Part shown: one piece after another, positions 1 to 64,000 of the stretch | Layout: each line of letters starts with the position of its first letter | Numbering within the stretch: position 1 is the first letter of the stretch | Origin: Bradyrhizobium sp. WSM471 | GTDB taxonomy: Bacteria; Pseudomonadota; Alphaproteobacteria; Rhizobiales; Xanthobacteraceae | Direction: 5' to 3' | DNA: 64,000 nt | Assembly: GCF_000244915.1 (NCBI RefSeq) | Contig: NZ_CM001442.1 | Location: 5,146,001 to 5,210,000, forward strand | Translations under genes and position numbers: made by a program | Notes under the pieces: model-generated | Databases searched by the model: none | Told to the model about the DNA's origin: nothing | The model's input: only the letters and a program-made list of their open reading frames with translations

Positions 1-2781
<2,781 letters not shown>

Positions 2782-3264
2782 CGTGGCCTCTCATTTTCGT
2801 CGCCCGATTTGGGCGCGCCCTCCGGAACGCGGCGACCGCCGCTCCCCGGGTTGAATTTTTCGAACCCGTCTTGGGGGCCGGAGACTCAGTTTCAGGCAGG
2901 AATGTCCTGAATCTGTTCTTCAGACCTTCAAAACGCAAAACGACGCGCGGGGCGCAGGAGCGCGCCCGCCCGTCACAACCATCCTCTTCACGGACTGCAA
3001 AAGCCCGAAATAGCTTGCTCTCCCAACGGCTTGCAGGGAATGCGACATCCCTGCCCACCGCGCTTTCGTGCTGCCGACCCGATATGGGGCGACATTAGTG
3101 CAGATTCGAGGGACAAACCCTCAAATCCCCACACTTTTTCGTGTTCGACCTGCGTCGGCCGGTTCCGTCGCACGCCTTTTGCATCTGGCCCACCCCTTCC
3201 GGAGAGTGGACCGAGATCCCGGTTGCGCTGAAGCCGACCGGGATCTCGTGCCAGTAAGCGATGC
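2782..3264 (-). other. rplL-rpoB intergenic region
   Basis: This 483-bp gap holds no credible gene. On the transcribed minus strand a strong hairpin (3212-3248) lies just after rplL, then a long spacer runs to rpoB. In many bacteria the rplL-rpoB gap carries an attenuator and an RNA processing site that lower rpoB expression relative to rplL. The length and hairpin fit that, but function is inferred. Confidence 0.6.
3212..3248 (-). terminator. rplL-rpoB attenuator-like hairpin
   Basis: Perfect 12-bp inverted repeat CGAGATCCCGGT (3212-3223) / ACCGGGATCTCG (3237-3248) with a 13-nt loop, 17 nt after the rplL stop. No T-run follows on the minus strand, so a partial attenuator or RNase processing site is more likely than a full terminator. 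Confidence 0.55.
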
Positions 3265-3642
<378 letters not shown>

Positions 3643-3696
3643 TGTTCAGTTTCCTTGAATGTAAGTCTGGTTCGGGTTTGAGTTTTGCGAAGGGCG

Positions 3697-4215
3697 TCAG
3701 GCCGCTTCGCCCTTTGAGGCATAAGCCTGGATGACGCGCGCGAGCTTGCCCGCGGGCGCGTTGGCGAGCTGAGCGATCTTGGTCGCCGGGGCCACAAGCA
3801 GGCCGACGATCTTGGCGCGCAGTTCGTCAAGCGACGGCAGCGAGGCAAGTGCCTTCACGCCGTCGACATTCAGGACGGTCTTTCCCATCGAGCCGCCAAT
3901 GATGACGAACTTTTCGTTCGCCTTGGCGAATTCGACGGCGACCTTTGGCGCCGCTACCGGATCGTCCGAAGTGGCGATCACGGTCGGTCCCTTCAGCATG
4001 GGGCCGATGGCAACGACGTCAGTGCCTTCAAGAGCAATTTTGGCGAGACGGTTCTTCGAGACCTTCACCGAGGCGCCAGCCTGCTTCATCTGCGAGCGCA
4101 GCTTCTGCATCTGGGCAACGGTCAGGCCGGAATATTGGGCAACGACCGCGACGCTCGTGGTCTTGAAGACCCCATTGAGCTGTTCGACCGCTTCCTTTTT
4201 TGCCGCTCGTTCCAC
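3697..4215 (-). CDS. rplJ: 50S ribosomal protein L10
   Basis: 172 residues from a GTG start (4213-4215), beginning (M)[19 protein letters not shown] like other alphaproteobacterial L10 proteins. GGAAAGAG lies 6 nt upstream of this GTG. An in-frame ATG at 4240-4242 would add nine residues but has a poorer ribosome-binding site. L10 anchors the L7/L12 dimers to 23S rRNA and in many bacteria represses its own operon by binding the leader. rplL follows directly. The family is certain and the start fairly so. Confidence 0.96.
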
Positions 4216-4792
4216 AGCAAGCTCTTTCCGGTTGGCGGTCATCGCGAAAGCGGGACCGCCGGGTTGCACCCATCGTCCCGCCCAAACCTGAACCTCAGGG
4301 CCAAACCCATCGGACACGCCGGGCAAGACGACAATTCAAAGCCTGCCCTCCGGGAGCCCACAGGGGCCCACGGCGTGTCGAGGTCCGAACCAAACCCATT
4401 CCGCAACCGACCCTAAGGTGGTCACGAAGTGAAATCCGGTCTTCACCCGTCTATGCAGGCCATGCGATTAAGCCGTTGAGAAATCGAAATTCCCCGCGGG
4501 CGCCTGCAGTCTTGGACAGGACAAGGTCAGCCGGCGAACCGTCCGACCTCTGCCCGCATCCCACAACCGACGAATTTCCCTCCTTTTCCGGCAAATCCTC
4601 ACGGACGGCCTGAAAAGGAATGATCTCCATCTCTTGTTTTCGGAATGCGTGCACGAACGCGCCAGCCGAGGCCGGCACGTCCGGAAGCGGTTCTTTAACC
4701 GCTCGGGGCCTGCTTGCCAAGAGCAAAATTCACACCAGTTCCAGACCGTTGCCACTCGCGCTTAACCGTGGCCGAAAAGGGCCGGCTTTCGC
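4216..4792 (-). promoter_or_regulatory. rplJ upstream/leader region
   Basis: A 577-bp gap with no credible gene. Because the dehydrogenase gene separates rplA from rplJ, the promoter and the L10 autoregulatory leader of rplJL-rpoB should lie here. A small inverted repeat AGCGGTT-CTTT-AACCGCT sits at 4686-4703. I could not pick a convincing -35/-10 pair or fold the leader by eye, so the role rests on position and on the known L10 control mechanism. Confidence 0.45.
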
Positions 4793-5740
4793 TCATTTGA
4801 CCCCGTAAGGCAGCGGCCCGCCCTCGAAAAACGCGGTCAGGTTCGCCAGCACGCAGCTCTGCATGGCGACGTGCGATTCGAGGGTGTGGCCCCCGATATG
4901 GGGAGCGAACACGACGTTGGGCAGCGCCGTCAGCGCGTCCGGAGCGTGCGGTTCCTTGTCGTAGACGTCGAGACCGGCTCCGGCGATGGTCTTCTCGGTG
5001 AGCGCCACCACCAGGGCTTTCTCGTCGATCACCGAGCCGCGGGAGATGTTGACGACGTAACCGTCCGGCCCGAGGCGCTTGAGGATATCGGCGCTGACGG
5101 CATGCTGGGTCTCGGCTCCTGCCCGGACCGCGATCATCAGAACGCTGCACCAGTCGGCCAACGCCTCCAGCGTCGGGAAATATTGATAGGGCAGATCGTA
5201 TTTGCTGCGGCTGAAATAGCCGATTTCGCTCTCGAAGGATGCGCAGCGCGCCGCGATCTTGCGGCCGATCTCGCCCATGCCGTAGACGCCGATGCGGCGG
5301 CCCGGCATCCCGGCCTGCGGGCGCATCATCGGCGAGGGCTTTGACGCTGCCCAATCGCCGCTTCGGACGTACTGGTCGGCAACCAGAATTCGCCGCGTGG
5401 CCGCGAGCATCAGGGTCATCGCGATGTCGGCGACCGAGGCCGCATTGGCACCCGGGCTATGGCCGACCGCAATGTTGCGGGCGGCAGCGGCCTTCAGGTC
5501 AACACCGTCATAGCCAGTGCCGTAGCAGACGATGGCGCCGAGCTTCGGAAACAGGTCCATCGCCTCCGCGCCCAGCGGCGTGCCGCCGGCGGTGAGCACT
5601 GCACGGATATCGCCGAGCGCGGCGGCCGAAAACATCTCCCGCGCCGGCTTGCCGCCGGTGTCGAGCAGCTCGAACCGCTCGGCGAAGCGCGCCATCATCG
5701 TCTTGGGAAAGCGCGAGTAGATCAGGACCTTGTCAGTCAT
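4793..5740 (-). CDS. D-2-hydroxyacid dehydrogenase (NAD-dependent)
   Basis: 315 residues from the ATG at 5738-5740. It has the D-isomer-specific 2-hydroxyacid dehydrogenase layout: split catalytic domain, Rossmann motif GVYGMGEIG at about residue 148, catalytic Arg in NISRGSVIDEKAL, Glu in GLDVYDKEP and His in APHIGGHT. It should reduce a 2-keto acid such as glyoxylate or hydroxypyruvate with NAD(P)H, but the substrate cannot be read from sequence. It lies between rplA and rplJ on the same strand, after a terminator-like hairpin. That is unusual for a block that is normally continuous. Confidence 0.92.
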   Translation of the reverse strand: MTDKVLIYSRFPKTMMARFAERFELLDTGGKPAREMFSAAALGDIRAVLTAGGTPLGAEAMDLFPKLGAIVCYGTGYDGVDLKAAAARNIAVGHSPGANAASVADIAMTLMLAATRRILVADQYVRSGDWAASKPSPMMRPQAGMPGRRIGVYGMGEIGRKIAARCASFESEIGYFSRSKYDLPYQYFPTLEALADWCSVLMIAVRAGAETQHAVSADILKRLGPDGYVVNISRGSVIDEKALVVALTEKTIAGAGLDVYDKEPHAPDALTALPNVVFAPHIGGHTLESHVAMQSCVLANLTAFFEGGPLPYGVK

Positions 5741-5776
5741 TGTGTTCTTGTTTCCGGTGGACGCCGTCACAAACGA

Positions 5777-5812
5777 CGAGGGGCGGAATCGGTTGCCCAA
5801 TTCCGCCCCTCG
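5777..5812 (-). terminator. Terminator-like hairpin after rplA
   Basis: Perfect 13-bp stem CGAGGGGCGGAAT (5777-5789) / ATTCCGCCCCTCG (5800-5812) with a 10-nt loop, 20 nt past the rplA stop. On the minus strand the following bases are TCGTTTGTG, a weak U-tract. It probably ends or attenuates the rplKA transcript before the dehydrogenase gene. Confidence 0.6.
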
Positions 5813-5832
5813 CCTCATACAATTTACAAACC

Positions 5833-6525
5833 TTAGCCGAGAATGGTGCCCGGCTCGACCTTCACGCCGGGGCCCATCGACGAAGACACCGCAACGCGCT
5901 GGATGTAGGTGCCCTTGGAACCGGCCGGCTTGGCCTTGGAGACAGCGTCAGCCAGAGCCTTGATGTTCTCGACCAGTTTTTCCTCGGTGAACGAGGCCTT
6001 GCCGACGCCAGCCTGCAGGATGCCGGCCTTCTCGACGCGGAACTCGACCGAGCCGCCCTTGGCGCCCTTTACGGCGCCGGTGACGTCCATGGTCACGGTG
6101 CCGATCTTCGGGTTCGGCATCAGGCCGCGCGGGCCGAGCACCTTACCGAGGCGGCCGACCAGCGGCATCATGTCGGGGGTTGCGATACAGCGGTCGAAAT
6201 CGATCGTGCCGTTTTGCACCTTCTCGACCAGGTCCTCGGCGCCGACGACATCGGCTCCGGCAGCCTTGGCCTCGTCGGCCTTGGCGCCGCGGGCGAACAC
6301 GCCCACGCGGAGCGTACGGCCGGTGCCGTTCGGCAGGGTCACGACACCGCGGACCATCTGATCAGCGTGACGCGGATCGACGCCGAGATTGATCGCGACC
6401 TCGATGGTCTCGTCGAACTTCGCTTTCGCGCGTTCCTTGACCATCTTGATGGCGTCCGCGAGCGGGTAAAGTTTTTCGCGATCAATACCTTCGCGGGCTT
6501 TGTTCAAACGCTTTCCGATTGCCAT
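5833..6525 (-). CDS. rplA: 50S ribosomal protein L1
   Basis: 230 residues, normal length, beginning [20 protein letters not shown]. The L1 signature region ([17 protein letters not shown]) is present. L1 binds 23S rRNA at the E-site stalk and in many bacteria represses its own rplKA mRNA. rplK ends 6 nt upstream, so the two genes are cotranscribed. Identity is certain. Confidence 0.98.
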
Positions 6526-6531
6526 GAGCCC

Positions 6532-6960
6532 TTACCCCGCCACTTCCAGACCCATCGAACGGGCAGAGCCCTCGACCATCTTCATGGCCGACTCGATCGA
6601 GTCGCAATTGAGATCCTTCATCTTCTTCTCGGCGATCTCGCGCACCTGCGCCTTGGTCACCGCACCCGCCTTGTCACGGCCCGGCGCCTTGGAGCCGGAC
6701 TGGATCTTGGCAGCCTGTTTGAGGAAGAAGGACATCGGCGGCGTCTTCATCTCGAAGGTGAAGGAACGGTCCGCATAGATGGTGATGACCACCGGGATCG
6801 GGGTATTCTTCTCTTCCTTCTGGGTCTGGGCGTTGAACGCCTTGCAGAACTCCATGATGTTGAGACCGCGCTGACCGAGCGCGGGACCGATCGGGGGCGA
6901 AGGATTCGCCGCACCGGCCGGGACCTGAAGCTTCAGGTATCCGGTCACTTTCTTTGCCAT
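6532..6960 (-). CDS. rplK: 50S ribosomal protein L11
   Basis: 142 residues, normal length. It starts [16 protein letters not shown] and contains the proline-rich [19 protein letters not shown] that binds the GTPase-associated centre of 23S rRNA. An AGGAG lies upstream of the ATG. The 130-bp gap from nusG holds a short GC-rich hairpin (GCCGGC twice, 6977-6992). Identity is certain. Confidence 0.98.
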
Positions 6961-7090
6961 GTATCACTCCTGTTGGGCCGGCCTGGGCCGGCGGTTTCAG
7001 GTTCGTGGTCTGGGTCGGATGCGGCTGGCAACCGCCCTCTCCCTCCCACGGCCTCTTGTTGCGCGAGACCGAAGTCTCACGCCTACGCGA

Positions 7091-7645
7091 TCAGACCTTC
7101 TCGACCTGACCGAATTCCAGTTCGACCGGCGTGGCGCGGCCGAAGATCGACACGGCGACCTTCACGCGCGAGCGCGCCTCGTCGATTTCCTCGACCACAC
7201 CCGAGAACGAGGCAAACGGGCCATCGGCCACGCGCACGTTCTCGCCGATCTCGAACGACACCGACGCCTTCGGCCGCTCCACGCCCTCTTGAACCTGGTG
7301 CAGAATGCGCATGGCTTCGGCTTCCGAGATCGGCATCGGCTTGTTTTCCGCGCCGAGGAAGCCGGTCACCTTCGGCGTATTCTTGATCAGATGAAACGCC
7401 TCGTCGGTCAGCTTCATCTTCACCAGCACGTAGCCCGGGAAGAACTTGCGCTCGGCGTCGATCTTGCGGCCGCGGCGCACCTCCGTGACCTTCTCGGTCG
7501 GAACCAGCACCAGCTCGAACAGCTCCTCGAGCCCGCGCTGCTTGGCCTGCTCGCGGATCGATTCGGCGACCTTCTTCTCGAAATTCGAATAGGCGTGGAC
7601 GATGTACCAGCGCTTGTCAGACAATTGAGCCGTTGCTGTTGCCAT
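7091..7645 (-). CDS. nusG: Transcription termination/antitermination factor NusG
   Basis: 184 residues. The NGN domain begins at RWYIVHAYSNFEKKVAESI, and a C-terminal KOW domain includes VRVADGPFASFSGVVEEID. NusG travels with RNA polymerase and links it to Rho, or to the ribosome through S10. Its ATG shares one base with the secE stop (TGATG at 7643-7647), which points to translational coupling. Identity is certain. Confidence 0.98.
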   Translation of the reverse strand: MATATAQLSDKRWYIVHAYSNFEKKVAESIREQAKQRGLEELFELVLVPTEKVTEVRRGRKIDAERKFFPGYVLVKMKLTDEAFHLIKNTPKVTGFLGAENKPMPISEAEAMRILHQVQEGVERPKASVSFEIGENVRVADGPFASFSGVVEEIDEARSRVKVAVSIFGRATPVELEFGQVEKV

Positions 7646-7836
7646 CAGTGAATGCCCAGAAGGAAGGTGATGAGGTAGCGGATGATCTGGTCGGCGGCGA
7701 AGAAGAAGATCGAGGCCACGGCGACCATGACGAACACCATGATGGTGGTGATCGTGGTCTCGCGGCGGGTCGGCCAGGTAACCTTGGCGGTCTCCGAGCG
7801 CACTTCCTGCAAGAACTTGAACGGGCTGACTGCCAT
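7645..7836 (-). CDS. secE: Preprotein translocase subunit SecE
   Basis: 63 residues, the short single-spanning SecE form common in alphaproteobacteria. It starts MAVSPFKFLQEVRSETAKVTWP with the conserved amphipathic KVTWPTRRE, followed by one transmembrane helix (about residues 30-55). SecE clamps SecY in the translocon. I chose the ATG at 7834-7836; an open frame upstream lacks family similarity. The stop overlaps the nusG start by one base. tRNA-Trp, its usual upstream neighbour, is here about 18 kb away. Confidence 0.95.
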   Translation of the reverse strand: MAVSPFKFLQEVRSETAKVTWPTRRETTITTIMVFVMVAVASIFFFAADQIIRYLITFLLGIH

Positions 7837-8200
7837 CGTTTGATGTCCAACGTCCGTCGACAGACGCGAATGAATTTCAGGGATCCGAACAGCCGCCGTT
7901 GGCCCAGCCCTCTGTCTCGAAGGATGAGCCGGAAACCGGGCTCGATTGTTCGGGGATTTCAAAGCCGCGCCGGAGATCCGCGTCTAACGGGCCGGCTGCG
8001 AGTGCGGGGTATCTACTGCGGATGGGACCAAAGGTCAAGATAGAGAGGATCCGCCAGGGTAAACCGACTCCGCGGGCGACCGACCAGAGATCAGGCCGAT
8101 CAAGGGCTTATCTGCCGTCTGCAAAGCGCCGTCCCAGGGCCCCAGCCCGTTCCTCGCAGGACGACACCACCTGGCCCCCTCAGCCGCCGCCCCCTCAAGG
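7837..8200 (-). other. secE upstream region
   Basis: A 364-bp gap without a credible gene. It contains a good sigma-70-type promoter for secE-nusG (8010-8038). I looked here for a duplicated tRNA-Trp 3' end marking an integration site and did not see one. Confidence 0.6.
8010..8038 (-). promoter_or_regulatory. Predicted promoter of secE-nusG-rplKA
   Basis: On the minus strand TTGACC (complement of 8033-8038) and TAGATA (complement of 8010-8015) are separated by exactly 17 bp, about 170 bp upstream of the secE ATG. The boxes and spacing fit a strong housekeeping promoter. It would let the ribosomal block be transcribed independently of the carbohydrate genes beyond it. Confidence 0.6.
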
Positions 8201-9469
8201 TCAATCGGCCCGATCGATCATCGAAATGCCCGGCAACGGCACAACGAACTTTCCGCCCTCGGCGAAATAGCCGGCATGCTTGGCCCGGATCGGATCCACA
8301 TAGCGCCAGGCGAAGACGACGACGAACGCCGGCTTGCGCTCGTAAAGGGCGGCGGGCGGCAGGATCGGGATGTCATACCCCGGGCCGGCCATCACGTTCC
8401 CCTTCTTGGGGTCGTCGTCCACCAGGAAGTCGATCTTGTTCTCCAGGCCGAACTGCGGCAGCAGGGTCGTGGTCCCGACCGAGACGCCGTAGCCGGCCAC
8501 GAGCTGGCCGCGCGCATGGGCGGCATCGGCCATCGCGACCAGCTCGTCGCGGATCGCGGCGATCCTCTTCGCATAGGGCACATAGTAGGCTGGCTGGTCG
8601 ACGCCGAGCCGGTCTTCCTCGGCAATGAAGCGCGCGACCTCCGCGGACGGTGTCTTCGCGCCGCCAGCACGCTGCACCGTCACCCGGATCGAGCCGCCCT
8701 TGGTCTCGATGTGCTGGACGTCGATCAATTCCATGCCAAGCCGCGCGAAGAAGCGCGCCAGCGGCTTGATGTTAAAATACGACAGATGCTCGTGATAGAC
8801 GGTGTCGAGAAGGTTTTTCTCGGTGACGTCGACGCCATATTGCGTTTCGAAAACGAACAGCCCGTCCGGCGCAAGCACGTCGCGAACGCCGATCACCAGC
8901 GGGTCGAGATTGTCGACATTGGCGATCATGTTGTTGGCGATCACGACGCTGGCCGCGCCATGGCTTTGCAGGATGCGGCGGCCGATGGCATCGGTGAAGA
9001 AATCGCCGATGGTCTCGATTCCCGCTTCCGTCGCACGCCGCGCGATGTCGACGGCGGGATCGACACCCAGCACCCGCATGCCGCGCTCCCTGAAGAAACC
9101 GAGCAGCGATCCGTCGTTGCTGCCGAGCTCGACGACCAGCGCGCCCGGCGCGATGGCGAACCGGCTGACGACGTCGTTGGCATAACCTGCGAAGTGCTCC
9201 CGCAGACCAAGCGAGAGCGAGGTGGTATAAACGTAGTTTCGGTATTGGACCTCTGGATTGCCGACGTGGAGAATCTGCAGGTGACCGCAGTCCGCGCACA
9301 GGTGCAGCGCCATCGGCACCGCGGCCCGAAAGACGGGATCATCGACGCTTGCATCCGGCACCTGGAAGTTCGGCGTGCCAATGGGCATGCCTGCCATCGG
9401 GACGACAAGCTCTTGCTTGTCCGAATGACAGAGGCGGCAGGTATGACGGACGTAGAACAGGTTTTTCAT
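8201..9469 (-). CDS. Zinc-binding C-methyltransferase-type protein, SAM-dependent
   Basis: 422 residues from the ATG at 9467-9469; an in-frame ATG 24 nt upstream is possible. The N-terminus carries a cysteine zinc site (CRLCHS, later CADCGHL). A class I SAM domain follows (VVELGSNDGSLLGFF) and then a C-terminal domain (VAGYGVSVGTTTLLPQF). This is the architecture of deoxysugar C-methyltransferases of the TylC3/NovU type. It is the last gene of the leftward arm of the carbohydrate cluster and a paralogue of 22158-23375. The substrate is unknown, presumably a nucleotide-linked keto sugar. Confidence 0.85.
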   Translation of the reverse strand: MKNLFYVRHTCRLCHSDKQELVVPMAGMPIGTPNFQVPDASVDDPVFRAAVPMALHLCADCGHLQILHVGNPEVQYRNYVYTTSLSLGLREHFAGYANDVVSRFAIAPGALVVELGSNDGSLLGFFRERGMRVLGVDPAVDIARRATEAGIETIGDFFTDAIGRRILQSHGAASVVIANNMIANVDNLDPLVIGVRDVLAPDGLFVFETQYGVDVTEKNLLDTVYHEHLSYFNIKPLARFFARLGMELIDVQHIETKGGSIRVTVQRAGGAKTPSAEVARFIAEEDRLGVDQPAYYVPYAKRIAAIRDELVAMADAAHARGQLVAGYGVSVGTTTLLPQFGLENKIDFLVDDDPKKGNVMAGPGYDIPILPPAALYERKPAFVVVFAWRYVDPIRAKHAGYFAEGGKFVVPLPGISMIDRAD

Positions 9470-9545
9470 CGTAGGACCGTAAGACGGAGACATGCGAACA
9501 GGTGAGGCAATCTCACCCCGTGGTGATCAGATCGACGGCACCGCC

Positions 9546-10157
9546 TCAGGACGCCGGATATTCCGCCCGACCGATGATGAGGTCGACCGCGGCCATCATC
9601 CAGAACTGATGCGTGGTCTCGACGATGTTGTAGCTGCGGCTGTCGACGTAATAATTGACGTCGCCGAGATTGCGCAGCGGATTCTCCGCGTTCATGCCCG
9701 ACAGCGTGACCACATCGAGCTTCATCGTCCGCGCCTGCGCGACCGCATTGAGAATGTTCTTCGAGCGTCCCGACGAGCTGATCGCGACGAGGCAATCGCC
9801 GGCGCGGGCGCTCAGCCTCACAGCATGCGCAAGCCAGTCCTCGAAACCGTAATCATTGGCGAGGCACGACATCATGCTGGCATCGCTGAAGCAGAGCGCG
9901 GGCACCGATGCGTTCTTCGCCAGATCGATCGCGAGATGCGAGGCGATGCCGGCCGAGCCCCCATTGCCGATAAAGATGACGCGGCCGCCTTGCTCGCGCG
10001 CACGCAACCAGGCCGTGCGGGTGGCGGAAATCCTGGCGAAAACCCCTTCGTCAATTGCCGTCGCACGATGGAGGCGCCCTACGTAGTCGACAAGGAAAGC
10101 CTTGTGATCGGGATCGACGGACTCGGCAGGCATGGGCTCGCGGCTCGACGGCGACAT
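9546..10157 (-). CDS. SIS-domain phosphosugar isomerase, GmhA-like
   Basis: 203 residues with the SIS fold. FIGNGGSAGIASHLAIDLAK and ISSSGRSKNILNAV match the phosphosugar-binding loops of GmhA (sedoheptulose-7-phosphate isomerase) and DiaA. With the kinase/nucleotidyltransferase (11408), HAD phosphatase (14005) and epimerases nearby, a GmhA-like first step from a ketose phosphate is the likeliest role. It starts the leftward arm, divergent from 10296. The substrate is inferred from context only. Confidence 0.85.
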   Translation of the reverse strand: MSPSSREPMPAESVDPDHKAFLVDYVGRLHRATAIDEGVFARISATRTAWLRAREQGGRVIFIGNGGSAGIASHLAIDLAKNASVPALCFSDASMMSCLANDYGFEDWLAHAVRLSARAGDCLVAISSSGRSKNILNAVAQARTMKLDVVTLSGMNAENPLRNLGDVNYYVDSRSYNIVETTHQFWMMAAVDLIIGRAEYPAS

Positions 10158-10191
10158 GACGCCCTGATACCGGCTATCACCAGCGATTGCA

Positions 10192-10206
10192 AAGGTATAT
10201 TACCTT
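10192..10206. promoter_or_regulatory. Inverted repeat between the divergent arms
   Basis: AAGGTA-TAT-TACCTT (6-bp arms) lies in the 138-bp gap between the SIS gene and the first epimerase, and a TTGACC starts 8 bp after it (10215-10220). It could be an operator or part of overlapping divergent promoters. No regulator gene is in the cluster. Confidence 0.3.
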
Positions 10207-10295
10207 CGAAGTTGACCAGCAGCCGATTCGGTTTCCACCTTACACTCAACATTGGCGGGCCTGTTTCGCTGGGCATTCGCATCACGGATGTTCCT

Positions 10296-11324
10296 ATGAA
10301 ATGCATCGTTACCGGTGGCGCCGGCTTCATCGGCAGTCACCTCGTCGACCGCCTCCTCGACGATGGCCACGAGGTCATCGCGCTCGATAATTTCGTGATC
10401 GGACGCCCCGAAAATCTGGCCTCGCGCGTCGATTCGAGTCGACTCAAGATCGTACGGGCCGACGTCACCGAACTCGAATCGATCACGCCGCATTTCGACG
10501 GCATCGACTGGGTGTTCCATCTCGCCGCGCTGGCCGACATCGTTCCCTCGGTCGAGTCCCCGATCCCGTATCACCGCGCCAATGTCGACGGCACGGTCAA
10601 CGTTCTCGAGGCTGCACGGCGGGCCGGCGTCAGCCGCTTCGTTTATGCCGCGTCGTCCTCCTGCTACGGAATTCCCGACGTCTATCCGACGCCGGAGAGC
10701 GCCGAGATCCGGCCGATATATCCCTATGCCCTCACCAAGAATCTGGGCGAGCAGTGCGTCATGCACTGGTGCCAGGTCTACAAGCTGCCCGCGGTCGCGC
10801 TGCGCCTGTTCAATGTGTACGGGCCGCGCCATCGCACCACGGGCACCTACGGTGCCGTGTTCGGCGTGTTCATGGCGCAGAAGTTCGCCGGCAAGCCCTT
10901 CACGGTGGTCGGCGACGGCGAGCAGACCCGCGACTTCACCTTCGTCAGCGATGTCGCCGATGCTTTCGTGACCGCCGCGCGCTCCGAGGTCTCGAACGAA
11001 GTTTTCAACGTCGGCTCCGACAACACCTACAGTGTCAACCGGCTGATCGAGCTTCTCGGCGGCGACAAGGTCCACATTCCCAAGCGTCCCGGCGAACCCG
11101 ATTGCACCTATGCCGACATCACCAAGATCAAGCGGGTCCTGAAATGGACGCCGAAGGTAAAATTTGAGGGCGGGGTCGCTACGATGCTGAAGTCGATGGA
11201 TCAGTACAAGGACGCCCCCCTGTGGACGGTGGACAAGATCGCGGACGCCACGAAGGGCTGGTTCAAATATCTGGGGGACAACAACGACGCCGCGTCCGGC
11301 GCGCCGCAGAAGGCAAGCCAGTGA
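10296..11324 (+). CDS. NAD-dependent sugar-nucleotide epimerase/dehydratase
   Basis: 342 residues from ATG 10296 (KCIVTGGAGFIGSHLVDRLL). This is an extended SDR: glycine-rich GGAGFIG near residue 7, YAASSSCYG, and the Tyr-x-x-x-Lys catalytic pair in YPYALTKN at about residues 141-149. It resembles UDP-glucose 4-epimerase and HldD-like enzymes. It is the first gene of the 16-gene rightward arm and is followed by an 83-bp gap. The reaction is probably 4-epimerisation or dehydration of an NDP-sugar; specificity is unknown. Confidence 0.88.
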   Translation: MKCIVTGGAGFIGSHLVDRLLDDGHEVIALDNFVIGRPENLASRVDSSRLKIVRADVTELESITPHFDGIDWVFHLAALADIVPSVESPIPYHRANVDGTVNVLEAARRAGVSRFVYAASSSCYGIPDVYPTPESAEIRPIYPYALTKNLGEQCVMHWCQVYKLPAVALRLFNVYGPRHRTTGTYGAVFGVFMAQKFAGKPFTVVGDGEQTRDFTFVSDVADAFVTAARSEVSNEVFNVGSDNTYSVNRLIELLGGDKVHIPKRPGEPDCTYADITKIKRVLKWTPKVKFEGGVATMLKSMDQYKDAPLWTVDKIADATKGWFKYLGDNNDAASGAPQKASQ

Positions 11325-11407
11325 ACAGGTTCACCCGGTATCGTTGCCGCGAATCGATCAATTCCGGGCCGCCCGGCTGACGCCGGCTGGCGCTTTAGGT
11401 TATTCAC

Positions 11408-12979
11408 ATGGGCAATATTCCGACCGACAGACCCGCGTTGAACGACCAGCTGGCGGCGCACGAGAAGATCAAGACGATCGAGGAACTGGGCGAGATCGCG
11501 CGGTCCGAGCAAGCGCGGGGCCGGAAAGTTGCACTCTGCCACGGCGTCTTCGACCTCGTGCATCTCGGCCATATCAGGCACATCCAGGCTGCGCGCAACG
11601 AGGGCGACGTCGTCATGGTGACGATCACCGCCGACCGTTACGTCAACAAGGGACCGGGTCGGCCGATCTTCCCCGAAAACATGCGGGCCGAGATGCTGGC
11701 CTCGCTCGCGACGGTCGATTGGGTCGGCATCAATCACACCTCCAGCGCCGAGCCGATCCTGGATACGGTGCGGCCGGACATCTATGTGAAGGGGTCCGAC
11801 TATGAAAACCCCGAGGACGATGTAACCGGCAAGATCCAGAGCGAGCGCGACGCCGTCGAGCGTCACGGCGGACGCATCGTGTTCACGCGCGACGTGACGT
11901 TTAGCTCCTCGTCGCTGGTGAACCGGTATTTCGACATCTACGACCCTCCACTCCGCGACTACCTGCAAAAGGTCCGCGAAGGTGGCGGCGCCGATCGCCT
12001 GCTGAAGCTGATCGACAAGGTGCAGGACATGCACGTCGTGCTGGTCGGCGACACCATCATCGACGAATACCAGTACGTCACGGCGCTCGGAAAGGCCTCG
12101 AAGGAAAACATCGTCGCCACGCTGTTCAAGAGCGGCGAGCAATTTGCCGGCGGCGTCATTGCCGCGGCGAACCATGTCGCGAGCTTCTGCAAGTCGGTGG
12201 AGATCGTCACGACGCTGGGTGGCAACGACTACCCCGAGGAGTTCATTCGTGAGCATGTCCGCCCGAATGTCACGTTGACGCCGATCCGCCTTCAGGGCCG
12301 TCCGACGACCCGCAAATCGCGGTACGTCGAGCTCGGCTATCTGCACAAGCTCTTCGAAGTCTACACCATGGACGATACGCCGCTCGACGAGGCCGATCGG
12401 AAGGAGATCGACCGTATCACGACGGAGCGCGTCCGTGGCGCGGACGTGGTGATCGCCACCGATTTCGGTCACGGCATGATCGCGTCGAGCACGATCGACA
12501 CCCTGATCGCCAACTCCAAGTTCCTGGCGGTCAATGCCCAGAGCAACAGCGGCAATCACGGCTACAATTTGATCACGAGGTATCCGCGGGCCGACTACAT
12601 CTGCATCGACGCGCCGGAGGCGCGTCTGGCCGCAACCGACAAGTTCAGCGACATCGCGTCCGTGATCGAGGCCGGCCTGCACGGCAAGATCGACTGCGAC
12701 AACATGATCATCACGCACGGCTCCTTCGGCTGTTACCCCTTCTCGTCGAAAACCGGCGTCACGCGCGTCCCCGCCTTCACCAAGACCGTCGTCGATACCG
12801 TCGGCGCGGGGGACGCCTTCCTGACGATCACCGCGCCGCTGGTCGCCGCCGGCGGCAACATCGAGGACGTCGCCTTCATCGGCAACGCGGCCGGCGCGAT
12901 CAAGGTCGGGATCGTCGGCCACCGCAGTTCGGTCGAGAAGGTGCCGCTGGTCAAGTTCGTCACCGCGTTATTGAAGTAG
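11408..12979 (+). CDS. Nucleotidyltransferase-sugar kinase fusion (HldE domains in reverse order)
   Basis: 523 residues in two domains. Residues about 40-170 are a cytidylyltransferase-fold domain: HGVFDLVHLGHIRHI with the HxGH motif, RAEMLASL, and YVKGSDYENPEDD like the C-terminal half of HldE. Residues about 205-520 are a PfkB kinase: VVLVGDTIIDEYQY, a GGVIAAANHVAS loop, and catalytic DTVGAGDAF at about 463-471. HldE has kinase first and transferase second; here the order is reversed. It should phosphorylate a sugar phosphate at C1 and then form an NDP-sugar. The exact sugar and nucleotide are unknown. Confidence 0.88.
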   Translation: MGNIPTDRPALNDQLAAHEKIKTIEELGEIARSEQARGRKVALCHGVFDLVHLGHIRHIQAARNEGDVVMVTITADRYVNKGPGRPIFPENMRAEMLASLATVDWVGINHTSSAEPILDTVRPDIYVKGSDYENPEDDVTGKIQSERDAVERHGGRIVFTRDVTFSSSSLVNRYFDIYDPPLRDYLQKVREGGGADRLLKLIDKVQDMHVVLVGDTIIDEYQYVTALGKASKENIVATLFKSGEQFAGGVIAAANHVASFCKSVEIVTTLGGNDYPEEFIREHVRPNVTLTPIRLQGRPTTRKSRYVELGYLHKLFEVYTMDDTPLDEADRKEIDRITTERVRGADVVIATDFGHGMIASSTIDTLIANSKFLAVNAQSNSGNHGYNLITRYPRADYICIDAPEARLAATDKFSDIASVIEAGLHGKIDCDNMIITHGSFGCYPFSSKTGVTRVPAFTKTVVDTVGAGDAFLTITAPLVAAGGNIEDVAFIGNAAGAIKVGIVGHRSSVEKVPLVKFVTALLK

Positions 12980-13006
12980 CGCGACGGCAGATACTGGAGA
13001 ACGACA

Positions 13007-14008
13007 GTGATTGGTCAAAAATGGAATGTGATGGTCACCGGTGGTGCCGGCTATGTCGGTAGCGTGCTGGTTCCCCAGTTGCTCGCTGCGGGCCACAAGG
13101 TCACCGTGCTCGATCTGTTCATGTATGGCGAGGACGTGTTCGATGGCGTCCGCAACAATCCCGATTTGCGCCTGATCAAGGGCGACATCCGTGACGAAGC
13201 CGCGATCAACGGGGCCCTGCGCGGCAACAACGCCGTGATCCACCTCGCCTGCATCTCCAACGACCCGTCGTTCGAGCTGGACCCGGGGCTCGGCAAGTCG
13301 ATCAATTACGACTGCTTCCGGCCGATGGTGCGCGCCGCCAAGAAGGCGGGCATCAAGCGCTTCATCTACGCCTCCTCGTCCAGCGTCTACGGCATCAAGG
13401 ACGAAGCTGAGGTCACCGAGAACCTCTCCTGCGAGCCGCTCACGGACTACTCGAAGTTCAAGGCGATGTGCGAGACCGACCTTGCCGACGAGGCCGCGCC
13501 CGGCTTCGTCACCTGCACGGTTCGCCCCGCCACCGTCTGCGGCTACGCACCGCGGCAGCGGCTCGACGTCGTCGTCAACATCCTGACCAATCTCGCGGTC
13601 AACACCGGCCGCATCCGCGTGTTCGGCGGAACGCAGCGCCGGCCCAATCTGCACATCGAGGACATGTCAGCCGCCTATCTGTTCCTGCTCCAGCAGGATG
13701 ACGCAAAGATCGACGGCAAGACCTACAATATCGGCTACGAGAACCATTCGCTGATGAAGATCGCCGACATCGTCAAGTCGGTGGTCGGCAGCAATGTCGA
13801 CGTCGTCGTCGAGCCGACCGACGATCTCCGCTCCTACCACGTCTCTTCGGAGAAGATCCGCCGCGAGCTCGGCTTTGCGCCGACCCACACGATCGAGCAG
13901 GCCGTGTCCGGACTCGTGAACGCCTTCAAGGGGGGCCGCCTGCCGAACTCGCTCAACGACCCCCGGTACTTCAACATCAAGATGATGCAGAACATCAGCC
14001 TGAAGTGA
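13007..14008 (+). CDS. NAD-dependent epimerase/dehydratase
   Basis: 333 residues from a GTG start with GGAGA 7 nt upstream. This is a second extended SDR: MVTGGAGYVGSVLVPQLLAAG, IYASSSSVYGI, and Tyr-x-x-x-Lys in DYSKFK at about residue 146. It differs clearly from the first epimerase and looks like the group that acts on GDP- or other NDP-sugars. The stop overlaps the next start (GTGA at 14005-14008). The substrate is unknown. Confidence 0.87.
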   Translation: MIGQKWNVMVTGGAGYVGSVLVPQLLAAGHKVTVLDLFMYGEDVFDGVRNNPDLRLIKGDIRDEAAINGALRGNNAVIHLACISNDPSFELDPGLGKSINYDCFRPMVRAAKKAGIKRFIYASSSSVYGIKDEAEVTENLSCEPLTDYSKFKAMCETDLADEAAPGFVTCTVRPATVCGYAPRQRLDVVVNILTNLAVNTGRIRVFGGTQRRPNLHIEDMSAAYLFLLQQDDAKIDGKTYNIGYENHSLMKIADIVKSVVGSNVDVVVEPTDDLRSYHVSSEKIRRELGFAPTHTIEQAVSGLVNAFKGGRLPNSLNDPRYFNIKMMQNISLK

Positions 14009-14625
14009 GCGGCGTGCGGATCGGCATCGATTTCGACAACACGATCATCTGCTACGACAAGGTCTTTGCCGCCGTCGCACGTCAGCGTGGGCTGGTGCCG
14101 GAAGGATGGGAGGGGCTGAAGACCGACCTACGGGATCATCTCCGGTCCCGCGCGGGCGGCGAGCTCGCCTGGCAAGGACTGCAAGGCTTCGTCTACGGCA
14201 AGGGAATTGGCGGCGCCGAGATCTATCCCGGAGTGCGAGAATTCCTGGCGGCGTGCAGGCAGACCGGCGCGAAGGTCTCCATCGTCAGCCACAAGACCCG
14301 ATTCGGTCATCAGGACCCCGACCGCATCGACCTGCGTGACGCCGCGCGCAGCTGGCTACGGGAAGCCAGCCTGATCGACGCTGCGGATGCGGCGCTGGCC
14401 ATCGGCGACGTCTATTTCGAAGACACACTAGCCGCCAAAGTCGCGAGGCTCGCGCGCCTGGAGCTCGACGTCTTCATCGACGATCTCGTCGAGGTCTTCG
14501 AGCAACCGCATTTTCCGAAGACCACGCGATCGATCCTGTTCACACAGGCGCAGCCTCCCCACCCCGAACACTGCAAGCCGATCGCGACATGGGCCGATAT
14601 CCGCCGCGAGGTGTTTGCGGCATGA
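14005..14625 (+). CDS. HAD-superfamily phosphatase
   Basis: 206 residues from a GTG overlapping the previous stop. HAD motif I is GIDFDNT near the N-terminus, motif II the serine in IVSHKT, and the late acidic motif FIDDL. It is not a zinc-type GmhB, but by position it is the best candidate for removing a phosphate from a sugar bisphosphate between kinase and nucleotidyl transfer. Coupled downstream by ATGA overlap. The phosphatase class is well supported and the substrate is inferred. Confidence 0.78.
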   Translation: MSGVRIGIDFDNTIICYDKVFAAVARQRGLVPEGWEGLKTDLRDHLRSRAGGELAWQGLQGFVYGKGIGGAEIYPGVREFLAACRQTGAKVSIVSHKTRFGHQDPDRIDLRDAARSWLREASLIDAADAALAIGDVYFEDTLAAKVARLARLELDVFIDDLVEVFEQPHFPKTTRSILFTQAQPPHPEHCKPIATWADIRREVFAA

Positions 14626-15650
14626 GCGAGACCGACATCACCGCGCCGGATGCGATAGCGATCGGCAGCCGCCTGGCCGGTGCGCGTGTCGCAACCGCCC
14701 AGCCGGCACGGTCCGGCGGCAACAACAGGGTGTTTCGGCTGGAGATGGCGGAGGGACCGCCCCTCGCCCTCAAGCAATATCCGTCCGACGGACGCGATCG
14801 CCTGGGACAGGAGTATGATGCACTCTCGTTCCTGGCGCGCCACGGCATCACGTCGACACCGCAGCCGGTCGCGAAGGACGCAGATGCGTTCTGCGCGCTG
14901 TACCAATGGTTCGAGGGCGAGGCCGCGGTGCTGCGCCCCCAAGGCGACGATGCCGATCAGCTCGCCGATTTCCTCATCGAGCTGCAGAAGCTGCGCGAGG
15001 CCGAAGGCGCGCAAAATCTGCGCAACGCCTCAGCCAGCATCTTTTCGCCCGAAGCGGCCATCGCCCAGTACGAGCAGCGGCTGGACGGACTGAGGCGGGC
15101 TTCGGATGATCATCCCGACCTGCGCGCGTTCATGGAAGGCAGCCTGGTTCCCAGCACTGGCGTCGCGATTCGGCAGCTCCGCCGGCGCTACGCGGAACTG
15201 GGCTGGGATCCAACGGCGGACCTCGCGCCGAGCCATCGCGCGCTGAGTCCGTCCGATTTCGGACTGCACAACGCGTTGCGCGCCGAAGACGGGCGCTTGC
15301 GATTCATCGACTTCGAATATTTCGGCTGGGACGATCCGGTCAAGCTCGTGTCCGACACCGCCATTCACCCCGGCAGCAACCTGCCTGAAGCGAGCGCGAA
15401 TCGTTTGATCGAACGGCTGTCGCGCGCCTTCGAGGCGAGCGATGACGCGTTTGCGATCCGACGTGACGTACTGTATCCTGTGTTCAAGGGAATCTGGTGC
15501 CTGATTGTCCTGAACGCCTATTTGCCGGACAGCCGCTCCCGGCGCGCAATGGCTGCGCAAGGTGGCGATGTTAGGATCCGCCTCGCCGGTCAGCTCGACA
15601 AAGCCCGCCGGCTTCACCAGACGATTCGGCCAACCGATTTACCGAAGTGA
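14622..15650 (+). CDS. APH/choline-kinase-fold phosphotransferase
   Basis: 342 residues from ATG 14622 (ATGA overlap). The N-lobe has a lysine in LALKQYPSD. The catalytic loop reads SPSDFGLHN, keeping Asp and Asn of the usual HxDxxxxN but not the His. The metal-binding IDFEYFGWDDP follows. Members of this fold phosphorylate small hydroxyl-bearing molecules. In a sugar cluster it may phosphorylate a sugar or alditol intermediate. The stop overlaps the next GTG. Confidence 0.78.
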   Translation: MSETDITAPDAIAIGSRLAGARVATAQPARSGGNNRVFRLEMAEGPPLALKQYPSDGRDRLGQEYDALSFLARHGITSTPQPVAKDADAFCALYQWFEGEAAVLRPQGDDADQLADFLIELQKLREAEGAQNLRNASASIFSPEAAIAQYEQRLDGLRRASDDHPDLRAFMEGSLVPSTGVAIRQLRRRYAELGWDPTADLAPSHRALSPSDFGLHNALRAEDGRLRFIDFEYFGWDDPVKLVSDTAIHPGSNLPEASANRLIERLSRAFEASDDAFAIRRDVLYPVFKGIWCLIVLNAYLPDSRSRRAMAAQGGDVRIRLAGQLDKARRLHQTIRPTDLPK

Positions 15651-16495
15651 CCCAGATCTCACCTCACGCTGAAGCCGCCCTCACCTGCACGTTGGATGAG
15701 CGCAGCCTTTATCTGCGCCGCCTGGTGCTCGGTTCTGTCCGCTCCGCGGGGCGCGGACATGTCGGTCCGGCGTTGTCGCTGATCGAGATGGTCCGCGTGC
15801 TCTACGACGACGTGCTGCGGATCGATCCGGACAACCCGCGCGATCCGGCCCGCGACCGCGCGATCCTCAGCAAGGGACACGGCTGTCTGGCACTCTATGC
15901 GCTGTTGGCCGATCGCGGCTTCTTTCCTTTGTCGGAGCTGGACGGTTTCTGCGGCCCCGACAGCATTTTAGGCGGACATCCCGAGTACGGAATGGTGCCG
16001 GGTGTCGAGGCCTCGACCGGCGCGCTCGGACACGGCCTGTCGATCGGTGTCGGCCTCGCGCTCGCCGCGCGCATGCGCGAGCGCTCCTATCGCACCTTCG
16101 TCCTGCTCGGCGACGGCGAGATCAACGAGGGGTCTGTGTGGGAAGCCGCCATGGGCGCCGCCAAGCACGGGCTCGACAATCTGGTCGCGCTGATCGACTA
16201 CAACAAGCTGCAGAGCTACGGGCCCACCGATTACGTCCTGCCGCTGGAGCCGCTCGCGGACAAATGGCGCAGCTTCGGCTTTGCCGTCCAGGAGCTCAAC
16301 GGCCACGACGTCGGCGCCCTGCGCACCGTCCTGAAGCAGGTCCCGGCCGTTCCGGGAAAGCCCACCGCGATCATCTGCCATACCGTCAAGGGCAAGGGTC
16401 TGCCGGCCGCGGAATCCAACGCCGATTGGCATCACAAGAACAAGCTCACCGACGGCGAGCTCGACGCCATCCGCGTCGCCGTCGGCGATTTTTGA
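15647..16495 (+). CDS. Transketolase, N-terminal (TPP-binding) subunit
   Basis: 282 residues from a GTG (15647) that overlaps the previous stop. It is the pyrophosphate-binding half of transketolase: SKGHGCLALYALL, ASTGALGHGLSIGVGLALA, and the TPP motif GDGEINEGSVWEA through LIDYNKLQ. The complementary half is the next gene, 10 nt downstream. Split transketolases occur in archaea and in secondary-metabolism or sugar clusters. Here it could supply a ketose phosphate or add a two-carbon ketol unit to a sugar; which one is not determined. Confidence 0.92.
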   Translation: MTQISPHAEAALTCTLDERSLYLRRLVLGSVRSAGRGHVGPALSLIEMVRVLYDDVLRIDPDNPRDPARDRAILSKGHGCLALYALLADRGFFPLSELDGFCGPDSILGGHPEYGMVPGVEASTGALGHGLSIGVGLALAARMRERSYRTFVLLGDGEINEGSVWEAAMGAAKHGLDNLVALIDYNKLQSYGPTDYVLPLEPLADKWRSFGFAVQELNGHDVGALRTVLKQVPAVPGKPTAIICHTVKGKGLPAAESNADWHHKNKLTDGELDAIRVAVGDF

Positions 16496-16505
16496 TCGGC
16501 TCCTC

Positions 16506-17465
16506 ATGCGCAACACCGCGATGAACATGGTCCACAAGCTCGCCGCGCGCGACGAGCGTGTGCTCTACATCGGCTCCGATCCCGGCGCGGGCACCTTGCG
16601 CGCGATGAGCAAGGAGTTTCCCAAGCGCCATCTGATCGAAGGCATTTCGGAAGCGCACATCATCGGCATGTCGGCCGGTCTCGCGATGGAAGGCTTCGTG
16701 CCCTACGTCAACACCATCGCCACGTTCCTGACCCGCCGCTGCTACGAGCAGGTCGCCGTCGATCTCTGCCTGCATAATCTACCGGTGCGGCTGATCGCGA
16801 ATGGCGGCGGGCTCGTCTACGCGCCGCTGGGTCCCACCCACCAGGCGATCGAGGACATCGCCATCATGCGGGCGCTGCCGAACATGACGGTGGTCTGCCC
16901 GTGCGACGCCGACGAGGCGGCGCGCCTGATGGAGCAAACGCTAGACTGGACCGGACCGATCTACATCCGGCTCGGCAAAGGTGGCGACGCAATCGTCTCG
17001 AAGGCCGAGCACGGCTTCGAGATCGGCAAGGCCATCCTGATGCGGCCCCCCGGCGACGTCGTCATGGTCACGACAGGCATCATGCTCCAGCGCGCACTCG
17101 CTGCGGCAGATCTGCTGGCGGCGCAGGGCATTCGCGCCGGCATCCTGCACATGCACACCGTCAAGCCGCTCGACACCGAGGCGCTGCTACAAGCGATCCG
17201 GGGCACCAGGCTGGTCGCGACGCTGGAGGAGCACGTGCCCTCCGGCGGCCTCGGCAGCGCGGTCGCCGAGGCGCTGATCGACAAGCTCGGCTCTGGCCTG
17301 CCCGCGATGCTGCGGTTGTCGCTGCCGGACCGGTTCATTCACAATTACGGATCGCAGGACTCGCTGCTGAAGAAACACGGACTGTCCGCCGACGCCATTG
17401 CGACCTCGATCGCGCGCGCGCTCCCCGCCTCGCACACCTCCTCTCCGCAACTTCATTCCACCTGA
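16506..17465 (+). CDS. Transketolase, C-terminal (pyrimidine-binding) subunit
   Basis: 319 residues. The pyrimidine-binding domain includes LIEGISEAHIIGMSAGLAMEG (catalytic-type Glu) and PLGPTHQAIEDIAIMRALPN, followed by the transketolase C-terminal domain (ILHMHTVKPLD, TLEEHVPSGGLGSAVAEAL). It pairs with 15647-16495 to make one TPP enzyme. An ordinary one-piece housekeeping transketolase would be encoded elsewhere, so this pair is probably dedicated to the cluster. Confidence 0.92.
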   Translation: MRNTAMNMVHKLAARDERVLYIGSDPGAGTLRAMSKEFPKRHLIEGISEAHIIGMSAGLAMEGFVPYVNTIATFLTRRCYEQVAVDLCLHNLPVRLIANGGGLVYAPLGPTHQAIEDIAIMRALPNMTVVCPCDADEAARLMEQTLDWTGPIYIRLGKGGDAIVSKAEHGFEIGKAILMRPPGDVVMVTTGIMLQRALAAADLLAAQGIRAGILHMHTVKPLDTEALLQAIRGTRLVATLEEHVPSGGLGSAVAEALIDKLGSGLPAMLRLSLPDRFIHNYGSQDSLLKKHGLSADAIATSIARALPASHTSSPQLHST

Positions 17466-17473
17466 CGGGCCCC

Positions 17474-18580
17474 ATGCAGGACGTTCGATATTCCTATCTG
17501 CTCGAGCAATTCTCCGACCCGGCACCGATCCTGGCCGAGATCGGCCGACTGGTGGCGACGGGTGACTTCACCCTGGGCAAGCCCGTCGCCGAATTCGAAC
17601 GGCGCTTTGCCGAGCTGATCGGCGTGCGTCACGCCATCGGCGTCGGATCGGGCACCGATGCACTCAAGTTGCCGCTCAAGGCGCTCGGCATCGGCCATGG
17701 CGACGAGGTCATCACGGCCGCCAACACCTTCATCGCCACCGTCGGCGCCATCGCCGAGACCGGCGCGACCCCGGTGCTGGTCGACTGCGACGACTCCTTC
17801 TGCATGAACGTCGATTACGTCGAAGCCGCGATCACGGAGAAGACCAAGGCGATCATGCCGGTTCAGTTGACCGGCGAGGTCACCGACATGGGCAAGCTGA
17901 TGGCGATCGCCCAGCGTCACAACATCCCCGTGGTCGAGGATTCCTGCCAGGGCATCCTGTCGGAGTTCGAGGGAAAGCGGTCCGGCACCCACGGTATCGC
18001 GGCCGGCTTCTCCCTGCATCCGCTCAAGAACCTCAACGTCTGGGGCGATGCTGGTGTCGTCGTCACCAATGACGATGGGATGAACGAGCGGCTTCGTCTG
18101 ATCCGCAACCACGGCATGAAGAATCGCGACGAGATCGCGATCCTCGGCTGCAATTCGCGGCTCGATTCCCTCCAGGCGGTCGTCGGCAACTGGCTGATCG
18201 GCCAGACCAGCGAGATCACGCGCCGTCGGATCGAGAACGCGGCCTATTACGATTCGGGCCTTGCCGGCCTGCCCGGCCTGCGCATTCCGCCGCGCCGGCC
18301 CAACGTGAAGCACGTCTACCATCTCTACATGGTGTTCGCCGAGCGTCGCGACGAGCTCTACAAATACTGCCTGGACAACGGCATCGAAGCGAAGATCCAC
18401 TATCCCATCCCGTTGTACCAGCAGGAAGGCCTCAAGCACCTCGGCTACGCGCCGGGCACCTTCCCGGTCACCGACCGCCATGCCCAGGAGGTCATCAGCT
18501 TCCCCGTCGACCAGCATCTGACGCGCGCCCAGCAGGACCGCGTCATCGAGATCGTCCGGAAGTTCTGCCATGGACGGTGA
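17474..18580 (+). CDS. DegT/DnrJ/EryC1-type PLP aminotransferase (first)
   Basis: 368 residues from ATG 17474. Sugar aminotransferase fold: GVGSGTDALKLPLKALGIG, the aspartate region PVVEDSCQGI, and PLP lysine in SLHPLKNLNVWGDAG. Family members transaminate NDP-keto-sugars at C3 or C4. It overlaps the second aminotransferase by 11 nt. Both copies keep the active-site lysine, so two different keto positions or two substrates may be used. Confidence 0.93.
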   Translation: MQDVRYSYLLEQFSDPAPILAEIGRLVATGDFTLGKPVAEFERRFAELIGVRHAIGVGSGTDALKLPLKALGIGHGDEVITAANTFIATVGAIAETGATPVLVDCDDSFCMNVDYVEAAITEKTKAIMPVQLTGEVTDMGKLMAIAQRHNIPVVEDSCQGILSEFEGKRSGTHGIAAGFSLHPLKNLNVWGDAGVVVTNDDGMNERLRLIRNHGMKNRDEIAILGCNSRLDSLQAVVGNWLIGQTSEITRRRIENAAYYDSGLAGLPGLRIPPRRPNVKHVYHLYMVFAERRDELYKYCLDNGIEAKIHYPIPLYQQEGLKHLGYAPGTFPVTDRHAQEVISFPVDQHLTRAQQDRVIEIVRKFCHGR

Positions 18581-19688
18581 CACCGGCCGCCGACGCATCG
18601 GTTACGTCAATCTTCCCGCGCAATTCGAGGAAGAGCGCGTCGAGATCCTGCAGGCAGTCGAGGGCGTGTTCCAGCGCGGCGATTTCATCGGCGGCGCGGC
18701 CGTCGCGAAGCTTGAGGAAGAGCTCACCACCTATCTCGGCTCGCCGCATGTGGTGACGCTGAATTCCGGCACCGATGCGCTGATCCTGTCGTTGCGGGCG
18801 CTCAACATCGGTCCCGGGGACGAGGTGATCACCCCGCCGAATTCGTTCGTGGCATCGACCGCCGCCATCATCGCCGTCGGCGCCAGGCCCGTGTTTGCGG
18901 ACGTGCTACCGGACCAGAATATCGATCCCGCCGCAGTCGAGGCCGCCGTCACCTCGCGGACCAGGGCGATCATGCCGGTGCACCTGACCGGGCGCATGGC
19001 CGACATGAACCCGCTGATGACGATCGCCGCCAAGCATGCTCTCGCCGTGATCGAGGACAGCGCGCAGGCCGTCGGCTCGACCTATGACGGACGGATGAGC
19101 GGGACCATCGGAACGTTCGGCTGCTTCTCCGCCCACCCGCTGAAGAACCTCAATGCGGCGGGCGACGCCGGCTTCGTCGTCACCGCCGACGCCGAGCTTG
19201 CCGCGAGAATTCGCCGCCTGCGCAATCACGGCCTGATCAATCGCAGTGACGTCCAGGAATGGGGCATCGTGTCACGCCTCGACACGGTCCAGGCCGAGGT
19301 GCTCCGGATTCGCTTGCGGCACCTGCCCTCTGTCATCGGACGCCGGCGCAGCAACGCCGCGCAATACCGCGCCGAACTCGCCGGCCTTCCCCTGTTCATC
19401 CCGGTTTGCCGCAACATCGAGTTCAACACGTTCCACACCTTCGTCGTGCAGACGGACCGTCGCGACGACTTCCAGAAATATCTTGCCGACAAGGGCATCG
19501 AGACCGCGATCCACTATCCGGTGCCGATCCACCTCCAGCAGGCGGCGGCGCATCTGGGTCACGGTCGCGGCGCGTTCCCGGTGACCGAGCGGCAGGCGGA
19601 TCAGATCCTCACGCTTCCCATCAACCAGTTCCTCTCGGCCTCGGATATCAGCTATGTTTGCGCGACCGCCCGGGAGTACTTTGCATGA
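18570..19688 (+). CDS. DegT/DnrJ/EryC1-type PLP aminotransferase (second)
   Basis: 372 residues. It has the same fold as its upstream neighbour but is clearly diverged: LNSGTDALILSLRALNIGPGD, VIEDSAQAVGS, and PLP lysine in SAHPLKNLNAAGDAG. The start overlaps the previous gene by 11 nt and the stop overlaps the next ATG (ATGA at 19685). Probably acts on another NDP-keto-sugar. The tandem arrangement suggests duplication followed by specialisation. Confidence 0.93.
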   Translation: MDGDTGRRRIGYVNLPAQFEEERVEILQAVEGVFQRGDFIGGAAVAKLEEELTTYLGSPHVVTLNSGTDALILSLRALNIGPGDEVITPPNSFVASTAAIIAVGARPVFADVLPDQNIDPAAVEAAVTSRTRAIMPVHLTGRMADMNPLMTIAAKHALAVIEDSAQAVGSTYDGRMSGTIGTFGCFSAHPLKNLNAAGDAGFVVTADAELAARIRRLRNHGLINRSDVQEWGIVSRLDTVQAEVLRIRLRHLPSVIGRRRSNAAQYRAELAGLPLFIPVCRNIEFNTFHTFVVQTDRRDDFQKYLADKGIETAIHYPVPIHLQQAAAHLGHGRGAFPVTERQADQILTLPINQFLSASDISYVCATAREYFA

Positions 19689-20491
19689 CGGACACGGCTT
19701 TCCTCGAGGCCGATGAGCAGGCAATGGCGCAACGCTTCATCGACGACGGCTTCGTCACCACGCCGGCCGACGACCGCGCCGGGCTCGACCGGATCCAGCG
19801 GCGCGCCGCCGAACTCGCGGCGGACTATCTGAAGCTGCCAGACGGCAACGACCCCTACGCGATGCTCGACACCATCCACACGCGGGTGAGCGTAGATGAT
19901 CTCAACGGCCTGCGGCTGCACGTCTTCAACGGCCTCAACGCCGAGCCATGGTTCCGGCCGACCTATTTCCGTCTAGCCCGCTCGACGATCGAAACCATCG
20001 TGGGCAACGAGCTCTGCATGCAGCGCCGCGTCAATCTCAGCATCCAGCTGCCGGGCGACGATTCGTCGCTGCTCGCCACCCATTCCGACGTCTGGTCTGG
20101 CGACTCGCCGTTCGAGGTCGTGGTGTGGGTACCGCTGGTCGACGTCCACCGCACCAAATCGATGTATCTGCTGCCGCCATCCCTGAACGGCGAGATGCAG
20201 GACCGGATGGCCAGCCTGCGCAGCGCGGAGGAACTCTATCAGACCATCAAGCCGCACGCGACGTTCATCGAGATTCCCTACGGTCACGTGATGCTGTTCA
20301 ACCAGACCCTGATGCACGGCAATCGCATCAACGAGGAAGCCGGCTCGCGCTGGAGCATGAACTGCCGTTTCAAAAGCATCATGTCGCCCTACGCGGACAA
20401 GCGATTTGGCGAATTCTTCGAACCGATCCTGCTGCGTCCGGCGACACGTGTCGGCATGCAATACAAGCTCCCGGGAGGCTTCCATGGCTGA
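19685..20491 (+). CDS. 2-oxoglutarate/Fe(II) oxygenase of the sporadic carbohydrate cluster type
   Basis: 268 residues. The iron site is visible as HSD in LLATHSDVWSGDSPFEVVVW, with a distal His in MHGNRINEE and the oxoglutarate-binding Arg in SRWSMNCRF. The order and spacing fit an Fe(II)/2OG dioxygenase. I recall a TIGRFAM family of this name that sits next to LIC12192-type proteins, and that partner is the next gene. It likely hydroxylates or otherwise oxidises a sugar intermediate. Confidence 0.8.
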   Translation: MTDTAFLEADEQAMAQRFIDDGFVTTPADDRAGLDRIQRRAAELAADYLKLPDGNDPYAMLDTIHTRVSVDDLNGLRLHVFNGLNAEPWFRPTYFRLARSTIETIVGNELCMQRRVNLSIQLPGDDSSLLATHSDVWSGDSPFEVVVWVPLVDVHRTKSMYLLPPSLNGEMQDRMASLRSAEELYQTIKPHATFIEIPYGHVMLFNQTLMHGNRINEEAGSRWSMNCRFKSIMSPYADKRFGEFFEPILLRPATRVGMQYKLPGGFHG

Positions 20492-20876
20492 GCGAGCCGG
20501 CCATCGCGGCTATATCGGCGCCCGGCCGCTGAACGGCAGCCGTACTCCCCAGCACGTCCAGAACATCGTGATTCGCGACTATGCGCGGCGGAAGAACTTG
20601 CATTATCTGCTCAGCGCCGCCGAGCACACCATGCAAGGCAGCTACATGGTGCTCGAGGACATCCTCGACGAGCTACCCCGGTTGCGCGGCCTGATTCTCT
20701 ACAGCATCTTCATGCTGCCGCCCGACGAGGCACGGCGGCGAGAGATCTATGACCGCGTACTGAGCGAGGGCTGCGATCTGCACGCGGCCGTCGAGGAGAT
20801 CACGCTGTCCTCGCGCGACAACATCCAGGCCGTCGAGGACATCCTGCTCGTCAACAAATTCGCGACCATCCTGTGA
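20484..20876 (+). CDS. Sporadic carbohydrate cluster protein, LIC12192 type
   Basis: 130 residues from ATG 20484, overlapping the oxygenase gene by 8 nt. The N-terminal HRGYIGARPLNG and PQHVQNIVIRDYARR, with LLSAAEHTM and LPRLRGLILYSIFMLP, match the small family named after Leptospira LIC12192, as I remember it. Its biochemical role is not known. It occurs sporadically in surface-carbohydrate clusters next to the 2OG oxygenase, so it is a useful marker of this pathway type. Confidence 0.75.
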   Translation: MAERAGHRGYIGARPLNGSRTPQHVQNIVIRDYARRKNLHYLLSAAEHTMQGSYMVLEDILDELPRLRGLILYSIFMLPPDEARRREIYDRVLSEGCDLHAAVEEITLSSRDNIQAVEDILLVNKFATIL

Positions 20877-20901
20877 CGATGCCGCGGACCGGTTGAGGAC
20901 A

Positions 20902-21567
20902 ATGACCGAGATCAACCTGCTCCAGCCGATGCACGCATCGACCAAGCGGAACTACGTTCAGCGGGTTGTCGAGCACGACAAGGCGGAATCCGCCACTGTC
21001 GCGCGGCAATGGGGGCGCGACTACTGGGACGGCGACCGCCGCTATGGCTATGGCGGTTACCGCTACGACGGACGCTGGCGCCCGCTCGCCCAGACCCTGA
21101 TCGACCGCTATGGCATCAAGTCCGGGATGAGCGTGCTCGATGTCGGCTGCGGCAAGGGCTATTTGCTCTACGAGCTCACCCAGCTCGTCCCTGGCCTCAC
21201 CATCGCCGGCATCGACATCTCCGACTATGGCATTGGCAACGCCAAGGAAGAGGTGCGACCGCAATTGAAGGTCGGCAGCGCCGTCGAGCTCCCCTACCCC
21301 GACCACAGCTTCGATCTCGTGGTGTCGCTCGGCGTGCTCCACAATCTTCCGCTCGAGGACGTCTTCCGCGCCGTGTCGGAGATCGAGCGCGTGGGGCGCG
21401 GCACCTCGAAATATCTGATGGTGGAGTCGTTCCGCGACGAGCGCGAGAAGGCGAACCTGCTCTACTGGCAGCTCACCTGCCTGAGTTTTCATGGTCCGGA
21501 GACGTGGGCCTGGATCTACGACAAATGCGGCTACCGGGGCGACCATGGGTTCATCTTCTTCGAATGA
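20902..21567 (+). CDS. Class I SAM-dependent methyltransferase
   Basis: 221 residues from ATG 20902, with GAGGA just upstream; an in-frame TTG at 20893 is less likely. SAM site VLDVGCGKGYLLYELTQL at about residue 79, acidic loop in IAGIDISDYG, and a later DLVVSLGVLHNL. Preceded by an unusual Tyr/Gly/Arg-rich stretch (WDGDRRYGYGGYRYDGR). Probably an O- or N-methyltransferase of the sugar. It overlaps the next gene. Confidence 0.85.
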   Translation: MTEINLLQPMHASTKRNYVQRVVEHDKAESATVARQWGRDYWDGDRRYGYGGYRYDGRWRPLAQTLIDRYGIKSGMSVLDVGCGKGYLLYELTQLVPGLTIAGIDISDYGIGNAKEEVRPQLKVGSAVELPYPDHSFDLVVSLGVLHNLPLEDVFRAVSEIERVGRGTSKYLMVESFRDEREKANLLYWQLTCLSFHGPETWAWIYDKCGYRGDHGFIFFE

Positions 21568-22165
21568 AGCAACGGGCCTGCGCCGGCCGGCCTCGCTACG
21601 CGCGCAAAATCCCGAAGTGTATTATTCGGACGACGCCATCGTCACGGCGAATGACGCCACGATCGCGGAGCTGAAGCGCATCGCCGCAGGCAATCCGCGT
21701 CTGCGCAGCCGGCTGTGCACGCATCCTGATCCCTCGTCCGGCCTGCACGAGATGCTGATCGTGCATCATCGCGAGGCCTATGTGCGGCCTCACAAGCACT
21801 TTGGCAAACCTGAATCGTTTCACCTGATCGAGGGCACTGCGCAGGTCGTGATCTTCGAGGACGACGGCCGCATTCGCGACGTGCTCGAGATGGCGCCGTA
21901 CGGCCGGGGCGCGCTCTGCTACTACCGGATGCCCGAGCAGTTGTTTCACTCGATCCTGATCACCTCGGAGTGGCTGGTGTTTCACGAAACCACCGCGGGT
22001 CCGTTCGACCCCTCCCGCACGGCATTTCCCGACTGGGCACCGGATGGCAGCGATGCCGCGGCAGTGCAGAACTATGTCACATCGACCGGTGCGCTCGCCG
22101 CGGAGCATCTGGCCCATCGCCATACTTCACGAGCCATTCGAGCAGAGGTTCCTACCGATGACTGA
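21545..22165 (+). CDS. WbuC-type cupin-fold metalloprotein
   Basis: 206 residues from ATG 21545, overlapping the methyltransferase by 23 nt. The cupin metal motif is seen in YVRPHKHFGKPESFHLIEG followed by VVIFEDDGRI, matching the WbuC family of O-antigen clusters. WbuC proteins are small metal-binding cupins of uncertain reaction. The N-terminal extension (MGSSSSNEATGLRRP) is not conserved-looking. It overlaps the next gene by 8 nt. Confidence 0.75.
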   Translation: MGSSSSNEATGLRRPASLRAQNPEVYYSDDAIVTANDATIAELKRIAAGNPRLRSRLCTHPDPSSGLHEMLIVHHREAYVRPHKHFGKPESFHLIEGTAQVVIFEDDGRIRDVLEMAPYGRGALCYYRMPEQLFHSILITSEWLVFHETTAGPFDPSRTAFPDWAPDGSDAAAVQNYVTSTGALAAEHLAHRHTSRAIRAEVPTDD

Positions 22166-23375
22166 TCATTGCCGCCTCTGCCATTCGACCAATTTGCGCC
22201 CGGTCATCGACCTCGGACAGATGCCGATTGCGCATCGGCTTCGGCACAGCCGCGACGAACAGGACGAACGGTATCCGTTCGAGGTGCTGGCGTGTGGCGA
22301 GTGCGGCCTGCCCCAGATCGTCAAGCCGATCGATCCCGACATTCTGTACCGGCAGTTCAACTACAATTTCAGCAGCTGGAAGCCGGAGCCGCATCAGGTC
22401 GACGAGCTCGATACCATCGCCAAATTCTCGCCCCATCAATCCGTGTTCGAGATCGGATGCAATGACGGCCTGTTCATGGACAGGCTTCGCGAACGCGGTG
22501 CGAAGGTTTTGGTGGGCGTCGAGCCCAACCCGGTGTCGGGCAAGATCGCCCGCGAGCGCGGCATCAAGGTCTATGCCGACATGATCAGCCCGGCGCTGTG
22601 TCACGACGCAGTCGCCGAGGCCGGCAAGTTCGATCTGGTCGTCTCGCGACAGGTGCTGGAACATATTGTCGATTTCGAGAACTTTTTCGATTGCGTGAAA
22701 ATCGCGCTGCGCAACGACGGGCTTCTCTTCATCGATGTGCCTGATTTCGCGCCCGGCTCCGCGGTCGGCGACCTCTCCGTCCTCTGGGAGGAGCACGTCA
22801 GCTATTTCACCGAACCGACCCTGATCGCGCTGCTGGCCCGTCACGGCTTCGAGGCGATTTCAGTGAAGAAATACAATTTCAGCGGCGGCAGCCTCGCGAT
22901 CGCAGCCCGGCGCGCGACGCGCGACGTGATGCCTCCGCCCGCTCCTGCCGGCGTCGGCGAAAGGTTCGGCCAGCGCGCCAGGGAGTACGGCGCGCGTCTT
23001 CGCCCGATCCTCGCCAAGGCACGCGCCAACGGCGCCGAGATCGCCATCTACGGCGCCGGCTGTCGAGCCTGCACCTTCACCAATGCCCATGAACTCGCGG
23101 ATCTCGTCGACCTCTCGGTCGACGACCAGAAGGAGCGCCAGGGCTTGTTCCTGCCCGGCACCGGCATTCCGATCCGCCCGCCGGAGAACCTCGCCGGCAA
23201 GTCGGATCCACTCGTCTGCCTTCTGGCCGTCAACCAGGAGAACGAAGACAAGGTCGGCAGCCGGCTGCGCGAAAACGTGAAGCGTCCGCTCCACATCGTA
23301 TCGATCTTCGCGCCCTCGGACATCTGGAGCGAGCTCGATCGCCTCGAGGCCGCCGCAGGGTCGCGGCATGGCTGA
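22158..23375 (+). CDS. Zinc-binding C-methyltransferase-type protein (second copy)
   Basis: 405 residues from ATG 22158. Cysteine site CRLCHS and CGECGLPQ, SAM site VFEIGCNDGLFMDRL, then SRQVLEHIVDFENFF and a C-terminal IAIYGAGCRACTFTN. Same architecture as the gene at 8201-9469 but clearly diverged. Such enzymes C-methylate NDP-keto-sugars. Two copies at opposite ends of one cluster suggest two methylation steps or a duplicated function. It overlaps the next gene by 8 nt. Confidence 0.85.
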   Translation: MTDHCRLCHSTNLRPVIDLGQMPIAHRLRHSRDEQDERYPFEVLACGECGLPQIVKPIDPDILYRQFNYNFSSWKPEPHQVDELDTIAKFSPHQSVFEIGCNDGLFMDRLRERGAKVLVGVEPNPVSGKIARERGIKVYADMISPALCHDAVAEAGKFDLVVSRQVLEHIVDFENFFDCVKIALRNDGLLFIDVPDFAPGSAVGDLSVLWEEHVSYFTEPTLIALLARHGFEAISVKKYNFSGGSLAIAARRATRDVMPPPAPAGVGERFGQRAREYGARLRPILAKARANGAEIAIYGAGCRACTFTNAHELADLVDLSVDDQKERQGLFLPGTGIPIRPPENLAGKSDPLVCLLAVNQENEDKVGSRLRENVKRPLHIVSIFAPSDIWSELDRLEAAAGSRHG

Positions 23376-24573
23376 GGACAAGCTCTTCAACTATTACGAA
23401 CGTCAGGACGTCCTGCCGACGTTCGGGAATTTCAAATCCGCCGCCGAACTCGAAGCCTATGCCCGCCTGCGGCGCGAGTTGTTTTCCGACAAGCTGGTGC
23501 TGCCGCCACGGTTGTTCCGCGACGCCGACGTGCTCGAATTCGGCCCCGATTCCGGTGAGAACGCGCTGGTGTTTGCCGGCTGGGGCGCAAACATGACGCT
23601 CGCCGAGCCGAACCGGCATGCGCACGCGAAAATCCAGGCTTACTTCGCACATTTCAACCAGGCTCAACGTCTGCGCGAACTCGTATCGTTCGATGTCGAA
23701 GGATTTCGCAGCGATCGTCGCTTCGACATCATCGATGCCGAAGGATTCATCTACACGGTGCAGCCGACTGAAAATTGGCTCGGCGTCTTTCACCGGCTGC
23801 TCCATCCGGACGGTTACGCTGTCGTTTCCTACTACGAGCGCTACGGCGGCTTCTTCGAGCTCGCGCTCAAGGCGATTCATGCGGCCGGCAAGGTGCTGAC
23901 GGGCCGTCCCGGGCTCGAAACGGCGAAGCTGCTGTTCGACGCGAAATGGAACAGCATCCCGCATACGCGCAGCTTCGAATCCTGGCTGATGGACGTGCTC
24001 GAAAATCCTTTCGTCCGGCACCGCTACTTCCTCGACGCGGGAGCCTTGTGCACGGCGGCGCATGAGCAGGGATTCGACATCCATTCAGGGTGGCCGGCTT
24101 ATCGCGACAGCCTGGACGTCTACTGGCACAAGAAGGTCCTGCCCGATGACGAGAAGCTGCGGCGCGCGACGCGCCACCTCGGTCGCAGCCGTCTGAGCTT
24201 TCTCGGCGGACGGAAGCTCTATCTGGCCGGCAAGACCGAGATGGTCGAGGCGATCTCGGCTTCGATCGAGACACTGGTTGTCGATGTCGATGCGATGATC
24301 GACGATCCCTTCGGCGATAGCCTGCCCCGTGTGATCGCGAGCCTTGCGTCGCTGCGCGAGGCGATACCGGCGACAGACATTCTCGCCGACGATGCGTCCG
24401 ACATCGATGCCATCATGGCGACCCTCGACAGCTTCCATCGTATCTTTGGCGCGATCGGGCGACGGGACGTGTCCACAGTCACGGCCCTCACCCAGTCCGA
24501 CCAGGCGTTCATCAACACCTGGGGACAGCCGGCGCACTTTCTTGTTATCCGGAAACGCTTCGAGGGGTCCTAG
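23368..24573 (+). CDS. SAM-dependent methyltransferase-like protein
   Basis: 401 residues. The region after VLEFGPDSGENALVF resembles SAM motif I, with LAEPNRHAHAKI as the acidic post-motif and DIIDAEGFIYTVQPTENWL downstream. The C-terminal 150 residues, with no recognised fold, are Asp-rich and probably helical. Its methyltransferase activity is likely but unproven. It is the penultimate gene of the rightward arm, three nt before the oxidoreductase start. Confidence 0.65.
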   Translation: MAEDKLFNYYERQDVLPTFGNFKSAAELEAYARLRRELFSDKLVLPPRLFRDADVLEFGPDSGENALVFAGWGANMTLAEPNRHAHAKIQAYFAHFNQAQRLRELVSFDVEGFRSDRRFDIIDAEGFIYTVQPTENWLGVFHRLLHPDGYAVVSYYERYGGFFELALKAIHAAGKVLTGRPGLETAKLLFDAKWNSIPHTRSFESWLMDVLENPFVRHRYFLDAGALCTAAHEQGFDIHSGWPAYRDSLDVYWHKKVLPDDEKLRRATRHLGRSRLSFLGGRKLYLAGKTEMVEAISASIETLVVDVDAMIDDPFGDSLPRVIASLASLREAIPATDILADDASDIDAIMATLDSFHRIFGAIGRRDVSTVTALTQSDQAFINTWGQPAHFLVIRKRFEGS

Positions 24574-24576
24574 CAA

Positions 24577-25611
24577 GTGAGGCCAGGCATTGGCATCATC
24601 GGAACGGGCATGGTCGGTCAGATGTGCCACCTCGCCAATTTCGTCGCCAACCCCGCCTGCCGCGTCGTCGCGATCGCGGATCTCCGGCCCGACCTCGCTG
24701 CCGCAGCGGCGCAAAAATTCGACATCGCGCGGGTCTACGGCACGCACCGGGAACTGCTGGCGGACAGCGAAGTGTCGGCCGTCGTCGTCGTGACGAAGCG
24801 TCGCGCCACCGGCCCGATCGTGCTGGGTGCGTTGAGCAGTGGCCGCCATGTGCTGTCGGAAAAGCCGATGGCCTACACCGCGGCTCAGGCCGTTTCACTG
24901 ACCGAGGCGGCGCTCCGGCACAAGCTCGTCTACAGCATCGGCTACATGAAGCGTCACGACGCCGGGGTGGCGCGCGCGATTGCCGAGTTGGCACGCCTAC
25001 GAGCGGATCAGTCGCTTGGACGCGTTGTCGGCGCGCGAGGCTGGTGCTTCGGCGGCAGCACTGGCCGGTCCCAGGACAACTTTGTCATGACCGGCGAAGT
25101 GCGGCCGGACGGGCTCGAGCTCTGGCAGGACGGCCCCGACTGGATGCCGGGTGCGATGCGACCCGGCTACGACAGTTTTCTGAACGTGTTCAGCCATATC
25201 ATCAACCTCGCGCGCTACATGCTCGGATCGTCACCGACGGTCGCGGAAAGCACCATCGAGAGCTCGGGCGCGGCGACCGTGACACTCGACTTCGACGGCG
25301 TCGCCTGCGCGCTGCAACTCGCAAATGGATCCGACGGCGTCTGGCGCGAGGGGCTGAGCATCGCGTTCGAACAGGGCGCGCTGACCATCGAATTGCCCCC
25401 ACCGTTTGCCGAGCAGGAGGCGGAGGTCATCCTCGATCAGCAAGGACAACGCACGCGATTGTCGCGCGACACGAGCTGGGCGTTTCGGCGTCAAGCCGAT
25501 GCATTCGTCGCCGATATCGTGGAGCAGAGGACGCCGCTGGCTTCCGGCGCAGATTCCGTGGCCGACATCGCCCTTGCGGAGGCGATCTGGAAACGGCAGG
25601 TCAGCGGTTAG
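24577..25611 (+). CDS. Gfo/Idh/MocA-family oxidoreductase
   Basis: 344 residues from a GTG with GAGGGG upstream. N-terminal Rossmann motif IGIIGTGMVGQMC, family signature HVLSEKPMAYT (EKP) at about residues 90-100, and a C-terminal substrate-binding domain. Members oxidise or reduce sugars or NDP-sugars with NAD(P). It ends the rightward arm; the next element is tRNA-Trp on the opposite strand, 73 bp away. Exact substrate unknown. Confidence 0.88.
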   Translation: MRPGIGIIGTGMVGQMCHLANFVANPACRVVAIADLRPDLAAAAAQKFDIARVYGTHRELLADSEVSAVVVVTKRRATGPIVLGALSSGRHVLSEKPMAYTAAQAVSLTEAALRHKLVYSIGYMKRHDAGVARAIAELARLRADQSLGRVVGARGWCFGGSTGRSQDNFVMTGEVRPDGLELWQDGPDWMPGAMRPGYDSFLNVFSHIINLARYMLGSSPTVAESTIESSGAATVTLDFDGVACALQLANGSDGVWREGLSIAFEQGALTIELPPPFAEQEAEVILDQQGQRTRLSRDTSWAFRRQADAFVADIVEQRTPLASGADSVADIALAEAIWKRQVSG

Positions 25612-25684
25612 GCTTCACGCCGTCCGGCGGCAATACCCGGGCGATGGCTGATTGCCCACATTCTAGCTAAGTGTTTGATTTCGC

Positions 25685-25760
25685 TGGCAGGAGTGGCAGG
25701 GCTCGAACCTGCGACCCCCGGTTTTGGAGACCGGTGCTCTACCAATTGAGCTACACTCCT
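25685..25760 (-). tRNA. trnW: tRNA-Trp (anticodon CCA)
   Basis: 76 nt including an encoded CCA. Acceptor AGGAGTG pairs with CACTCCT, the D-arm is GCTCAATTGGTAGAGC, the anticodon loop is CTCCAAA, and the T-arm contains GGTTCGAGCC. In most alphaproteobacteria this gene lies just before secE on the same strand. Here the strand is right but 17.8 kb intervene. Confidence 0.97.
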
Positions 25761-25811
25761 ACGGACCCTGCGTTGCCGCGCGGATCAGGCCGCTTTGAAG
25801 CACAGGGGGCG

Positions 25812-25837
25812 GCCGGATTGCAAGGCCGGATTGCAAG
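25812..25837. repeat. 13-bp tandem direct repeat
   Basis: GCCGGATTGCAAG occurs twice head to tail (25812-25824 and 25825-25837), upstream of tRNA-Trp on its strand. It may overlap the tRNA promoter region. Function unknown. Confidence 0.5.
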
Positions 25838-25923
25838 GGTGAAGCGCGCTGGCTTCGCTTGTTTGTGCCGCGCCTTCTGGGCCACAGTCCGCTCCGAACA
25901 ATAATAAGCAACCGGGAGTGCCC

Positions 25924-27177
25924 ATGACTGCCCAAGCCTCTGCGACTGCCCAAGCGTCCGCGACAGCCGCCCATCGCCCCTCGACCGCGCCGAAGACGCC
26001 GCCTCTGCCGGAATCCCGCCCCGAGACGCTGGGGCTGTCGCGCCCTCGCCTCCAGGCAATGTCGGACGCCTTCAAGCGCGAGATCGACAGGGGAACCGTG
26101 CCGGGCGTCACCGTGCTGGTGGCACGGCACGGCCAGGTCGGCTGGTTCGAGGCGCTCGGCAGGCAGAGCCCGACGGGCGCGGCGCCGATGGCGCATGATT
26201 CGATCTTCCGCATCTTCTCGATGACCAAGCCGATCGTGTCGGTCGGCATCATGACGCTGGTCGAGGATGGGCACCTGATTCTTGCCGACCCCGTCGCGAA
26301 ATTCATCCCGGAGTTCGCCGATCAGAAGGTCGGCGTGACCAGCGGCGGCAAGCTGGAACTGGTTCCGCCGAAGCGCCCGATGACGGTGCAGGACCTGCTC
26401 CGCCACACCTCCGGCCTGACCTACGAGCACCAGGGCGACGGCCCCGTGCACAAGATCTACCAGGAGTCGCGGGTGCGCAGCCGCAAGATCACCAACGCCG
26501 AGCACGCCGCCCTGGTGGCGAGCTTCCCGCTGGTCTGCCATCCCGGCGACGAGTTCAACTACAGCCGCTCCACCGACATCCTCGGTCGCATCATCGAGGT
26601 GGTCAGCGGCAAGTCGCTCGGCACGTACCTCACCGAGCGCATTCTCACGCCCTTGCAGATGGCCGAGACCGGCTTTGCGACAGCCGAGGCCAATGCCGGC
26701 CGGCTTGCCGAGCCGTTCGCGGCCGATCCCTGGACCGGCGACAAGGTCGCGCCGTTCAACATGCTCGAGCAGCCCATCATGGAGTCCGGCGGCGGCGGCC
26801 TCGTCTCCACCACCATGGACTATGCCCGCTTCGCGCTGATGCTGCGCAATGGCGGCACGCTCGACGGCAACAGGATCATCGGCCGCAAGACGCTGGAACT
26901 GATGGCCTCCGATCATCTCGGACCTCACGTCGTGACCAACGGCACGCTGCTGTCGCCCGGCCATGGTTTCGGCCTCGGCTTCGCGGTGCGCCGCGAGGCC
27001 GGCATCGCGCCCTTCCCCGGCAGCGTCGGCCAGTATTTCTGGAGTGGCATTGCGGGGACGTTCTTCTGGATCGATCCCAAGGAGGATCTGTTCGTCGTGT
27101 TCATGAGCCAGGGCCCGGGGCAGCGCGATTATACGCGAACGCTGGTGCGGGATCTGGTGTACGCGGCGGTGGATTGA
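25924..27177 (+). CDS. Beta-lactamase-fold serine hydrolase (EstB/class C type)
   Basis: 417 residues from ATG 25924, with GGGAG 5 nt upstream. The serine nucleophile motif S-x-x-K is in FSMTKPIVSVG, and a Tyr motif occurs in FNYSRSTDIL. DLLRHTSGLTYEH is the typical region for this family, with a late HGFGLGFAVR. Likely an esterase or peptidase-like hydrolase rather than a resistance enzyme. The first 20 residues repeat TAQASA and no clear signal peptide is seen. Confidence 0.88.
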   Translation: MTAQASATAQASATAAHRPSTAPKTPPLPESRPETLGLSRPRLQAMSDAFKREIDRGTVPGVTVLVARHGQVGWFEALGRQSPTGAAPMAHDSIFRIFSMTKPIVSVGIMTLVEDGHLILADPVAKFIPEFADQKVGVTSGGKLELVPPKRPMTVQDLLRHTSGLTYEHQGDGPVHKIYQESRVRSRKITNAEHAALVASFPLVCHPGDEFNYSRSTDILGRIIEVVSGKSLGTYLTERILTPLQMAETGFATAEANAGRLAEPFAADPWTGDKVAPFNMLEQPIMESGGGGLVSTTMDYARFALMLRNGGTLDGNRIIGRKTLELMASDHLGPHVVTNGTLLSPGHGFGLGFAVRREAGIAPFPGSVGQYFWSGIAGTFFWIDPKEDLFVVFMSQGPGQRDYTRTLVRDLVYAAVD

Positions 27178-27185
27178 GATCCGGC

Positions 27186-27328
27186 TCTCGTGCCCCGGAC
27201 GCGCTGCAACGCCCTTAGCGTTGCTGCGCAGAGCCGGGGCCTATGCCTCCGCGATCTCGACCCCCTCACCTCTGGCTCCCGGCTCTGCGGAGCGGCACTT
27301 CGCGCCGCACCGCGTCCGGGACACGAGA
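27186..27328. repeat. Pair of 57-bp palindromic repeats (family A)
   Basis: Two copies of the family-A element in opposite orientation (about 27186-27242 and 27272-27328). Each contains CCCGGCTCTGCG and GTCCGGG near its ends and a variable inner stem. Other copies in this window are at 29845-29899, 29924-29983, 31955-32011, 32066-32122 and 32490-32546. REP-like; several copies sit at gene ends and may act in mRNA termination or stability. Confidence 0.8.
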
Positions 27329-27331
27329 CCG

Positions 27332-28099
27332 TCAACTGATCGTCGCGCCGCCGTCGATCACCATGGTCTGGCCGGTCATGAAGTCGCCGGCCCTCGAGCC
27401 CAGGAACACCGCGGCGCCCGCGATCTCGTCGGGCACGCCGATGCGCAGCAGCGGCGAACGCGCGGTCGAGGCTTTCAAATTCTCCGGATTGTCCCACAGC
27501 GCTTTCGCGAAGTCGGTCTTGATCAGGCCGGGCGCGATGCAGTTCACGCGGATGTTGTGCGGGCCATATTCGCAGGCCAAATTGCGCGCGAGCTGCATGT
27601 CGGCGGCTTTCGAGATCGCGTAGGCGCCGAGGATGGTCGAGCCCTTCAGGCCGCCGATCGAGGAGACGATAATGATCGAACCGTCCTTGCGCTCGATCAT
27701 CTGCGGCACCACCATCGAGATCAGCCAGTTGTTGGCGACGATGTTGTTGTCCAGGATCTTCCTGAACTGATCGTCGGAGATGCCGGCGAGCGGACCGTAA
27801 TACGGGTTCGACGCGGCGTTGCAGACCAGCACGTCGATCTTGCCGAAGGCGCGGTTGCTCTCGTCGATGAGGTTCTGCAGGTTTTCCTTCGACGAGATGT
27901 TGGCGGCGATCGCAACCGCCGTGTCCTTGCCGAACTTGTCGTTGATGCTCTTGGCGACCTGGTCGCAAACGTCGGCCTTGCGCGAGGAGATCACCACCTT
28001 GGCGCCGTGCTCGGCCATGCGCTCGGCGATCGCAAGCCCGATGCCGCGCGTCGAGCCGGTGATGACGGCGACTTTCCCCTTCATGTCGAACAAGGTCAT
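27332..28099 (-). CDS. Short-chain dehydrogenase/reductase
   Basis: 255 residues, classical SDR. The cofactor motif is VAVITGSTRGIGLAIAE, then NAASNPYYGPL, the catalytic Ser in IIIVSSIGG, and Tyr-x-x-x-Lys in AYAISKAADM. It ends MVIDGGATIS. GGGAGAG precedes the ATG. It lies after the histidine phosphatase gene on the same strand, separated by a palindromic repeat. Substrate unknown; probably a 3-hydroxyacyl or alcohol dehydrogenase. Confidence 0.93.
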   Translation of the reverse strand: MTLFDMKGKVAVITGSTRGIGLAIAERMAEHGAKVVISSRKADVCDQVAKSINDKFGKDTAVAIAANISSKENLQNLIDESNRAFGKIDVLVCNAASNPYYGPLAGISDDQFRKILDNNIVANNWLISMVVPQMIERKDGSIIIVSSIGGLKGSTILGAYAISKAADMQLARNLACEYGPHNIRVNCIAPGLIKTDFAKALWDNPENLKASTARSPLLRIGVPDEIAGAAVFLGSRAGDFMTGQTMVIDGGATIS

Positions 28100-28131
28100 G
28101 TTTCTCTCCCAGATTGATCTTCGTGTTCATT

Positions 28132-28207
28132 GTCATTCCGGGGCGGCGAAGCCGAACCCGGAATCTCGAGATTCCGGGTCCGGTCCTGCGGACCGTCCCG
28201 GAATGAC
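28132..28207. repeat. Palindromic repeat (family B)
   Basis: GTCATTCCGGGG to CCCGGAATGAC, centred on a perfect 24-bp palindrome at 28156-28179 (arms ACCCGGAATCTC / GAGATTCCGGGT). A second copy is at 33685-33764. This is a common intergenic palindrome in Bradyrhizobium, as I recall. Confidence 0.8.
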
Positions 28208-28214
28208 AGCTCAC

Positions 28215-28913
28215 TCAGGCGAGCTTCTTGACTTCCGGTCCCGCGGGTTGATGCATCGCCGCATGCGCATCGTCCGCGATCCACGGCTGCTGGTTCACCA
28301 TCGGCAGCCGCCAGACATTGCGCTCGGGACTTGCGAAATAGTCGAGCCGCGTCACCGAGCAATTGTCGATATCGAACGCGAGCCCCCGCTCCGGCTGATT
28401 GTCGAGCGCCAGCCCCAGCGCCGCCTTGATGGTGCCGCCATGTGCGACCGCGATCACGTCCTGCCCGGCGGCCTCATTGTTGATCCGCTCGATGGTGCGG
28501 CGGGTGCGGTTGTAGAGGTCCATGAAGCTTTCGCCGCCGGGTGCAGGCTCGTTGATGTCGGCAAACCAGCTCGATCCGACGGGACGGCTGGCGATGAACT
28601 CGGCGCGATTCATGCCCTGCCAGCGGCCGAGGTTTTGTTCGGCGAGGTCCGCTTCCCATTTCATGGCCGCAGGCTTTGGGAAGCCGGCCGCCCAGATCGC
28701 TTCGGCGGTCTGATGCGTGCGCATCAGATTGCTCGAATACCAGACCGCCTTGCGTGGCAGCACCTTGGCAACAGCATTGAAGACGTAGGAATCGCTGGTG
28801 TCGCAGGCGAGATCAGACTGACCGTAGATGTTGCCGCCGTCATTGCGCACGGGCGCGTGACGGACCCACCACCAGCGTGTCGTGACCACTTTGGGCTTGT
28901 CTGCACCTGCCAT
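28215..28913 (-). CDS. Histidine phosphatase family protein
   Basis: 232 residues. The phosphohistidine motif appears as WVRHAPV near residue 18, the second half has YSSNLMRTHQTAEAI, an acidic site is in LAEQNLGRWQG, and the second catalytic His is in VIAVAHGGTI. This is the phosphoglycerate-mutase-like fold (alpha-ribazole phosphatase / broad phosphatase). It may act with the adjacent SDR genes in metabolism, but context does not fix the substrate. Confidence 0.9.
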   Translation of the reverse strand: MAGADKPKVVTTRWWWVRHAPVRNDGGNIYGQSDLACDTSDSYVFNAVAKVLPRKAVWYSSNLMRTHQTAEAIWAAGFPKPAAMKWEADLAEQNLGRWQGMNRAEFIASRPVGSSWFADINEPAPGGESFMDLYNRTRRTIERINNEAAGQDVIAVAHGGTIKAALGLALDNQPERGLAFDIDNCSVTRLDYFASPERNVWRLPMVNQQPWIADDAHAAMHQPAGPEVKKLA

Positions 28914-29047
28914 CGAAACCCTTCCATCCCGTTTGATGTCGCTGTACGTCAGTAGCGAACGTGTCTCAAGACACTTTACCGTTTGAAATCTTGTTTGAAA
29001 TTCCGTCGCGCGGCAAGCGTCGCGTGCGAACCAAAGGGAGAAACCGC

Positions 29048-29833
29048 ATGGGCCGTCTGCAAGGCAAATCCGTCATCATCACCGGTGCCGGCAGCGGCAT
29101 CGGCCGCGCGGCCGCGCTGCTGTTCACGAGAGAAGGCGCCAAGCTGATCGCGGTCGATCGCACCGAGGCGGTGAAGGAGACGGTCGACGAGGTGAAGAAG
29201 GCCGGCGGTGTCGCGGAAGCGATGATAGCGGATGCGGGCTCCGAAAAGGACGTCATGGCCGTGATCGACAAGGCGGTGAAGACGCACGGCCGGCTCGACG
29301 TGATCTGGGCCAATGCCGGCGTCTCCGGCGGACTCGTCCCGCTCGGCGAGCAGACCGTCGAGCAATGGCAGGAGGTTTTGCGCATCAATCTGATCGGGCC
29401 GTTTCTCGCGGTGAAGCATGCGATGCCGCACATGGTGAAGCAGCAGTCCGGCGCGATCGTGCTGACCGCGTCCGTCGCCGGCCTCAAGGCCGGCGCCAGC
29501 GGACATCCCTATGCCGCGAGCAAGGCGGGCGTCATCTCCCTGGTGCAGACCACAGCCTACTCGCTCACCGGCACCGGTGTGCGCATCAACGCGGTGTGCC
29601 CGGGCCTGATCGAGACCGGCATGACCAAGCCGATCTTCGACCGCGCCAAGGAGCGCGGCACCGCCGACAAGATCGGCCAGCTCAATCCGCTCAAGCGTCC
29701 CGGCCAGCCGCACGAGCTCGCCGCGATGGGATTGTTCCTGGCCAGCGACGAGGCGTCGTATGTCAACGGCCAGGCCTTCCCGGTGGACGGTGGCCTCACG
29801 GCGTCGATGCCGTATACGGGCAAGCCGGTTTAG
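29048..29833 (+). CDS. Short-chain dehydrogenase/reductase
   Basis: 261 residues from ATG 29048 with GGGAG upstream. Classical SDR: VIITGAGSGIGRAAALLF, ANAGVSGG, catalytic Ser in LTASVAG, Tyr-x-x-x-Lys in PYAASKAGVI, and an end QAFPVDGGLTAS. It is divergent from the phosphatase gene and followed by two family-A palindromes. Substrate unknown. Confidence 0.93.
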   Translation: MGRLQGKSVIITGAGSGIGRAAALLFTREGAKLIAVDRTEAVKETVDEVKKAGGVAEAMIADAGSEKDVMAVIDKAVKTHGRLDVIWANAGVSGGLVPLGEQTVEQWQEVLRINLIGPFLAVKHAMPHMVKQQSGAIVLTASVAGLKAGASGHPYAASKAGVISLVQTTAYSLTGTGVRINAVCPGLIETGMTKPIFDRAKERGTADKIGQLNPLKRPGQPHELAAMGLFLASDEASYVNGQAFPVDGGLTASMPYTGKPV

Positions 29834-29844
29834 TTCGCGAACTC

Positions 29845-29983
29845 CCCTGTCCCGGACGCGGTGCGGCACGCAGTGACGCTCCGCAGAGCCGGGATCCAGA
29901 AAGCTACAGCACGTGCTGCGGCATGGGCCCCGGCTCTGCAGCGCATCGTCGAAGAGACGCTGCGCTGCGTCCGGGGCACGAGA
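29845..29983. repeat. Pair of family-A palindromic repeats
   Basis: Two inverted copies, about 29845-29899 and 29924-29983, immediately downstream of the SDR stop. The second is more diverged (GGCCCCGGCTCTGCAGCG). Likely an exported-from-transcript hairpin pair; no gene is present. Confidence 0.75.
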
Positions 29984-30040
29984 CTGTTGATGAATAACTG
30001 ACATCGGATCGCATCCTCGCGACTTGTCTCGCCCGAGCTT

Positions 30041-30590
30041 TGCTTGTTCGCCTCACCCTCAAATGAAAGAGGGCGCAGGGAAGACCGGGTGCCGGCTGGC
30101 ACCCACGGTCCACTGTGCGAGATTGTCGTGAACAAAATTGCACAGCAGCATACAGGTGAAGCCCAACACACGGCCTTCCCTGCGCAGTGGCTTTACGGCT
30201 TATGTCGTGATCTCCCCGGGGAGCGATGCACTATTGCCCCCGTCGCCTTGCGGATGGCTGACGCGCGTGCCCGGTTGGGCAACCCACATCACCGCAACAC
30301 TTGGCGCACAGACCCCGGGCGCCAGGACCACACGATTTTGCCGTACGCCGATCACACCGGTCGTGTGCGCGACGCCTTCGCTCACGGTTGCCCGCCCTGC
30401 GAAGTCCTTCGCGCCGATGTGACCAACGTCCACCGCCGTCCGGCCCGCGTTCGTGACGATCGCGATACGCCCCTCTTCCTTGGGCCGGAGTGTGGCGACA
30501 CATACGCCGTTTCCGAATTTCGGTAAAGTGGAATATTTCGAGCGGCGCGGGTTGACCGGCAATTGGGGTGTTTTGCCCGACAGGTAACGC
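30041..30590 (+). repeat. Long Bradyrhizobium intergenic repeat
   Basis: About 550 bp running from GAAAGAGGGCGCAGGGAA through TGGCTTTACGGCTTATG to a final TTGCCCGACA. I recognise this as a high-copy, non-coding intergenic family of Bradyrhizobium. Its translated frames show low-complexity Arg/Pro/His-rich sequence without a domain or ribosome-binding site, so I do not call a gene. It fills most of the 930-bp gap before 30767. Confidence 0.65.
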
Positions 30591-30598
30591 AAGGTCTT

Positions 30599-30676
30599 GT
30601 AGCCCGGATGAGCGAAGCGACATCCGGGATTCCTACCACGAGCTGCCCCGGGTCTCGCTTCGCTCACCCGGGCTAC
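30599..30676. repeat. Palindromic repeat (GTAGCCCGGATGAGCGAAGC family)
   Basis: Inverted arms GTAGCCCGG-TGAGCGAAGCGA at the left and TCGCTTCGCTCACCCGGGCTAC at the right, enclosing about 20 bp. This is another common rhizobial intergenic palindrome. Confidence 0.7.
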
Positions 30677-30766
30677 GGGACCGACATTGATTTGCCCACA
30701 TGAGCACGACGTTGGTATGGTTCGTGCAAGCACTTCAACTTCCATCCCCCTGACAAGAACGTGACA

Positions 30767-31939
30767 ATGCCAAGCTCGAGACCCGACCGTATTCGCAAGC
30801 TGCTCGCCGACCTCGTCGGCTTCGACACCATCAGCGATCGCTCCAACCTGCCCCTGATCGCGCATATCGAGAGCTATCTCGCTGCGCTCGACGTCAAGAG
30901 TGAGCGCATCACCGACGAGACCGGGCAGAAGGCCTCGCTATGGGTCACCATTGGACCCGAGGACCGCCCCGGCCCGGTCCTGTCCGGCCATACCGACGTC
31001 GTGCCCGTGGCCGGCCAGGACTGGAGCCACGATCCGTTCAAACTCGTCGAACGCGACGGCAAGCTCTATGGCCGCGGCACCACCGACATGAAGGGCTTTG
31101 TGGCGGTGTGCCTTGCCATGGTGCCGGAGATGCTGGAGGCGAAGCTCGCAACGCCCATTCACCTCGCGATCTCCTATGACGAGGAGATCGGTTGCGTCGG
31201 CGTGCGGCCGATGCTGCGGGAGGTCGCGAAAAAACGCGTGAAGCCGCTCGGCGCCTTCATCGGCGAGCCGACCGAGATGAAGGTCATCATCGGCCATAAG
31301 GGCAAGCACGGCGTGCGCGCCACGTTCAAGGGGCTCGCCCGCCACTCCTCGATTGCGCCCGACGGAGTCAACGCCATCGAATACGCCGCGGAGCTGATCG
31401 TCGAGATCCGACGGCGCGCCGTGGCGCTCGCAGCCGTGCGAGCGGCCGACAGCCTCTACGACGTCCCGCACTCGACGCTGCTCACCAGCATCGTGCATGG
31501 CGGCGCCGCGCTGAACATCGTGCCGGATAGCTGCACGGTCGATTTCGAATGCCGTGGCATCGGCATCACCGAGTCGCGCGAGGTTACGGATGCGATCGTC
31601 GCCTGGGCCAAGGCCGAGCTCGAGCCCGCGATGAAAAAGCAGCATCCGGATTGCGGCATCGATTTTGAGGAGATCCTCGACTATCCCGCGCTCGACACGG
31701 CGGCCGATGCGACAATCGTCACGCTGGCCAAGAGCCTTGCGGGGCGCAACGACCACGCCAAGGTCGCGTTCGGCACCGAGGCAAGCCTGTTCGCCAGCAT
31801 GGCCGATATCCCGTCCGTGGTGATCGGCCCCGGTTCAATCGCGCAGGCGCATACACCGGACGAATTCGTGGAAATGGCGGAGCTGGAGAAATGCGCAGGC
31901 TTCGTGGAGAAGCTGATCGCGCATTGCGTGAAGGGGTAG
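30767..31939 (+). CDS. argE: M20 metallo-deacylase, acetylornithine deacetylase type
   Basis: 390 residues from ATG 30767; an in-frame GTG two codons earlier is possible. M20 zinc ligands: His in LSGHTDVVPVAGQDW, Asp in GRGTTDMKG, Glu-Glu in SYDEEIGCVG, Glu in IGEPTEMK, and a C-terminal His in IAQAHTPDEFV. It matches ArgE-type deacetylases that remove the acetyl group from N-acetylornithine in arginine synthesis. Other M20 amidohydrolases are close, so the symbol is provisional. Confidence 0.85.
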   Translation: MPSSRPDRIRKLLADLVGFDTISDRSNLPLIAHIESYLAALDVKSERITDETGQKASLWVTIGPEDRPGPVLSGHTDVVPVAGQDWSHDPFKLVERDGKLYGRGTTDMKGFVAVCLAMVPEMLEAKLATPIHLAISYDEEIGCVGVRPMLREVAKKRVKPLGAFIGEPTEMKVIIGHKGKHGVRATFKGLARHSSIAPDGVNAIEYAAELIVEIRRRAVALAAVRAADSLYDVPHSTLLTSIVHGGAALNIVPDSCTVDFECRGIGITESREVTDAIVAWAKAELEPAMKKQHPDCGIDFEEILDYPALDTAADATIVTLAKSLAGRNDHAKVAFGTEASLFASMADIPSVVIGPGSIAQAHTPDEFVEMAELEKCAGFVEKLIAHCVKG

Positions 31940-31954
31940 CGGAGTTCGCAATTA

Positions 31955-32011
31955 CTGGGTCCCGGCTCTGCGCAGCAACGCTTATGCGTTGCTGCGCGTC
32001 CGGGACACGAG
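31955..32011. repeat. Family-A palindromic repeat
   Basis: 57 bp, CTGGGTCCCGGCTCTGCG to CGTCCGGGACACGAG, just after the deacetylase gene. The inner stem (GCAGCAACGC/GCGTTGCTGC) differs from other copies but remains complementary, so the fold is maintained by compensatory change. Confidence 0.8.
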
Positions 32012-32065
32012 CACCGCCGCTAATCCATCCCGCCACGATGGAATTATAGACGCCGGGAAATACGG

Positions 32066-32122
32066 TCTCGTGTCCCGGACGCGGTGCGGCACGAAGTGAC
32101 GCTCCGCAGAGCCGGGACCCAG
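32066..32122. repeat. Family-A repeat, left flank of the GIY-YIG gene
   Basis: 57 bp in the reverse orientation to 32490-32546; the two match at 53 of 57 positions when one is reverse-complemented. Together they flank the GIY-YIG gene as inverted repeats. Confidence 0.85.
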
Positions 32123-32192
32123 AACACTTGGCGGCACCGTTCAAACATGCAATCTTAAGTCGTGACGATGCATTACCGGCGATTGCGTGTAC

Positions 32193-32489
32193 ATGCCCTT
32201 TTTCGTTTACATCCTTGCGAGCAAACGAAACGGAACTCTTTATGTCGGAGTTACCAATGACCTTGCTCGGCGAATGACCGAGCATAAGGCCAAACTCGTA
32301 CGCGGCTTCACGCAGAAATACGGCGTGACCTTGCTTGTCTACTTCGAAACCTTCGAATCCGTACTGGAAGCTCGGGCGCGCGAACATTCGCTGAAGCGTT
32401 GGCGACGCAGCTGGAAGCTCAAGCTGATCGAACAACTCAATCCGGACTGGCGCGATCTGACCGACGAGCTGAATACGTTGGTGACGTGA
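32193..32489 (+). CDS. GIY-YIG nuclease-domain protein
   Basis: 98 residues, a single GIY-YIG domain: FFVYILASKRNGTLYVGVTN carries the two Tyr motifs (VYI, YVG), with the conserved Arg in LARRMTEHK and a catalytic Glu in EARAREHSLKRW. The stop codon abuts a 57-bp family-A palindrome, and an inverted copy lies 71 bp upstream of the start. The nuclease may move or process these palindromes; that is inference. Start alternatives are GTG 32187 or ATG 32193. Confidence 0.88.
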   Translation: MPFFVYILASKRNGTLYVGVTNDLARRMTEHKAKLVRGFTQKYGVTLLVYFETFESVLEARAREHSLKRWRRSWKLKLIEQLNPDWRDLTDELNTLVT

Positions 32490-32546
32490 CTGGGTCCCGG
32501 CTCTGCGGAGCAGCACTTCGTGCTGCACCACGTCCGGGACACGAGA
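32490..32546. repeat. Family-A repeat, right flank of the GIY-YIG gene
   Basis: 57 bp starting at the first base after the GIY-YIG stop codon. Inverted relative to 32066-32122. Confidence 0.85.
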
Positions 32547-32597
32547 GGCGCGATCGAGGTAAAAAGGGCGCGGCCTTCAGTCGCGCCTTCGTAGTCC

Positions 32598-33656
32598 CTA
32601 CACCGCGCCGGCCTTCTGCGCATACTCCCAAGACGCTTTCGACAGCGGCACGGTGCGCTTGGCTGACTCCAGCGCCTTGGCATTCGCCGCGGTGCCGTCG
32701 CGGACGCGGCCGGCGATGCCTTGCGTGATGCCGGCGAGGCGGAACAGGTTGTAGGCAAAATACCAGTTGAGATCAGGCACTGTCATCTTGGTGACGTTGC
32801 AATAGATCTGCGCGGCTTCCTCCACGCTCGGGATGTTGAGCGCCTTGAGGTCGGCGCCGTCCAGGCCGGGCATGACCCACTGCATCAGCAGATAGGTGAA
32901 GTCGGCCATGGGATCACCGAGTGTCGACAGCTCCCAGTCCAGGACCGCCTGCACGCGCGGTTCCGTTGCGTGGAAAATCATGTTGTCGAGGCGATAGTCA
33001 CCGTGGACGATCGAGACGCGCGCCTGCTCCGGAACGGTCTTCGGCAACCATTCGGCGACCTTCTCGAACTCCGGAATCGTCTGGGTCTCGGACGCGCGGT
33101 ACTGCTTGGTCCAGCGGTCGATCTGCCGGGCAAAGTAGTTACCCGGCTTGCCGAAGTCGCCAAGACCGATCGCGACGGGATCGAACATGTGGAGTTTTGC
33201 CAGCGTCTCGATCTTGCTGGTGAAGATTTTTCGACGATCTTCCGGCGTCTGGCTCGGCAGCGTCGGATCCCAGAACACCCGGCCGTCTTCCATCGACATG
33301 ATGTAGAAGGCCGAACCGATGATGCTGTCGTCCTGGCACAGCGCATAGGCCTTCGCGACCGGAAAGCCCTGCTTTCCCAGGGCCGCGATCACCCGGTATT
33401 CGCGATCGACCGCGTGCGCCGACGGCAGCAATTTGCCGAACGGCTTGCGCCGCATCACATAGGAGCGGTTCGGCGTGTCGAGCCGGTAGGTCGGGTTGGA
33501 CTGGCCACCCCTAAACTGCAGGACGACCAGCGGTCCTTCATAGCCCTCGACGTTGTCGCGCATCCAGGCTTCGAGCCGCATCTCGTCGATACGATGACGC
33601 TCCTCGACGGGCTTGGTGCCCGAGAATTCTTCGTCTTTCCTGACGCCGTCAGCCAA
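32598..33656 (-). CDS. Phosphotransferase-family kinase linked to acyl-CoA dehydrogenase
   Basis: 352 residues, APH fold: N-lobe GGQSNPTYRL and YVMRRKPFGKLLP, catalytic loop VHGDYRLDNMIFH (HGD and Asn), metal site LDWELSTLGDP. It matches the kinase half of ACAD10/ACAD11-type proteins, which phosphorylate 4-hydroxyacyl-CoA before an acyl-CoA dehydrogenase acts. The dehydrogenase gene lies immediately upstream on the same strand, which supports that role. Confidence 0.88.
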   Translation of the reverse strand: MADGVRKDEEFSGTKPVEERHRIDEMRLEAWMRDNVEGYEGPLVVLQFRGGQSNPTYRLDTPNRSYVMRRKPFGKLLPSAHAVDREYRVIAALGKQGFPVAKAYALCQDDSIIGSAFYIMSMEDGRVFWDPTLPSQTPEDRRKIFTSKIETLAKLHMFDPVAIGLGDFGKPGNYFARQIDRWTKQYRASETQTIPEFEKVAEWLPKTVPEQARVSIVHGDYRLDNMIFHATEPRVQAVLDWELSTLGDPMADFTYLLMQWVMPGLDGADLKALNIPSVEEAAQIYCNVTKMTVPDLNWYFAYNLFRLAGITQGIAGRVRDGTAANAKALESAKRTVPLSKASWEYAQKAGAV

Positions 33657-33684
33657 TGTGACGCTCCCTTATTTTTCTTTGTCC

Positions 33685-33764
33685 GTCATTCCGGGATGGT
33701 CCGAAGGACCAGACCCGGAATCTCGAGATTCCGGGTTCGATGCTACGCATCGCCCCGGAATGAC
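33685..33764. repeat. Palindromic repeat (family B)
   Basis: Second family-B copy, with the same perfect 24-bp centre ACCCGGAATCTC/GAGATTCCGGGT, lying between the acyl-CoA dehydrogenase and kinase genes. The hairpin would sit within their shared mRNA. Confidence 0.8.
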
Positions 33765-33794
33765 GGTGAAGGGAGCGCCATCAGCTCCCCTATT

Positions 33795-35030
33795 TCAATG
33801 ACTGGAAGAGTTTGCATACTTCCGAACCTCGAGCCTGGCAATGGCGCGATTGTGCACCTCGTCCGGGCCGTCGGCGAGACGGAGCGTGCGGATGTGAGCG
33901 TAGTCCTTGGCAAGGCCGGCTTCGTCCGAGACGCCTGCACCGCCGAAAGCCTGGATCGCCTCGTCGATGATCTTCAGCGCCATGTTGGGGGCTGCGACCT
34001 TGATCATGGCGATCTCGGCCTGCGCGGTCTTGTTGCCGACCTTGTCCATCATGTCGGCGGCCTTGAGGCACAACAGCCGCGTCATCTCGATGTTGGTGCG
34101 GGCCTCGCCGATGCGCTGCTCCCACACAGAATGCTCGACGATCCGCTTGCCAAAGGCGGTGCGCGAGGTGAGCCGCTTCACCATTTTCTCCAGCGCCTCC
34201 TCGGCCTTGCCGATGGTGCGCATGCAGTGATGGATGCGGCCGGGACCGAGACGGCCCTGCGCGATCTCGAAGCCGCGGCCTTCGCCGAGCAGGATGTTCT
34301 CCTTCGGCACCCGCACGTTCTCGAGCAGCACCTGGGCGTGGCCATGCGGCGCGTCGTCGAAGCCGAACACGGGCAGCATCTTCTCGACCTTGATGCCGGG
34401 GGTGTCGAGCGGAACCAGGATCTGCGACTGCTGCTGGTGCTTGGCCGCCTTGAAATCGGTCTTGCCCATCAGGATCGCGATCTTGCAGCGGGGATCGCCG
34501 ACGCCGGACGACCACCATTTGCGGCCGTTGATGACGTAGTGGTCACCGTCGCGCACGATGCTGGTCTCGATGTTGGTGGCGTCAGACGAGGCTACGGCCG
34601 GCTCCGTCATCAGGAAGGCGGAGCGGATCTCGCCGTCCATCAGCGGACGCAGCCATTTGCGCTTCTGCTCCTTGGAGCCGTAGCGCATGAACACTTCCAT
34701 GTTGCCGGTGTCGGGCGCGGAACAGTTGAAGACTTCCGAAGCCCAGGAGATGTGGCCCATCTGCTCGGAAAGCAGCGCGTATTCGAGATTGGTCAGTCCC
34801 GCGCCGCGGAATTCGTCATCCTCATGCTCGTTGGGCGGCATGAACATGTTCCAGAGACCTTCGGCCTTCGCCTTCTTTTTGAGATCCTCGAGCACCGGGA
34901 TCACCTTCCAGCGTTCGCCGCTGCGATCCTGCTCATCATAGACCGGCACCGCCGGACGCACGTGCTTGGCCATGAAGGACTGCACGCGGTCGAGCCATTC
35001 CTTCTGCTTCGGCGACAGATCGAAATCCAT
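33795..35030 (-). CDS. Acyl-CoA dehydrogenase (ACAD10/11 type)
   Basis: 411 residues from the ATG at 35028-35030, beginning [20 protein letters not shown]. Acyl-CoA dehydrogenase signatures: [18 protein letters not shown], the flavin region, and [21 protein letters not shown], with a C-terminal [19 protein letters not shown]. With the downstream kinase it likely degrades hydroxylated or branched fatty acyl-CoAs. A TetR gene is divergent, with an operator-like palindrome between them. Confidence 0.93.
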
Positions 35031-35195
35031 GGGACGCTCCTCGTCTTTGCCAACTTGTTTTGGCGAACTTGTTTTGCGCCGGACTGTCCACCCGCATTGT
35101 GCGACCCGCAAGTGCGAATGCGCGACTTGCGGACTCTCCGGAACCCCTTCGCGCATTTGCGAACGAGTCCCGATTGCGGATTGACTTTCCCGACC

Positions 35196-35226
35196 TTCAA
35201 ACGATAGTTTCATACAACTGTTTGAA
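35196..35226. promoter_or_regulatory. Operator-like palindrome in the tetR/acyl-CoA dehydrogenase gap
   Basis: TTCAAAC (35196-35202) and GTTTGAA (35220-35226) form a 7-bp inverted pair 17 bp apart. It overlaps the -10 region of a possible plus-strand promoter, TTGACT (35181-35186) with GATAGT 16 bp later. A likely binding site for the TetR protein encoded 28 bp downstream. Confidence 0.5.
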
Positions 35227-35253
35227 TTGCAACTCCCTCCCCGAGGGGCTCCC

Positions 35254-35916
35254 ATGGCCAGCGATCATACCCGGACTGCCATCCTCGCCGCCGCCGAACG
35301 GCTCTATGCCGATCGCGGCTTCGGCGACGTGACGCTGCGCGACATCGTCGCGGAGGCCAATGTCAATCTCGCGGCGGTGAACTATCATTTCGGCTCGAAG
35401 GACGAGTTGATCGCGGAGCTGTTCGTGACCCGCTCGATCGCCACCAACCGCGAGCGTCTGCGCGAATTGAAGGCGGCGGAAGAACAAGGCGGCGGCCGCG
35501 CGCCGATCGAGGTAATCCTGCATGCCCTGGTCGGCCCGACACTGCGCGGCTGCCTCGGCCCGGAGAACCAGCGCTCGAGCGCGGCGCGCTTCATGATCCG
35601 CGCCTCGATCGAATCCGTGCCGCCGATCCGCCGCATCAAGAACCGCGAGATCGACCATTTGCGGAAATTCGCCGGCGCGATGCGCCGCGCCCTGCCCGAC
35701 CGCAGCGACGTCGATATCTACTGGGGCCTGAATTTCGCGCTCGCCATGGCGCACCACACCATCCGCGAGAGCGAGCGGCTGATAAAGCTGTCGGAAGGCA
35801 AATGCGACCTCGACGACGTCGAGGACGTGGTCGCGCGCGTCGTCAGCGTGGCGACGATGGCGCTGACGGCGGGACGGCTGGAGGCGAAGGTGCCGTCAAA
35901 GGTGGCGGCGCGTTAG
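35254..35916 (+). CDS. TetR-family transcriptional regulator
   Basis: 220 residues from ATG 35254. N-terminal TetR helix-turn-helix: [48 protein letters not shown]. The remainder is the ligand-binding domain. It is divergent from the acyl-CoA dehydrogenase/kinase operon, so it probably represses it until an acyl-CoA ligand is bound. The effector is unknown. Confidence 0.92.
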
Positions 35917-35946
35917 CGCAACTCGTTGCCGCACTGACGGTGCGCG

Positions 35947-36079
35947 CCCTCGCCCCGTTCTTACGGGGAGAGGGTTGGGGTGAGGGGCCTCTCTCCGCGC
36001 ATGAGATCGTCGAGGGACCTGTACCCCCTCACCCGGATCGCTGACGCGATCCGACCTCTCCCCGCAAGCGGGGCGAGGT
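35947..36079. repeat. Palindromic repeat (CTCGCCCCG/CGGGGCGAG family)
   Basis: About 133 bp with complementary outer ends (CCTCGCCCCGTTCTTACGGGG and CCCCGCAAGCGGGGCGAGG) and inner GGGTGAGG/CCCCTCACCC. This is a common rhizobial repeat between convergent genes (tetR and the RidA gene). Confidence 0.75.
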
Positions 36080-36091
36080 AAGTAAGCGCGG

Positions 36092-36508
36092 TCACATCAT
36101 CGCGATGCAGTCGATCTCGACGTCGAAGGGGCCGAACCATTCCGGCGTGCAGACGAAGATCCGCGCCGGCGGATCGTGCGGGAAATAGCGCGCATAGACG
36201 GTGTTGAACGCGGCGAAGTGTCTTGTCGAGGTGCAGTAGACGTTGCACTTCATGACGTTGTCGAGGCTCGCGCCCGCCGTCTCGAGGCACAGCTTCATCT
36301 GCTCCATGACGAGCTCGCTCTGCCGTTCGATCGGCACGTCCGCGATCTCGCCCGTGTCGGGGTCGAATGGCGGCAGGCCGGCGACGAAGATCATGTTGCC
36401 GGCGCGCGTGACCGGCGAGACCGGCGCCTGCCGGCGATCGAGGAATGTCGAAATCGGCTCGACGCGGAGCGCTTCGCGTCTCATGTCGCGTTTCATTTCG
36501 AGATTCAT
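36092..36508 (-). CDS. RidA-family protein (YjgF/YER057c/UK114)
   Basis: 138 residues from the ATG at 36506-36508. RidA features: RAGNMIFVAGLPPFDPDTGEI, MEQMKLCLETAGASLDNVMK, and the Arg/Phe in PPARIFVCTPEW. Family members hydrolyse reactive enamine/imine intermediates to ketones. A monocistronic gene by position. Start choice is moderate; two downstream ATGs also exist. Confidence 0.88.
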   Translation of the reverse strand: MNLEMKRDMRREALRVEPISTFLDRRQAPVSPVTRAGNMIFVAGLPPFDPDTGEIADVPIERQSELVMEQMKLCLETAGASLDNVMKCNVYCTSTRHFAAFNTVYARYFPHDPPARIFVCTPEWFGPFDVEIDCIAMM

Positions 36509-36604
36509 GGGCGGCCACCTTCGGTTCAAGCGAGATGACGGCTTGCTACATCAGCTTGCAGCCGTCATGCTTCGCTTCTGATCGAAGTTTGCTCGCCGAA
36601 CCGC

Positions 36605-36820
36605 CTAGGCGTGCTGCGGCATCTCCTCGGCCTCTTCCTTGGCGAGCAGCAGCAGCATCTCGATGCCCATGTCGCCTTCCTGCGGCGAGCGGATGAACTT
36701 TATTTCGTCGGCGCTTTGCCGCAACGCGGCAACGATCGCGACGGCCTGGTTAGCCGTTGCCGCCTCGGTCGCCAGAATTGCCTTCTGGTTCTTGGCCTGA
36801 AACCCGATCGTGTAGGACAT
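36605..36820 (-). CDS. Small protein of unknown function
   Basis: 71 residues, MSYTIGFQAKNQKAIL to EEAEEMPQHA, with GGGAGAG 5 nt upstream of the ATG. Predicted soluble, mixed alpha/beta, acidic C-terminus. No family recognised beyond a feel of rhizobial conservation. It ends the gap that carries two TGACGTCA sites. Confidence 0.75.
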   Translation of the reverse strand: MSYTIGFQAKNQKAILATEAATANQAVAIVAALRQSADEIKFIRSPQEGDMGIEMLLLLAKEEAEEMPQHA

Positions 36821-36839
36821 GCGTTCTCTCCCGACCCAA

Positions 36840-36957
36840 TGACGTCATCGAATCTGAGTCGCGCGCGAAGCGGAAGCCTGTGTGTTTACGGACCGGGTTT
36901 ATCTGGGGATTGCGCGTAAGGCTCGCGCAAGGTCGCGCGAGTGTCATGATGACGTCA
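36840..36957. promoter_or_regulatory. Two TGACGTCA palindromes
   Basis: The 8-bp palindrome TGACGTCA occurs at 36840-36847 and again at 36950-36957, both preceded by A, in the region upstream of the 71-residue gene. A paired regulator-binding site is possible; the regulator is unknown. Confidence 0.35.
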
Positions 36958-36977
36958 CGATCTGCGCTCCGCCGAAG

Positions 36978-38207
36978 CTAGATGATGCCCTGCTGCTTCA
37001 GCGCCTCGATCTTGCCGGCATCATAGCCGAGCTTGCCGGCGAGCACCTCCTGGGTGTGCTCACCGAGCAGCGGCGGGGCGCGGTAATCCTTGATCGGGGT
37101 TTCCGAGAGCGTCAGCGCGTTGCGGATCAGCGAGAGATCGGGCTGGAACGGATGGTCGACCTTCACCCGCATGCCGCGCGACTGGACGTGGGGATCGGAA
37201 AACACCTGCTCGAAATTGTTGATCGGGCCGGAGGGCACGCCGGCCTCCTCCAGTCTGTCCAGCCAATAGGCCACCGGCTGCTTCAGGAACAGGCCGGCGA
37301 AGATCGCCATGATCTCCTTGCCATGCACGACGCGGTCGTTGTTCTTGACGAAGCGCTTGTCGCTCGCGAGCTCGGGCGCGCCGAGCACGGCGCAGGTGCG
37401 CTGGAACTGGCCGTCATTGCCGACCACCAGCATCAATTCGCCGTCGGTGCAGCGGAACACGCCGGCAGGCATGCCGCCATTGCCCCAGGTGCCGCGGCGC
37501 GGCGGCGTCTTGCCGTTGACGAGATAGATCTGCAGCCAGTGCGACAACGATGCGATGACGGTGTCGAACAGGCAGACGTCGATGTGCTGCCCCACGCCAT
37601 CATTGGCGTCGCGATGGTACAGCGCCGAGAGAATCCCGATCGAGGTGTTCATGCCGGTCATGTAGTCGACGATCGACGGTCCGACCTTCATCGGGCCCTC
37701 GCCGGGCTCGCCGTCGATATGGCCGGTGACGCTCATCAGGCCGCCCATCGCCTGCAGGATGGCGTCATAGCCGGCGCGCGGCGCATAGGGGCCGGTCTGG
37801 CCGAAGCCGGTCACCGAGCAATAGATAATGCCGGGATTGATCGCCTTGACGGTCTCGTAGTCGAGGCCGTAGCGCTTGAGATCGCCGACCTTGTAGTTCT
37901 CCATGAAGACGTCGACGTCCTTGGCGAGCTCGCGGATGATCGCCTGCCCTTCGGGCTTGGCGATGTTGACCGTGACCGACTTCTTGTTGCGGTTGGCACA
38001 GAGGTAAAACGAGTTGTTGTTGTTGGCCTTGCCATCGGGGTCGGTCAGATAGGGCGGGCCGAAGGCGCGCGCGTCGTCACCGGTGCCCGGCCGTTCGATC
38101 TTGATCACCTCCGCGCCGAGATCGCCCAGCATCTGGGCCGACAGAGGCCCGGCAAGCACGCGGGTGAGGTCAAGGATCTTGATGCCTGAGAGCGGCAGGG
38201 CCGACAT
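36978..38207 (-). CDS. CaiB/BaiF family CoA-transferase
   Basis: 409 residues, class III CoA-transferase. It begins LPLSGIKILDLTRVLAGPLS, then GAEVIKIERPGTGDD, with the catalytic Asp in GYDAILQAMGGLMSVTG. It moves CoA between carboxylic acids (for example succinyl-CoA to a C4-C6 acid), but the pair cannot be read from sequence. Normal length. Confidence 0.93.
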   Translation of the reverse strand: MSALPLSGIKILDLTRVLAGPLSAQMLGDLGAEVIKIERPGTGDDARAFGPPYLTDPDGKANNNNSFYLCANRNKKSVTVNIAKPEGQAIIRELAKDVDVFMENYKVGDLKRYGLDYETVKAINPGIIYCSVTGFGQTGPYAPRAGYDAILQAMGGLMSVTGHIDGEPGEGPMKVGPSIVDYMTGMNTSIGILSALYHRDANDGVGQHIDVCLFDTVIASLSHWLQIYLVNGKTPPRRGTWGNGGMPAGVFRCTDGELMLVVGNDGQFQRTCAVLGAPELASDKRFVKNNDRVVHGKEIMAIFAGLFLKQPVAYWLDRLEEAGVPSGPINNFEQVFSDPHVQSRGMRVKVDHPFQPDLSLIRNALTLSETPIKDYRAPPLLGEHTQEVLAGKLGYDAGKIEALKQQGII

Positions 38208-38389
38208 ATCGAATTCCTCCGGGAACTGGATCTTAGAGCTGATCTTGGCGCGGCGGCGAGATCGCGGGCCGCGCCTCCTGCGGATACACTATTTTGGCGG
38301 CCCGAGCACTGCACTGTGGGCATACGGCTATCCCCCTGCCCGCCCGGCGCAGGTCATCCGCGCGGTGAATTTCCGCAGCGCGAATATTC

Positions 38390-39595
38390 TCAGGTCACTG
38401 CCGCCGCAGCCACCTGCGGACGCCGGCGGCCGAGCAGGACCAGGATCAGCACCGTGGCGCAGGAGCAGACGAAGGTAAGACCGAGCGCGCCGCGGCTGCC
38501 GAACTGGGTGAGCAGGCCGACAAGGAGCGGCGGCGAGACTGCGGAGGCAAGATTGAGCGGCAGCGCGATCATCGACATCGCCTTGGCGAACTCGGTCTGA
38601 TCGTAGAACACGAGCGGGATCGTCGCACGCGCCACCGCCATCGCGCCGCTGCCGGCGCCGTAGAGCAGGATGAAGGCCGCAACCGCCCAGGTCGCGCCCC
38701 CGCTCGTCATCAGCAGCAGCATGGCGACCGGGAGCGCCGTGCCGGCGAAGAGCCCGGTCGTGATTCCGTCCCACCGCCCTCCGCCGAGAAAATCGAGCCC
38801 GCGGGCGCTGACCTGGATCACGCCCAGCATCGAGCCGAACGCAAGCGCCTGCGCCGGAGGAAGCCCCTCTGCCCGGAGCAACTCGATCATGATGGCCCCG
38901 ATGCCGAAATTGACGAAGGCGTTCAGCGTGATCGCGGCAACGACGAGGCTGAAAGTGCTCCTGGGAATCGCAGGCGGCGGCGAAGACTTCACCGACTCAC
39001 CACCATGATCCCCGGCGATTTTCCGTCGCGGTGCAAAGAATGCATAGAGCGGAAGGTTGACGACGATCATCATCGCCGCATAGACGAGGCACGTCCCGCG
39101 CCAGCCGAGCTGACCGCTGAGGAACGACGTCGTCGGCCAGAAGATGCTGCTCGACAGGCCCGTCACCAGCATGAGCGCGCCGATGGCATTCTTGGCCTGC
39201 CTCCCGGCGACCTCGTTCAGCATGATATAGGCGCCGGTCGAAAGCGTGGCGCTGCCGGCAATGCCGAGGACGATCCAGGCCGCGAAATACAGCGTCGGCT
39301 CGCGCGCGAGGGACAGCAGGATGAAGCCCGGCACGGTGAGGACCGTGCCTGAGATCATCACCTTTCGTGCGCCGTGCCGCTCAAACGACCTGGCGAGCCA
39401 GGGCGCGCACAGTCCCATCGACACATAGAGCACGGACGTCCCGGCGAACACCGCCGGCAAGCTCATGCCGAGATCGGCCGCGAGATCGCGTCCGACGATG
39501 GCGGGAAGACCTATCGTACCCCACCCGACAAGCTGGGAGACCGCGAGCACCAGCAGGACCCCGATGAGCCTGCTGTCAGATTTCAAAAACCGCAT
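38390..39595 (-). CDS. MFS transporter
   Basis: 401 residues with about twelve hydrophobic segments; between TM2 and TM3 lies LARSFERHGARKVMISG. Inner-membrane secondary transporter. It lies 135 bp beyond the BKACE gene and may take up or export that pathway's substrate. A 70-bp piece of its N-terminal region recurs at 42281-42350. Confidence 0.87.
   Translation of the reverse strand: MRFLKSDSRLIGVLLVLAVSQLVGWGTIGLPAIVGRDLAADLGMSLPAVFAGTSVLYVSMGLCAPWLARSFERHGARKVMISGTVLTVPGFILLSLAREPTLYFAAWIVLGIAGSATLSTGAYIMLNEVAGRQAKNAIGALMLVTGLSSSIFWPTTSFLSGQLGWRGTCLVYAAMMIVVNLPLYAFFAPRRKIAGDHGGESVKSSPPPAIPRSTFSLVVAAITLNAFVNFGIGAIMIELLRAEGLPPAQALAFGSMLGVIQVSARGLDFLGGGRWDGITTGLFAGTALPVAMLLLMTSGGATWAVAAFILLYGAGSGAMAVARATIPLVFYDQTEFAKAMSMIALPLNLASAVSPPLLVGLLTQFGSRGALGLTFVCSCATVLILVLLGRRRPQVAAAAVT
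39436..39505. repeat. 70-bp direct repeat, copy inside the MFS gene
   Basis: Matches 42281-42350 at 67 of 70 positions in the same orientation. Here it encodes part of the N-terminal region of the MFS protein (IVGRDLAADLGMSLPAVFAG). Confidence 0.8.
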
Positions 39596-39730
39596 TCCAA
39601 CCGTCGCCTGCCCGCCAGGCGCCGATCACGCCTGTGACGCCAGTCTTACCCGGAGACTCGGCGCACGGAAACGCCGGCCGTCGAATGGCAGCAGGCGGCC
39701 GGGAGCATGCCAGGGGGCGGCAGGAGCTTC

Positions 39731-40558
39731 CTACCCTGCGAGCCCGAGCAGGGATCGCGCCTCGGCCGCAGTCGCCACGCGGCGGCCGTGACGCGCGACA
39801 GCCTCACCGGCGATGGCCACGAGCTCCGCGTTGCTGGCGGCGAGGCGCGCCTTGTCGATCCTGATATTGTCCTCGAGCCCGGTGCGGACCGCATCGGCGC
39901 CACGCGCGAGCGCCCAGCCCATGACCTCGGCCTGGTGGCGTCCGATCCCGGCGGCCGTCCACGTCGCCTTCGGGATCAGCCGCCTGAGTTCGCCCAGCAG
40001 GATGTCGAGGACATGCTCGTCCGCGGGCATGGCGTTCTTGACGCCCATGACGAACTGCACGTGCGGACGCTGGTCAATCAGCCCCGCCTCGATCAGGCGG
40101 CGGGCGCCGTGCAGATGTGACAGATCGAAGATCTCGATTTCCGGCCGGATGCCATTCGCCTTCATGCCGGTGGCGAGAGTCTCCACCAGCGCGGCGCTGT
40201 TCTCGTAGACGATGGTCGGAAAGTTCACCGATCCCGTGGACAGCGAAGCCATGTCCGGCTTCAGGTAGAGCGACGATCCGCGCGCCGAGGGATCGCGGCC
40301 CCGCCCGCCGGTCGAGAACTGAACGATCATGTCAGGACAGTGCTTCCTGATCCCCGCCTGCACCACGGCGAAACGCTCGGGATCGGAGGACGGCGTCTCG
40401 TCATCGTTGCGAACATGGATATGGGCGAGCGTGGCACCGGCTTCGAAGGCCTGGTGCGTCGACTCGATCTGCTCGGACGGCAGGATCGGGACCGCGGGAT
40501 TGTCCTTCTTGCGCGGAACGGAGCCGGTGATTGCGACGGCAATGACAGCAGGGTTCAT
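39731..40558 (-). CDS. Beta-keto acid cleavage enzyme (BKACE, DUF849)
   Basis: 275 residues. Zinc motif HxH in AHIHVRNDDETPS near residue 46, then GGRGRDPSARGS, and a final AVRTGLEDNIRI. BKACE enzymes condense a beta-keto acid with acetyl-CoA to give acetoacetate and a CoA ester, as in 3-keto-5-aminohexanoate or carnitine degradation. It lies between two transporters on the same strand, which suggests a small catabolic unit. Confidence 0.92.
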   Translation of the reverse strand: MNPAVIAVAITGSVPRKKDNPAVPILPSEQIESTHQAFEAGATLAHIHVRNDDETPSSDPERFAVVQAGIRKHCPDMIVQFSTGGRGRDPSARGSSLYLKPDMASLSTGSVNFPTIVYENSAALVETLATGMKANGIRPEIEIFDLSHLHGARRLIEAGLIDQRPHVQFVMGVKNAMPADEHVLDILLGELRRLIPKATWTAAGIGRHQAEVMGWALARGADAVRTGLEDNIRIDKARLAASNAELVAIAGEAVARHGRRVATAAEARSLLGLAG

Positions 40559-40676
40559 CTTGCAACCTCATATTGATTGCGCTCACGCGCACAAATTCGA
40601 ATCGGCAGCCTGACTATGCAGTGAGGCCCTGCCGCCGCGAACATCGATCGCGGCGGCAGTTGCCTCTATCATACCG

Positions 40677-42068
40677 TCAGGTCCGAACCGCGGCAGCCCC
40701 GCTTACCGCATCGCCGGCGCGCTGACGGTCATAATCTGCCCGCGGCATCGGAACGGCATTGGGGTTGCCGAGATCGTCGATCCTGATCCGATAGGTTTCC
40801 CGCGCGGTCAGGGCCGCCAGCGCGGCGATGACCGTGATCGCGAAGGCAATCGCCCCCACCGTCAACGGAATGTTGGTCGAGCCGGGAGGCGCGACGGTCG
40901 CAAACAGGGCGGGAAGCAATGCGGTGATGGTGGTTCCGATGTTCTGCGATATCGCCATCGCCGAGACGCGGGTGCGGGTCGGAAACAGCTCCGGGTAAAA
41001 GCTCGGGAAGATCGCGTTGTAGCCCTGATAGACGACGCCCCACATCAGCAGCGACACCAATATTGCCAGCGGCACATTCCTGATGCTGATGGCATAGAGA
41101 TAGCAAAAGGCGAGCAAGCCGGAGAGAAGCGCGCCGACGATGATCGGAGGCTTGCGGCCGACCTTGTCGGAGAGATTGCCGACGAAGGGAATGACGAACA
41201 CGGCCAGCATGTTTCCGAGCACGGGGATCCAGAGATAGACGTCCTTAGCAAAACCGATCCCGTAAGCCGGCTGCACCGCATAGGCCGCGCCGAAGATGGT
41301 CGCAACGACAGGAATGACATTCATCAGCGCCATGCAGATGACCCTGAGCATGTCGCGCCAGCTCAGCTTGATGGCCTGGACGATGGGCGCGCGCGGCGTT
41401 TCTCCCCGTTCGCCCTCGCGGGCAAAAGCAGGGGTCTCGTCGACTTCGCGACGGATGATGTAGCCAGCGACGATGACGAAGAAGCTGAGCAGGAAAGGAA
41501 TCCGCCAGCCCCAGCTGTTGAAGGCCTCGGTCGGCATATAGGCCGCCAAGGGCAGGAATATTGCTGCGGCGAGGATCTGTCCGGCCTGCACCCCCTGAAG
41601 GGCGAAGCTGGCATAGAAGCCCCGCCGACCGAACGGCGCGTGCTCCAAGATCATCGAGCTTGCGCCTGAGATTTCGCCGGCAACGGCAAATCCCTGCACG
41701 AGGCGCAGAATGACGAGCAGGATCGGGGCAAGCATGCCGACCTGCTGATAGGTCGGCAGGATACCGACCGCCATGGTCGAGATGCCCATCAGGAACATGC
41801 AGATGATGAGAACCGTCTTGCGGCCATGGGTGTCGCCCCAATGTCCGAGCACGAAGGCACCGATCGGACGAGCCACATAGCCGACGCCATAGGTCGCCAG
41901 CGATGCAACGATCGCGACGGTGGGGTTCTCCGACGGGAAGAAGATTTGCGGGAAGATCAGCGACGCGGCGGTCGCGTAGATGAAGAAGTCATAATATTCG
42001 AGAGCCGACCCGATCCAGCCGCTGGCAGCGGCTTTCCTGGACTGACTCATCTGATGGATCGCGGTCAT
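40677..42068 (-). CDS. MHS-family MFS transporter
   Basis: 463 residues from ATG 42066-42068, with GGGAGGAAT upstream. Metabolite:H+ symporter signatures: GSALEYYDFFIYATAA, GHWGDTHGRKTVL, RLVQGFAVAGEISGASSM, and a second GNLSDKVGRKPP. Related to shikimate, ketoglutarate and proline/betaine permeases. First gene of the probable MHS-BKACE-MFS unit; it would import the BKACE substrate. Confidence 0.9.
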   Translation of the reverse strand: MTAIHQMSQSRKAAASGWIGSALEYYDFFIYATAASLIFPQIFFPSENPTVAIVASLATYGVGYVARPIGAFVLGHWGDTHGRKTVLIICMFLMGISTMAVGILPTYQQVGMLAPILLVILRLVQGFAVAGEISGASSMILEHAPFGRRGFYASFALQGVQAGQILAAAIFLPLAAYMPTEAFNSWGWRIPFLLSFFVIVAGYIIRREVDETPAFAREGERGETPRAPIVQAIKLSWRDMLRVICMALMNVIPVVATIFGAAYAVQPAYGIGFAKDVYLWIPVLGNMLAVFVIPFVGNLSDKVGRKPPIIVGALLSGLLAFCYLYAISIRNVPLAILVSLLMWGVVYQGYNAIFPSFYPELFPTRTRVSAMAISQNIGTTITALLPALFATVAPPGSTNIPLTVGAIAFAITVIAALAALTARETYRIRIDDLGNPNAVPMPRADYDRQRAGDAVSGAAAVRT

Positions 42069-42360
42069 CTCAAGATTCCTCCCTTGGGTTTTGCTGACGT
42101 CCCGTTGACGGGCTTCGCTCAAAATTGGGCAGCACTCTCCGGCCGCTCTGCGGAGTTTCGCGAGCGCTTGTCACTACCGATGGGTGTCTGCTTGGTGGCG
42201 ACGATAGGCTTTCGCCGGGCTAACACAATTACCCTGTTATGCGACAAACCTAACCTGATGTTATTTGCGCGCGAGACCCCACGTCCCGGCCAACACCGCC
42301 GGCAGGCTCATGCCGAGATCGGCCGCGAGATCGCCTCCGACGATGGCGGGTGGGCCGCGG
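42069..42360. other. Intergenic region upstream of the MHS gene
   Basis: About 290 bp without a credible gene. It contains the 70-bp MFS-gene fragment (42281-42350), and a promoter for the MHS gene should lie here. Nothing else is recognisable. Confidence 0.5.
42281..42350. repeat. 70-bp direct repeat, intergenic copy of an MFS gene fragment
   Basis: 67/70 identity to 39436-39505; read on the minus strand it encodes PAIVGGDLAADLGMSLPAV with no start or stop context. A gene remnant or recombination footprint. Confidence 0.75.
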
Positions 42361-42386
42361 TTGACATTGGACCATTGCATGGTCCA
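42361..42386 (+). promoter_or_regulatory. Promoter/operator of the Phd-PIN pair
   Basis: TTGACA (42361-42366) is followed at once by a perfect inverted repeat TGGACCAT-TGC-ATGGTCCA (42368-42386), 30 bp before the antitoxin ATG. Phd-type antitoxins repress their own operon through such palindromes. A clear -10 box is not visible. Confidence 0.55.
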
Positions 42387-42415
42387 TTTTATGAAAATTG
42401 AGGAAGGACAATGAG

Positions 42416-42673
42416 ATGCGGGTCTCCGTCACCGACGCAAAAGGACAATTGACCGATCTTGTCCGCCGCGCAGAGGCCGGCGACGAGGTGATCCTGACGC
42501 GGCATGGACATCCCGCGGTGCGGCTCGTCCCGGTCAAGCTTGCGCCGGACCGCGCCGCCCGCCGGACCGTGCTCGAGGCGGCGCGAAGGACCGGGGGGGC
42601 CAAAGCTATCCCCGGACCGACCGCCGCGCGCAGTCAGGACTTTCTTTTCGGCGATGACGGACTGCCGGAATGA
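42416..42673 (+). CDS. Phd/YefM-family antitoxin
   Basis: 85 residues from ATG 42416, with GAGGAAGG upstream. Starts MRVSVTDAKGQLTDLVRRAE then EVILTRHGHPAVRLVPV, the typical Phd N-terminal DNA-binding fold. The C-terminal part (about residues 45-85) should neutralise the toxin encoded next with ATGA overlap at 42670. Confidence 0.88.
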   Translation: MRVSVTDAKGQLTDLVRRAEAGDEVILTRHGHPAVRLVPVKLAPDRAARRTVLEAARRTGGAKAIPGPTAARSQDFLFGDDGLPE

Positions 42674-43053
42674 TCGCAGTCGACACTTCCGCGCTCATGG
42701 CGATCGTGCTCGACGAACCGCAAGCCGATGCTTGCATCACCGCGCTGGAGACCGCCGACGAAATCCTGATCTCGGCCGCCTCCGTTGCGGAAAGCCTGAT
42801 CGCCGCGGCACGGCGGGGCGTCGACGAAGAGATGAACAGGCTGATCAACGATCTCGGTTTGAACGTAATCTCGGTGACCCAAACTTCGGCCGAACGCGTG
42901 GCGCAGATCTACTCGCGTTGGGGCAAAGGCATTCGTCCCGCCGGTCTCAACTTTGGTGATTGCTTCGCCTACGATGTCGCCAAGGAGAATGGCTGCGCAC
43001 TTCTTTACGTCGGCGACGACTTTGCCAAGACGGATATCGTTGCGGCGGCGTAA
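42670..43053 (+). CDS. PIN-domain toxin, VapC type
   Basis: 127 residues. PIN-fold acidic residues are visible: Asp in AVDTSALMAI, Glu in VAESLIAAA, Asp in NFGDCFAYDVAKE, and Asp in YVGDDFAKTDIV. VapC toxins are Mg-dependent RNases that stop translation by cutting tRNA or rRNA. Its start overlaps the antitoxin stop, a standard toxin-antitoxin layout. Confidence 0.92.
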   Translation: MIAVDTSALMAIVLDEPQADACITALETADEILISAASVAESLIAAARRGVDEEMNRLINDLGLNVISVTQTSAERVAQIYSRWGKGIRPAGLNFGDCFAYDVAKENGCALLYVGDDFAKTDIVAAA

Positions 43054-43110
43054 GTCGACGACTGCCGGGCGGCGACCTACCGGCCGAACAGAAAAGCCGC
43101 GGGGCAGCCG

Positions 43111-43281
43111 TCAGGCTGTATGGCCGGGATCGACCTGCTTCGGGGTTTTCTTGTCGCGTTGAGGTGTCATCTTGGCCGGATCCGGCGCATTCGGCACGCC
43201 GCGCGGGCCGAGCTGGTCGCGCTGAATGTCGTCTTCGGAGCGGGAGGGCTCAATACCGTTCGGCTCACGGGGCTTGGTCAT
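43111..43281 (-). CDS. 56-residue hydrophilic protein, unknown function
   Basis: Short gene with a perfect AGGAGG 6 nt upstream of its ATG (43279-43281). It encodes 56 residues rich in Pro, Asp, Arg and Lys (MTKPREPNGIEPSRSEDD to KKTPKQVDPGHTA), likely disordered. It follows the DUF2188-like gene by 36 bp on the same strand and is the last gene of a stress-type operon starting at 45323. Confidence 0.65.
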   Translation of the reverse strand: MTKPREPNGIEPSRSEDDIQRDQLGPRGVPNAPDPAKMTPQRDKKTPKQVDPGHTA

Positions 43282-43317
43282 CGCAGCCTCCTGAAGTGTT
43301 CTGCTCGGAGTGTCCCA

Positions 43318-43521
43318 TCAAATTCCCAGCGCGTTCTCGCCGGCTTCGCGGCCGGGCACGCTGACATGGACTTCGTGTCCCTCGCGAAGCGCCAGCGAGG
43401 CGGCGGCCACCGCCGATTCGAACGCGGCTTCCTTGGTGGAGTATCTGTTCTTGACGTCGCCGTCGTGCAGCACGCCCCATTCGTCCTGCACGGGCACGAT
43501 CGTGTATTGAGCAAGGCCCAT
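43318..43521 (-). CDS. DUF2188-like small protein
   Basis: 67 residues: MGLAQYTIVPVQDEWGVLHDG then STKEAAFESAVAAASLALREG and HEVHVSVPG. The pattern resembles the small DUF2188 family (a beta hairpin plus helix), often near general stress genes. GGAGGAG precedes the ATG, and it lies 18 bp after the sorbosone-dehydrogenase-like gene. Molecular function unknown. Confidence 0.8.
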   Translation of the reverse strand: MGLAQYTIVPVQDEWGVLHDGDVKNRYSTKEAAFESAVAAASLALREGHEVHVSVPGREAGENALGI

Positions 43522-43539
43522 GGTGTAACTCCTCCAGAT

Positions 43540-44874
43540 CTATCGCTGCGTGAGCTGCGGGTGCGCCGCCGTCACCCGCCACACCGTGTTGCCGCTGTCA
43601 TCGGCGACCAGCAGCGCGCCGGTCTTGTCGATGGCGACGCCGACGGGCCGCCCGCGCGCCTGGTTGTCGCTGTTGAGGAAGCCGGTGACGACATCCTGCG
43701 GCGGGCCGCTCGGCTTGCCATCCGTGAACGGCACGAACACCACCTTGTAGCCGTTCAAGACCTGCCTGTTCCAACTGCCGTGCTCGCCGACGAAGGCGCC
43801 GCCGCGATAGGCGGCCGGCAAACTCGCGCTTGTGTTGAAGGCCATTCCAAGCGGCGCGACATGCGAGCTCAGCGCGTAGTCAGGCACGATCGCCTTGGCG
43901 ACGAGATCAGGACGCTGCGGCTTGACGCGGGGATCGACATGCTGGCCGTAATAGCTGTAGGGCCAGCCAAAGAAGCCGCCGTCCTTCACCGACGTCATGT
44001 AGTCCGGCACGAGATCGGGACCGAGTTCGTCGCGCTCGTTCACCACCGTCCACAGCGCCCCGGTCTGCGGCTCGAAGCTGAGACCGTTGGGATTGCGCAA
44101 GCCGCTTGCGAAGATGCGCCAGCGGCCACTGGCACGGTCGATCTCGAGGATGGCGGCGCGATTGTGCTCGGCCTCCATGCCGTTCTCGGTGATGTTGCTG
44201 TTGGAGCCGACGCCGGCATAGAGCTTTGAACCGTCGGGGCTCGCGACCAGGCTCTTGGTCCAATGATGGTCGATCGGTCCGCCCGGCAGCTGCGTCAGCA
44301 CCGTGCCGGGCGCGGTGATCTTCGTATCGCCTTCGGTGTAGGGATATCTGACGATCGCATCGGTGTTGGCGACATAGAGATCATTGCCGACCAGCGCGAC
44401 GCCGAACGGCGAGTTGAGATGGTCGAGGAAGACGCTTTGCGTGTCCGGGACGCCGTCCCCGTTGCTGTCGCGCAGCAGCGTGATGCGGTTGCTCTCGCCG
44501 GTGTCGCCGCCTGATGTCGCCCAGGACTCGATGTATCCCATCACGATTTCCTTGGGCCGCTTGATCGGAGCGCCCTTCGGCGCCTTGGATTCCACCACCA
44601 GCACGTCGCCGTTGGGCAGCACGTAGAGAAATCGGGGGTGCTGCAAGCCGGTCGCGAAGGCCCTGGCCTGCAAGCCCTGCGCAACTGCCGGGGTCTCGTC
44701 CTTTTTCCAGCCGACGATGCGGGCGATGTGCATCGGCGGCAGCAAATATTGCTGGATGTCGGGAAGCGTCGGGTTGGCGCCGGTTTGCGCCTTCGGATCG
44801 CCGCTGCCGTCATTGCAGCCGGCCAGACACAGCAGCGAAGCACACAACAGCGCCCGAGCGATTGCGGAGTTCAT
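43540..44874 (-). CDS. Sorbosone/glucose dehydrogenase-like lipoprotein (PQQ beta-propeller)
   Basis: 444 residues from the ATG at 44872-44874. It has a lipoprotein signal ending LLCLAGC, then a six-bladed propeller of the soluble aldose/sorbosone dehydrogenase type: [65 protein letters not shown], and a final [15 protein letters not shown]. Probably oxidises a sugar with PQQ in the periplasm, though many members have no proven activity. Its start overlaps the upstream stop by ATGA. Confidence 0.88.
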
Positions 44875-45323
44875 CGCGCAACTCCTACACCGTGGCGGTA
44901 CACCATCGCCCAGCCGAGCCAGCCGGTGACCGGCAGGATCAATACGGTGATGGCTGAAAGAATGAGCCCGGTCGGCCACACCGAGGTCCAGGCATCGCGC
45001 GTGTGGATCAACGCATTGACGATCGCCAGGACCAGCGCCAGCGCGTTGCCGATCAGATGTGGCCAGGCCGGCGGCTGCGTCCGCACCAGGCGGTTGCCGA
45101 GAAAATCGGTCAGGCCGGCAATGGCGGCCAGTACGCCGAAGATGACGCCGACGACCAGAAGCCAGGCGGAAAAATCCGCCCACATGATCTCGGTACTGAC
45201 GACATAGGCGATGTCGGTCAGCAGCGCCCCGATGAAGCAAGCGATCGGTATCGGCACCAGCATCGGATGAATCGGATGGCCCGCGATTTGTGCGGTCGAG
45301 CGCACGCGCACGTCTTGTTGCAC
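44871..45323 (-). CDS. DUF2231 membrane protein
   Basis: 150 residues from a GTG at 45321-45323 with AGAGG 6 nt upstream. The DUF2231 signature is [19 protein letters not shown], with four hydrophobic segments. A GTG at 45368 in frame is unlikely because it overlaps the -10 element of the predicted EcfG promoter. First gene of an operon with the sorbosone-dehydrogenase-like lipoprotein and two small proteins. Often haem-binding-like; function unknown. Confidence 0.82.
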
Positions 45324-45363
45324 GATTGGCCTCTTGTCAGATCGCCGCCCCTCCCCGGTGGAA

Positions 45364-45388
45364 AACACCCGCTTTCCACGAAGGTTCC
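45364..45388 (-). promoter_or_regulatory. EcfG-type promoter of the DUF2231 operon
   Basis: On the minus strand GGAAC (45384-45388) and TGTT (45364-45367) are separated by 16 bp, close to the alphaproteobacterial general-stress consensus GGAAC-N16/17-CGTT. It lies about 40 bp before the chosen start of the DUF2231 gene. Confidence 0.55.
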
Positions 45389-45516
45389 TGATGGTCGACC
45401 ACGGCGCCGCTGTGCCTCAACAGCGCTGCGGCGTCGAAGCACTCACGAGGAACCCCTTGCCGCTCCGGGCCTTGATCCGGGCCTTGAGATGAACCTGTCC
45501 TTCAGGAGAGCGCGGA

Positions 45517-46380
45517 GTGGACCAGCCTGGCGACGGCGCCTCCTTCAATCCAGCCTCGAAGCTCGACGGCGTCTCGCGGCGGCAGACGAAACAGATCGAA
45601 TCTCAAAGCCGGCCGAACGCCGCACTCATTCACGAGACGATCCGTGCCGAGGGTGAGCAGGAACTGGAGCGGCGGTGGTGGGCCATCGTGCTGTCCGGCC
45701 TCGCCGCCGGCCTTTCGATGGGATTGTCCCTGATCGTCCAGGGCGAGTTTCACGGGCTGATCTCCGACGAGGCCACCCGGCGCCTGGTGGCGCCGCTCGG
45801 CTACACGGTCGGTTTCCTGGTCGTCGTGCTGGGACGGCAGCAGCTCTTCACCGAGAACACGCTGACACCGATCCTGCCGCTATTGCACAACAGAGATCTC
45901 GGCACGCTCGGAAGCGTGATCAAACTGTGGGGCCTGGTCCTCGCCTCCAACATTTTGGGAACCTGGGCCGTCGGATCCGTGCTCGCTCACACGAGCATCT
46001 TCGAACCGCGCATCGTGGACGCCTTCGTCGATCTCAGCCGCCACACCATCGAGGGCACGTTCGCGACAACCCTCGTCCGGGCGATCTTTGCCGGCTGGCT
46101 GATCGCCTTGATGGCGTGGCTTCTTCCGGCCACGAAGGGATCGCGCGCGCACATCATTATCGTGATGACCTATGTGGTCGCGCTCGACCAGTTCGCGCAC
46201 ATCATCGCGGGCTCGGTCGAGTGCGCCTTCCTGGTGCAGAGCGGCCGGGCGTCGCTCTCACAATATGCCTCGGATTTCTTCGTACCGACGCTCCTCGGCA
46301 ATATTGTGGGCGGAACGACCCTCGTCGCCCTGCTGAACTACGGACAGGTCGCCCCCGAGATCGACGATCACAGGGAATAA
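45517..46380 (+). CDS. Formate/nitrite transporter family protein (YfdC-like)
   Basis: 287 residues from a GTG with AGGAG upstream. After a hydrophilic N-terminus (about 50 residues) there are six hydrophobic segments: WWAIVLSGLAAGLSMGLSL, GYTVGFLVVVLGRQQLFTENT, and VKLWG-type loops, ending LLNYGQV. The Gln-Leu-Phe-Thr-Glu-Asn stretch matches FNT channels. The substrate is uncertain. GGAAC-N16-CCTT at 45449-45473 is a weak EcfG-like promoter. Confidence 0.85.
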   Translation: MDQPGDGASFNPASKLDGVSRRQTKQIESQSRPNAALIHETIRAEGEQELERRWWAIVLSGLAAGLSMGLSLIVQGEFHGLISDEATRRLVAPLGYTVGFLVVVLGRQQLFTENTLTPILPLLHNRDLGTLGSVIKLWGLVLASNILGTWAVGSVLAHTSIFEPRIVDAFVDLSRHTIEGTFATTLVRAIFAGWLIALMAWLLPATKGSRAHIIIVMTYVVALDQFAHIIAGSVECAFLVQSGRASLSQYASDFFVPTLLGNIVGGTTLVALLNYGQVAPEIDDHRE

Positions 46381-46537
46381 AGAGCCTGCACAAAGCTGCC
46401 GCCTCGACAGGAACGATGGGTGCGAGCCGAGCTTGCCTCAGCAAATCAACGTGCGAAGTCGGTCAAGCGAGATGCATCACTTGTTCGGGACTGGCAATGA
46501 CTGACCGTTCTGGGGAAACGTGGTCCTGGGGAAACGT
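46381..46537. other. Intergenic, no gene seen
   Basis: About 160 bp after the FNT gene. Contains no clear ORF; the next unit begins at the EcfG-type promoter (46538). Confidence 0.5.
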
Positions 46538-46562
46538 GGAACTTCCCAGGCCCACGTATGTT
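46538..46562 (+). promoter_or_regulatory. EcfG-type promoter of the YidB/GlsB genes
   Basis: GGAAC (46538-46542), 16-bp spacer, TGTT (46559-46562). Close to the general-stress consensus; about 88 bp upstream of the YidB-like start. Confidence 0.6.
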
Positions 46563-46649
46563 GTGGGCGATGAATGATGCGGCGGCCAGCACAAGGCGGG
46601 GCCGCGATTTCTTGCGCACGATTGCCATCATCGAACTCAGGAGCCGGAA

Positions 46650-47108
46650 ATGAGTCGCGGAATGCCATCGATGACCGCCCTCTTGGGTATGCTCGCGATC
46701 GCCGGTTATCAAAATCGGGACAAGCTCGCCGACATGTTTCGCAATGCGACCTCCGGTCAGCCGGCGGGTGCCAAGGATTCCCTGAGCGGCATGCTCGGCA
46801 ATCTTGGCGGCCTTGTGGGAGGCGGTGGCGTGGGTTCGCTGCTGAATGGCGGGATCGGCGAGTTGCTCGAGCACTTCAAGCAGAACGGACAAGGCGATGC
46901 GGCTCAATCCTGGATCAATCAGGGGCCAAACCGCGAAGTCACCCCGCCCGAACTCCAGCAGGCTATCGGTCCGGACGTTCTTCAAAAGCTGGAGCAGCAG
47001 ACCGGCCTGTCGCAGCAGGAGATCCTCAACCGCTTGTCTCGCGAACTTCCGACGGCCGTGGACAAATACACGCCTGACGGACGTCTCCCGGCGCAATCGG
47101 CGGGATAA
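46650..47108 (+). CDS. YidB-like protein (DUF937)
   Basis: 152 residues. Gly-rich centre (LGGLVGGGGVGSLLNGGIGE) followed by the DUF937 helix pair NREVTPPELQQAIGPDVLQKL and TGLSQQEILNRLSRELP. Members are soluble, of unknown role, and often stress-induced. Preceded by an EcfG-type promoter and followed at 27 bp by a GlsB-type gene, so probably cotranscribed. Confidence 0.88.
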   Translation: MSRGMPSMTALLGMLAIAGYQNRDKLADMFRNATSGQPAGAKDSLSGMLGNLGGLVGGGGVGSLLNGGIGELLEHFKQNGQGDAAQSWINQGPNREVTPPELQQAIGPDVLQKLEQQTGLSQQEILNRLSRELPTAVDKYTPDGRLPAQSAG

Positions 47109-47135
47109 CACTATCGCAAGCCTCGAGGGAGAGAC

Positions 47136-47399
47136 ATGAGCATTATCTGGACGATCATCATCGGTTTCATCGCAGGCGTCATCGCGAAGTTCATCATGCC
47201 CGGCGACAACGAGCCCTCGGGTTTCATCCTCACCACGATCCTGGGGATAGTGGGTGCGTTCGTTGCGACTTATCTTGGCCAATCTCTGGGCTGGTATCGG
47301 CCCGGAGAAGGCGCGGGGCTGGTGGGGGCAGTGGTAGGCGCCATCATCGTGCTTCTCGTCTACGGTTTTGTGGCCGGTCGCAGCCGCAGGGCCATCTAA
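47136..47399 (+). CDS. GlsB/YeaQ/YmgE-family stress membrane protein
   Basis: 87 residues: three hydrophobic segments (IIWTIIIGFIAGVIAKFIMP, then GFILTTILGIVGAFVATYLG, then GLVGAVVGAIIVLLVYG) and Gly-zipper spacing. Transglycosylase-associated family, an inner-membrane stress protein. GAGGGAGAG upstream of ATG. Cotranscribed with the YidB-like gene. Confidence 0.93.
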   Translation: MSIIWTIIIGFIAGVIAKFIMPGDNEPSGFILTTILGIVGAFVATYLGQSLGWYRPGEGAGLVGAVVGAIIVLLVYGFVAGRSRRAI

Positions 47400-47463
47400 C
47401 CACCGCGAACGGAATTCTTCGCGTTAGCGGAGAATTCGCCCGGCGCGAAAGGCGATCGGCACG

Positions 47464-47796
47464 ATGAAATGTATGCTCGTTGTCCTGGTAGGAGGCATGA
47501 CCCCGGTCAATACCGACCTGGTTTTCGACAAGTTTGCCGATTGCCTTGCCGCCGAGGAGCAGATGCGAAAGCACTATACGGACGCTTTCGAGGCCTGGGA
47601 CCGATGGGCCGCGGCCAATATCGAACGACGACGCGAATACTCAAAGGTGCGCGACCTCCAGGCCAAACGGCTGCTCAGCAACATCGGTACGTGCGTTCCT
47701 CACGCAGGCGGCGAGGCCGCAGCGCCTCAGCAGCCGAGCAATCCGACACCTTCTCCGCAAGCCACACCTGCGCCGCAGCCAAGTCCGAAAACGTGA
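47464..47796 (+). CDS. Hypothetical protein with Pro-rich tail
   Basis: 110 residues, MKCMLVVLVGGMTPVNTDLVF... a short hydrophobic start, a helical middle (residues about 20-75, with FDKFADCLAAEEQMRKHY), and a Pro/Gln/Ala tail. A secreted or periplasmic helix protein is possible but the signal is weak. Unknown function; in the same run of small stress-type genes. Confidence 0.65.
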   Translation: MKCMLVVLVGGMTPVNTDLVFDKFADCLAAEEQMRKHYTDAFEAWDRWAAANIERRREYSKVRDLQAKRLLSNIGTCVPHAGGEAAAPQQPSNPTPSPQATPAPQPSPKT

Positions 47797-47858
47797 CGTT
47801 GAGCCCTTAAGAGCCCCTTGGCAACGCCGCTAACCCGGCACTTTTTGAGGAGATCAGC

Positions 47859-47954
47859 ATGAGCGACAGGACGGGCAATGAACCTGCACCCTTGGTGCTT
47901 GTGGGCGTGGTAATCATCCCGATCATTGCAGTATTGGCGTGGTTCGCTTTTTAG
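47859..47954 (+). CDS. 31-residue single-span membrane peptide
   Basis: MSDRTGNEPAPLVLVGVVI then IPIIAVLAWFAF, stop TAG. A short polar N-terminus and one transmembrane helix; GAGGAG 7 nt upstream of the ATG. Too short for most gene callers. Homologues should be sought in other Bradyrhizobium genomes. Confidence 0.55.
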   Translation: MSDRTGNEPAPLVLVGVVIIPIIAVLAWFAF

Positions 47955-48157
47955 CTTTGAGCCTTTTCGCCGATCGCGCGTCATACAGTCGAAGCGTCCC
48001 TAAGCTTCACCCCTTTCAGAAAGCCCCGCTTCCCCCGGGCCGGGTTTTCGCTGTCGGCGCTGCATCAACGCACCGAACTTTTCAAGCGCCCTTTTGGCTT
48101 GACCACTTTTTCCCGATGCAGCAGCCTAGATATGGGCAGGGTTTTGAGGAGGCACAA

Positions 48158-48361
48158 TTGCCGAAAACCCTAGTGGAATTCAGAGCGCAGAACCTTCGTT
48201 TACTTGAGCAGCTTTGTCCGGACGATCCGGGCTACGTTCAGTCATGGATCAGGAAGTTCGACCAACAGAACGGGATCGAGCCTGAAGGTCCTGCGAAGTC
48301 CCACCGGGAGCGAGGTGTAGCTTCACCCAGGAAGGCCAGGTCCAGCGACCGAACCAATTGA
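48158..48361 (+). CDS. Small basic protein, unknown function
   Basis: 67 residues from a TTG start (48158) with GAGGAGG at a good distance. It encodes (M)PKTLVEFRAQNLRLLEQLC then YVQSWIRKFDQQNGIEP and a basic tail. An upstream in-frame ATG at 48116 would add 14 residues. Nothing recognised. Weak call. Confidence 0.5.
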   Translation: MPKTLVEFRAQNLRLLEQLCPDDPGYVQSWIRKFDQQNGIEPEGPAKSHRERGVASPRKARSSDRTN

Positions 48362-48617
48362 GCTCGTGGTTGCCTTCGCTCGGCGCCGGACGCTACGGCC
48401 AAGAGGCGTTGGGCCAGGCAGCTCGCCGCTTTTTCCGGGGAGCGCTCGCCTTGGCCTTCAACTCACCGCTCGCGGTATTCGACACACGAGCCACACCTCC
48501 GAGCGCAGCTGCAAGGACCTCGCGCTGAGCATTTAGCCAATGCATCTCGGCCTCACCGTGCTCACAGCCGTTTTCAAGCCACAGCACCCATGTCTTCGGG
48601 CCGGACATTGAAAGCAT

Positions 48618-48691
48618 TGGAGCGGGTGAAGGGAATCGAACCCTCGTATTCAGCTTGGAAGGCTGCTGCTCTACCATTGAGCTACACCCGC
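48618..48691 (-). tRNA. trnG: tRNA-Gly (anticodon TCC)
   Basis: 74 nt with encoded CCA. Acceptor GCGGGTG/CACCCGC, D-arm GCTCAATGGTAGAGC, anticodon loop CTTCCAA, T-arm GGTTCGATTCC. The first anticodon-stem pair is G-A. Confidence 0.96.
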
Positions 48692-48735
48692 GACAGGGGC
48701 TCCCTAACACGGCCGGGCGGCGGTCTCAACTGCCC

Positions 48736-48775
48736 AGGATCAACGGCCCGAGACAGGATCAACTGCCCAAGAGAC
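48736..48775. repeat. Imperfect tandem repeat of about 20 bp
   Basis: AGGATCAACGGCCCGAGAC and AGGATCAACTGCCCAAGAGAC in tandem between tRNA-Gly and the small transcription unit. Function unknown. Confidence 0.45.
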
Positions 48776-48836
48776 GGCTTTCCAGCGCCTTCCCGACCTT
48801 ACGAACAGCCGCTGGTTCCTCCCGCCCCGCCTCCCC

Positions 48837-48865
48837 TTAACAACACTGGAATTGCCGCCTATATT
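48837..48865 (+). promoter_or_regulatory. Predicted promoter of the 14-codon minigene
   Basis: TTAACA (48837-48842) and TATATT (48860-48865) separated by 17 bp; each matches the sigma-70 consensus at 5 of 6. A start near 48872 would give a leader of about 30 nt and a transcript of about 170 nt to the terminator. Confidence 0.6.
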
Positions 48866-48885
48866 GATGTCTTCCGCAACCAACG

Positions 48886-48899
48886 AAAGGAGGTGATCC
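48886..48899 (+). promoter_or_regulatory. Full-length Shine-Dalgarno sequence
   Basis: AAAGGAGGTGATCC is the exact complement of the 3' terminal 14 bases expected for 16S rRNA. It precedes a GTG at 48901. Such an extended match is rare at ordinary genes. Confidence 0.8.
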
Positions 48900-48900
48900 A

Positions 48901-48945
48901 GTGTCTTTTACCAAGCGCTGTCACCTCGCTGGGATCGCCCGCTAA
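48901..48945 (+). CDS. 14-codon short ORF
   Basis: GTG start, 14 residues (MSFTKRCHLAGIAR), TAA stop; the spacing from GGAGG is 7 nt. It sits in a small unit bounded by a promoter and a strong terminator. It could be a translated peptide, a leader ORF, or a ribosome-occupying decoy. No homologue is recognised from memory. Confidence 0.5.
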   Translation: MSFTKRCHLAGIAR

Positions 48946-49006
48946 GCTTTGAATAAAGGCTTGGCATCGGGGCGCTCTCAGCCCTGGACCAGCGAGCAAG
49001 AAATCG

Positions 49007-49038
49007 GGCGCGACGGGGCCTCCCCGCCGCGCCTTTTT
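49007..49038 (+). terminator. Strong intrinsic terminator
   Basis: GGCGCG-A-CGGGG / CCCCG-C-CGCGCC stem with a CCT loop, followed by TTTTT. On the opposite strand the same hairpin is followed by ATTTCTTG, so it may also end the histidine kinase transcript. Confidence 0.85.
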
Positions 49039-49046
49039 CGTTGGTA

Positions 49047-51470
49047 TCACGCCTGCTGCTCAGGGGGCGTTTCGTCGGCGAGCACCTCGCGGACCCTCAG
49101 TGACAGGTCCGCCTTCCGGTACGGCTTCCTCAGCAACGCAACGCCGGAACCGAGATGACCCTCGTGGTCGAGGGCGTGGTCGGTATAGCCCGACGTATAG
49201 AGCACCCTCATCCCCGGGCGGAGGCGCCGCACGGCCTCGGCCAGCTCCTGTCCGTTCATGCCGCCGGGCATGATGATGTCGGTGAACAGCAGATCGAATT
49301 GGGCGCCCTGCTGCACCAGCGCAAGCGCGGTTGCGCCGTCGCCGGCTGCGAGGGTGCGATAGCCGAGGCTGCCGAGCTGGGCGATGACATAGCCCTGCAC
49401 CAGCGGATCGTCCTCGACGACGAGAATCGTCTCGTGCCCGCGTGCCGCCGCGGGCGCCTGCAGCGCCCCGGTCCTCGCCTGCGCTCCGCCAGCTGATCGC
49501 GGCAGAAACAACCGAATCACGGTGCCGTGGCCTTCCTCACTCTCGATCGCAACGCTGCCGCCGCTCTGCTTGGCGAAGCCGTAGACCATGCTGAGGCCGA
49601 GCCCGGTGCCGCGACCGACCCCTTTGGTGGTGAAGAACGGCTCGAACACGCGGTCGCGGATGTCGGCGGGGATGCCATGGCCGGTGTCGGCCACCGCGAC
49701 CATGATGAAGGCGCCGCGCGCGGCGTCGCCGTCACCAGCACCATCCGCGCCGTCGAATTCGCGGTTTGCGGTCTCGAGCGTCAGCGTGCCGCCGCGAGGC
49801 ATCGCATCGCGCGCGTTGACGGCGAGATTGATGATCGCCGACGACAGCTGCGACGGATCGGCCATCGCCGGCCAGGCGTTGTCCGCGAGGCGGGTCACGA
49901 TTTCGATGTTTCCGCCCAGGATCGGCTTCAACAGCTTCGCCGTCTCGAGCACGAGGCCGTTGACGTCGATCTCGCGCGGCTCCAGCGGCTGGCGACGCGC
50001 AAAGGTCAAGAGTTGCGAGGTGATCTCCGCGCCTCGCGTCGCCGCATCGTCGATCAGCTGCGCGATCGCGGCGAGGTCGGGCTTGTCCGCCAGCCCCTCC
50101 CGGATGATCTCGATAGTGCCGGTGATGACAGTGAGCACGTTGTTGAAGTCATGCGCGACGCCACCGGTGAGCTGGCCGATCGCATCCATCTTCTGCGACT
50201 GGCGAAGCCGCTCCTCCGTCTCGTGCTGCTCGGTCAGATCGGTGGCCGAACCACGATACCCCATGAAGCGTCCGTCGGCGCCGAACACCGGCTGGCCGTT
50301 GACGCTGAAATGACGCGCGCGGCCAGCCGCATCGCGGCCGCGATACTCGAACTTCCGGAACGGCTCGTGGCGATCCAGCGTCGCCAGGTGACCGCGCCAT
50401 TTCTGCGGCTCGGCATCGCGGTCGAAGGCGGCATCTGAACGGCGTCTCCCGATCAGCGCCCTCGGGTCCATGCCGAAAGCATCGGCCCGATCTGAAATGT
50501 AGGTGAACACGTGATCCGGGCCGGTCTCCCAGAACCAGTCGGATGCGGTCTCGGCATAATCACGGAAGCGCTGCTCGCTCGCGCGGGCGTTCTCCTCGGC
50601 GTGCCGCCGGATCTTCAGGTCACGCTCGAGATTCCCATTGGCCTCGCGCAACTCGCCATAGGCATGTTCGAGGTTGGCGCACATCGCGTTGAAGGCAACG
50701 ACCACCTTGTCCAGCTCGTCGGCCTCGTCAGGCGGCCGGCGCTCCAGGCGCAGCGGCGGCGGCGGCCGTCCGAGGCTATATTTGCCGACGTACTCGGCGA
50801 TGGAGCCGAGATGCCGCGTCACCAGCAGATGAAACATGTAGATGATGAACAACGAGACGAGGAACGTCTTTGCCGCCTGGCTCGCCAGAATGACGAGGGC
50901 CCTGTTCAGCAAGTGCTGATAGACGTCGGTCAGCGTTGCCTCGACCCGGAGCGTGCCGATGGCGCGCGAGGTCCCCTGCACCATGGTGGTCAGCGGAAAT
51001 TCCCGGGTCATGATCGAACGGGTGTTTCGCTCGCCGACTTCGACGCGGATCGGATCGGGCCGATCGGCGATCTCGCGGACCTCCGCCGAGCGGATGTCAG
51101 GCAGGCGCAGAATGCCATTGAGCTGGAGCTTGAGCTGGTTCTGGTCGAGATTCCACAGGCTCTCTCCGAGGCTGCCCGTGGTGCTGCGGCCGATCTCGTC
51201 CAGCCGCGTCTCGATCAGTCCGACCTCACGATTGTAATCCAGATAGAGCTGGAGCGCGGTCAGGGTCAGCGTCACGACCGATGAGAACAGCAGCACGGCG
51301 GCAAGCAGCCGGGGCCCGACGCCGCTGCGCGACCAGTTGAAGATCCGCGCCAGGAGCGCCCCGAACATCGGAGGCGCGAGCGCGGCACCAATGCCGGTCA
51401 AATCCTGCTTCGCAGCCACCGGCGTAATGGCGCGGGCGCGCTTGATATCATCGTCACCTGCGTTGCCCAT
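49047..51470 (-). CDS. Hybrid sensor histidine kinase/response regulator
   Basis: 807 residues. Order: TM near 50-75, a periplasmic sensor region, TM near 200-225, HAMP-like segment, PAS domain (about 300-410), HisKA with H-box GGVAHDFNNVL at about 435, N-box NLAVNARDAM, G boxes DTGHGIP and GTGLGLSMVYG, and a C-terminal receiver with phospho-acceptor Asp in LLFTDIIMPGGMNG. A divergent periplasmic binding protein gene lies 363 bp away and may feed its sensor. The output regulator is not nearby. Confidence 0.93.
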   Translation of the reverse strand: MGNAGDDDIKRARAITPVAAKQDLTGIGAALAPPMFGALLARIFNWSRSGVGPRLLAAVLLFSSVVTLTLTALQLYLDYNREVGLIETRLDEIGRSTTGSLGESLWNLDQNQLKLQLNGILRLPDIRSAEVREIADRPDPIRVEVGERNTRSIMTREFPLTTMVQGTSRAIGTLRVEATLTDVYQHLLNRALVILASQAAKTFLVSLFIIYMFHLLVTRHLGSIAEYVGKYSLGRPPPPLRLERRPPDEADELDKVVVAFNAMCANLEHAYGELREANGNLERDLKIRRHAEENARASEQRFRDYAETASDWFWETGPDHVFTYISDRADAFGMDPRALIGRRRSDAAFDRDAEPQKWRGHLATLDRHEPFRKFEYRGRDAAGRARHFSVNGQPVFGADGRFMGYRGSATDLTEQHETEERLRQSQKMDAIGQLTGGVAHDFNNVLTVITGTIEIIREGLADKPDLAAIAQLIDDAATRGAEITSQLLTFARRQPLEPREIDVNGLVLETAKLLKPILGGNIEIVTRLADNAWPAMADPSQLSSAIINLAVNARDAMPRGGTLTLETANREFDGADGAGDGDAARGAFIMVAVADTGHGIPADIRDRVFEPFFTTKGVGRGTGLGLSMVYGFAKQSGGSVAIESEEGHGTVIRLFLPRSAGGAQARTGALQAPAAARGHETILVVEDDPLVQGYVIAQLGSLGYRTLAAGDGATALALVQQGAQFDLLFTDIIMPGGMNGQELAEAVRRLRPGMRVLYTSGYTDHALDHEGHLGSGVALLRKPYRKADLSLRVREVLADETPPEQQA

Positions 51471-51833
51471 GCACCACGTCCCCGAAAATGGCGGCGCCTG
51501 CTCAGCCTACCGGTCGCAGCCGCGAGCAAAGTGTACGGTGAGGCGCTGCCTCAGAGGCGATACGCGTGGCGATCCTGTCGGCCCTTGATCCTGTCGGCCC
51601 TTGGGCGGCCTGAGTTCGACGGGGTCATATCTTGCGCCCAGCAGCAGGATTCCCCGGCAAACTACCACCTCGCGTGCTAGAATGACATCGGTGAAAGTCC
51701 GGAGCCGCCGGCACAGCGCGAACGCGCTGCAAACGTTGCGGACCGGTGCAGCTGCCATCTCCGGTAGATCGCGCAGCACCGGAATCCGATGGTAGCAGGG
51801 CACGCCCAAGAGGCATGGCCAGGGAGATGCCTC
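51471..51833. other. Divergent intergenic region, kinase/binding protein
   Basis: 363 bp without a credible gene. It contains the 16-bp tandem repeat at 51571-51602 and must hold the promoters of both flanking genes, which I could not identify by eye. Confidence 0.5.
51571..51602. repeat. Perfect 16-bp tandem repeat
   Basis: GATCCTGTCGGCCCTT occurs twice head to tail (51571-51586, 51587-51602). Position between divergent genes leaves open a role as a regulator site. Confidence 0.6.
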
Positions 51834-52547
51834 ATGAGGCGGATAGTCGTGGTCTGCCTGTTGCTGCTCGCGGCAGGCCCGTCGCAGGCGCAAGAGGTCA
51901 TCCGGCTGGCACGCATCGCCGATATCCCCGATCAATATGTCGGCGGCGAGATGATCCGCGCCGTCTATGCCAGGCTGAACATCAAGCTCGAATTCGAGGA
52001 TGTCCCGGGCAAGCGCGCGCTCGCGCTATCGAGCACCGGCCAGGTCGACGGCGAGGTCCAGCGGATCGGAACGCTGTCTCGCGACTACCCGACGCTGATC
52101 CAGGTGACACCCGCGATTAATTACATCGAGCCCGCTGTCTTCACCACGAAACTGCAGTTCGACGTCGCCGGTTGGAATTCAATCAGGGACTACAGCATCG
52201 GCATCGTACGCGGCGTCGGCTCTTCGGAAGCCGGTACGCGCGGCATGACCCGGGTCACGGCGACCACAAGCCTCGACAACATGGTCAAGATGCTCGATGC
52301 CGACCGCTTCGACGTGATGGTCACCGACCTCTTCAGCGGGTTGGCTGCGGTGAGGAAACTCAATCTCCAGGCCAGGATCCACCCGCTCTCACCGCCCCTC
52401 GAGCGCATCAGCATCTACCACCATCTGCATGAGCGGCATCGCGATCTCGTGCCGAAGGTCGGAAAGATGATCGAGCAGATGGAGGCGAGCGGCGAACTTG
52501 CCCGGTTGCGGGAAACGCTGATCAAGCAGGTGCTGAGCGGGATGTGA
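51834..52547 (+). CDS. Periplasmic solute-binding protein (SBP type 3-like)
   Basis: 237 residues from ATG 51834 with AGGGAGA upstream. Signal peptide MRRIVVVCLLLLAAGPSQAQ, then a bilobed binding fold (VIRLARIADIPDQYVGGEMI, then YSIGIVRGVGSSEAGT and RFDVMVTDLFSGLAAVRKL). No ABC permease or ATPase gene is nearby, so it may serve the divergent hybrid kinase as a sensor partner. Ligand unknown. Confidence 0.83.
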   Translation: MRRIVVVCLLLLAAGPSQAQEVIRLARIADIPDQYVGGEMIRAVYARLNIKLEFEDVPGKRALALSSTGQVDGEVQRIGTLSRDYPTLIQVTPAINYIEPAVFTTKLQFDVAGWNSIRDYSIGIVRGVGSSEAGTRGMTRVTATTSLDNMVKMLDADRFDVMVTDLFSGLAAVRKLNLQARIHPLSPPLERISIYHHLHERHRDLVPKVGKMIEQMEASGELARLRETLIKQVLSGM

Positions 52548-52554
52548 CACGCGG

Positions 52555-52758
52555 TCAGTTCGCGCGAGTCCGCTCCCGCACCGCAACCGCCGCGATCAAC
52601 AGCCCGACGCACCAGGCCATGGCCGCCCGCGGCGGCTCGCTGCCGAGAAGCACGGTGAAGATGCCCGCAAGCAGGCATGGCGCGATCGCCTTGCCGGACC
52701 TGCTCGCGAGCGAGAGCAGGAACGGTATCGCGGCGATCGATATCTGCACGACGCTCAT
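52555..52758 (-). CDS. Small membrane protein, unknown function
   Basis: 67 residues from ATG 52756-52758: two hydrophobic stretches (VVQISIAAIPFLLSLAS and AIAPCLLAGIFTVLLG) with a short RTRAN tail. An in-frame ATG 42 nt upstream exists. Convergent with the solute-binding gene. Weak ribosome-binding site. Confidence 0.55.
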   Translation of the reverse strand: MSVVQISIAAIPFLLSLASRSGKAIAPCLLAGIFTVLLGSEPPRAAMAWCVGLLIAAVAVRERTRAN

Positions 52759-52787
52759 TGTCGCAGGCTGTTTTGCAAGCGTCGGGC

Positions 52788-52979
52788 TTAGAAGCCGCAA
52801 ACGCTCATTGCACGCGGCCGCTTGCCGCGCCGGCTCTCGACGATGCGCTCGCCGCCGCTCTCGGCCGAGCTGCCGTAATAGCGATGGTGGCCGCTCTGGT
52901 CGTGCAGATCCGCACCATCCGACTTTCCCGCCCGACGCGCGTCGCAGATGATCTTGCAGATGATCTTGATGGTCGACAT
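52788..52979 (-). CDS. Small cysteine-containing protein, unknown function
   Basis: 63 residues starting MSTIKIICKIICDARRAG, with GGAGG 5 nt upstream of the ATG at 52977-52979. Contains a Lys-Ile-Cys start and a basic tail (SRRGKRPRAMSVCGF). No family recognised; the ribosome-binding site supports it. Confidence 0.5.
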   Translation of the reverse strand: MSTIKIICKIICDARRAGKSDGADLHDQSGHHRYYGSSAESGGERIVESRRGKRPRAMSVCGF

Positions 52980-53177
52980 GGCCGCCTCCGAAGTGTTCTT
53001 GGTGGCAATCAGTCGCGTCGATTTCGGGCGGCGTTCACACCTTTCGGCCGCAATCGGGTTTCGGGAAGGTTTCGTCGCCCCACCCGGCGACGCAATATTT
53101 TCCCCGACCCCGTTGTCGGCTGCGACGGTGGTGATACGTCCTTCGGACGCGCGCAGCGAGAATCAACGAGGTGACGA

Positions 53178-53564
53178 ATGCTTTACGCCATCCTGGCCTA
53201 TCACGTGGAAGACGAGATCTTGTCCTGGACGCCCGAGAAGGACGCCGCGGTCGTGGCCAAAGTCATCGAGGTTCAGGCGCCCCTCCGGGCAAGCGGGCAT
53301 TTCGGCCCGGCCGCCCGCCTGGACGAGACCCGAAAGGCCCGCACCTTGCGTGGCCCCGGCGCGGGCGTCGTGCTGGACGGCCCGTTTGCCGAGACCAAGG
53401 AGCAGCTCCTGGGCTTCCACCTCGTCGAATACGACACGGACGAGGAGGCGATCGCGGCCGCGCGGACCCTGCGCCAGGTCAATCCGTCAGCGGTCTACGA
53501 AATCCGCCCGGTCAAGCTTTACGTGCCGGCCGACGGGTTTGGCGCGACGCCCTCCGGCGAATGA
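53178..53564 (+). CDS. YciI-like (DGPF) protein
   Basis: 128 residues. Signature VVLDGPFAETKEQLLGFHL near residue 65 and a ferredoxin-like alpha/beta fold (MLYAILAYHVEDE). YCII/DGPF proteins are small enzymes or accessory domains of unclear activity, sometimes next to ECF sigma factors, but none is seen here. Confidence 0.9.
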   Translation: MLYAILAYHVEDEILSWTPEKDAAVVAKVIEVQAPLRASGHFGPAARLDETRKARTLRGPGAGVVLDGPFAETKEQLLGFHLVEYDTDEEAIAAARTLRQVNPSAVYEIRPVKLYVPADGFGATPSGE

Positions 53565-53573
53565 GCGGCAGGC

Positions 53574-54164
53574 CTAATTGTTCGGCCCGGTCGGCCCGAC
53601 ATAGAAGCGCTGTATCAGCAGCCCGCCGAAGGCGATGAACCATACGAACGGCGCGACCTGCGGCGCGAACGCCGCAACGACCGTGCCCGGGATGAACACC
53701 AGCAGCGGAAACAGCGAGGCCATGATCTCATGGCGCCAGCCGCCCAGGATCCTCCACCACAGCCAGGCATTGAGGCCGGCGATCGCGGTCAGGTGCAGGC
53801 CGTAGAGCACGGCGACCGCACTGCTCACGGGGTAGTTGGTGTAGAGGCCGTTGGTCACCGGCAGCAGCACGATCGAGAGCAGGAAGAACAGATTGAGGAT
53901 CACCGCGCCGCGGCTGCCGACGGGCTGGCGCGCCAGCCGCCGGTGATGGCTGATCCAGAACACGCCGGCGATGATGAAGCTGAGCGCAAGACCCGCGAGC
54001 TTGCCGGAATAGACCCGGGCGAGATCGTTCCAGTCCGGCGCGCTGCTGAACACCGCGGCCCTGGGCAGATCGTAGGCGAGCAGCGTCATGGCGACGCCAA
54101 AGATGGTGTTGCTGAGCGATTCCAGCCGCCGCATCTCGAACTGGTCGGATTTGAGCTCGGTCAT
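53574..54164 (-). CDS. TMEM175-family (DUF1211) channel-like protein
   Basis: 196 residues from ATG 54162-54164. First helix RLESLSNTIFGVAMTLLAYDL carries the Phe-Ser-Asp-like motif of TMEM175 potassium channels (SNTIFG here), followed by five further hydrophobic segments. Probably an inner-membrane K+ channel. Divergent from the helicase gene. Confidence 0.87.
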   Translation of the reverse strand: MTELKSDQFEMRRLESLSNTIFGVAMTLLAYDLPRAAVFSSAPDWNDLARVYSGKLAGLALSFIIAGVFWISHHRRLARQPVGSRGAVILNLFFLLSIVLLPVTNGLYTNYPVSSAVAVLYGLHLTAIAGLNAWLWWRILGGWRHEIMASLFPLLVFIPGTVVAAFAPQVAPFVWFIAFGGLLIQRFYVGPTGPNN

Positions 54165-54292
54165 GCCGGGTGGCGCTTTTTTGGAATGGAACCTTGGGCC
54201 GTCTCTTCCCTGGGTCTTAACATCGGTCCCGTCCAGACGCATTGCGATTCGCAACGGGATCGCCGACTCTGGCTGTTTCACCGGGGCGATTC

Positions 54293-56350
54293 GTGGCGAC
54301 ATATCTGGACACGCTCAATGCGGAGCAACGCCGCGCCGTGGAGCATGGCGTGGCCGATGGCGCGACCGTGGGCGCGCCCCTGCTCGTCATCGCCGGTGCG
54401 GGCTCCGGCAAGACCAATACGCTGGCCCATCGCGTCGCGCATTTGATCGTCGCGGGGAGCGATCCGCGCCGCATCCTCCTGATGACGTTTTCGCGCCGCG
54501 CAGCGGCCGAGATGGCCGGCCGGGTCGAGCGCATCGCCCGAAAAGTGCTCGGCGAGAACAACGCCGCGATCATGCGCGACGCGCTCAGCTGGGCCGGCAC
54601 GTTCCACGGCATCGGCGCACGGTTGCTGCGCGAATATGCCGAGCGGATCGGCGTCGATCCTGCCTTCACCATCCACGACCGCGAGGATTCCGCCGACCTG
54701 ATGAACCTGGTCCGGCACGAGCGCGGATTGTCGAAGACGGAGAGCCGCTTTCCCGCCAAGGGCACATGCCTGTCGATCTACTCGCGCTGCGTCAATGCCG
54801 AGATGGAGATCGAGAAGGTGTTGGGGGTGCACTATCCCTGGTGCGCAGGCTGGGCGGCCGAGCTGAAGGGCCTGTTCGCAGCCTATGTCGAGGCCAAGCA
54901 GGCCCAGCACGTGCTCGATTACGACGACCTCCTGCTCTACTGGTCGCAGATGATGAGCGATGCGCTGATCGCGGAAGAAATCGGCGGCCGCTTCGATCAC
55001 GTCTTGGTCGACGAATATCAGGACACCAACCGGCTGCAATCCTCGATCCTGCTGGCGCTGAAGCCGGACGGTCGCGGCCTCACCGTCGTCGGCGACGACG
55101 CGCAGTCGATCTATTCGTTCCGCGCCGCCACTGTCCGCAACATCCTGGATTTTCCGCAGAGCTTCTCGCCCCGAGCCGAGATGATCACGCTCGACCGCAA
55201 CTACCGCTCGACGCAACCCGTGCTGGCGGCGGCCAACGGCGTCATCGGCCTGGCGCGCGAGCGCTTCACAAAAAACCTCTGGACCGACCGCGCCGGCACG
55301 CAAAAACCACAGCTCGTCACCGTGCACGACGAGGCCGACCAGGCCCGCTACATCGTCGAGGAGGTGCTGGCCAATCGCGAGCAAGGCGCGCTCTTGAAGC
55401 ACCAGGCGGTGCTGTTCCGGACGTCCTCGCATTCCGGCCCGCTGGAGATCGAGCTGACCCGCCGCAACATCCCGTTCGTGAAATTCGGCGGGCTGAAATT
55501 CCTCGATGCCGCGCACGTCAAGGACGTGCTGGCGCTGCTGCGCTTTGCCGAAAACCCACGCGACCGCGTCGCGGGATTTCGCATCCTGCATCTCTTGCCC
55601 GGCATCGGACCTGCGACGGCGCAGCGCGTGCTCGACCAGATGGCGGAGAGCTCCGATCCGCTGGCTGTGCTCGGCCAGCTCCCGGTGCCGCCGCGCACCG
55701 GCGCGGACTGGACCGACTTCGTCCGCACGATCGAAAATTTGCGCTATTCGGAATGGCCGACTGACCTCGAACGCGTGCGGCTCTGGTACGAACCGCATCT
55801 CGATCGCCTCCACGAGGATTCCGAGACGCGCCGCGCCGATCTGATGCAGCTCGAGCAGATCGCGAGCGGCTATGCCTCGCGCGAGAAATTCCTGACCGAG
55901 CTCACGCTCGATCCGCCGGATGCGACCAGCGACAAATCCGGACCACCCTTGCGCGACGAGGACTATCTGATCCTCTCCACCATCCACTCCGCCAAGGGCC
56001 AGGAGTGGAAATCGGTATTCGTGCTCAACGTCGTCGACGGCTGCATGCCGTCGGATCTCGGCGCCGGCACCAGCGCCGAGCTCGAGGAGGAACGCCGCCT
56101 GCTCTATGTCGCGATGACGCGCGCCAAGGACGATCTGCACCTCGTGGTGCCGCAGCGCTTCTTCGTCCACGGCCAGGCCGCCAAGGGCGACCGCCACGTC
56201 TACGCCTCGCGCACCCGCTTCATCCCGGAGCCGCTCGTCTATCTGTTCGAGCGCACAGCCTGGCCAAAGGCCGGCGCAAGCTCAGCGCGCACTGCCGCGC
56301 AAGGGCCAAAGGTCGACATCGGCGCGCGGATGCGCGGGATGTGGCGGTAG
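54293..56350 (+). CDS. UvrD/Rep/PcrA-like DNA helicase
   Basis: 685 residues from the GTG at 54293; a TTG at 54242 would add 17. SF1A motifs in order: Q-motif LNAEQRRAVE, I AGAGSGKT, Ia LLMTFSRRAAAEM, II VLVDEYQDT, III GDDAQSIYSFR, IV LDRNYRST, V STIHSAKGQEW, VI LLYVAMTRAKD. ATP-dependent 3'-5' translocase for repair or replication restart. It is a few hundred residues shorter at the C-terminus than... typical UvrD lengths of about 720, so near full length. Confidence 0.93.
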   Translation: MATYLDTLNAEQRRAVEHGVADGATVGAPLLVIAGAGSGKTNTLAHRVAHLIVAGSDPRRILLMTFSRRAAAEMAGRVERIARKVLGENNAAIMRDALSWAGTFHGIGARLLREYAERIGVDPAFTIHDREDSADLMNLVRHERGLSKTESRFPAKGTCLSIYSRCVNAEMEIEKVLGVHYPWCAGWAAELKGLFAAYVEAKQAQHVLDYDDLLLYWSQMMSDALIAEEIGGRFDHVLVDEYQDTNRLQSSILLALKPDGRGLTVVGDDAQSIYSFRAATVRNILDFPQSFSPRAEMITLDRNYRSTQPVLAAANGVIGLARERFTKNLWTDRAGTQKPQLVTVHDEADQARYIVEEVLANREQGALLKHQAVLFRTSSHSGPLEIELTRRNIPFVKFGGLKFLDAAHVKDVLALLRFAENPRDRVAGFRILHLLPGIGPATAQRVLDQMAESSDPLAVLGQLPVPPRTGADWTDFVRTIENLRYSEWPTDLERVRLWYEPHLDRLHEDSETRRADLMQLEQIASGYASREKFLTELTLDPPDATSDKSGPPLRDEDYLILSTIHSAKGQEWKSVFVLNVVDGCMPSDLGAGTSAELEEERRLLYVAMTRAKDDLHLVVPQRFFVHGQAAKGDRHVYASRTRFIPEPLVYLFERTAWPKAGASSARTAAQGPKVDIGARMRGMWR

Positions 56351-56444
56351 GCCGACAAACGGAAACCGAGCATTTCCGAAAGCCACCTTGTCGCGCGGCT
56401 GCGGTCCCTTAAATGCGATCGATCCTCCCGCAGAGACCTCAGCA

Positions 56445-57476
56445 ATGACCGCACCGCTCGAATTCGGACTGGACACCTTTGGCGACGTCACCAGGGACGC
56501 CTCCGGCGCGATGCTTCCGCACGCACAGGTGATCCGCAACGTCGTCGACGAGGCGGTGCTGGCCGACGACCTCGGCCTCGATTTCATCGGCCTCGGCGAG
56601 CATCACCGCGCCGACTTCGCGATCTCCTCCCCTGAGACCGTGCTGGCCGCCATCGCGTCGCGGACCAGGCGCATCCATCTCGGCTCGGCCGTGACGGTGC
56701 TGAGCTCGGACGATCCGATCCGCGTCTTCCAGCGCTTTGCCACGCTGGACGCGCTCTCGAACGGGCGCGCCGAGGTGATCCTCGGCCGCGGCTCGTTCAC
56801 GGAGTCCTTTCCACTGTTCGGTTTCGACCTGCGGGCTTACGAAGCGCTGTTCGAGGAGAAGCTCGATCTGTTCGTAGCCCTGCTGTCGCAGGAGCCGGTG
56901 ACCTGGGAAGGCAAGCTGCGTCCGCCACTGAAGGGGCAGCTGGTCTATCCCCCGGTCGAGAACGGCACGCTGAAGACCTGGATCGGCGTCGGCGGCAGTC
57001 CGCAATCGGTGGTGCGCGCCGCGCATTACGACCTGCCCTTGATGCTCGCGATCATCGGCGGCGATCCCTCGCGCTTCGCGCCCTTCGTCGATCTCTATCG
57101 CCGCGCGTTCAGGGAGTTCGGCCGCCCGGCACAGCCGATCGGCGTGCACTCGCCCGGCTATGTCGCCGAGACCGATGAGCAGGCGCGCGAGGAGCTGTGG
57201 CCCGACTACAAGGCGATGCGCGACCGCATCGGCAAGGAACGCGGCTGGCCACCGATGGGCCGCGACGAATTCGTGAGCGAGGCCGAGCACGGTTCGCTCT
57301 ATGTCGGCTCGCCGGAGACCGTCGCGCGCAAGATCGCCAGAACCGCAAAGGCACTCGGCATTTCGCGCTTTCAACTGAAGTATTCAGCGGGCCCGCTGCC
57401 GCATGGGAAGCTGATGAAGAGCATCGAGCTCTACGGGGGGAAGGTGGTGCCGATGGTGCGGGAGATGATGGGGTGA
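56445..57476 (+). CDS. LLM-class flavin-dependent oxidoreductase
   Basis: 343 residues from ATG 56445. Luciferase-like monooxygenase fold: FGLDTFGDV start, DFIGLGEHHRADFAISSPE, then GRAEVILGRGSFTESFPLFG and TWIGVGGSPQSVVRAA. Uses reduced F420 or FMNH2 to oxidise or reduce an unknown substrate. Monocistronic by position. Confidence 0.93.
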   Translation: MTAPLEFGLDTFGDVTRDASGAMLPHAQVIRNVVDEAVLADDLGLDFIGLGEHHRADFAISSPETVLAAIASRTRRIHLGSAVTVLSSDDPIRVFQRFATLDALSNGRAEVILGRGSFTESFPLFGFDLRAYEALFEEKLDLFVALLSQEPVTWEGKLRPPLKGQLVYPPVENGTLKTWIGVGGSPQSVVRAAHYDLPLMLAIIGGDPSRFAPFVDLYRRAFREFGRPAQPIGVHSPGYVAETDEQAREELWPDYKAMRDRIGKERGWPPMGRDEFVSEAEHGSLYVGSPETVARKIARTAKALGISRFQLKYSAGPLPHGKLMKSIELYGGKVVPMVREMMG

Positions 57477-57486
57477 CTTGCGCTCT

Positions 57487-57597
57487 GAGCCAGTCCGCCT
57501 GCGCCCTCCGGGCTACGGCGCGACAGCCTTCGCTAACTTCGCGCCATGACCATCGGTGCCGGCTTGCCGAGCCGTAGCTCGCGAAGCGAGCGAAGGC
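57487..57597. repeat. Palindromic repeat beside tRNA-Tyr
   Basis: Inverted arms around CAGCCTTCGCT at left and GCGAAGCGAGCGAAGGCTGG at right. This is a rhizobial intergenic palindrome, abutting the encoded CCA end of the tRNA. Confidence 0.6.
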
Positions 57598-57683
57598 TGG
57601 TGGGGGAGGCAGGACTCGAACCTGCGAAGCCATAAGGCGGCTGATTTACAGTCAGCTCCCTTTGCCACTCGGGACACTCCCCC
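57598..57683 (-). tRNA. trnY: tRNA-Tyr (anticodon GTA)
   Basis: 86 nt including CCA: acceptor GGGGGAG/CTCCCCC, anticodon stem-loop CTGACTGTAAATCAG, long variable arm GCCGCCTTATGGC, T-arm GGTTCGAGTCC. A class II tRNA as expected for Tyr in bacteria. Confidence 0.96.
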
Positions 57684-57889
57684 GCTCGACGGCAGCACAA
57701 TCGGGCCGGACCTTGCCGGCGACCGAAGACGGCCATGGAACGTGAAGGCCGCGACAGCCCGGATGGGGGCGCGACCGGGCGCGGTTATCGGCGAAGCGGT
57801 GGGGTAAAGTCAACCGAGGCGAACAGCTAAAATCGCCCCCGAAGCTACCCAAATTGCCATATTCCGGGACCCGTGACACAAGCGAGCCC

Positions 57890-58720
57890 ATGAAGGATCG
57901 AAAATTCAACCCGAGGGGCCCCCGCGGTGGGTCTAAGCCCTTCAACAGGCCCGGAAAATCGGCCGGCCGCCCGGTCCGGCGCGATCGCGATTCGGACACC
58001 GACGGGCCTGTCATCCTCTACGGCTGGCACACCGTCACCATGGCGCTCGCCAACCCCCAGCGGCAGATCCGCAAGCTGACGCTGACCGAGAACGCCGCAA
58101 GGCGTCTGGCGGACGAGGACATCGCGATCCCGGTCACGCCCGAGATCGTCCGGCCCCAGGAGATCGACCGGCTGCTGTCGCCCGACGCCGTGCACCAGGG
58201 CCTGCTCGCCGAGGCCGATCCCCTGCCCTCGCCAGACATCGAGGATCTGGAGCAGGACGGCATCGTGCTGGTGCTCGACCAGATCACCGATCCGCACAAT
58301 GTCGGCGCGATCCTGCGCTCGGCGGCGGCGTTTGCGGTGAAGGCGATCGTCACCACGGCGCGCCACAGTCCGGAAGCGACCGGCGTGCTGGCCAAGGCCG
58401 CCTCCGGCGCGCTGGAGCTCGTCCCGATGGTGACGGTGCAAAACCTCGCCCGCGCACTGACCACGCTGAACGAGCTCGGCTTCCAGACTGTCGGGCTGGA
58501 CAGTGAAGGCAGCGCGGATCTCTCGGACGTCACGCTGCGCGAGCCGCTCGCGCTGGTGCTGGGCGCGGAAGGCAAGGGCCTGCGGCAATTGACGCGCGAG
58601 ACCTGCAGCGTCGTGGCGCGGCTCGACATGCCCGGCGAGATCAAGAGCCTCAACGTCTCGAATGCCGCCGTGCTCTCGCTCTATGTCGGCGCGAGCCGTC
58701 TCGGGCTGATGAAGCGGTAA
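57890..58720 (+). CDS. rlmB: 23S rRNA Gm2251 methyltransferase-type (TrmH/SpoU family)
   Basis: 276 residues from ATG 57890. A basic N-terminal tail of about 35 residues, then substrate-binding ILYGWHTVTMAL, and SPOUT motifs: 1 NVGAILRSAAAF, 2 VLGAEGKGLRQL, 3 IKSLNVSNAAVLSLY. Methylates ribose of a 23S rRNA guanosine in RlmB. Next to tRNA-Tyr, as in related genomes. The exact target is inferred from the family. Confidence 0.92.
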   Translation: MKDRKFNPRGPRGGSKPFNRPGKSAGRPVRRDRDSDTDGPVILYGWHTVTMALANPQRQIRKLTLTENAARRLADEDIAIPVTPEIVRPQEIDRLLSPDAVHQGLLAEADPLPSPDIEDLEQDGIVLVLDQITDPHNVGAILRSAAAFAVKAIVTTARHSPEATGVLAKAASGALELVPMVTVQNLARALTTLNELGFQTVGLDSEGSADLSDVTLREPLALVLGAEGKGLRQLTRETCSVVARLDMPGEIKSLNVSNAAVLSLYVGASRLGLMKR

Positions 58721-58732
58721 CAACACAAAAGA

Positions 58733-58763
58733 AAACGCCCGTCCGCATCGCGGACGGGCGTTT
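58733..58763. terminator. Bidirectional terminator between rlmB and the Gly/Tyr-rich gene
   Basis: Perfect 14-bp stem AAACGCCCGTCCGC / GCGGACGGGCGTTT with an ATC loop. Minus-strand tail GTTTTCTTTTGTG is T-rich; the plus-strand arm itself ends TTT. Confidence 0.8.
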
Positions 58764-58786
58764 CGTTGGCTCAACCGATCAAGCGA

Positions 58787-59320
58787 TCAGTAATAGCGGC
58801 GCAGCACGCGGTGGCCGCCATAGTACGGCGCGTGGCGCGGAGCGTAGCCGTAGCGCGGACCGTAGCCGTAATGCGTGCGCGGCAGATAGCCGGCGCGTGG
58901 GCCGTAGCCGTAGCGATACGGACGGTAATACGGGCGGCGGTAGGGATAGGCGGCCGGGGCTTCGACGGCGGCGGCGCGATAGCCATAGCCGTTGCCGTAA
59001 CCATAGCCACGGCCGTAGCCGTAATTGGCGGGCGCAACCACCGCGTCTTCACGATAGGTCGGATACGGCGCGAAGGCGCCCGGGCCGGTATAGGTCGGGC
59101 CCTGGTTGACGTGATAATATTGCGTGGTGGGCTCGGCGAGGCGCTCATAGGCGCCATAACCGTAGCCGTAGCCGGCCCCATAACCGCCGCAGCCGGTGTT
59201 GCAGCCGGAATAGACCGGCGCGACCGGCTGGCACGGATCGAAGCCGCAGGCCGCGGCGGGCGCGGTGGCGGCGAACATCGCGGCAGCCGCCGCGACCAGT
59301 CCCGAAATCATCTGACGCAT
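58787..59320 (-). CDS. Secreted Gly/Tyr/Arg-rich repeat protein
   Basis: 177 residues from ATG 59318-59320 with AGGAG upstream. Signal peptide MRQMISGLVAAAAAMFAATAPAAA, a four-Cys segment (CGFDPCQ...CNTGCGG), then GYGYG and YGPRAGYL-type repeats rich in Tyr, Gly and Arg. Secreted and probably disordered; could bind cell surface polymers. Function unknown. Confidence 0.75.
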   Translation of the reverse strand: MRQMISGLVAAAAAMFAATAPAAACGFDPCQPVAPVYSGCNTGCGGYGAGYGYGYGAYERLAEPTTQYYHVNQGPTYTGPGAFAPYPTYREDAVVAPANYGYGRGYGYGNGYGYRAAAVEAPAAYPYRRPYYRPYRYGYGPRAGYLPRTHYGYGPRYGYAPRHAPYYGGHRVLRRYY

Positions 59321-59363
59321 TACTCTCTCCTGTTGATTTCCGTTTTTTGGATTTTGTCGTTTC

Positions 59364-59849
59364 TTAACCCGGCGGCCTGCCGGGTATCTCTGCACGCGGC
59401 CGCGGCCGAGGACGCCGCGGATGGTCGTTGATCTCAGGCGCAAGGATCACCGGCGGCGGATTGACGGGCACGTCCATCTGCGGCGGCAGCGGCGCCGATT
59501 GCGCGCCCCAGCTTTGGTAATAGCCTTCGGCGGGCTTGGGCAATTTGCGGTTCGCGGGCGGCTCGACCTCGAGCCGGCCATAGCCGGGCCGCAGGCCCAG
59601 CGTCGGGTAGTAATGGCCGACGTCCGTGGGCTGGCGCTCGGCGACATAGCGGCCGCCATAGATCGTGGGCTGCACCTGAACGTTCTTCCCCAGACCCCAG
59701 GTCCCCTCGATCACGGCATAGGACGCGTCGATGTTGTTGATGATGATGGGCACGCCCGGACGGCCGGGGACGACGATATCGAAGCCGCCGCCGGCAAACG
59801 CCGTCGCGGGCAGTCCGATCAGAAAGGCGGCGAGCGCAGATGCGCGCAT
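59364..59849 (-). CDS. Secreted protein of unknown function
   Basis: 161 residues from ATG 59847-59849. Signal peptide MRASALAAFLIGLPATAFA, then FDIVVPGRPGVPIIINNIDASY... and a Pro/Arg-rich C-terminal tail. Exported; conserved in rhizobia as far as I recall, without a known role. It precedes the Gly/Tyr-rich secreted protein on the same strand. Confidence 0.8.
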   Translation of the reverse strand: MRASALAAFLIGLPATAFAGGGFDIVVPGRPGVPIIINNIDASYAVIEGTWGLGKNVQVQPTIYGGRYVAERQPTDVGHYYPTLGLRPGYGRLEVEPPANRKLPKPAEGYYQSWGAQSAPLPPQMDVPVNPPPVILAPEINDHPRRPRPRPRAEIPGRPPG

Positions 59850-60131
59850 GAGGGGATCCCATTTATCCGGCGACAACCTACCCGATGGCGGCGCAGAGAG
59901 GGTTAAGGGCCTCTCACCAATTGCCGGTAAGCCTAATGTGTAAGGATTGCGCGCCGCTCAAATGCGCCAAAGCGAACTAGCGAAGCATTAACGCCGCCGG
60001 ACCCTGCAGTGGGAACCATGGCCCGTGCTCACTTCCGTTTGACCATCGCCGACGAAAATCCACCGGTTTCAGCGGAACGTCCGGCGTCTTCGGCGTTTAG
60101 CCCCCGTCAACAAAACGGGAGCCAAACAATC

Positions 60132-60641
60132 ATGAACGTCAAACTTCTCGGAGCCACGGCGATTGCGGCGACCCTGGTGGCAGGCTCTGCCATGGCGCAG
60201 ACCGCGATCACCAACCCCGGCCGTTGCGCCGCGCAATTCCCCAACGCCAACTGCCAGAACGTCGGACCGGGAAATCCGTACACCGACAGTGGCTATCGGC
60301 ATCGTCGCGTGTCGTACCGCCACACCAACAACGGCGACTGGAATAACGACTGGAACAGGAGCCGCACCGGCTTCTGGCCGACCGACGTCGCCGCTGGCGC
60401 GGTCGGAGCAGCCGCTGGCGTAGCCGGCGCAGCCATCGGGACTGCGGGCGCAATCGCAACCGCCCCGTTCCGTGCCACGAACGACGCCTACGCCTACGAC
60501 AATGGTTGGGATAATTCGTGGAATAATTCTTGGGACAACCGCGGCTGGGACACCCGCACCTACGCCCAGCGCAACGGCTTCGTCTGCACGCCCGGCACCT
60601 GGTTCAAGGGCCAAGACGGGCGCCCGCACATCTGCCAGTAA
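60132..60641 (+). CDS. Secreted Asn/Trp/Asp-rich small protein
   Basis: 169 residues from ATG 60132 with GGGAG upstream. Signal peptide MNVKLLGATAIAATLVAGSAMAQ. A WNND/WNNSWDN low-complexity region and a Gly/Ala-rich hydrophobic stretch (VGAAAGVAGAAIGTAGAI). Probably periplasmic. GGAAC at 60074-60078 with CGTT after 15 bp is a weak EcfG-like promoter. Function unknown. Confidence 0.75.
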   Translation: MNVKLLGATAIAATLVAGSAMAQTAITNPGRCAAQFPNANCQNVGPGNPYTDSGYRHRRVSYRHTNNGDWNNDWNRSRTGFWPTDVAAGAVGAAAGVAGAAIGTAGAIATAPFRATNDAYAYDNGWDNSWNNSWDNRGWDTRTYAQRNGFVCTPGTWFKGQDGRPHICQ

Positions 60642-60665
60642 CGCGGTTTGAACCGAACGCGACAG

Positions 60666-60692
60666 ATCAGGCGGCCCTCGGGGCCGCCTGAT
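60666..60692 (+). terminator. Intrinsic terminator after the secreted-protein gene
   Basis: 12-bp stem ATCAGGCGGCCC / GGGCCGCCTGAT with a TCG loop, followed by TCATGTCT. 25 nt after the stop. Confidence 0.7.
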
Positions 60693-60806
60693 TCATGTCT
60701 GCATCGGGGATCGCGGGTTCTGGCACTTTCCGGTCAAGTCTGGTATTGCGGCGCGCACGGGCGGAGGGCTCCGGCGTACGCTGGCCCTGCCCCGCTTCTC
60801 CAGCGT

Positions 60807-60881
60807 GCCGGCTTAGCTCAGCGGTAGAGCAGCGGTTTTGTAAACCGAAGGTCGGGGGTTCAATCCCCTCAGCCGGCACCA
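60807..60881 (+). tRNA. trnT: tRNA-Thr (anticodon TGT)
   Basis: 75 nt including CCA. Acceptor GCCGGCT/AGCCGGC, D-arm GCTCAGCGGTAGAGC, anticodon loop TTTGTAA, T-arm GGTTCAATCC. Confidence 0.96.
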
Positions 60882-60995
60882 TCGATTTAGCCGACACCGC
60901 GGCCTGATAGATCGGGGCACTCCTCCCCCGGACGGCCAAGGTCTCTTGAACGTCTTCAGGACGCTAACGACGGCGAGAATCGATTTCCGACGCAA

Positions 60996-61223
60996 TCACG
61001 TCAGAGCTTTCCGAGCGACCGTTACACTCAACTCGAGCAGCGGGTGCTTCTCGTTCCTGACTGTAATAAAGACCTGCGTCCCCTTTGCCGACGCGACGTC
61101 TCGGGCAATCGAGGTCGCCATGGCGATCGCCTCTCTTTCGGCGGCTTCCGGGCCGGGCAAATCCACCCCGTCCTCGTCGACCGCAGCGAAAAAGTCGTCC
61201 TTGATGTCGAAGTAGAACTTCAT
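60996..61223 (-). CDS. DUF6894-family small protein
   Basis: 75 residues, MKFYFDIKDDFFAAVDEDG with PGPEAAEREAIAMATSIAR in the middle and VFITVRNEKHPLLELSVTV at the end, matching the DUF6894 pattern (a beta strand, an acidic Asp-Asp-x-Gly turn, an Ala-rich helix). Such genes are often paralogous in Bradyrhizobium. Its ATG lies 3 nt after the Crp-type gene stop, so it is cotranscribed with it. Confidence 0.85.
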   Translation of the reverse strand: MKFYFDIKDDFFAAVDEDGVDLPGPEAAEREAIAMATSIARDVASAKGTQVFITVRNEKHPLLELSVTVARKALT

Positions 61224-61226
61224 GGC

Positions 61227-61958
61227 TCAGAGCGACGGATTGAGATGAAGGTAAAGCACGTCGAAGTCTGCAATTTGACGCAGCCTGGCTTCATCAAGGA
61301 TCGATATTCTTCCCCGCTCCAGGTCCAACACGCGCTGAGCACGCAGCTGTTGAACGACTCGATTCATGTGAACCACGCTCGTGCCAACGGCGTCGGCGAG
61401 GAGTGCCTGAGAGGCCGGAAAATCGAAGGACAGGCCGTCCGCTCGGCCGATCGCCTTCAATCTGGTGTAAAGCTCAAGCACGAGGTGCGCCACGCGGCTT
61501 GTGGCTTCGCGTTGACCAACGTTGCAAATCCACTCCCGGAAGATCGCGGCGTCGGTCAGTGTATCGCGCCAAAGCGCTTGCGCCACGTTGGGCCGCTTTC
61601 CTATCAGTGAGCGCACGGCTGCATGGGGAATGAAGCCGAGAACGCTATCGCCAAGCGTGCTGACGTCATGGTCCATCACATGGAGAAAAAGACCCTGCAG
61701 ATCGGGAATGTCGCCGGGTTGGTGAAAAGCCATGATTTGGCGGTGGCCATTGCCGACGATCTTTGATCTCAGGATAAAGCCATCAACGACAAGGCAGCAT
61801 GCCGAAGGCCGATCTCCGAGAGAAACGACCGGTTGACCGCCAGCCATCCGCTTCACCGTGATTGGCAGATTGCGGATGGCGACCTCATCCTCTTCGTCAA
61901 TTTCGGTGCTGACCCGCAACCGCTTCAAGAAAGGTTCGAAAATTTCCGCGTTATTCAT
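61227..61958 (-). CDS. Crp/Fnr-family transcriptional regulator
   Basis: 243 residues. N-terminal cyclic-nucleotide-type sensor (VSLGDRPSACCLVVDGFILRS, then QIMAFHQPGDIPDLQGLF), C-terminal winged helix with the recognition region SQALLADAVGTSVVHMNRVVQQL. It lacks the four-Cys cluster of Fnr. Probably controls the DUF6894 gene and unknown targets. First of a two-gene unit. Confidence 0.9.
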   Translation of the reverse strand: MNNAEIFEPFLKRLRVSTEIDEEDEVAIRNLPITVKRMAGGQPVVSLGDRPSACCLVVDGFILRSKIVGNGHRQIMAFHQPGDIPDLQGLFLHVMDHDVSTLGDSVLGFIPHAAVRSLIGKRPNVAQALWRDTLTDAAIFREWICNVGQREATSRVAHLVLELYTRLKAIGRADGLSFDFPASQALLADAVGTSVVHMNRVVQQLRAQRVLDLERGRISILDEARLRQIADFDVLYLHLNPSL

Positions 61959-62138
61959 CGTTAGCTCCGGTCGGCAAACGAGTTTTTGTCACGTTCGTTC
62001 CAACCGGGACCGCTAGCTATTGTCTCACGCGAAGCAGAGGGACTGCGGCTAATTCCAACCCTCGGCGGAACCACACGGGAACGGCGTCAATTCGTCTTGC
62101 CGCGAAGCCTTGGCGGCGCGAAATTTGAGGCGCAACGC

Positions 62139-62552
62139 TCACTTCGAATGCTTCGGTGCGCTGCTTTGCTGGAAGTGCTCAGCCTCTGATATTTCCACCC
62201 AGGCATGTTTCGACTGTTCGAAAACCGAGCGGATGGGCGCCGGGTAGTTCGGAACCGCGATCGCGCCCACGGCAACGCCGATCATCGCAGGCAGATTGTC
62301 CGCCTTCCAATAGACCGTCGAACCGCACTCGGGGCAAAAATAGCTGCGAACCTTGCCGCCGCTTGCGGCTGTCCGGACGTATTCCTTCGACGTCCCCGAA
62401 ATCGTGACCGCCTCCGCCGGATAGAACGCACCGACCCCGAACGGCGCGCCGGTTCGACGCTGGCAGTCAATGCAGTGGCAGGCGACGACGAGGCTGGAAG
62501 GTCCGGGAAGCGACAGCGCCAGAGCGCCGCAACGACATCTCGCGCTGATCAT
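62139..62552 (-). CDS. GFA-family protein (glutathione-dependent formaldehyde-activating fold)
   Basis: 137 residues from ATG 62550-62552 with GGAGGAAGGAG upstream. Zinc-binding cysteines are visible: ARCRCGALALS, CHCIDCQRRTG and CPECGSTVY. GFA/CENP-V fold proteins bind small thiol adducts; a true formaldehyde role is not established. The long open frame that extends upstream is not coding. Confidence 0.9.
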   Translation of the reverse strand: MISARCRCGALALSLPGPSSLVVACHCIDCQRRTGAPFGVGAFYPAEAVTISGTSKEYVRTAASGGKVRSYFCPECGSTVYWKADNLPAMIGVAVGAIAVPNYPAPIRSVFEQSKHAWVEISEAEHFQQSSAPKHSK

Positions 62553-62626
62553 CGAAACTCCTTCCTCCTCAGTTGGCTGACGGGTTCTGTCGCTCGGCTG
62601 GAGCGCGGGCGATCCAGGACGGACCC

Positions 62627-64000
62627 TCACTCCTTCGCAACCTCGAACGCCAGCAGTGCGTTGCCGGCGACGCCGCCCCACTGTCCGTAGCCGGAATTGG
62701 TGTACAGCATTCCGCCAGCGATGATCGGCCCGGGGCCGTCGATCGCGCCGCCATGAGCAGCCGCGCCGTTCACCGTCGTATAGTCTCGCGCCGTGTCGTA
62801 TTCCCACAACAGCTTTCCGTCGGCTGTCGCGTAGGCGCGCAGGAAGCCGCTGACGCCGCCGGAAAACACGACGCCGGGGATCAGGCTCACGGCAGCCGAC
62901 AGCGCAGGGCTGCATTGGAGGCGATCGCCACAGGCGACGGGAGATACTTCCATTGCAATTTTTCCACTGGCGAGGTCGAGGCCGAACAGACCTCCGCCTT
63001 GGGTGGAATCGAGCCGCCGCGTACCATCGCGCAGGAACCGCACGTCGGAGTTAGCGACATAGATGCGATCCTGATCGGCGGCCGAGCCCCACTCGCTGCC
63101 GCCGAGCGCACCGCCCTTCCCGATCCGCGTCTGCCACAGAATCTTGCCGCCATCATCAGGATCAAGCGCGTGCACGACGCCGGACTTCTGCGCGATGGCG
63201 AGAACGCGCCTGCCATCGCGCAAGGTCACGAGAATCGGCGACTGGCCAAAATCGTGGTCGGGTCCGTGATCTTCAGGACAATTGGTCTTGTCCGCGCCGA
63301 AGCACGCGACAATGAAGGCGTCGCTCGGGGTCGCCTGCTGCTTCCAGAGCAGCTTACCGGTCGCAAGCTCGAAAGCGAGGACCGCATCGGCGGTTGCGGC
63401 CGGCGGATTCGAATAGGAATTGCTGGTCGCGACGTAGACGGCGTTGCGTTTCGGATCAATCGTCGGTGCCGACCACACCGCCGCGCCGGACGGGCCGAAC
63501 AGCTGCGTGCCTCTTGCATTCTTGCCGGTCGGGTGCGGCACCTCCGGAATCGTGTAGGCCTGCCACACCTGCTTGCCGGTCACGGCCTCGAGCGCGACCA
63601 CGCTGCCGCGGAAAGTACAGCATTCGTAACTGGCCTGCGAACCGGCGGCCTCCTCGAGCGAGGAGACCGGGACGTAGAGCACGCCGGAATGTAGCGTCGG
63701 CGCTCCGGTGATGCGCGCTGCCGGATGCTCCTCGATCTTCGTCTTCCAGATCAGCGCGCCAGTCAGTGCGTTCACCGCATAGGCATTGGCGCGCAAGTCA
63801 CCGAAGAAGATCGCGAACCGATCGGTGCCGGGAAGCGGCCCGAAGCTGATCGCCGCGCGCACCGCGGCATCAGTCGGCAGCGTCCACAGCGTGCAGCCGC
63901 TTCGCGCATCGAGCGCGTGCACCTTGCGGTCAGTACCGCCGATGAACAGCAGACCGCCCACAATCGTCGGCGGCGCAAACGACACCGAGGCGCCGGGAAA
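62627..64000 (-). CDS. PQQ-propeller dehydrogenase, PVA-dehydrogenase-like, C-terminal part only
   Basis: 457 residues visible; the gene continues past the right edge. Repeated PQQ-propeller blades: VVGGLLFIGGTDRKVHALDA, GALIWKTKIEEHPAARITG, VVALEAVTGKQVWQAYTI, then LATGKLLWKQQATPSDAF and GGALGGSEWGSAADQD. Cysteines in the middle may form disulphides. It resembles quinoprotein polyvinyl-alcohol dehydrogenases of the periplasm. Start and haem part, if any, are outside the window. Confidence 0.87.
   Translation of the reverse strand, partial: FPGASVSFAPPTIVGGLLFIGGTDRKVHALDARSGCTLWTLPTDAAVRAAISFGPLPGTDRFAIFFGDLRANAYAVNALTGALIWKTKIEEHPAARITGAPTLHSGVLYVPVSSLEEAAGSQASYECCTFRGSVVALEAVTGKQVWQAYTIPEVPHPTGKNARGTQLFGPSGAAVWSAPTIDPKRNAVYVATSNSYSNPPAATADAVLAFELATGKLLWKQQATPSDAFIVACFGADKTNCPEDHGPDHDFGQSPILVTLRDGRRVLAIAQKSGVVHALDPDDGGKILWQTRIGKGGALGGSEWGSAADQDRIYVANSDVRFLRDGTRRLDSTQGGGLFGLDLASGKIAMEVSPVACGDRLQCSPALSAAVSLIPGVVFSGGVSGFLRAYATADGKLLWEYDTARDYTTVNGAAAHGGAIDGPGPIIAGGMLYTNSGYGQWGGVAGNALLAFEVAKE

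Follow-up and report, generated by a model that had tools for sequence, protein, structure and literature searches.

The block of 18 genes that separates secE from tRNA-Trp in this genome is probably an old sugar-nucleotide island of a single Bradyrhizobium clade, inherited mostly vertically, often lost, and present here in a reduced form. Observed in favor of this interpretation are the gene content and position of the block, the empty sites, the spread over the clade, a divergence similar to that of gyrB, a longer form of the cluster with membrane genes, the lack of this membrane module in several lineages and the recurrence of the core outside the genus. More tentatively, we propose that the core specifies a hitherto undescribed pathway by which higher-carbon sugars are made in nucleotide-activated form, started by a dedicated split transketolase, and that SpoChoClust_1 is a serine-recombinase catalytic domain devoid of its nucleophile, co-opted by the sugar pathway either as an enzyme or as a partner subunit.

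The window (the whole 64,000-nucleotide stretch analysed) belongs to a host genome consisting of one contig of 7.78 Mb. A sequence-only reading had placed secE and tRNA-Trp, in their usual orientation, at positions that proved correct, and had counted 18 genes at 8201–25611; all 18 are confirmed and lack internal stops (Table 1). nusG occupies 7091–7645 on the minus strand. Two are read leftward and 16 rightward. The rightward arm was said to be almost gapless; indeed, its 15,316 bp include only 205 bp of intergenic DNA, and neighboring genes overlap at eight places (two ATGA, two GTGA, one of 11 bp and three of 8 bp), the start of wbuC being uncertain. A long ORF from position 9492 was rejected as a chance extension: the real gene starts at 10296, and the SIS-domain gene occupies 9546–10157 on the minus strand. 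The named loci closest to the cluster oxygenase gene (93–99% identity) are titled as Bradyrhizobium, plus one Bradyrhizobiaceae MAG.

Table 1. Features of the secE/tRNA-Trp interval (window coordinates).
Feature	Position	Strand	Evidence
secE, left flank	7645..7836	-	PF00584
secE upstream leader, common to genomes without the cluster	7837..8040	.	blastn of flanks to G036, G094, G009
mt14, sugar C-methyltransferase type, Methyltransf_13/23/14	8201..9493	-	nearest solved: D-mycarose 3-C-methyltransferase, then TcaB9
GmhA-like SIS isomerase, core	9546..10157	-	TIGR00441 86.6 bits, below cut-off 209
sdrA, SDR A, epimerase/dehydratase family, core	10296..11324	+	
hldE, HldE-like, core; nucleotidylyltransferase domain preceding the PfkB kinase domain	11408..12979	+	
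sdrB, SDR B, core	13007..14008	+	
had, HAD-type protein, core	14005..14625	+	weak family match, DFDNT motif
aph, APH-type kinase, core	14622..15650	+	PF01636; start re-set to ATGA overlap
tkN, split transketolase N-terminal half, core	15647..16495	+	PF00456; nearest solved 6yak split transketolase
tkC, split transketolase C-terminal half, core	16506..17465	+	PF02779/PF02780; nearest solved 6yaj
degT1, DegT-family sugar aminotransferase 1, accessory	17474..18580	+	PF01041; solved relatives 3uwc first, then 7b0d, 2oga, QdtB
degT2, DegT-family sugar aminotransferase 2, accessory	18570..19688	+	PF01041
spo2, SpoChoClust_2, Fe(II)/2OG oxygenase, core	19685..20491	+	TIGR04324 339 bits, cut-off 150
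spo1, SpoChoClust_1, predicted serine-recombinase-like fold, core	20484..20876	+	TIGR04323 167 bits, cut-off 55
mtA, class I methyltransferase, core	20902..21567	+	PF08241
wbuC, WbuC-family cupin, start uncertain	21617..22165	+	TIGR04366 130 bits, cut-off 42
mt13b, second Methyltransf_13/23/14 C-methyltransferase-type protein	22158..23375	+	
mt23, Methyltransf_23 protein	23368..24573	+	
gfo, GFO/IDH/MocA oxidoreductase	24577..25611	+	PF01408
tRNA-Trp (CCA), right flank	25685..25760	-	

The site was surveyed in an even draw of 117 Bradyrhizobium genomes; in 104 of them a single contig carries both nusG and tRNA-Trp. In 29 of these 104, only 418–549 bp (secE included) lie between nusG and the tRNA; the distance in genomes without the cluster is 794–1006 bp in 11 more and 1.3–34 kb in a further 34. 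Such a spread among cluster-free genomes, from 418 bp to 34 kb, identifies the nusG/tRNA-Trp interval as a variable site. Blastn alignments of the flanks to three cluster-free genomes (G036, G094 and G009) stop at window positions 8039–8042 and resume at 25664–25680. The left junction of the cluster thus falls at about 8040, and the block occupies the place of the spacer up to the tRNA end, a segment of 108 and 132 bp in the empty sites of G094 and G036, respectively. The empty sites and flank alignments together support the original contention that the block is an insertion, relative to the usual gene order, on the 3′ side of tRNA-Trp.

The SpoChoClust_2 gene, which served as a marker only (complete gene content was verified in eight on-site genomes), was found in 33 of the 117 genomes; G065, left out because of its low score (24% identity, E 9e-4), would bring the tally to 34. 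The marker maps inside the nusG/tRNA-Trp interval on one contig in 28 genomes, this one included, and on contigs ending inside the interval in G016 and G072, for a total of 30 on-site carriers. It is off site in G015 and G115, more than 0.5 Mb from nusG (0.53 Mb in G115), and in G041, whose marker contig has no tRNA-Trp in the 20 kb fetched. Each core gene is present in 43 or 44 of 44 named Bradyrhizobium-like loci, the exception being the hybrid L121. An insertion private to this strain is therefore contradicted by the presence of the marker at the same site in 29 other genomes. The sequence-only reading would have considered the cluster ancestral if most Bradyrhizobium genomes carried it; this does not hold for the genus as a whole (30/117), but the proportion is 29/51 inside the gyrB clade of the carriers.

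That clade emerged from a gyrB tree of 80 genomes: every carrier whose gyrB is complete (32), plus 48 non-carriers that were selected out of 84 to give a good spread and good contigs. The 29 on-site carriers included in the tree all fall in one group of 51 genomes (support 0.99), 22 of which, drawn from this selected set of non-carriers, lack the cluster. Cluster and gyrB distances are correlated (Mantel r 0.51, p 0.0005, n = 28 without the hybrid G011), with means of 0.081 and 0.075, respectively; the three off-site carriers stand 0.17–0.19 away in cluster DNA and 0.15–0.17 in gyrB. The clade distribution and the fit between the two sets of distances are in keeping with an old, largely vertical, often-lost resident. 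Remnants were found in several genomes: G111 and G112 contain pieces of lpgTM1, G063 retains mt14, the right end and a divergent gmhA-like gene, and G104 has no more than a piece of mt14. On the gyrB tree, carriers are scattered almost at random through the clade: presence changes 14 times, against a shuffled mean of 16.7, with 245 of 2000 shuffles giving values as low. This and the 22 cluster-free members make it likely that the site has also been exchanged between lineages. Some clean empty sites lie nested among the carriers of the clade, which points to replacement of the cluster by an empty allele; the cluster may also have been regained laterally.

The cluster exists in short and long forms. 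Among the 28 on-site carriers measured, 21 fall at 25.3–28.7 kb and five at 18.0–18.8 kb; the others are G061 (23.0 kb) and G058, which its integrase element extends to 52.9 kb. In the long forms annotated in full (G062 and G095), the additional genes encode a flippase-like LPG_synthase_TM protein at the left, two to three membrane proteins in the middle and, at the right, a membrane protein of 533–564 aa, two small proteins and a GT2 glycosyltransferase adjoining the tRNA. G061 is without the middle block. The whole long-form order recurs in off-site G115; G015 and G041, as far as they were fetched, show it too, except that both lack mt13b. Since the order is common to these off-site loci, we regard the long form as the ancestral state and the set of 18 genes as a reduced version of it. 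In 10 of the 44 named loci, the tRNA follows the last gene after 34–248 bp; in none of these is the right block present or the middle block intact, two of them retaining fragments; L122 lacks the middle block only, and in most other named loci among the 44 the tRNA lies beyond the fetched stretch. Short forms (G000/G076, G068, G111 and G112) do not make up one clade on the cluster tree, indicating that the delivery module was lost several times.

In long-form strains, the GT2, multi-pass membrane and flippase-like proteins would deliver the sugar to a surface acceptor. We presume that these delivery genes resemble Gtr three-component systems: Gtr-type O-antigen modification modules also have a GT2, a flippase-like and a multi-pass membrane protein, although the long form's large membrane proteins that were tested have no Pfam match and the window has no such module. 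The reduced lineage would have lost the delivery route, so that another glycosyltransferase would have to use the sugar; a close copy of the long-form GT2 was not found in the host genome, where the best match has 32% identity. One could argue that the short form, which lacks the glycosyltransferase-type genes found in the long one, has no function and is decaying, and the dN/dS ratios of had (0.45) and wbuC (0.34) go in this direction. We consider this improbable, as all 18 genes are open and, between the two short-form genomes G000 and G076, the ratios for the other 16 are 0.03–0.23 (0.03–0.45 for the full set). The reduced forms suggest that an island can shed its glycan-delivery module several times while the sugar-making genes are still under selection.

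It is very unlikely that the block is a recent genomic island that integrated site-specifically at tRNA-Trp in this strain and later lost its integrase. Empty sites are common, and tyrosine-recombinase elements with a 45-bp tRNA 3′ repeat do occur at the same tRNA in other strains: copies of 43–45 bp of the 3′ part of tRNA-Trp were found in at least 10 other genomes, nine within 5 kb of nusG and the tenth (G058) beyond the cluster. In the five copy-bearing genomes checked, an integrase adjoins the tRNA (G009, G028, G058 and G103) or lies near the copy (G078). The order in G058 (nusG, cluster, tRNA copy, integrase-bearing element, tRNA) shows the integrase-borne element to be separate from the cluster. 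As for the block itself, the reported lack of an integrase and of a repeated tRNA end was confirmed. PF00589 matches nine places in the genome and none inside the window, while the last 45 nt of the tRNA aligned to 7837–25684 with a best local score of 14, against 13–19 in 20 single-base shuffles. Thus, of the features of tRNA islands, the block has the empty site in relatives but neither the integrase nor a copy of the tRNA 3′ end repeated directly at its far junction. Its GC content (0.637) does not deviate from that of the flanks (0.629 and 0.641), it replaces the spacer of the G094 and G036 sites up to the tRNA end, and recent arrival is already contradicted by its clade-wide presence, with the marker at the site in the 29 other genomes and a divergence like that of gyrB. 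The suggestion of integration on the usual side of the tRNA therefore does not fit the block; it describes the integrase elements of other strains. Plasmid carriage was rejected as well, since a tblastn search with SpoChoClust_2 found nothing in 72,556 plasmid records.

Beyond Bradyrhizobium, the clade-old island has relatives of its core. Out of 137 confirmed SpoChoClust_2 loci, 80 were kept: the 44 Bradyrhizobium-like loci and 36 others, titled mainly as Azospirillum, Nitrospirillum, Skermanella and other Alphaproteobacteria, but also as gamma- and betaproteobacterial, myxococcal, Stygiobacter and Chitinophaga MAGs. Several are MAG contigs, in which binning errors are possible. At a tblastn threshold of 33% identity over half the protein, in loci chosen by SpoChoClust_2 and often on short contigs, the core genes recur in the 36 distant loci as follows: spo1 35, mtA 34, tkC 26, tkN 25, hldE 21, aph 21, had 20, sdrB 17, sdrA 15 and gmhA-like 11. 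Accessory genes are rare (mt14 6, wbuC 6, gfo 4, degT2 3, mt13b 3, degT1 1, mt23 0). The spread is sporadic: TIGR04324 scores above its cut-off in 7 of 398 phylum-sample genomes, six of them Bradyrhizobium, and in none of 14 controls.

TIGR04323 and TIGR04324 both exceed their cut-offs in adjacent, overlapping genes, which assigns the block to the NCBIfam "sporadic carbohydrate cluster". That entry names no pathway, whereas here the two marker families belong to a set with a split transketolase, heptose-type activation and a clade-specific locus; an orphan cluster type, found only as two "sporadic" NCBI families, would thus gain a pathway that can be tested, in a host genus that is tractable. 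No paper on "sporadic carbohydrate cluster", its family names or accessions was found in an open-access literature search. SpoChoClust_2 has the HxD...H metal triad of Fe(II)/2OG oxygenases in a PhyH-type fold, with H133, D135 and H211 invariant in 33 of 33 sequences. SpoChoClust_1 is predicted to adopt the fold of the serine-recombinase catalytic domain. Unlike gamma-delta resolvase or phiC31 integrase, it is a protein of 130 residues, with no room for a DNA-binding domain, and no sequence link to resolvases was detected in Pfam or PDB sequences. No serine is invariant in the 33 sequences, including after strand 1, where serine recombinases have their nucleophile; the protein encoded in the window reads GYIGARPLNGSRT. 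A match of one of the 33 members to Pox_F16 (E 0.07) was set aside. In two Myxococcales MAGs SpoChoClust_1 is read in one frame with a methyltransferase. This is a possible case of a recombinase fold in metabolic use.

In the proposed pathway, the dedicated split transketolase (nearest solved relative, the Carboxydothermus enzyme) would make a ketose phosphate with a C7 chain or, being dedicated, a C8 or other non-standard one. The GmhA-like isomerase would convert it to an aldose phosphate, to be activated by the HldE-like kinase, HAD phosphatase and nucleotidylyltransferase; tailoring would involve the SDRs, two aminotransferases, the Fe/2OG oxygenase, C-methyltransferases and the GFO/IDH oxidoreductase. 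We infer the chain length, step order and acceptor. The ADP-heptose pathway (GmhA-HldE-GmhB-HldD) has a homologous isomerase and kinase/nucleotidylyltransferase, but the HldE-like domains of the cluster are in the reverse of the PRK11316 order. Furthermore, no heptose-type step reaches its equivalog cut-off (GmhA 86.6 of 209 bits; HldE 107.8 of 181.5 and 102.5 of 345), which, like the presence of the GmhA-like gene in only 11 of the 36 distant loci, speaks against the proposed pathway. A second, canonical HldE domain scores above cut-off elsewhere in the host genome, whose best GmhA match is the cluster gene.

Likened by gene roles alone, the cluster resembles the lincosamide octose pathway (transaldolase LmbR, LmbN, nucleotidyltransferase LmbO, LmbM, LmbL, LmbZ and LmbS) in having a pentose-phosphate-type C–C enzyme, sugar nucleotide activation, SDR/oxidoreductase steps and a PLP enzyme. 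It differs in having a transketolase for the transaldolase, a fused HldE-like protein, the added oxygenase and SpoChoClust_1, and no condensation genes that we could see. A passage of PMC5854111 describes octulose 8-phosphate as a transketolase product and octulose as made by LmbR through a transaldol reaction in the lincomycin route, and a passage of PMC12945683 refers to GDP-octose in lincomycin. Open-access searches found no paper joining transketolase with nucleotide sugar and octose, nor one linking O-antigen, heptose, aminotransferase and dioxygenase.

Alternatively, the transketolase might not lengthen the sugar but move a two-carbon unit to a keto-sugar, yielding a branched-chain sugar, while the HldE- and GmhA-like proteins feed ordinary heptose. 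Two-carbon branching enzymes exist in nucleotide-sugar pathways; in sequence, the closest relative of tkC is the split transketolase 6yaj, followed by DXS, and the C-methyltransferase types point to branching chemistry. We regard this as rather unlikely, as the transketolase genes come after the HAD and APH genes in many core loci, an order that would suit free sugar phosphates. Photosynthetic bradyrhizobia have a bicyclic O-antigen sugar of ten carbons, bradyrhizose, for which higher-carbon sugar chemistry is plausible. That the cluster makes it is scarcely credible, as a passage of PMC4743980 ties bradyrhizose to an 11-gene cluster near rfaL in ORS285, with reported synteny in six photosynthetic strains, and none of the 80 SpoChoClust_2 loci kept (of 137) is titled as those strains; the two clusters could be related.

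Returning to the higher-carbon sugar that the core is proposed to make, the distant loci offer some indication of its use. No paper joining transketolase and flagellin appeared among the open-access matches listed. A TPR protein is encoded nearby in 10 of the 36 loci, the one tested having a family-41 transferase domain, and a flagellin-like gene lies nearby in four; one gene of each kind was verified. These neighbors suggest that the sugar may decorate flagellin in some hosts.

A profile search of the whole genome for GmhA returned no match reaching the cut-off, not even the GmhA-like SIS isomerase gene of the cluster (window 9546-10157, minus strand), which was nonetheless the top match genome-wide at 87 bits. 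Despite this lack of a GmhA match at the cut-off, the genome does code for a canonical HldE domain outside the cluster.

A hybrid form of the island occurs at loci L071/L072 (genome G011) and likewise at L121. There, opposite-strand versions, 40-66% identical, stand in for the transketolase, HAD, APH and second C-methyltransferase-type (mt13b) genes and an acyltransferase gene is added, while the class I methyltransferase mtA and both DegT-family aminotransferases were not found.

Outside Bradyrhizobium, SpoChoClust_1 and a methyltransferase share a single reading frame in two Myxococcales MAGs. A recurring family with a radical SAM member is present at 9 of the 36 loci; one of its members was verified.

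Features at loci outside Bradyrhizobium
Feature	Locus and position	Source
SpoChoClust_1/methyltransferase in one frame	L151:10801-12354	Myxococcales MAG
SpoChoClust_1/methyltransferase in one frame	L154:10801-12354	Myxococcales MAG
Member of the recurring radical SAM-containing family	L127:11259-12323	

The approximately 200 bp upstream of secE (window 7837-8040), well conserved among the genomes compared, both with and without the cluster, are probably leader or promoter sequence. At the tRNA-Trp side, the tRNA gene serves in other strains (L082, L268-L272 (G009, G058, G028, G078) and G103) as the attachment site of integrase-borne elements, which are about 16-29 kb long and accompanied by a 45-bp repeat corresponding to tRNA-Trp positions 32-76.
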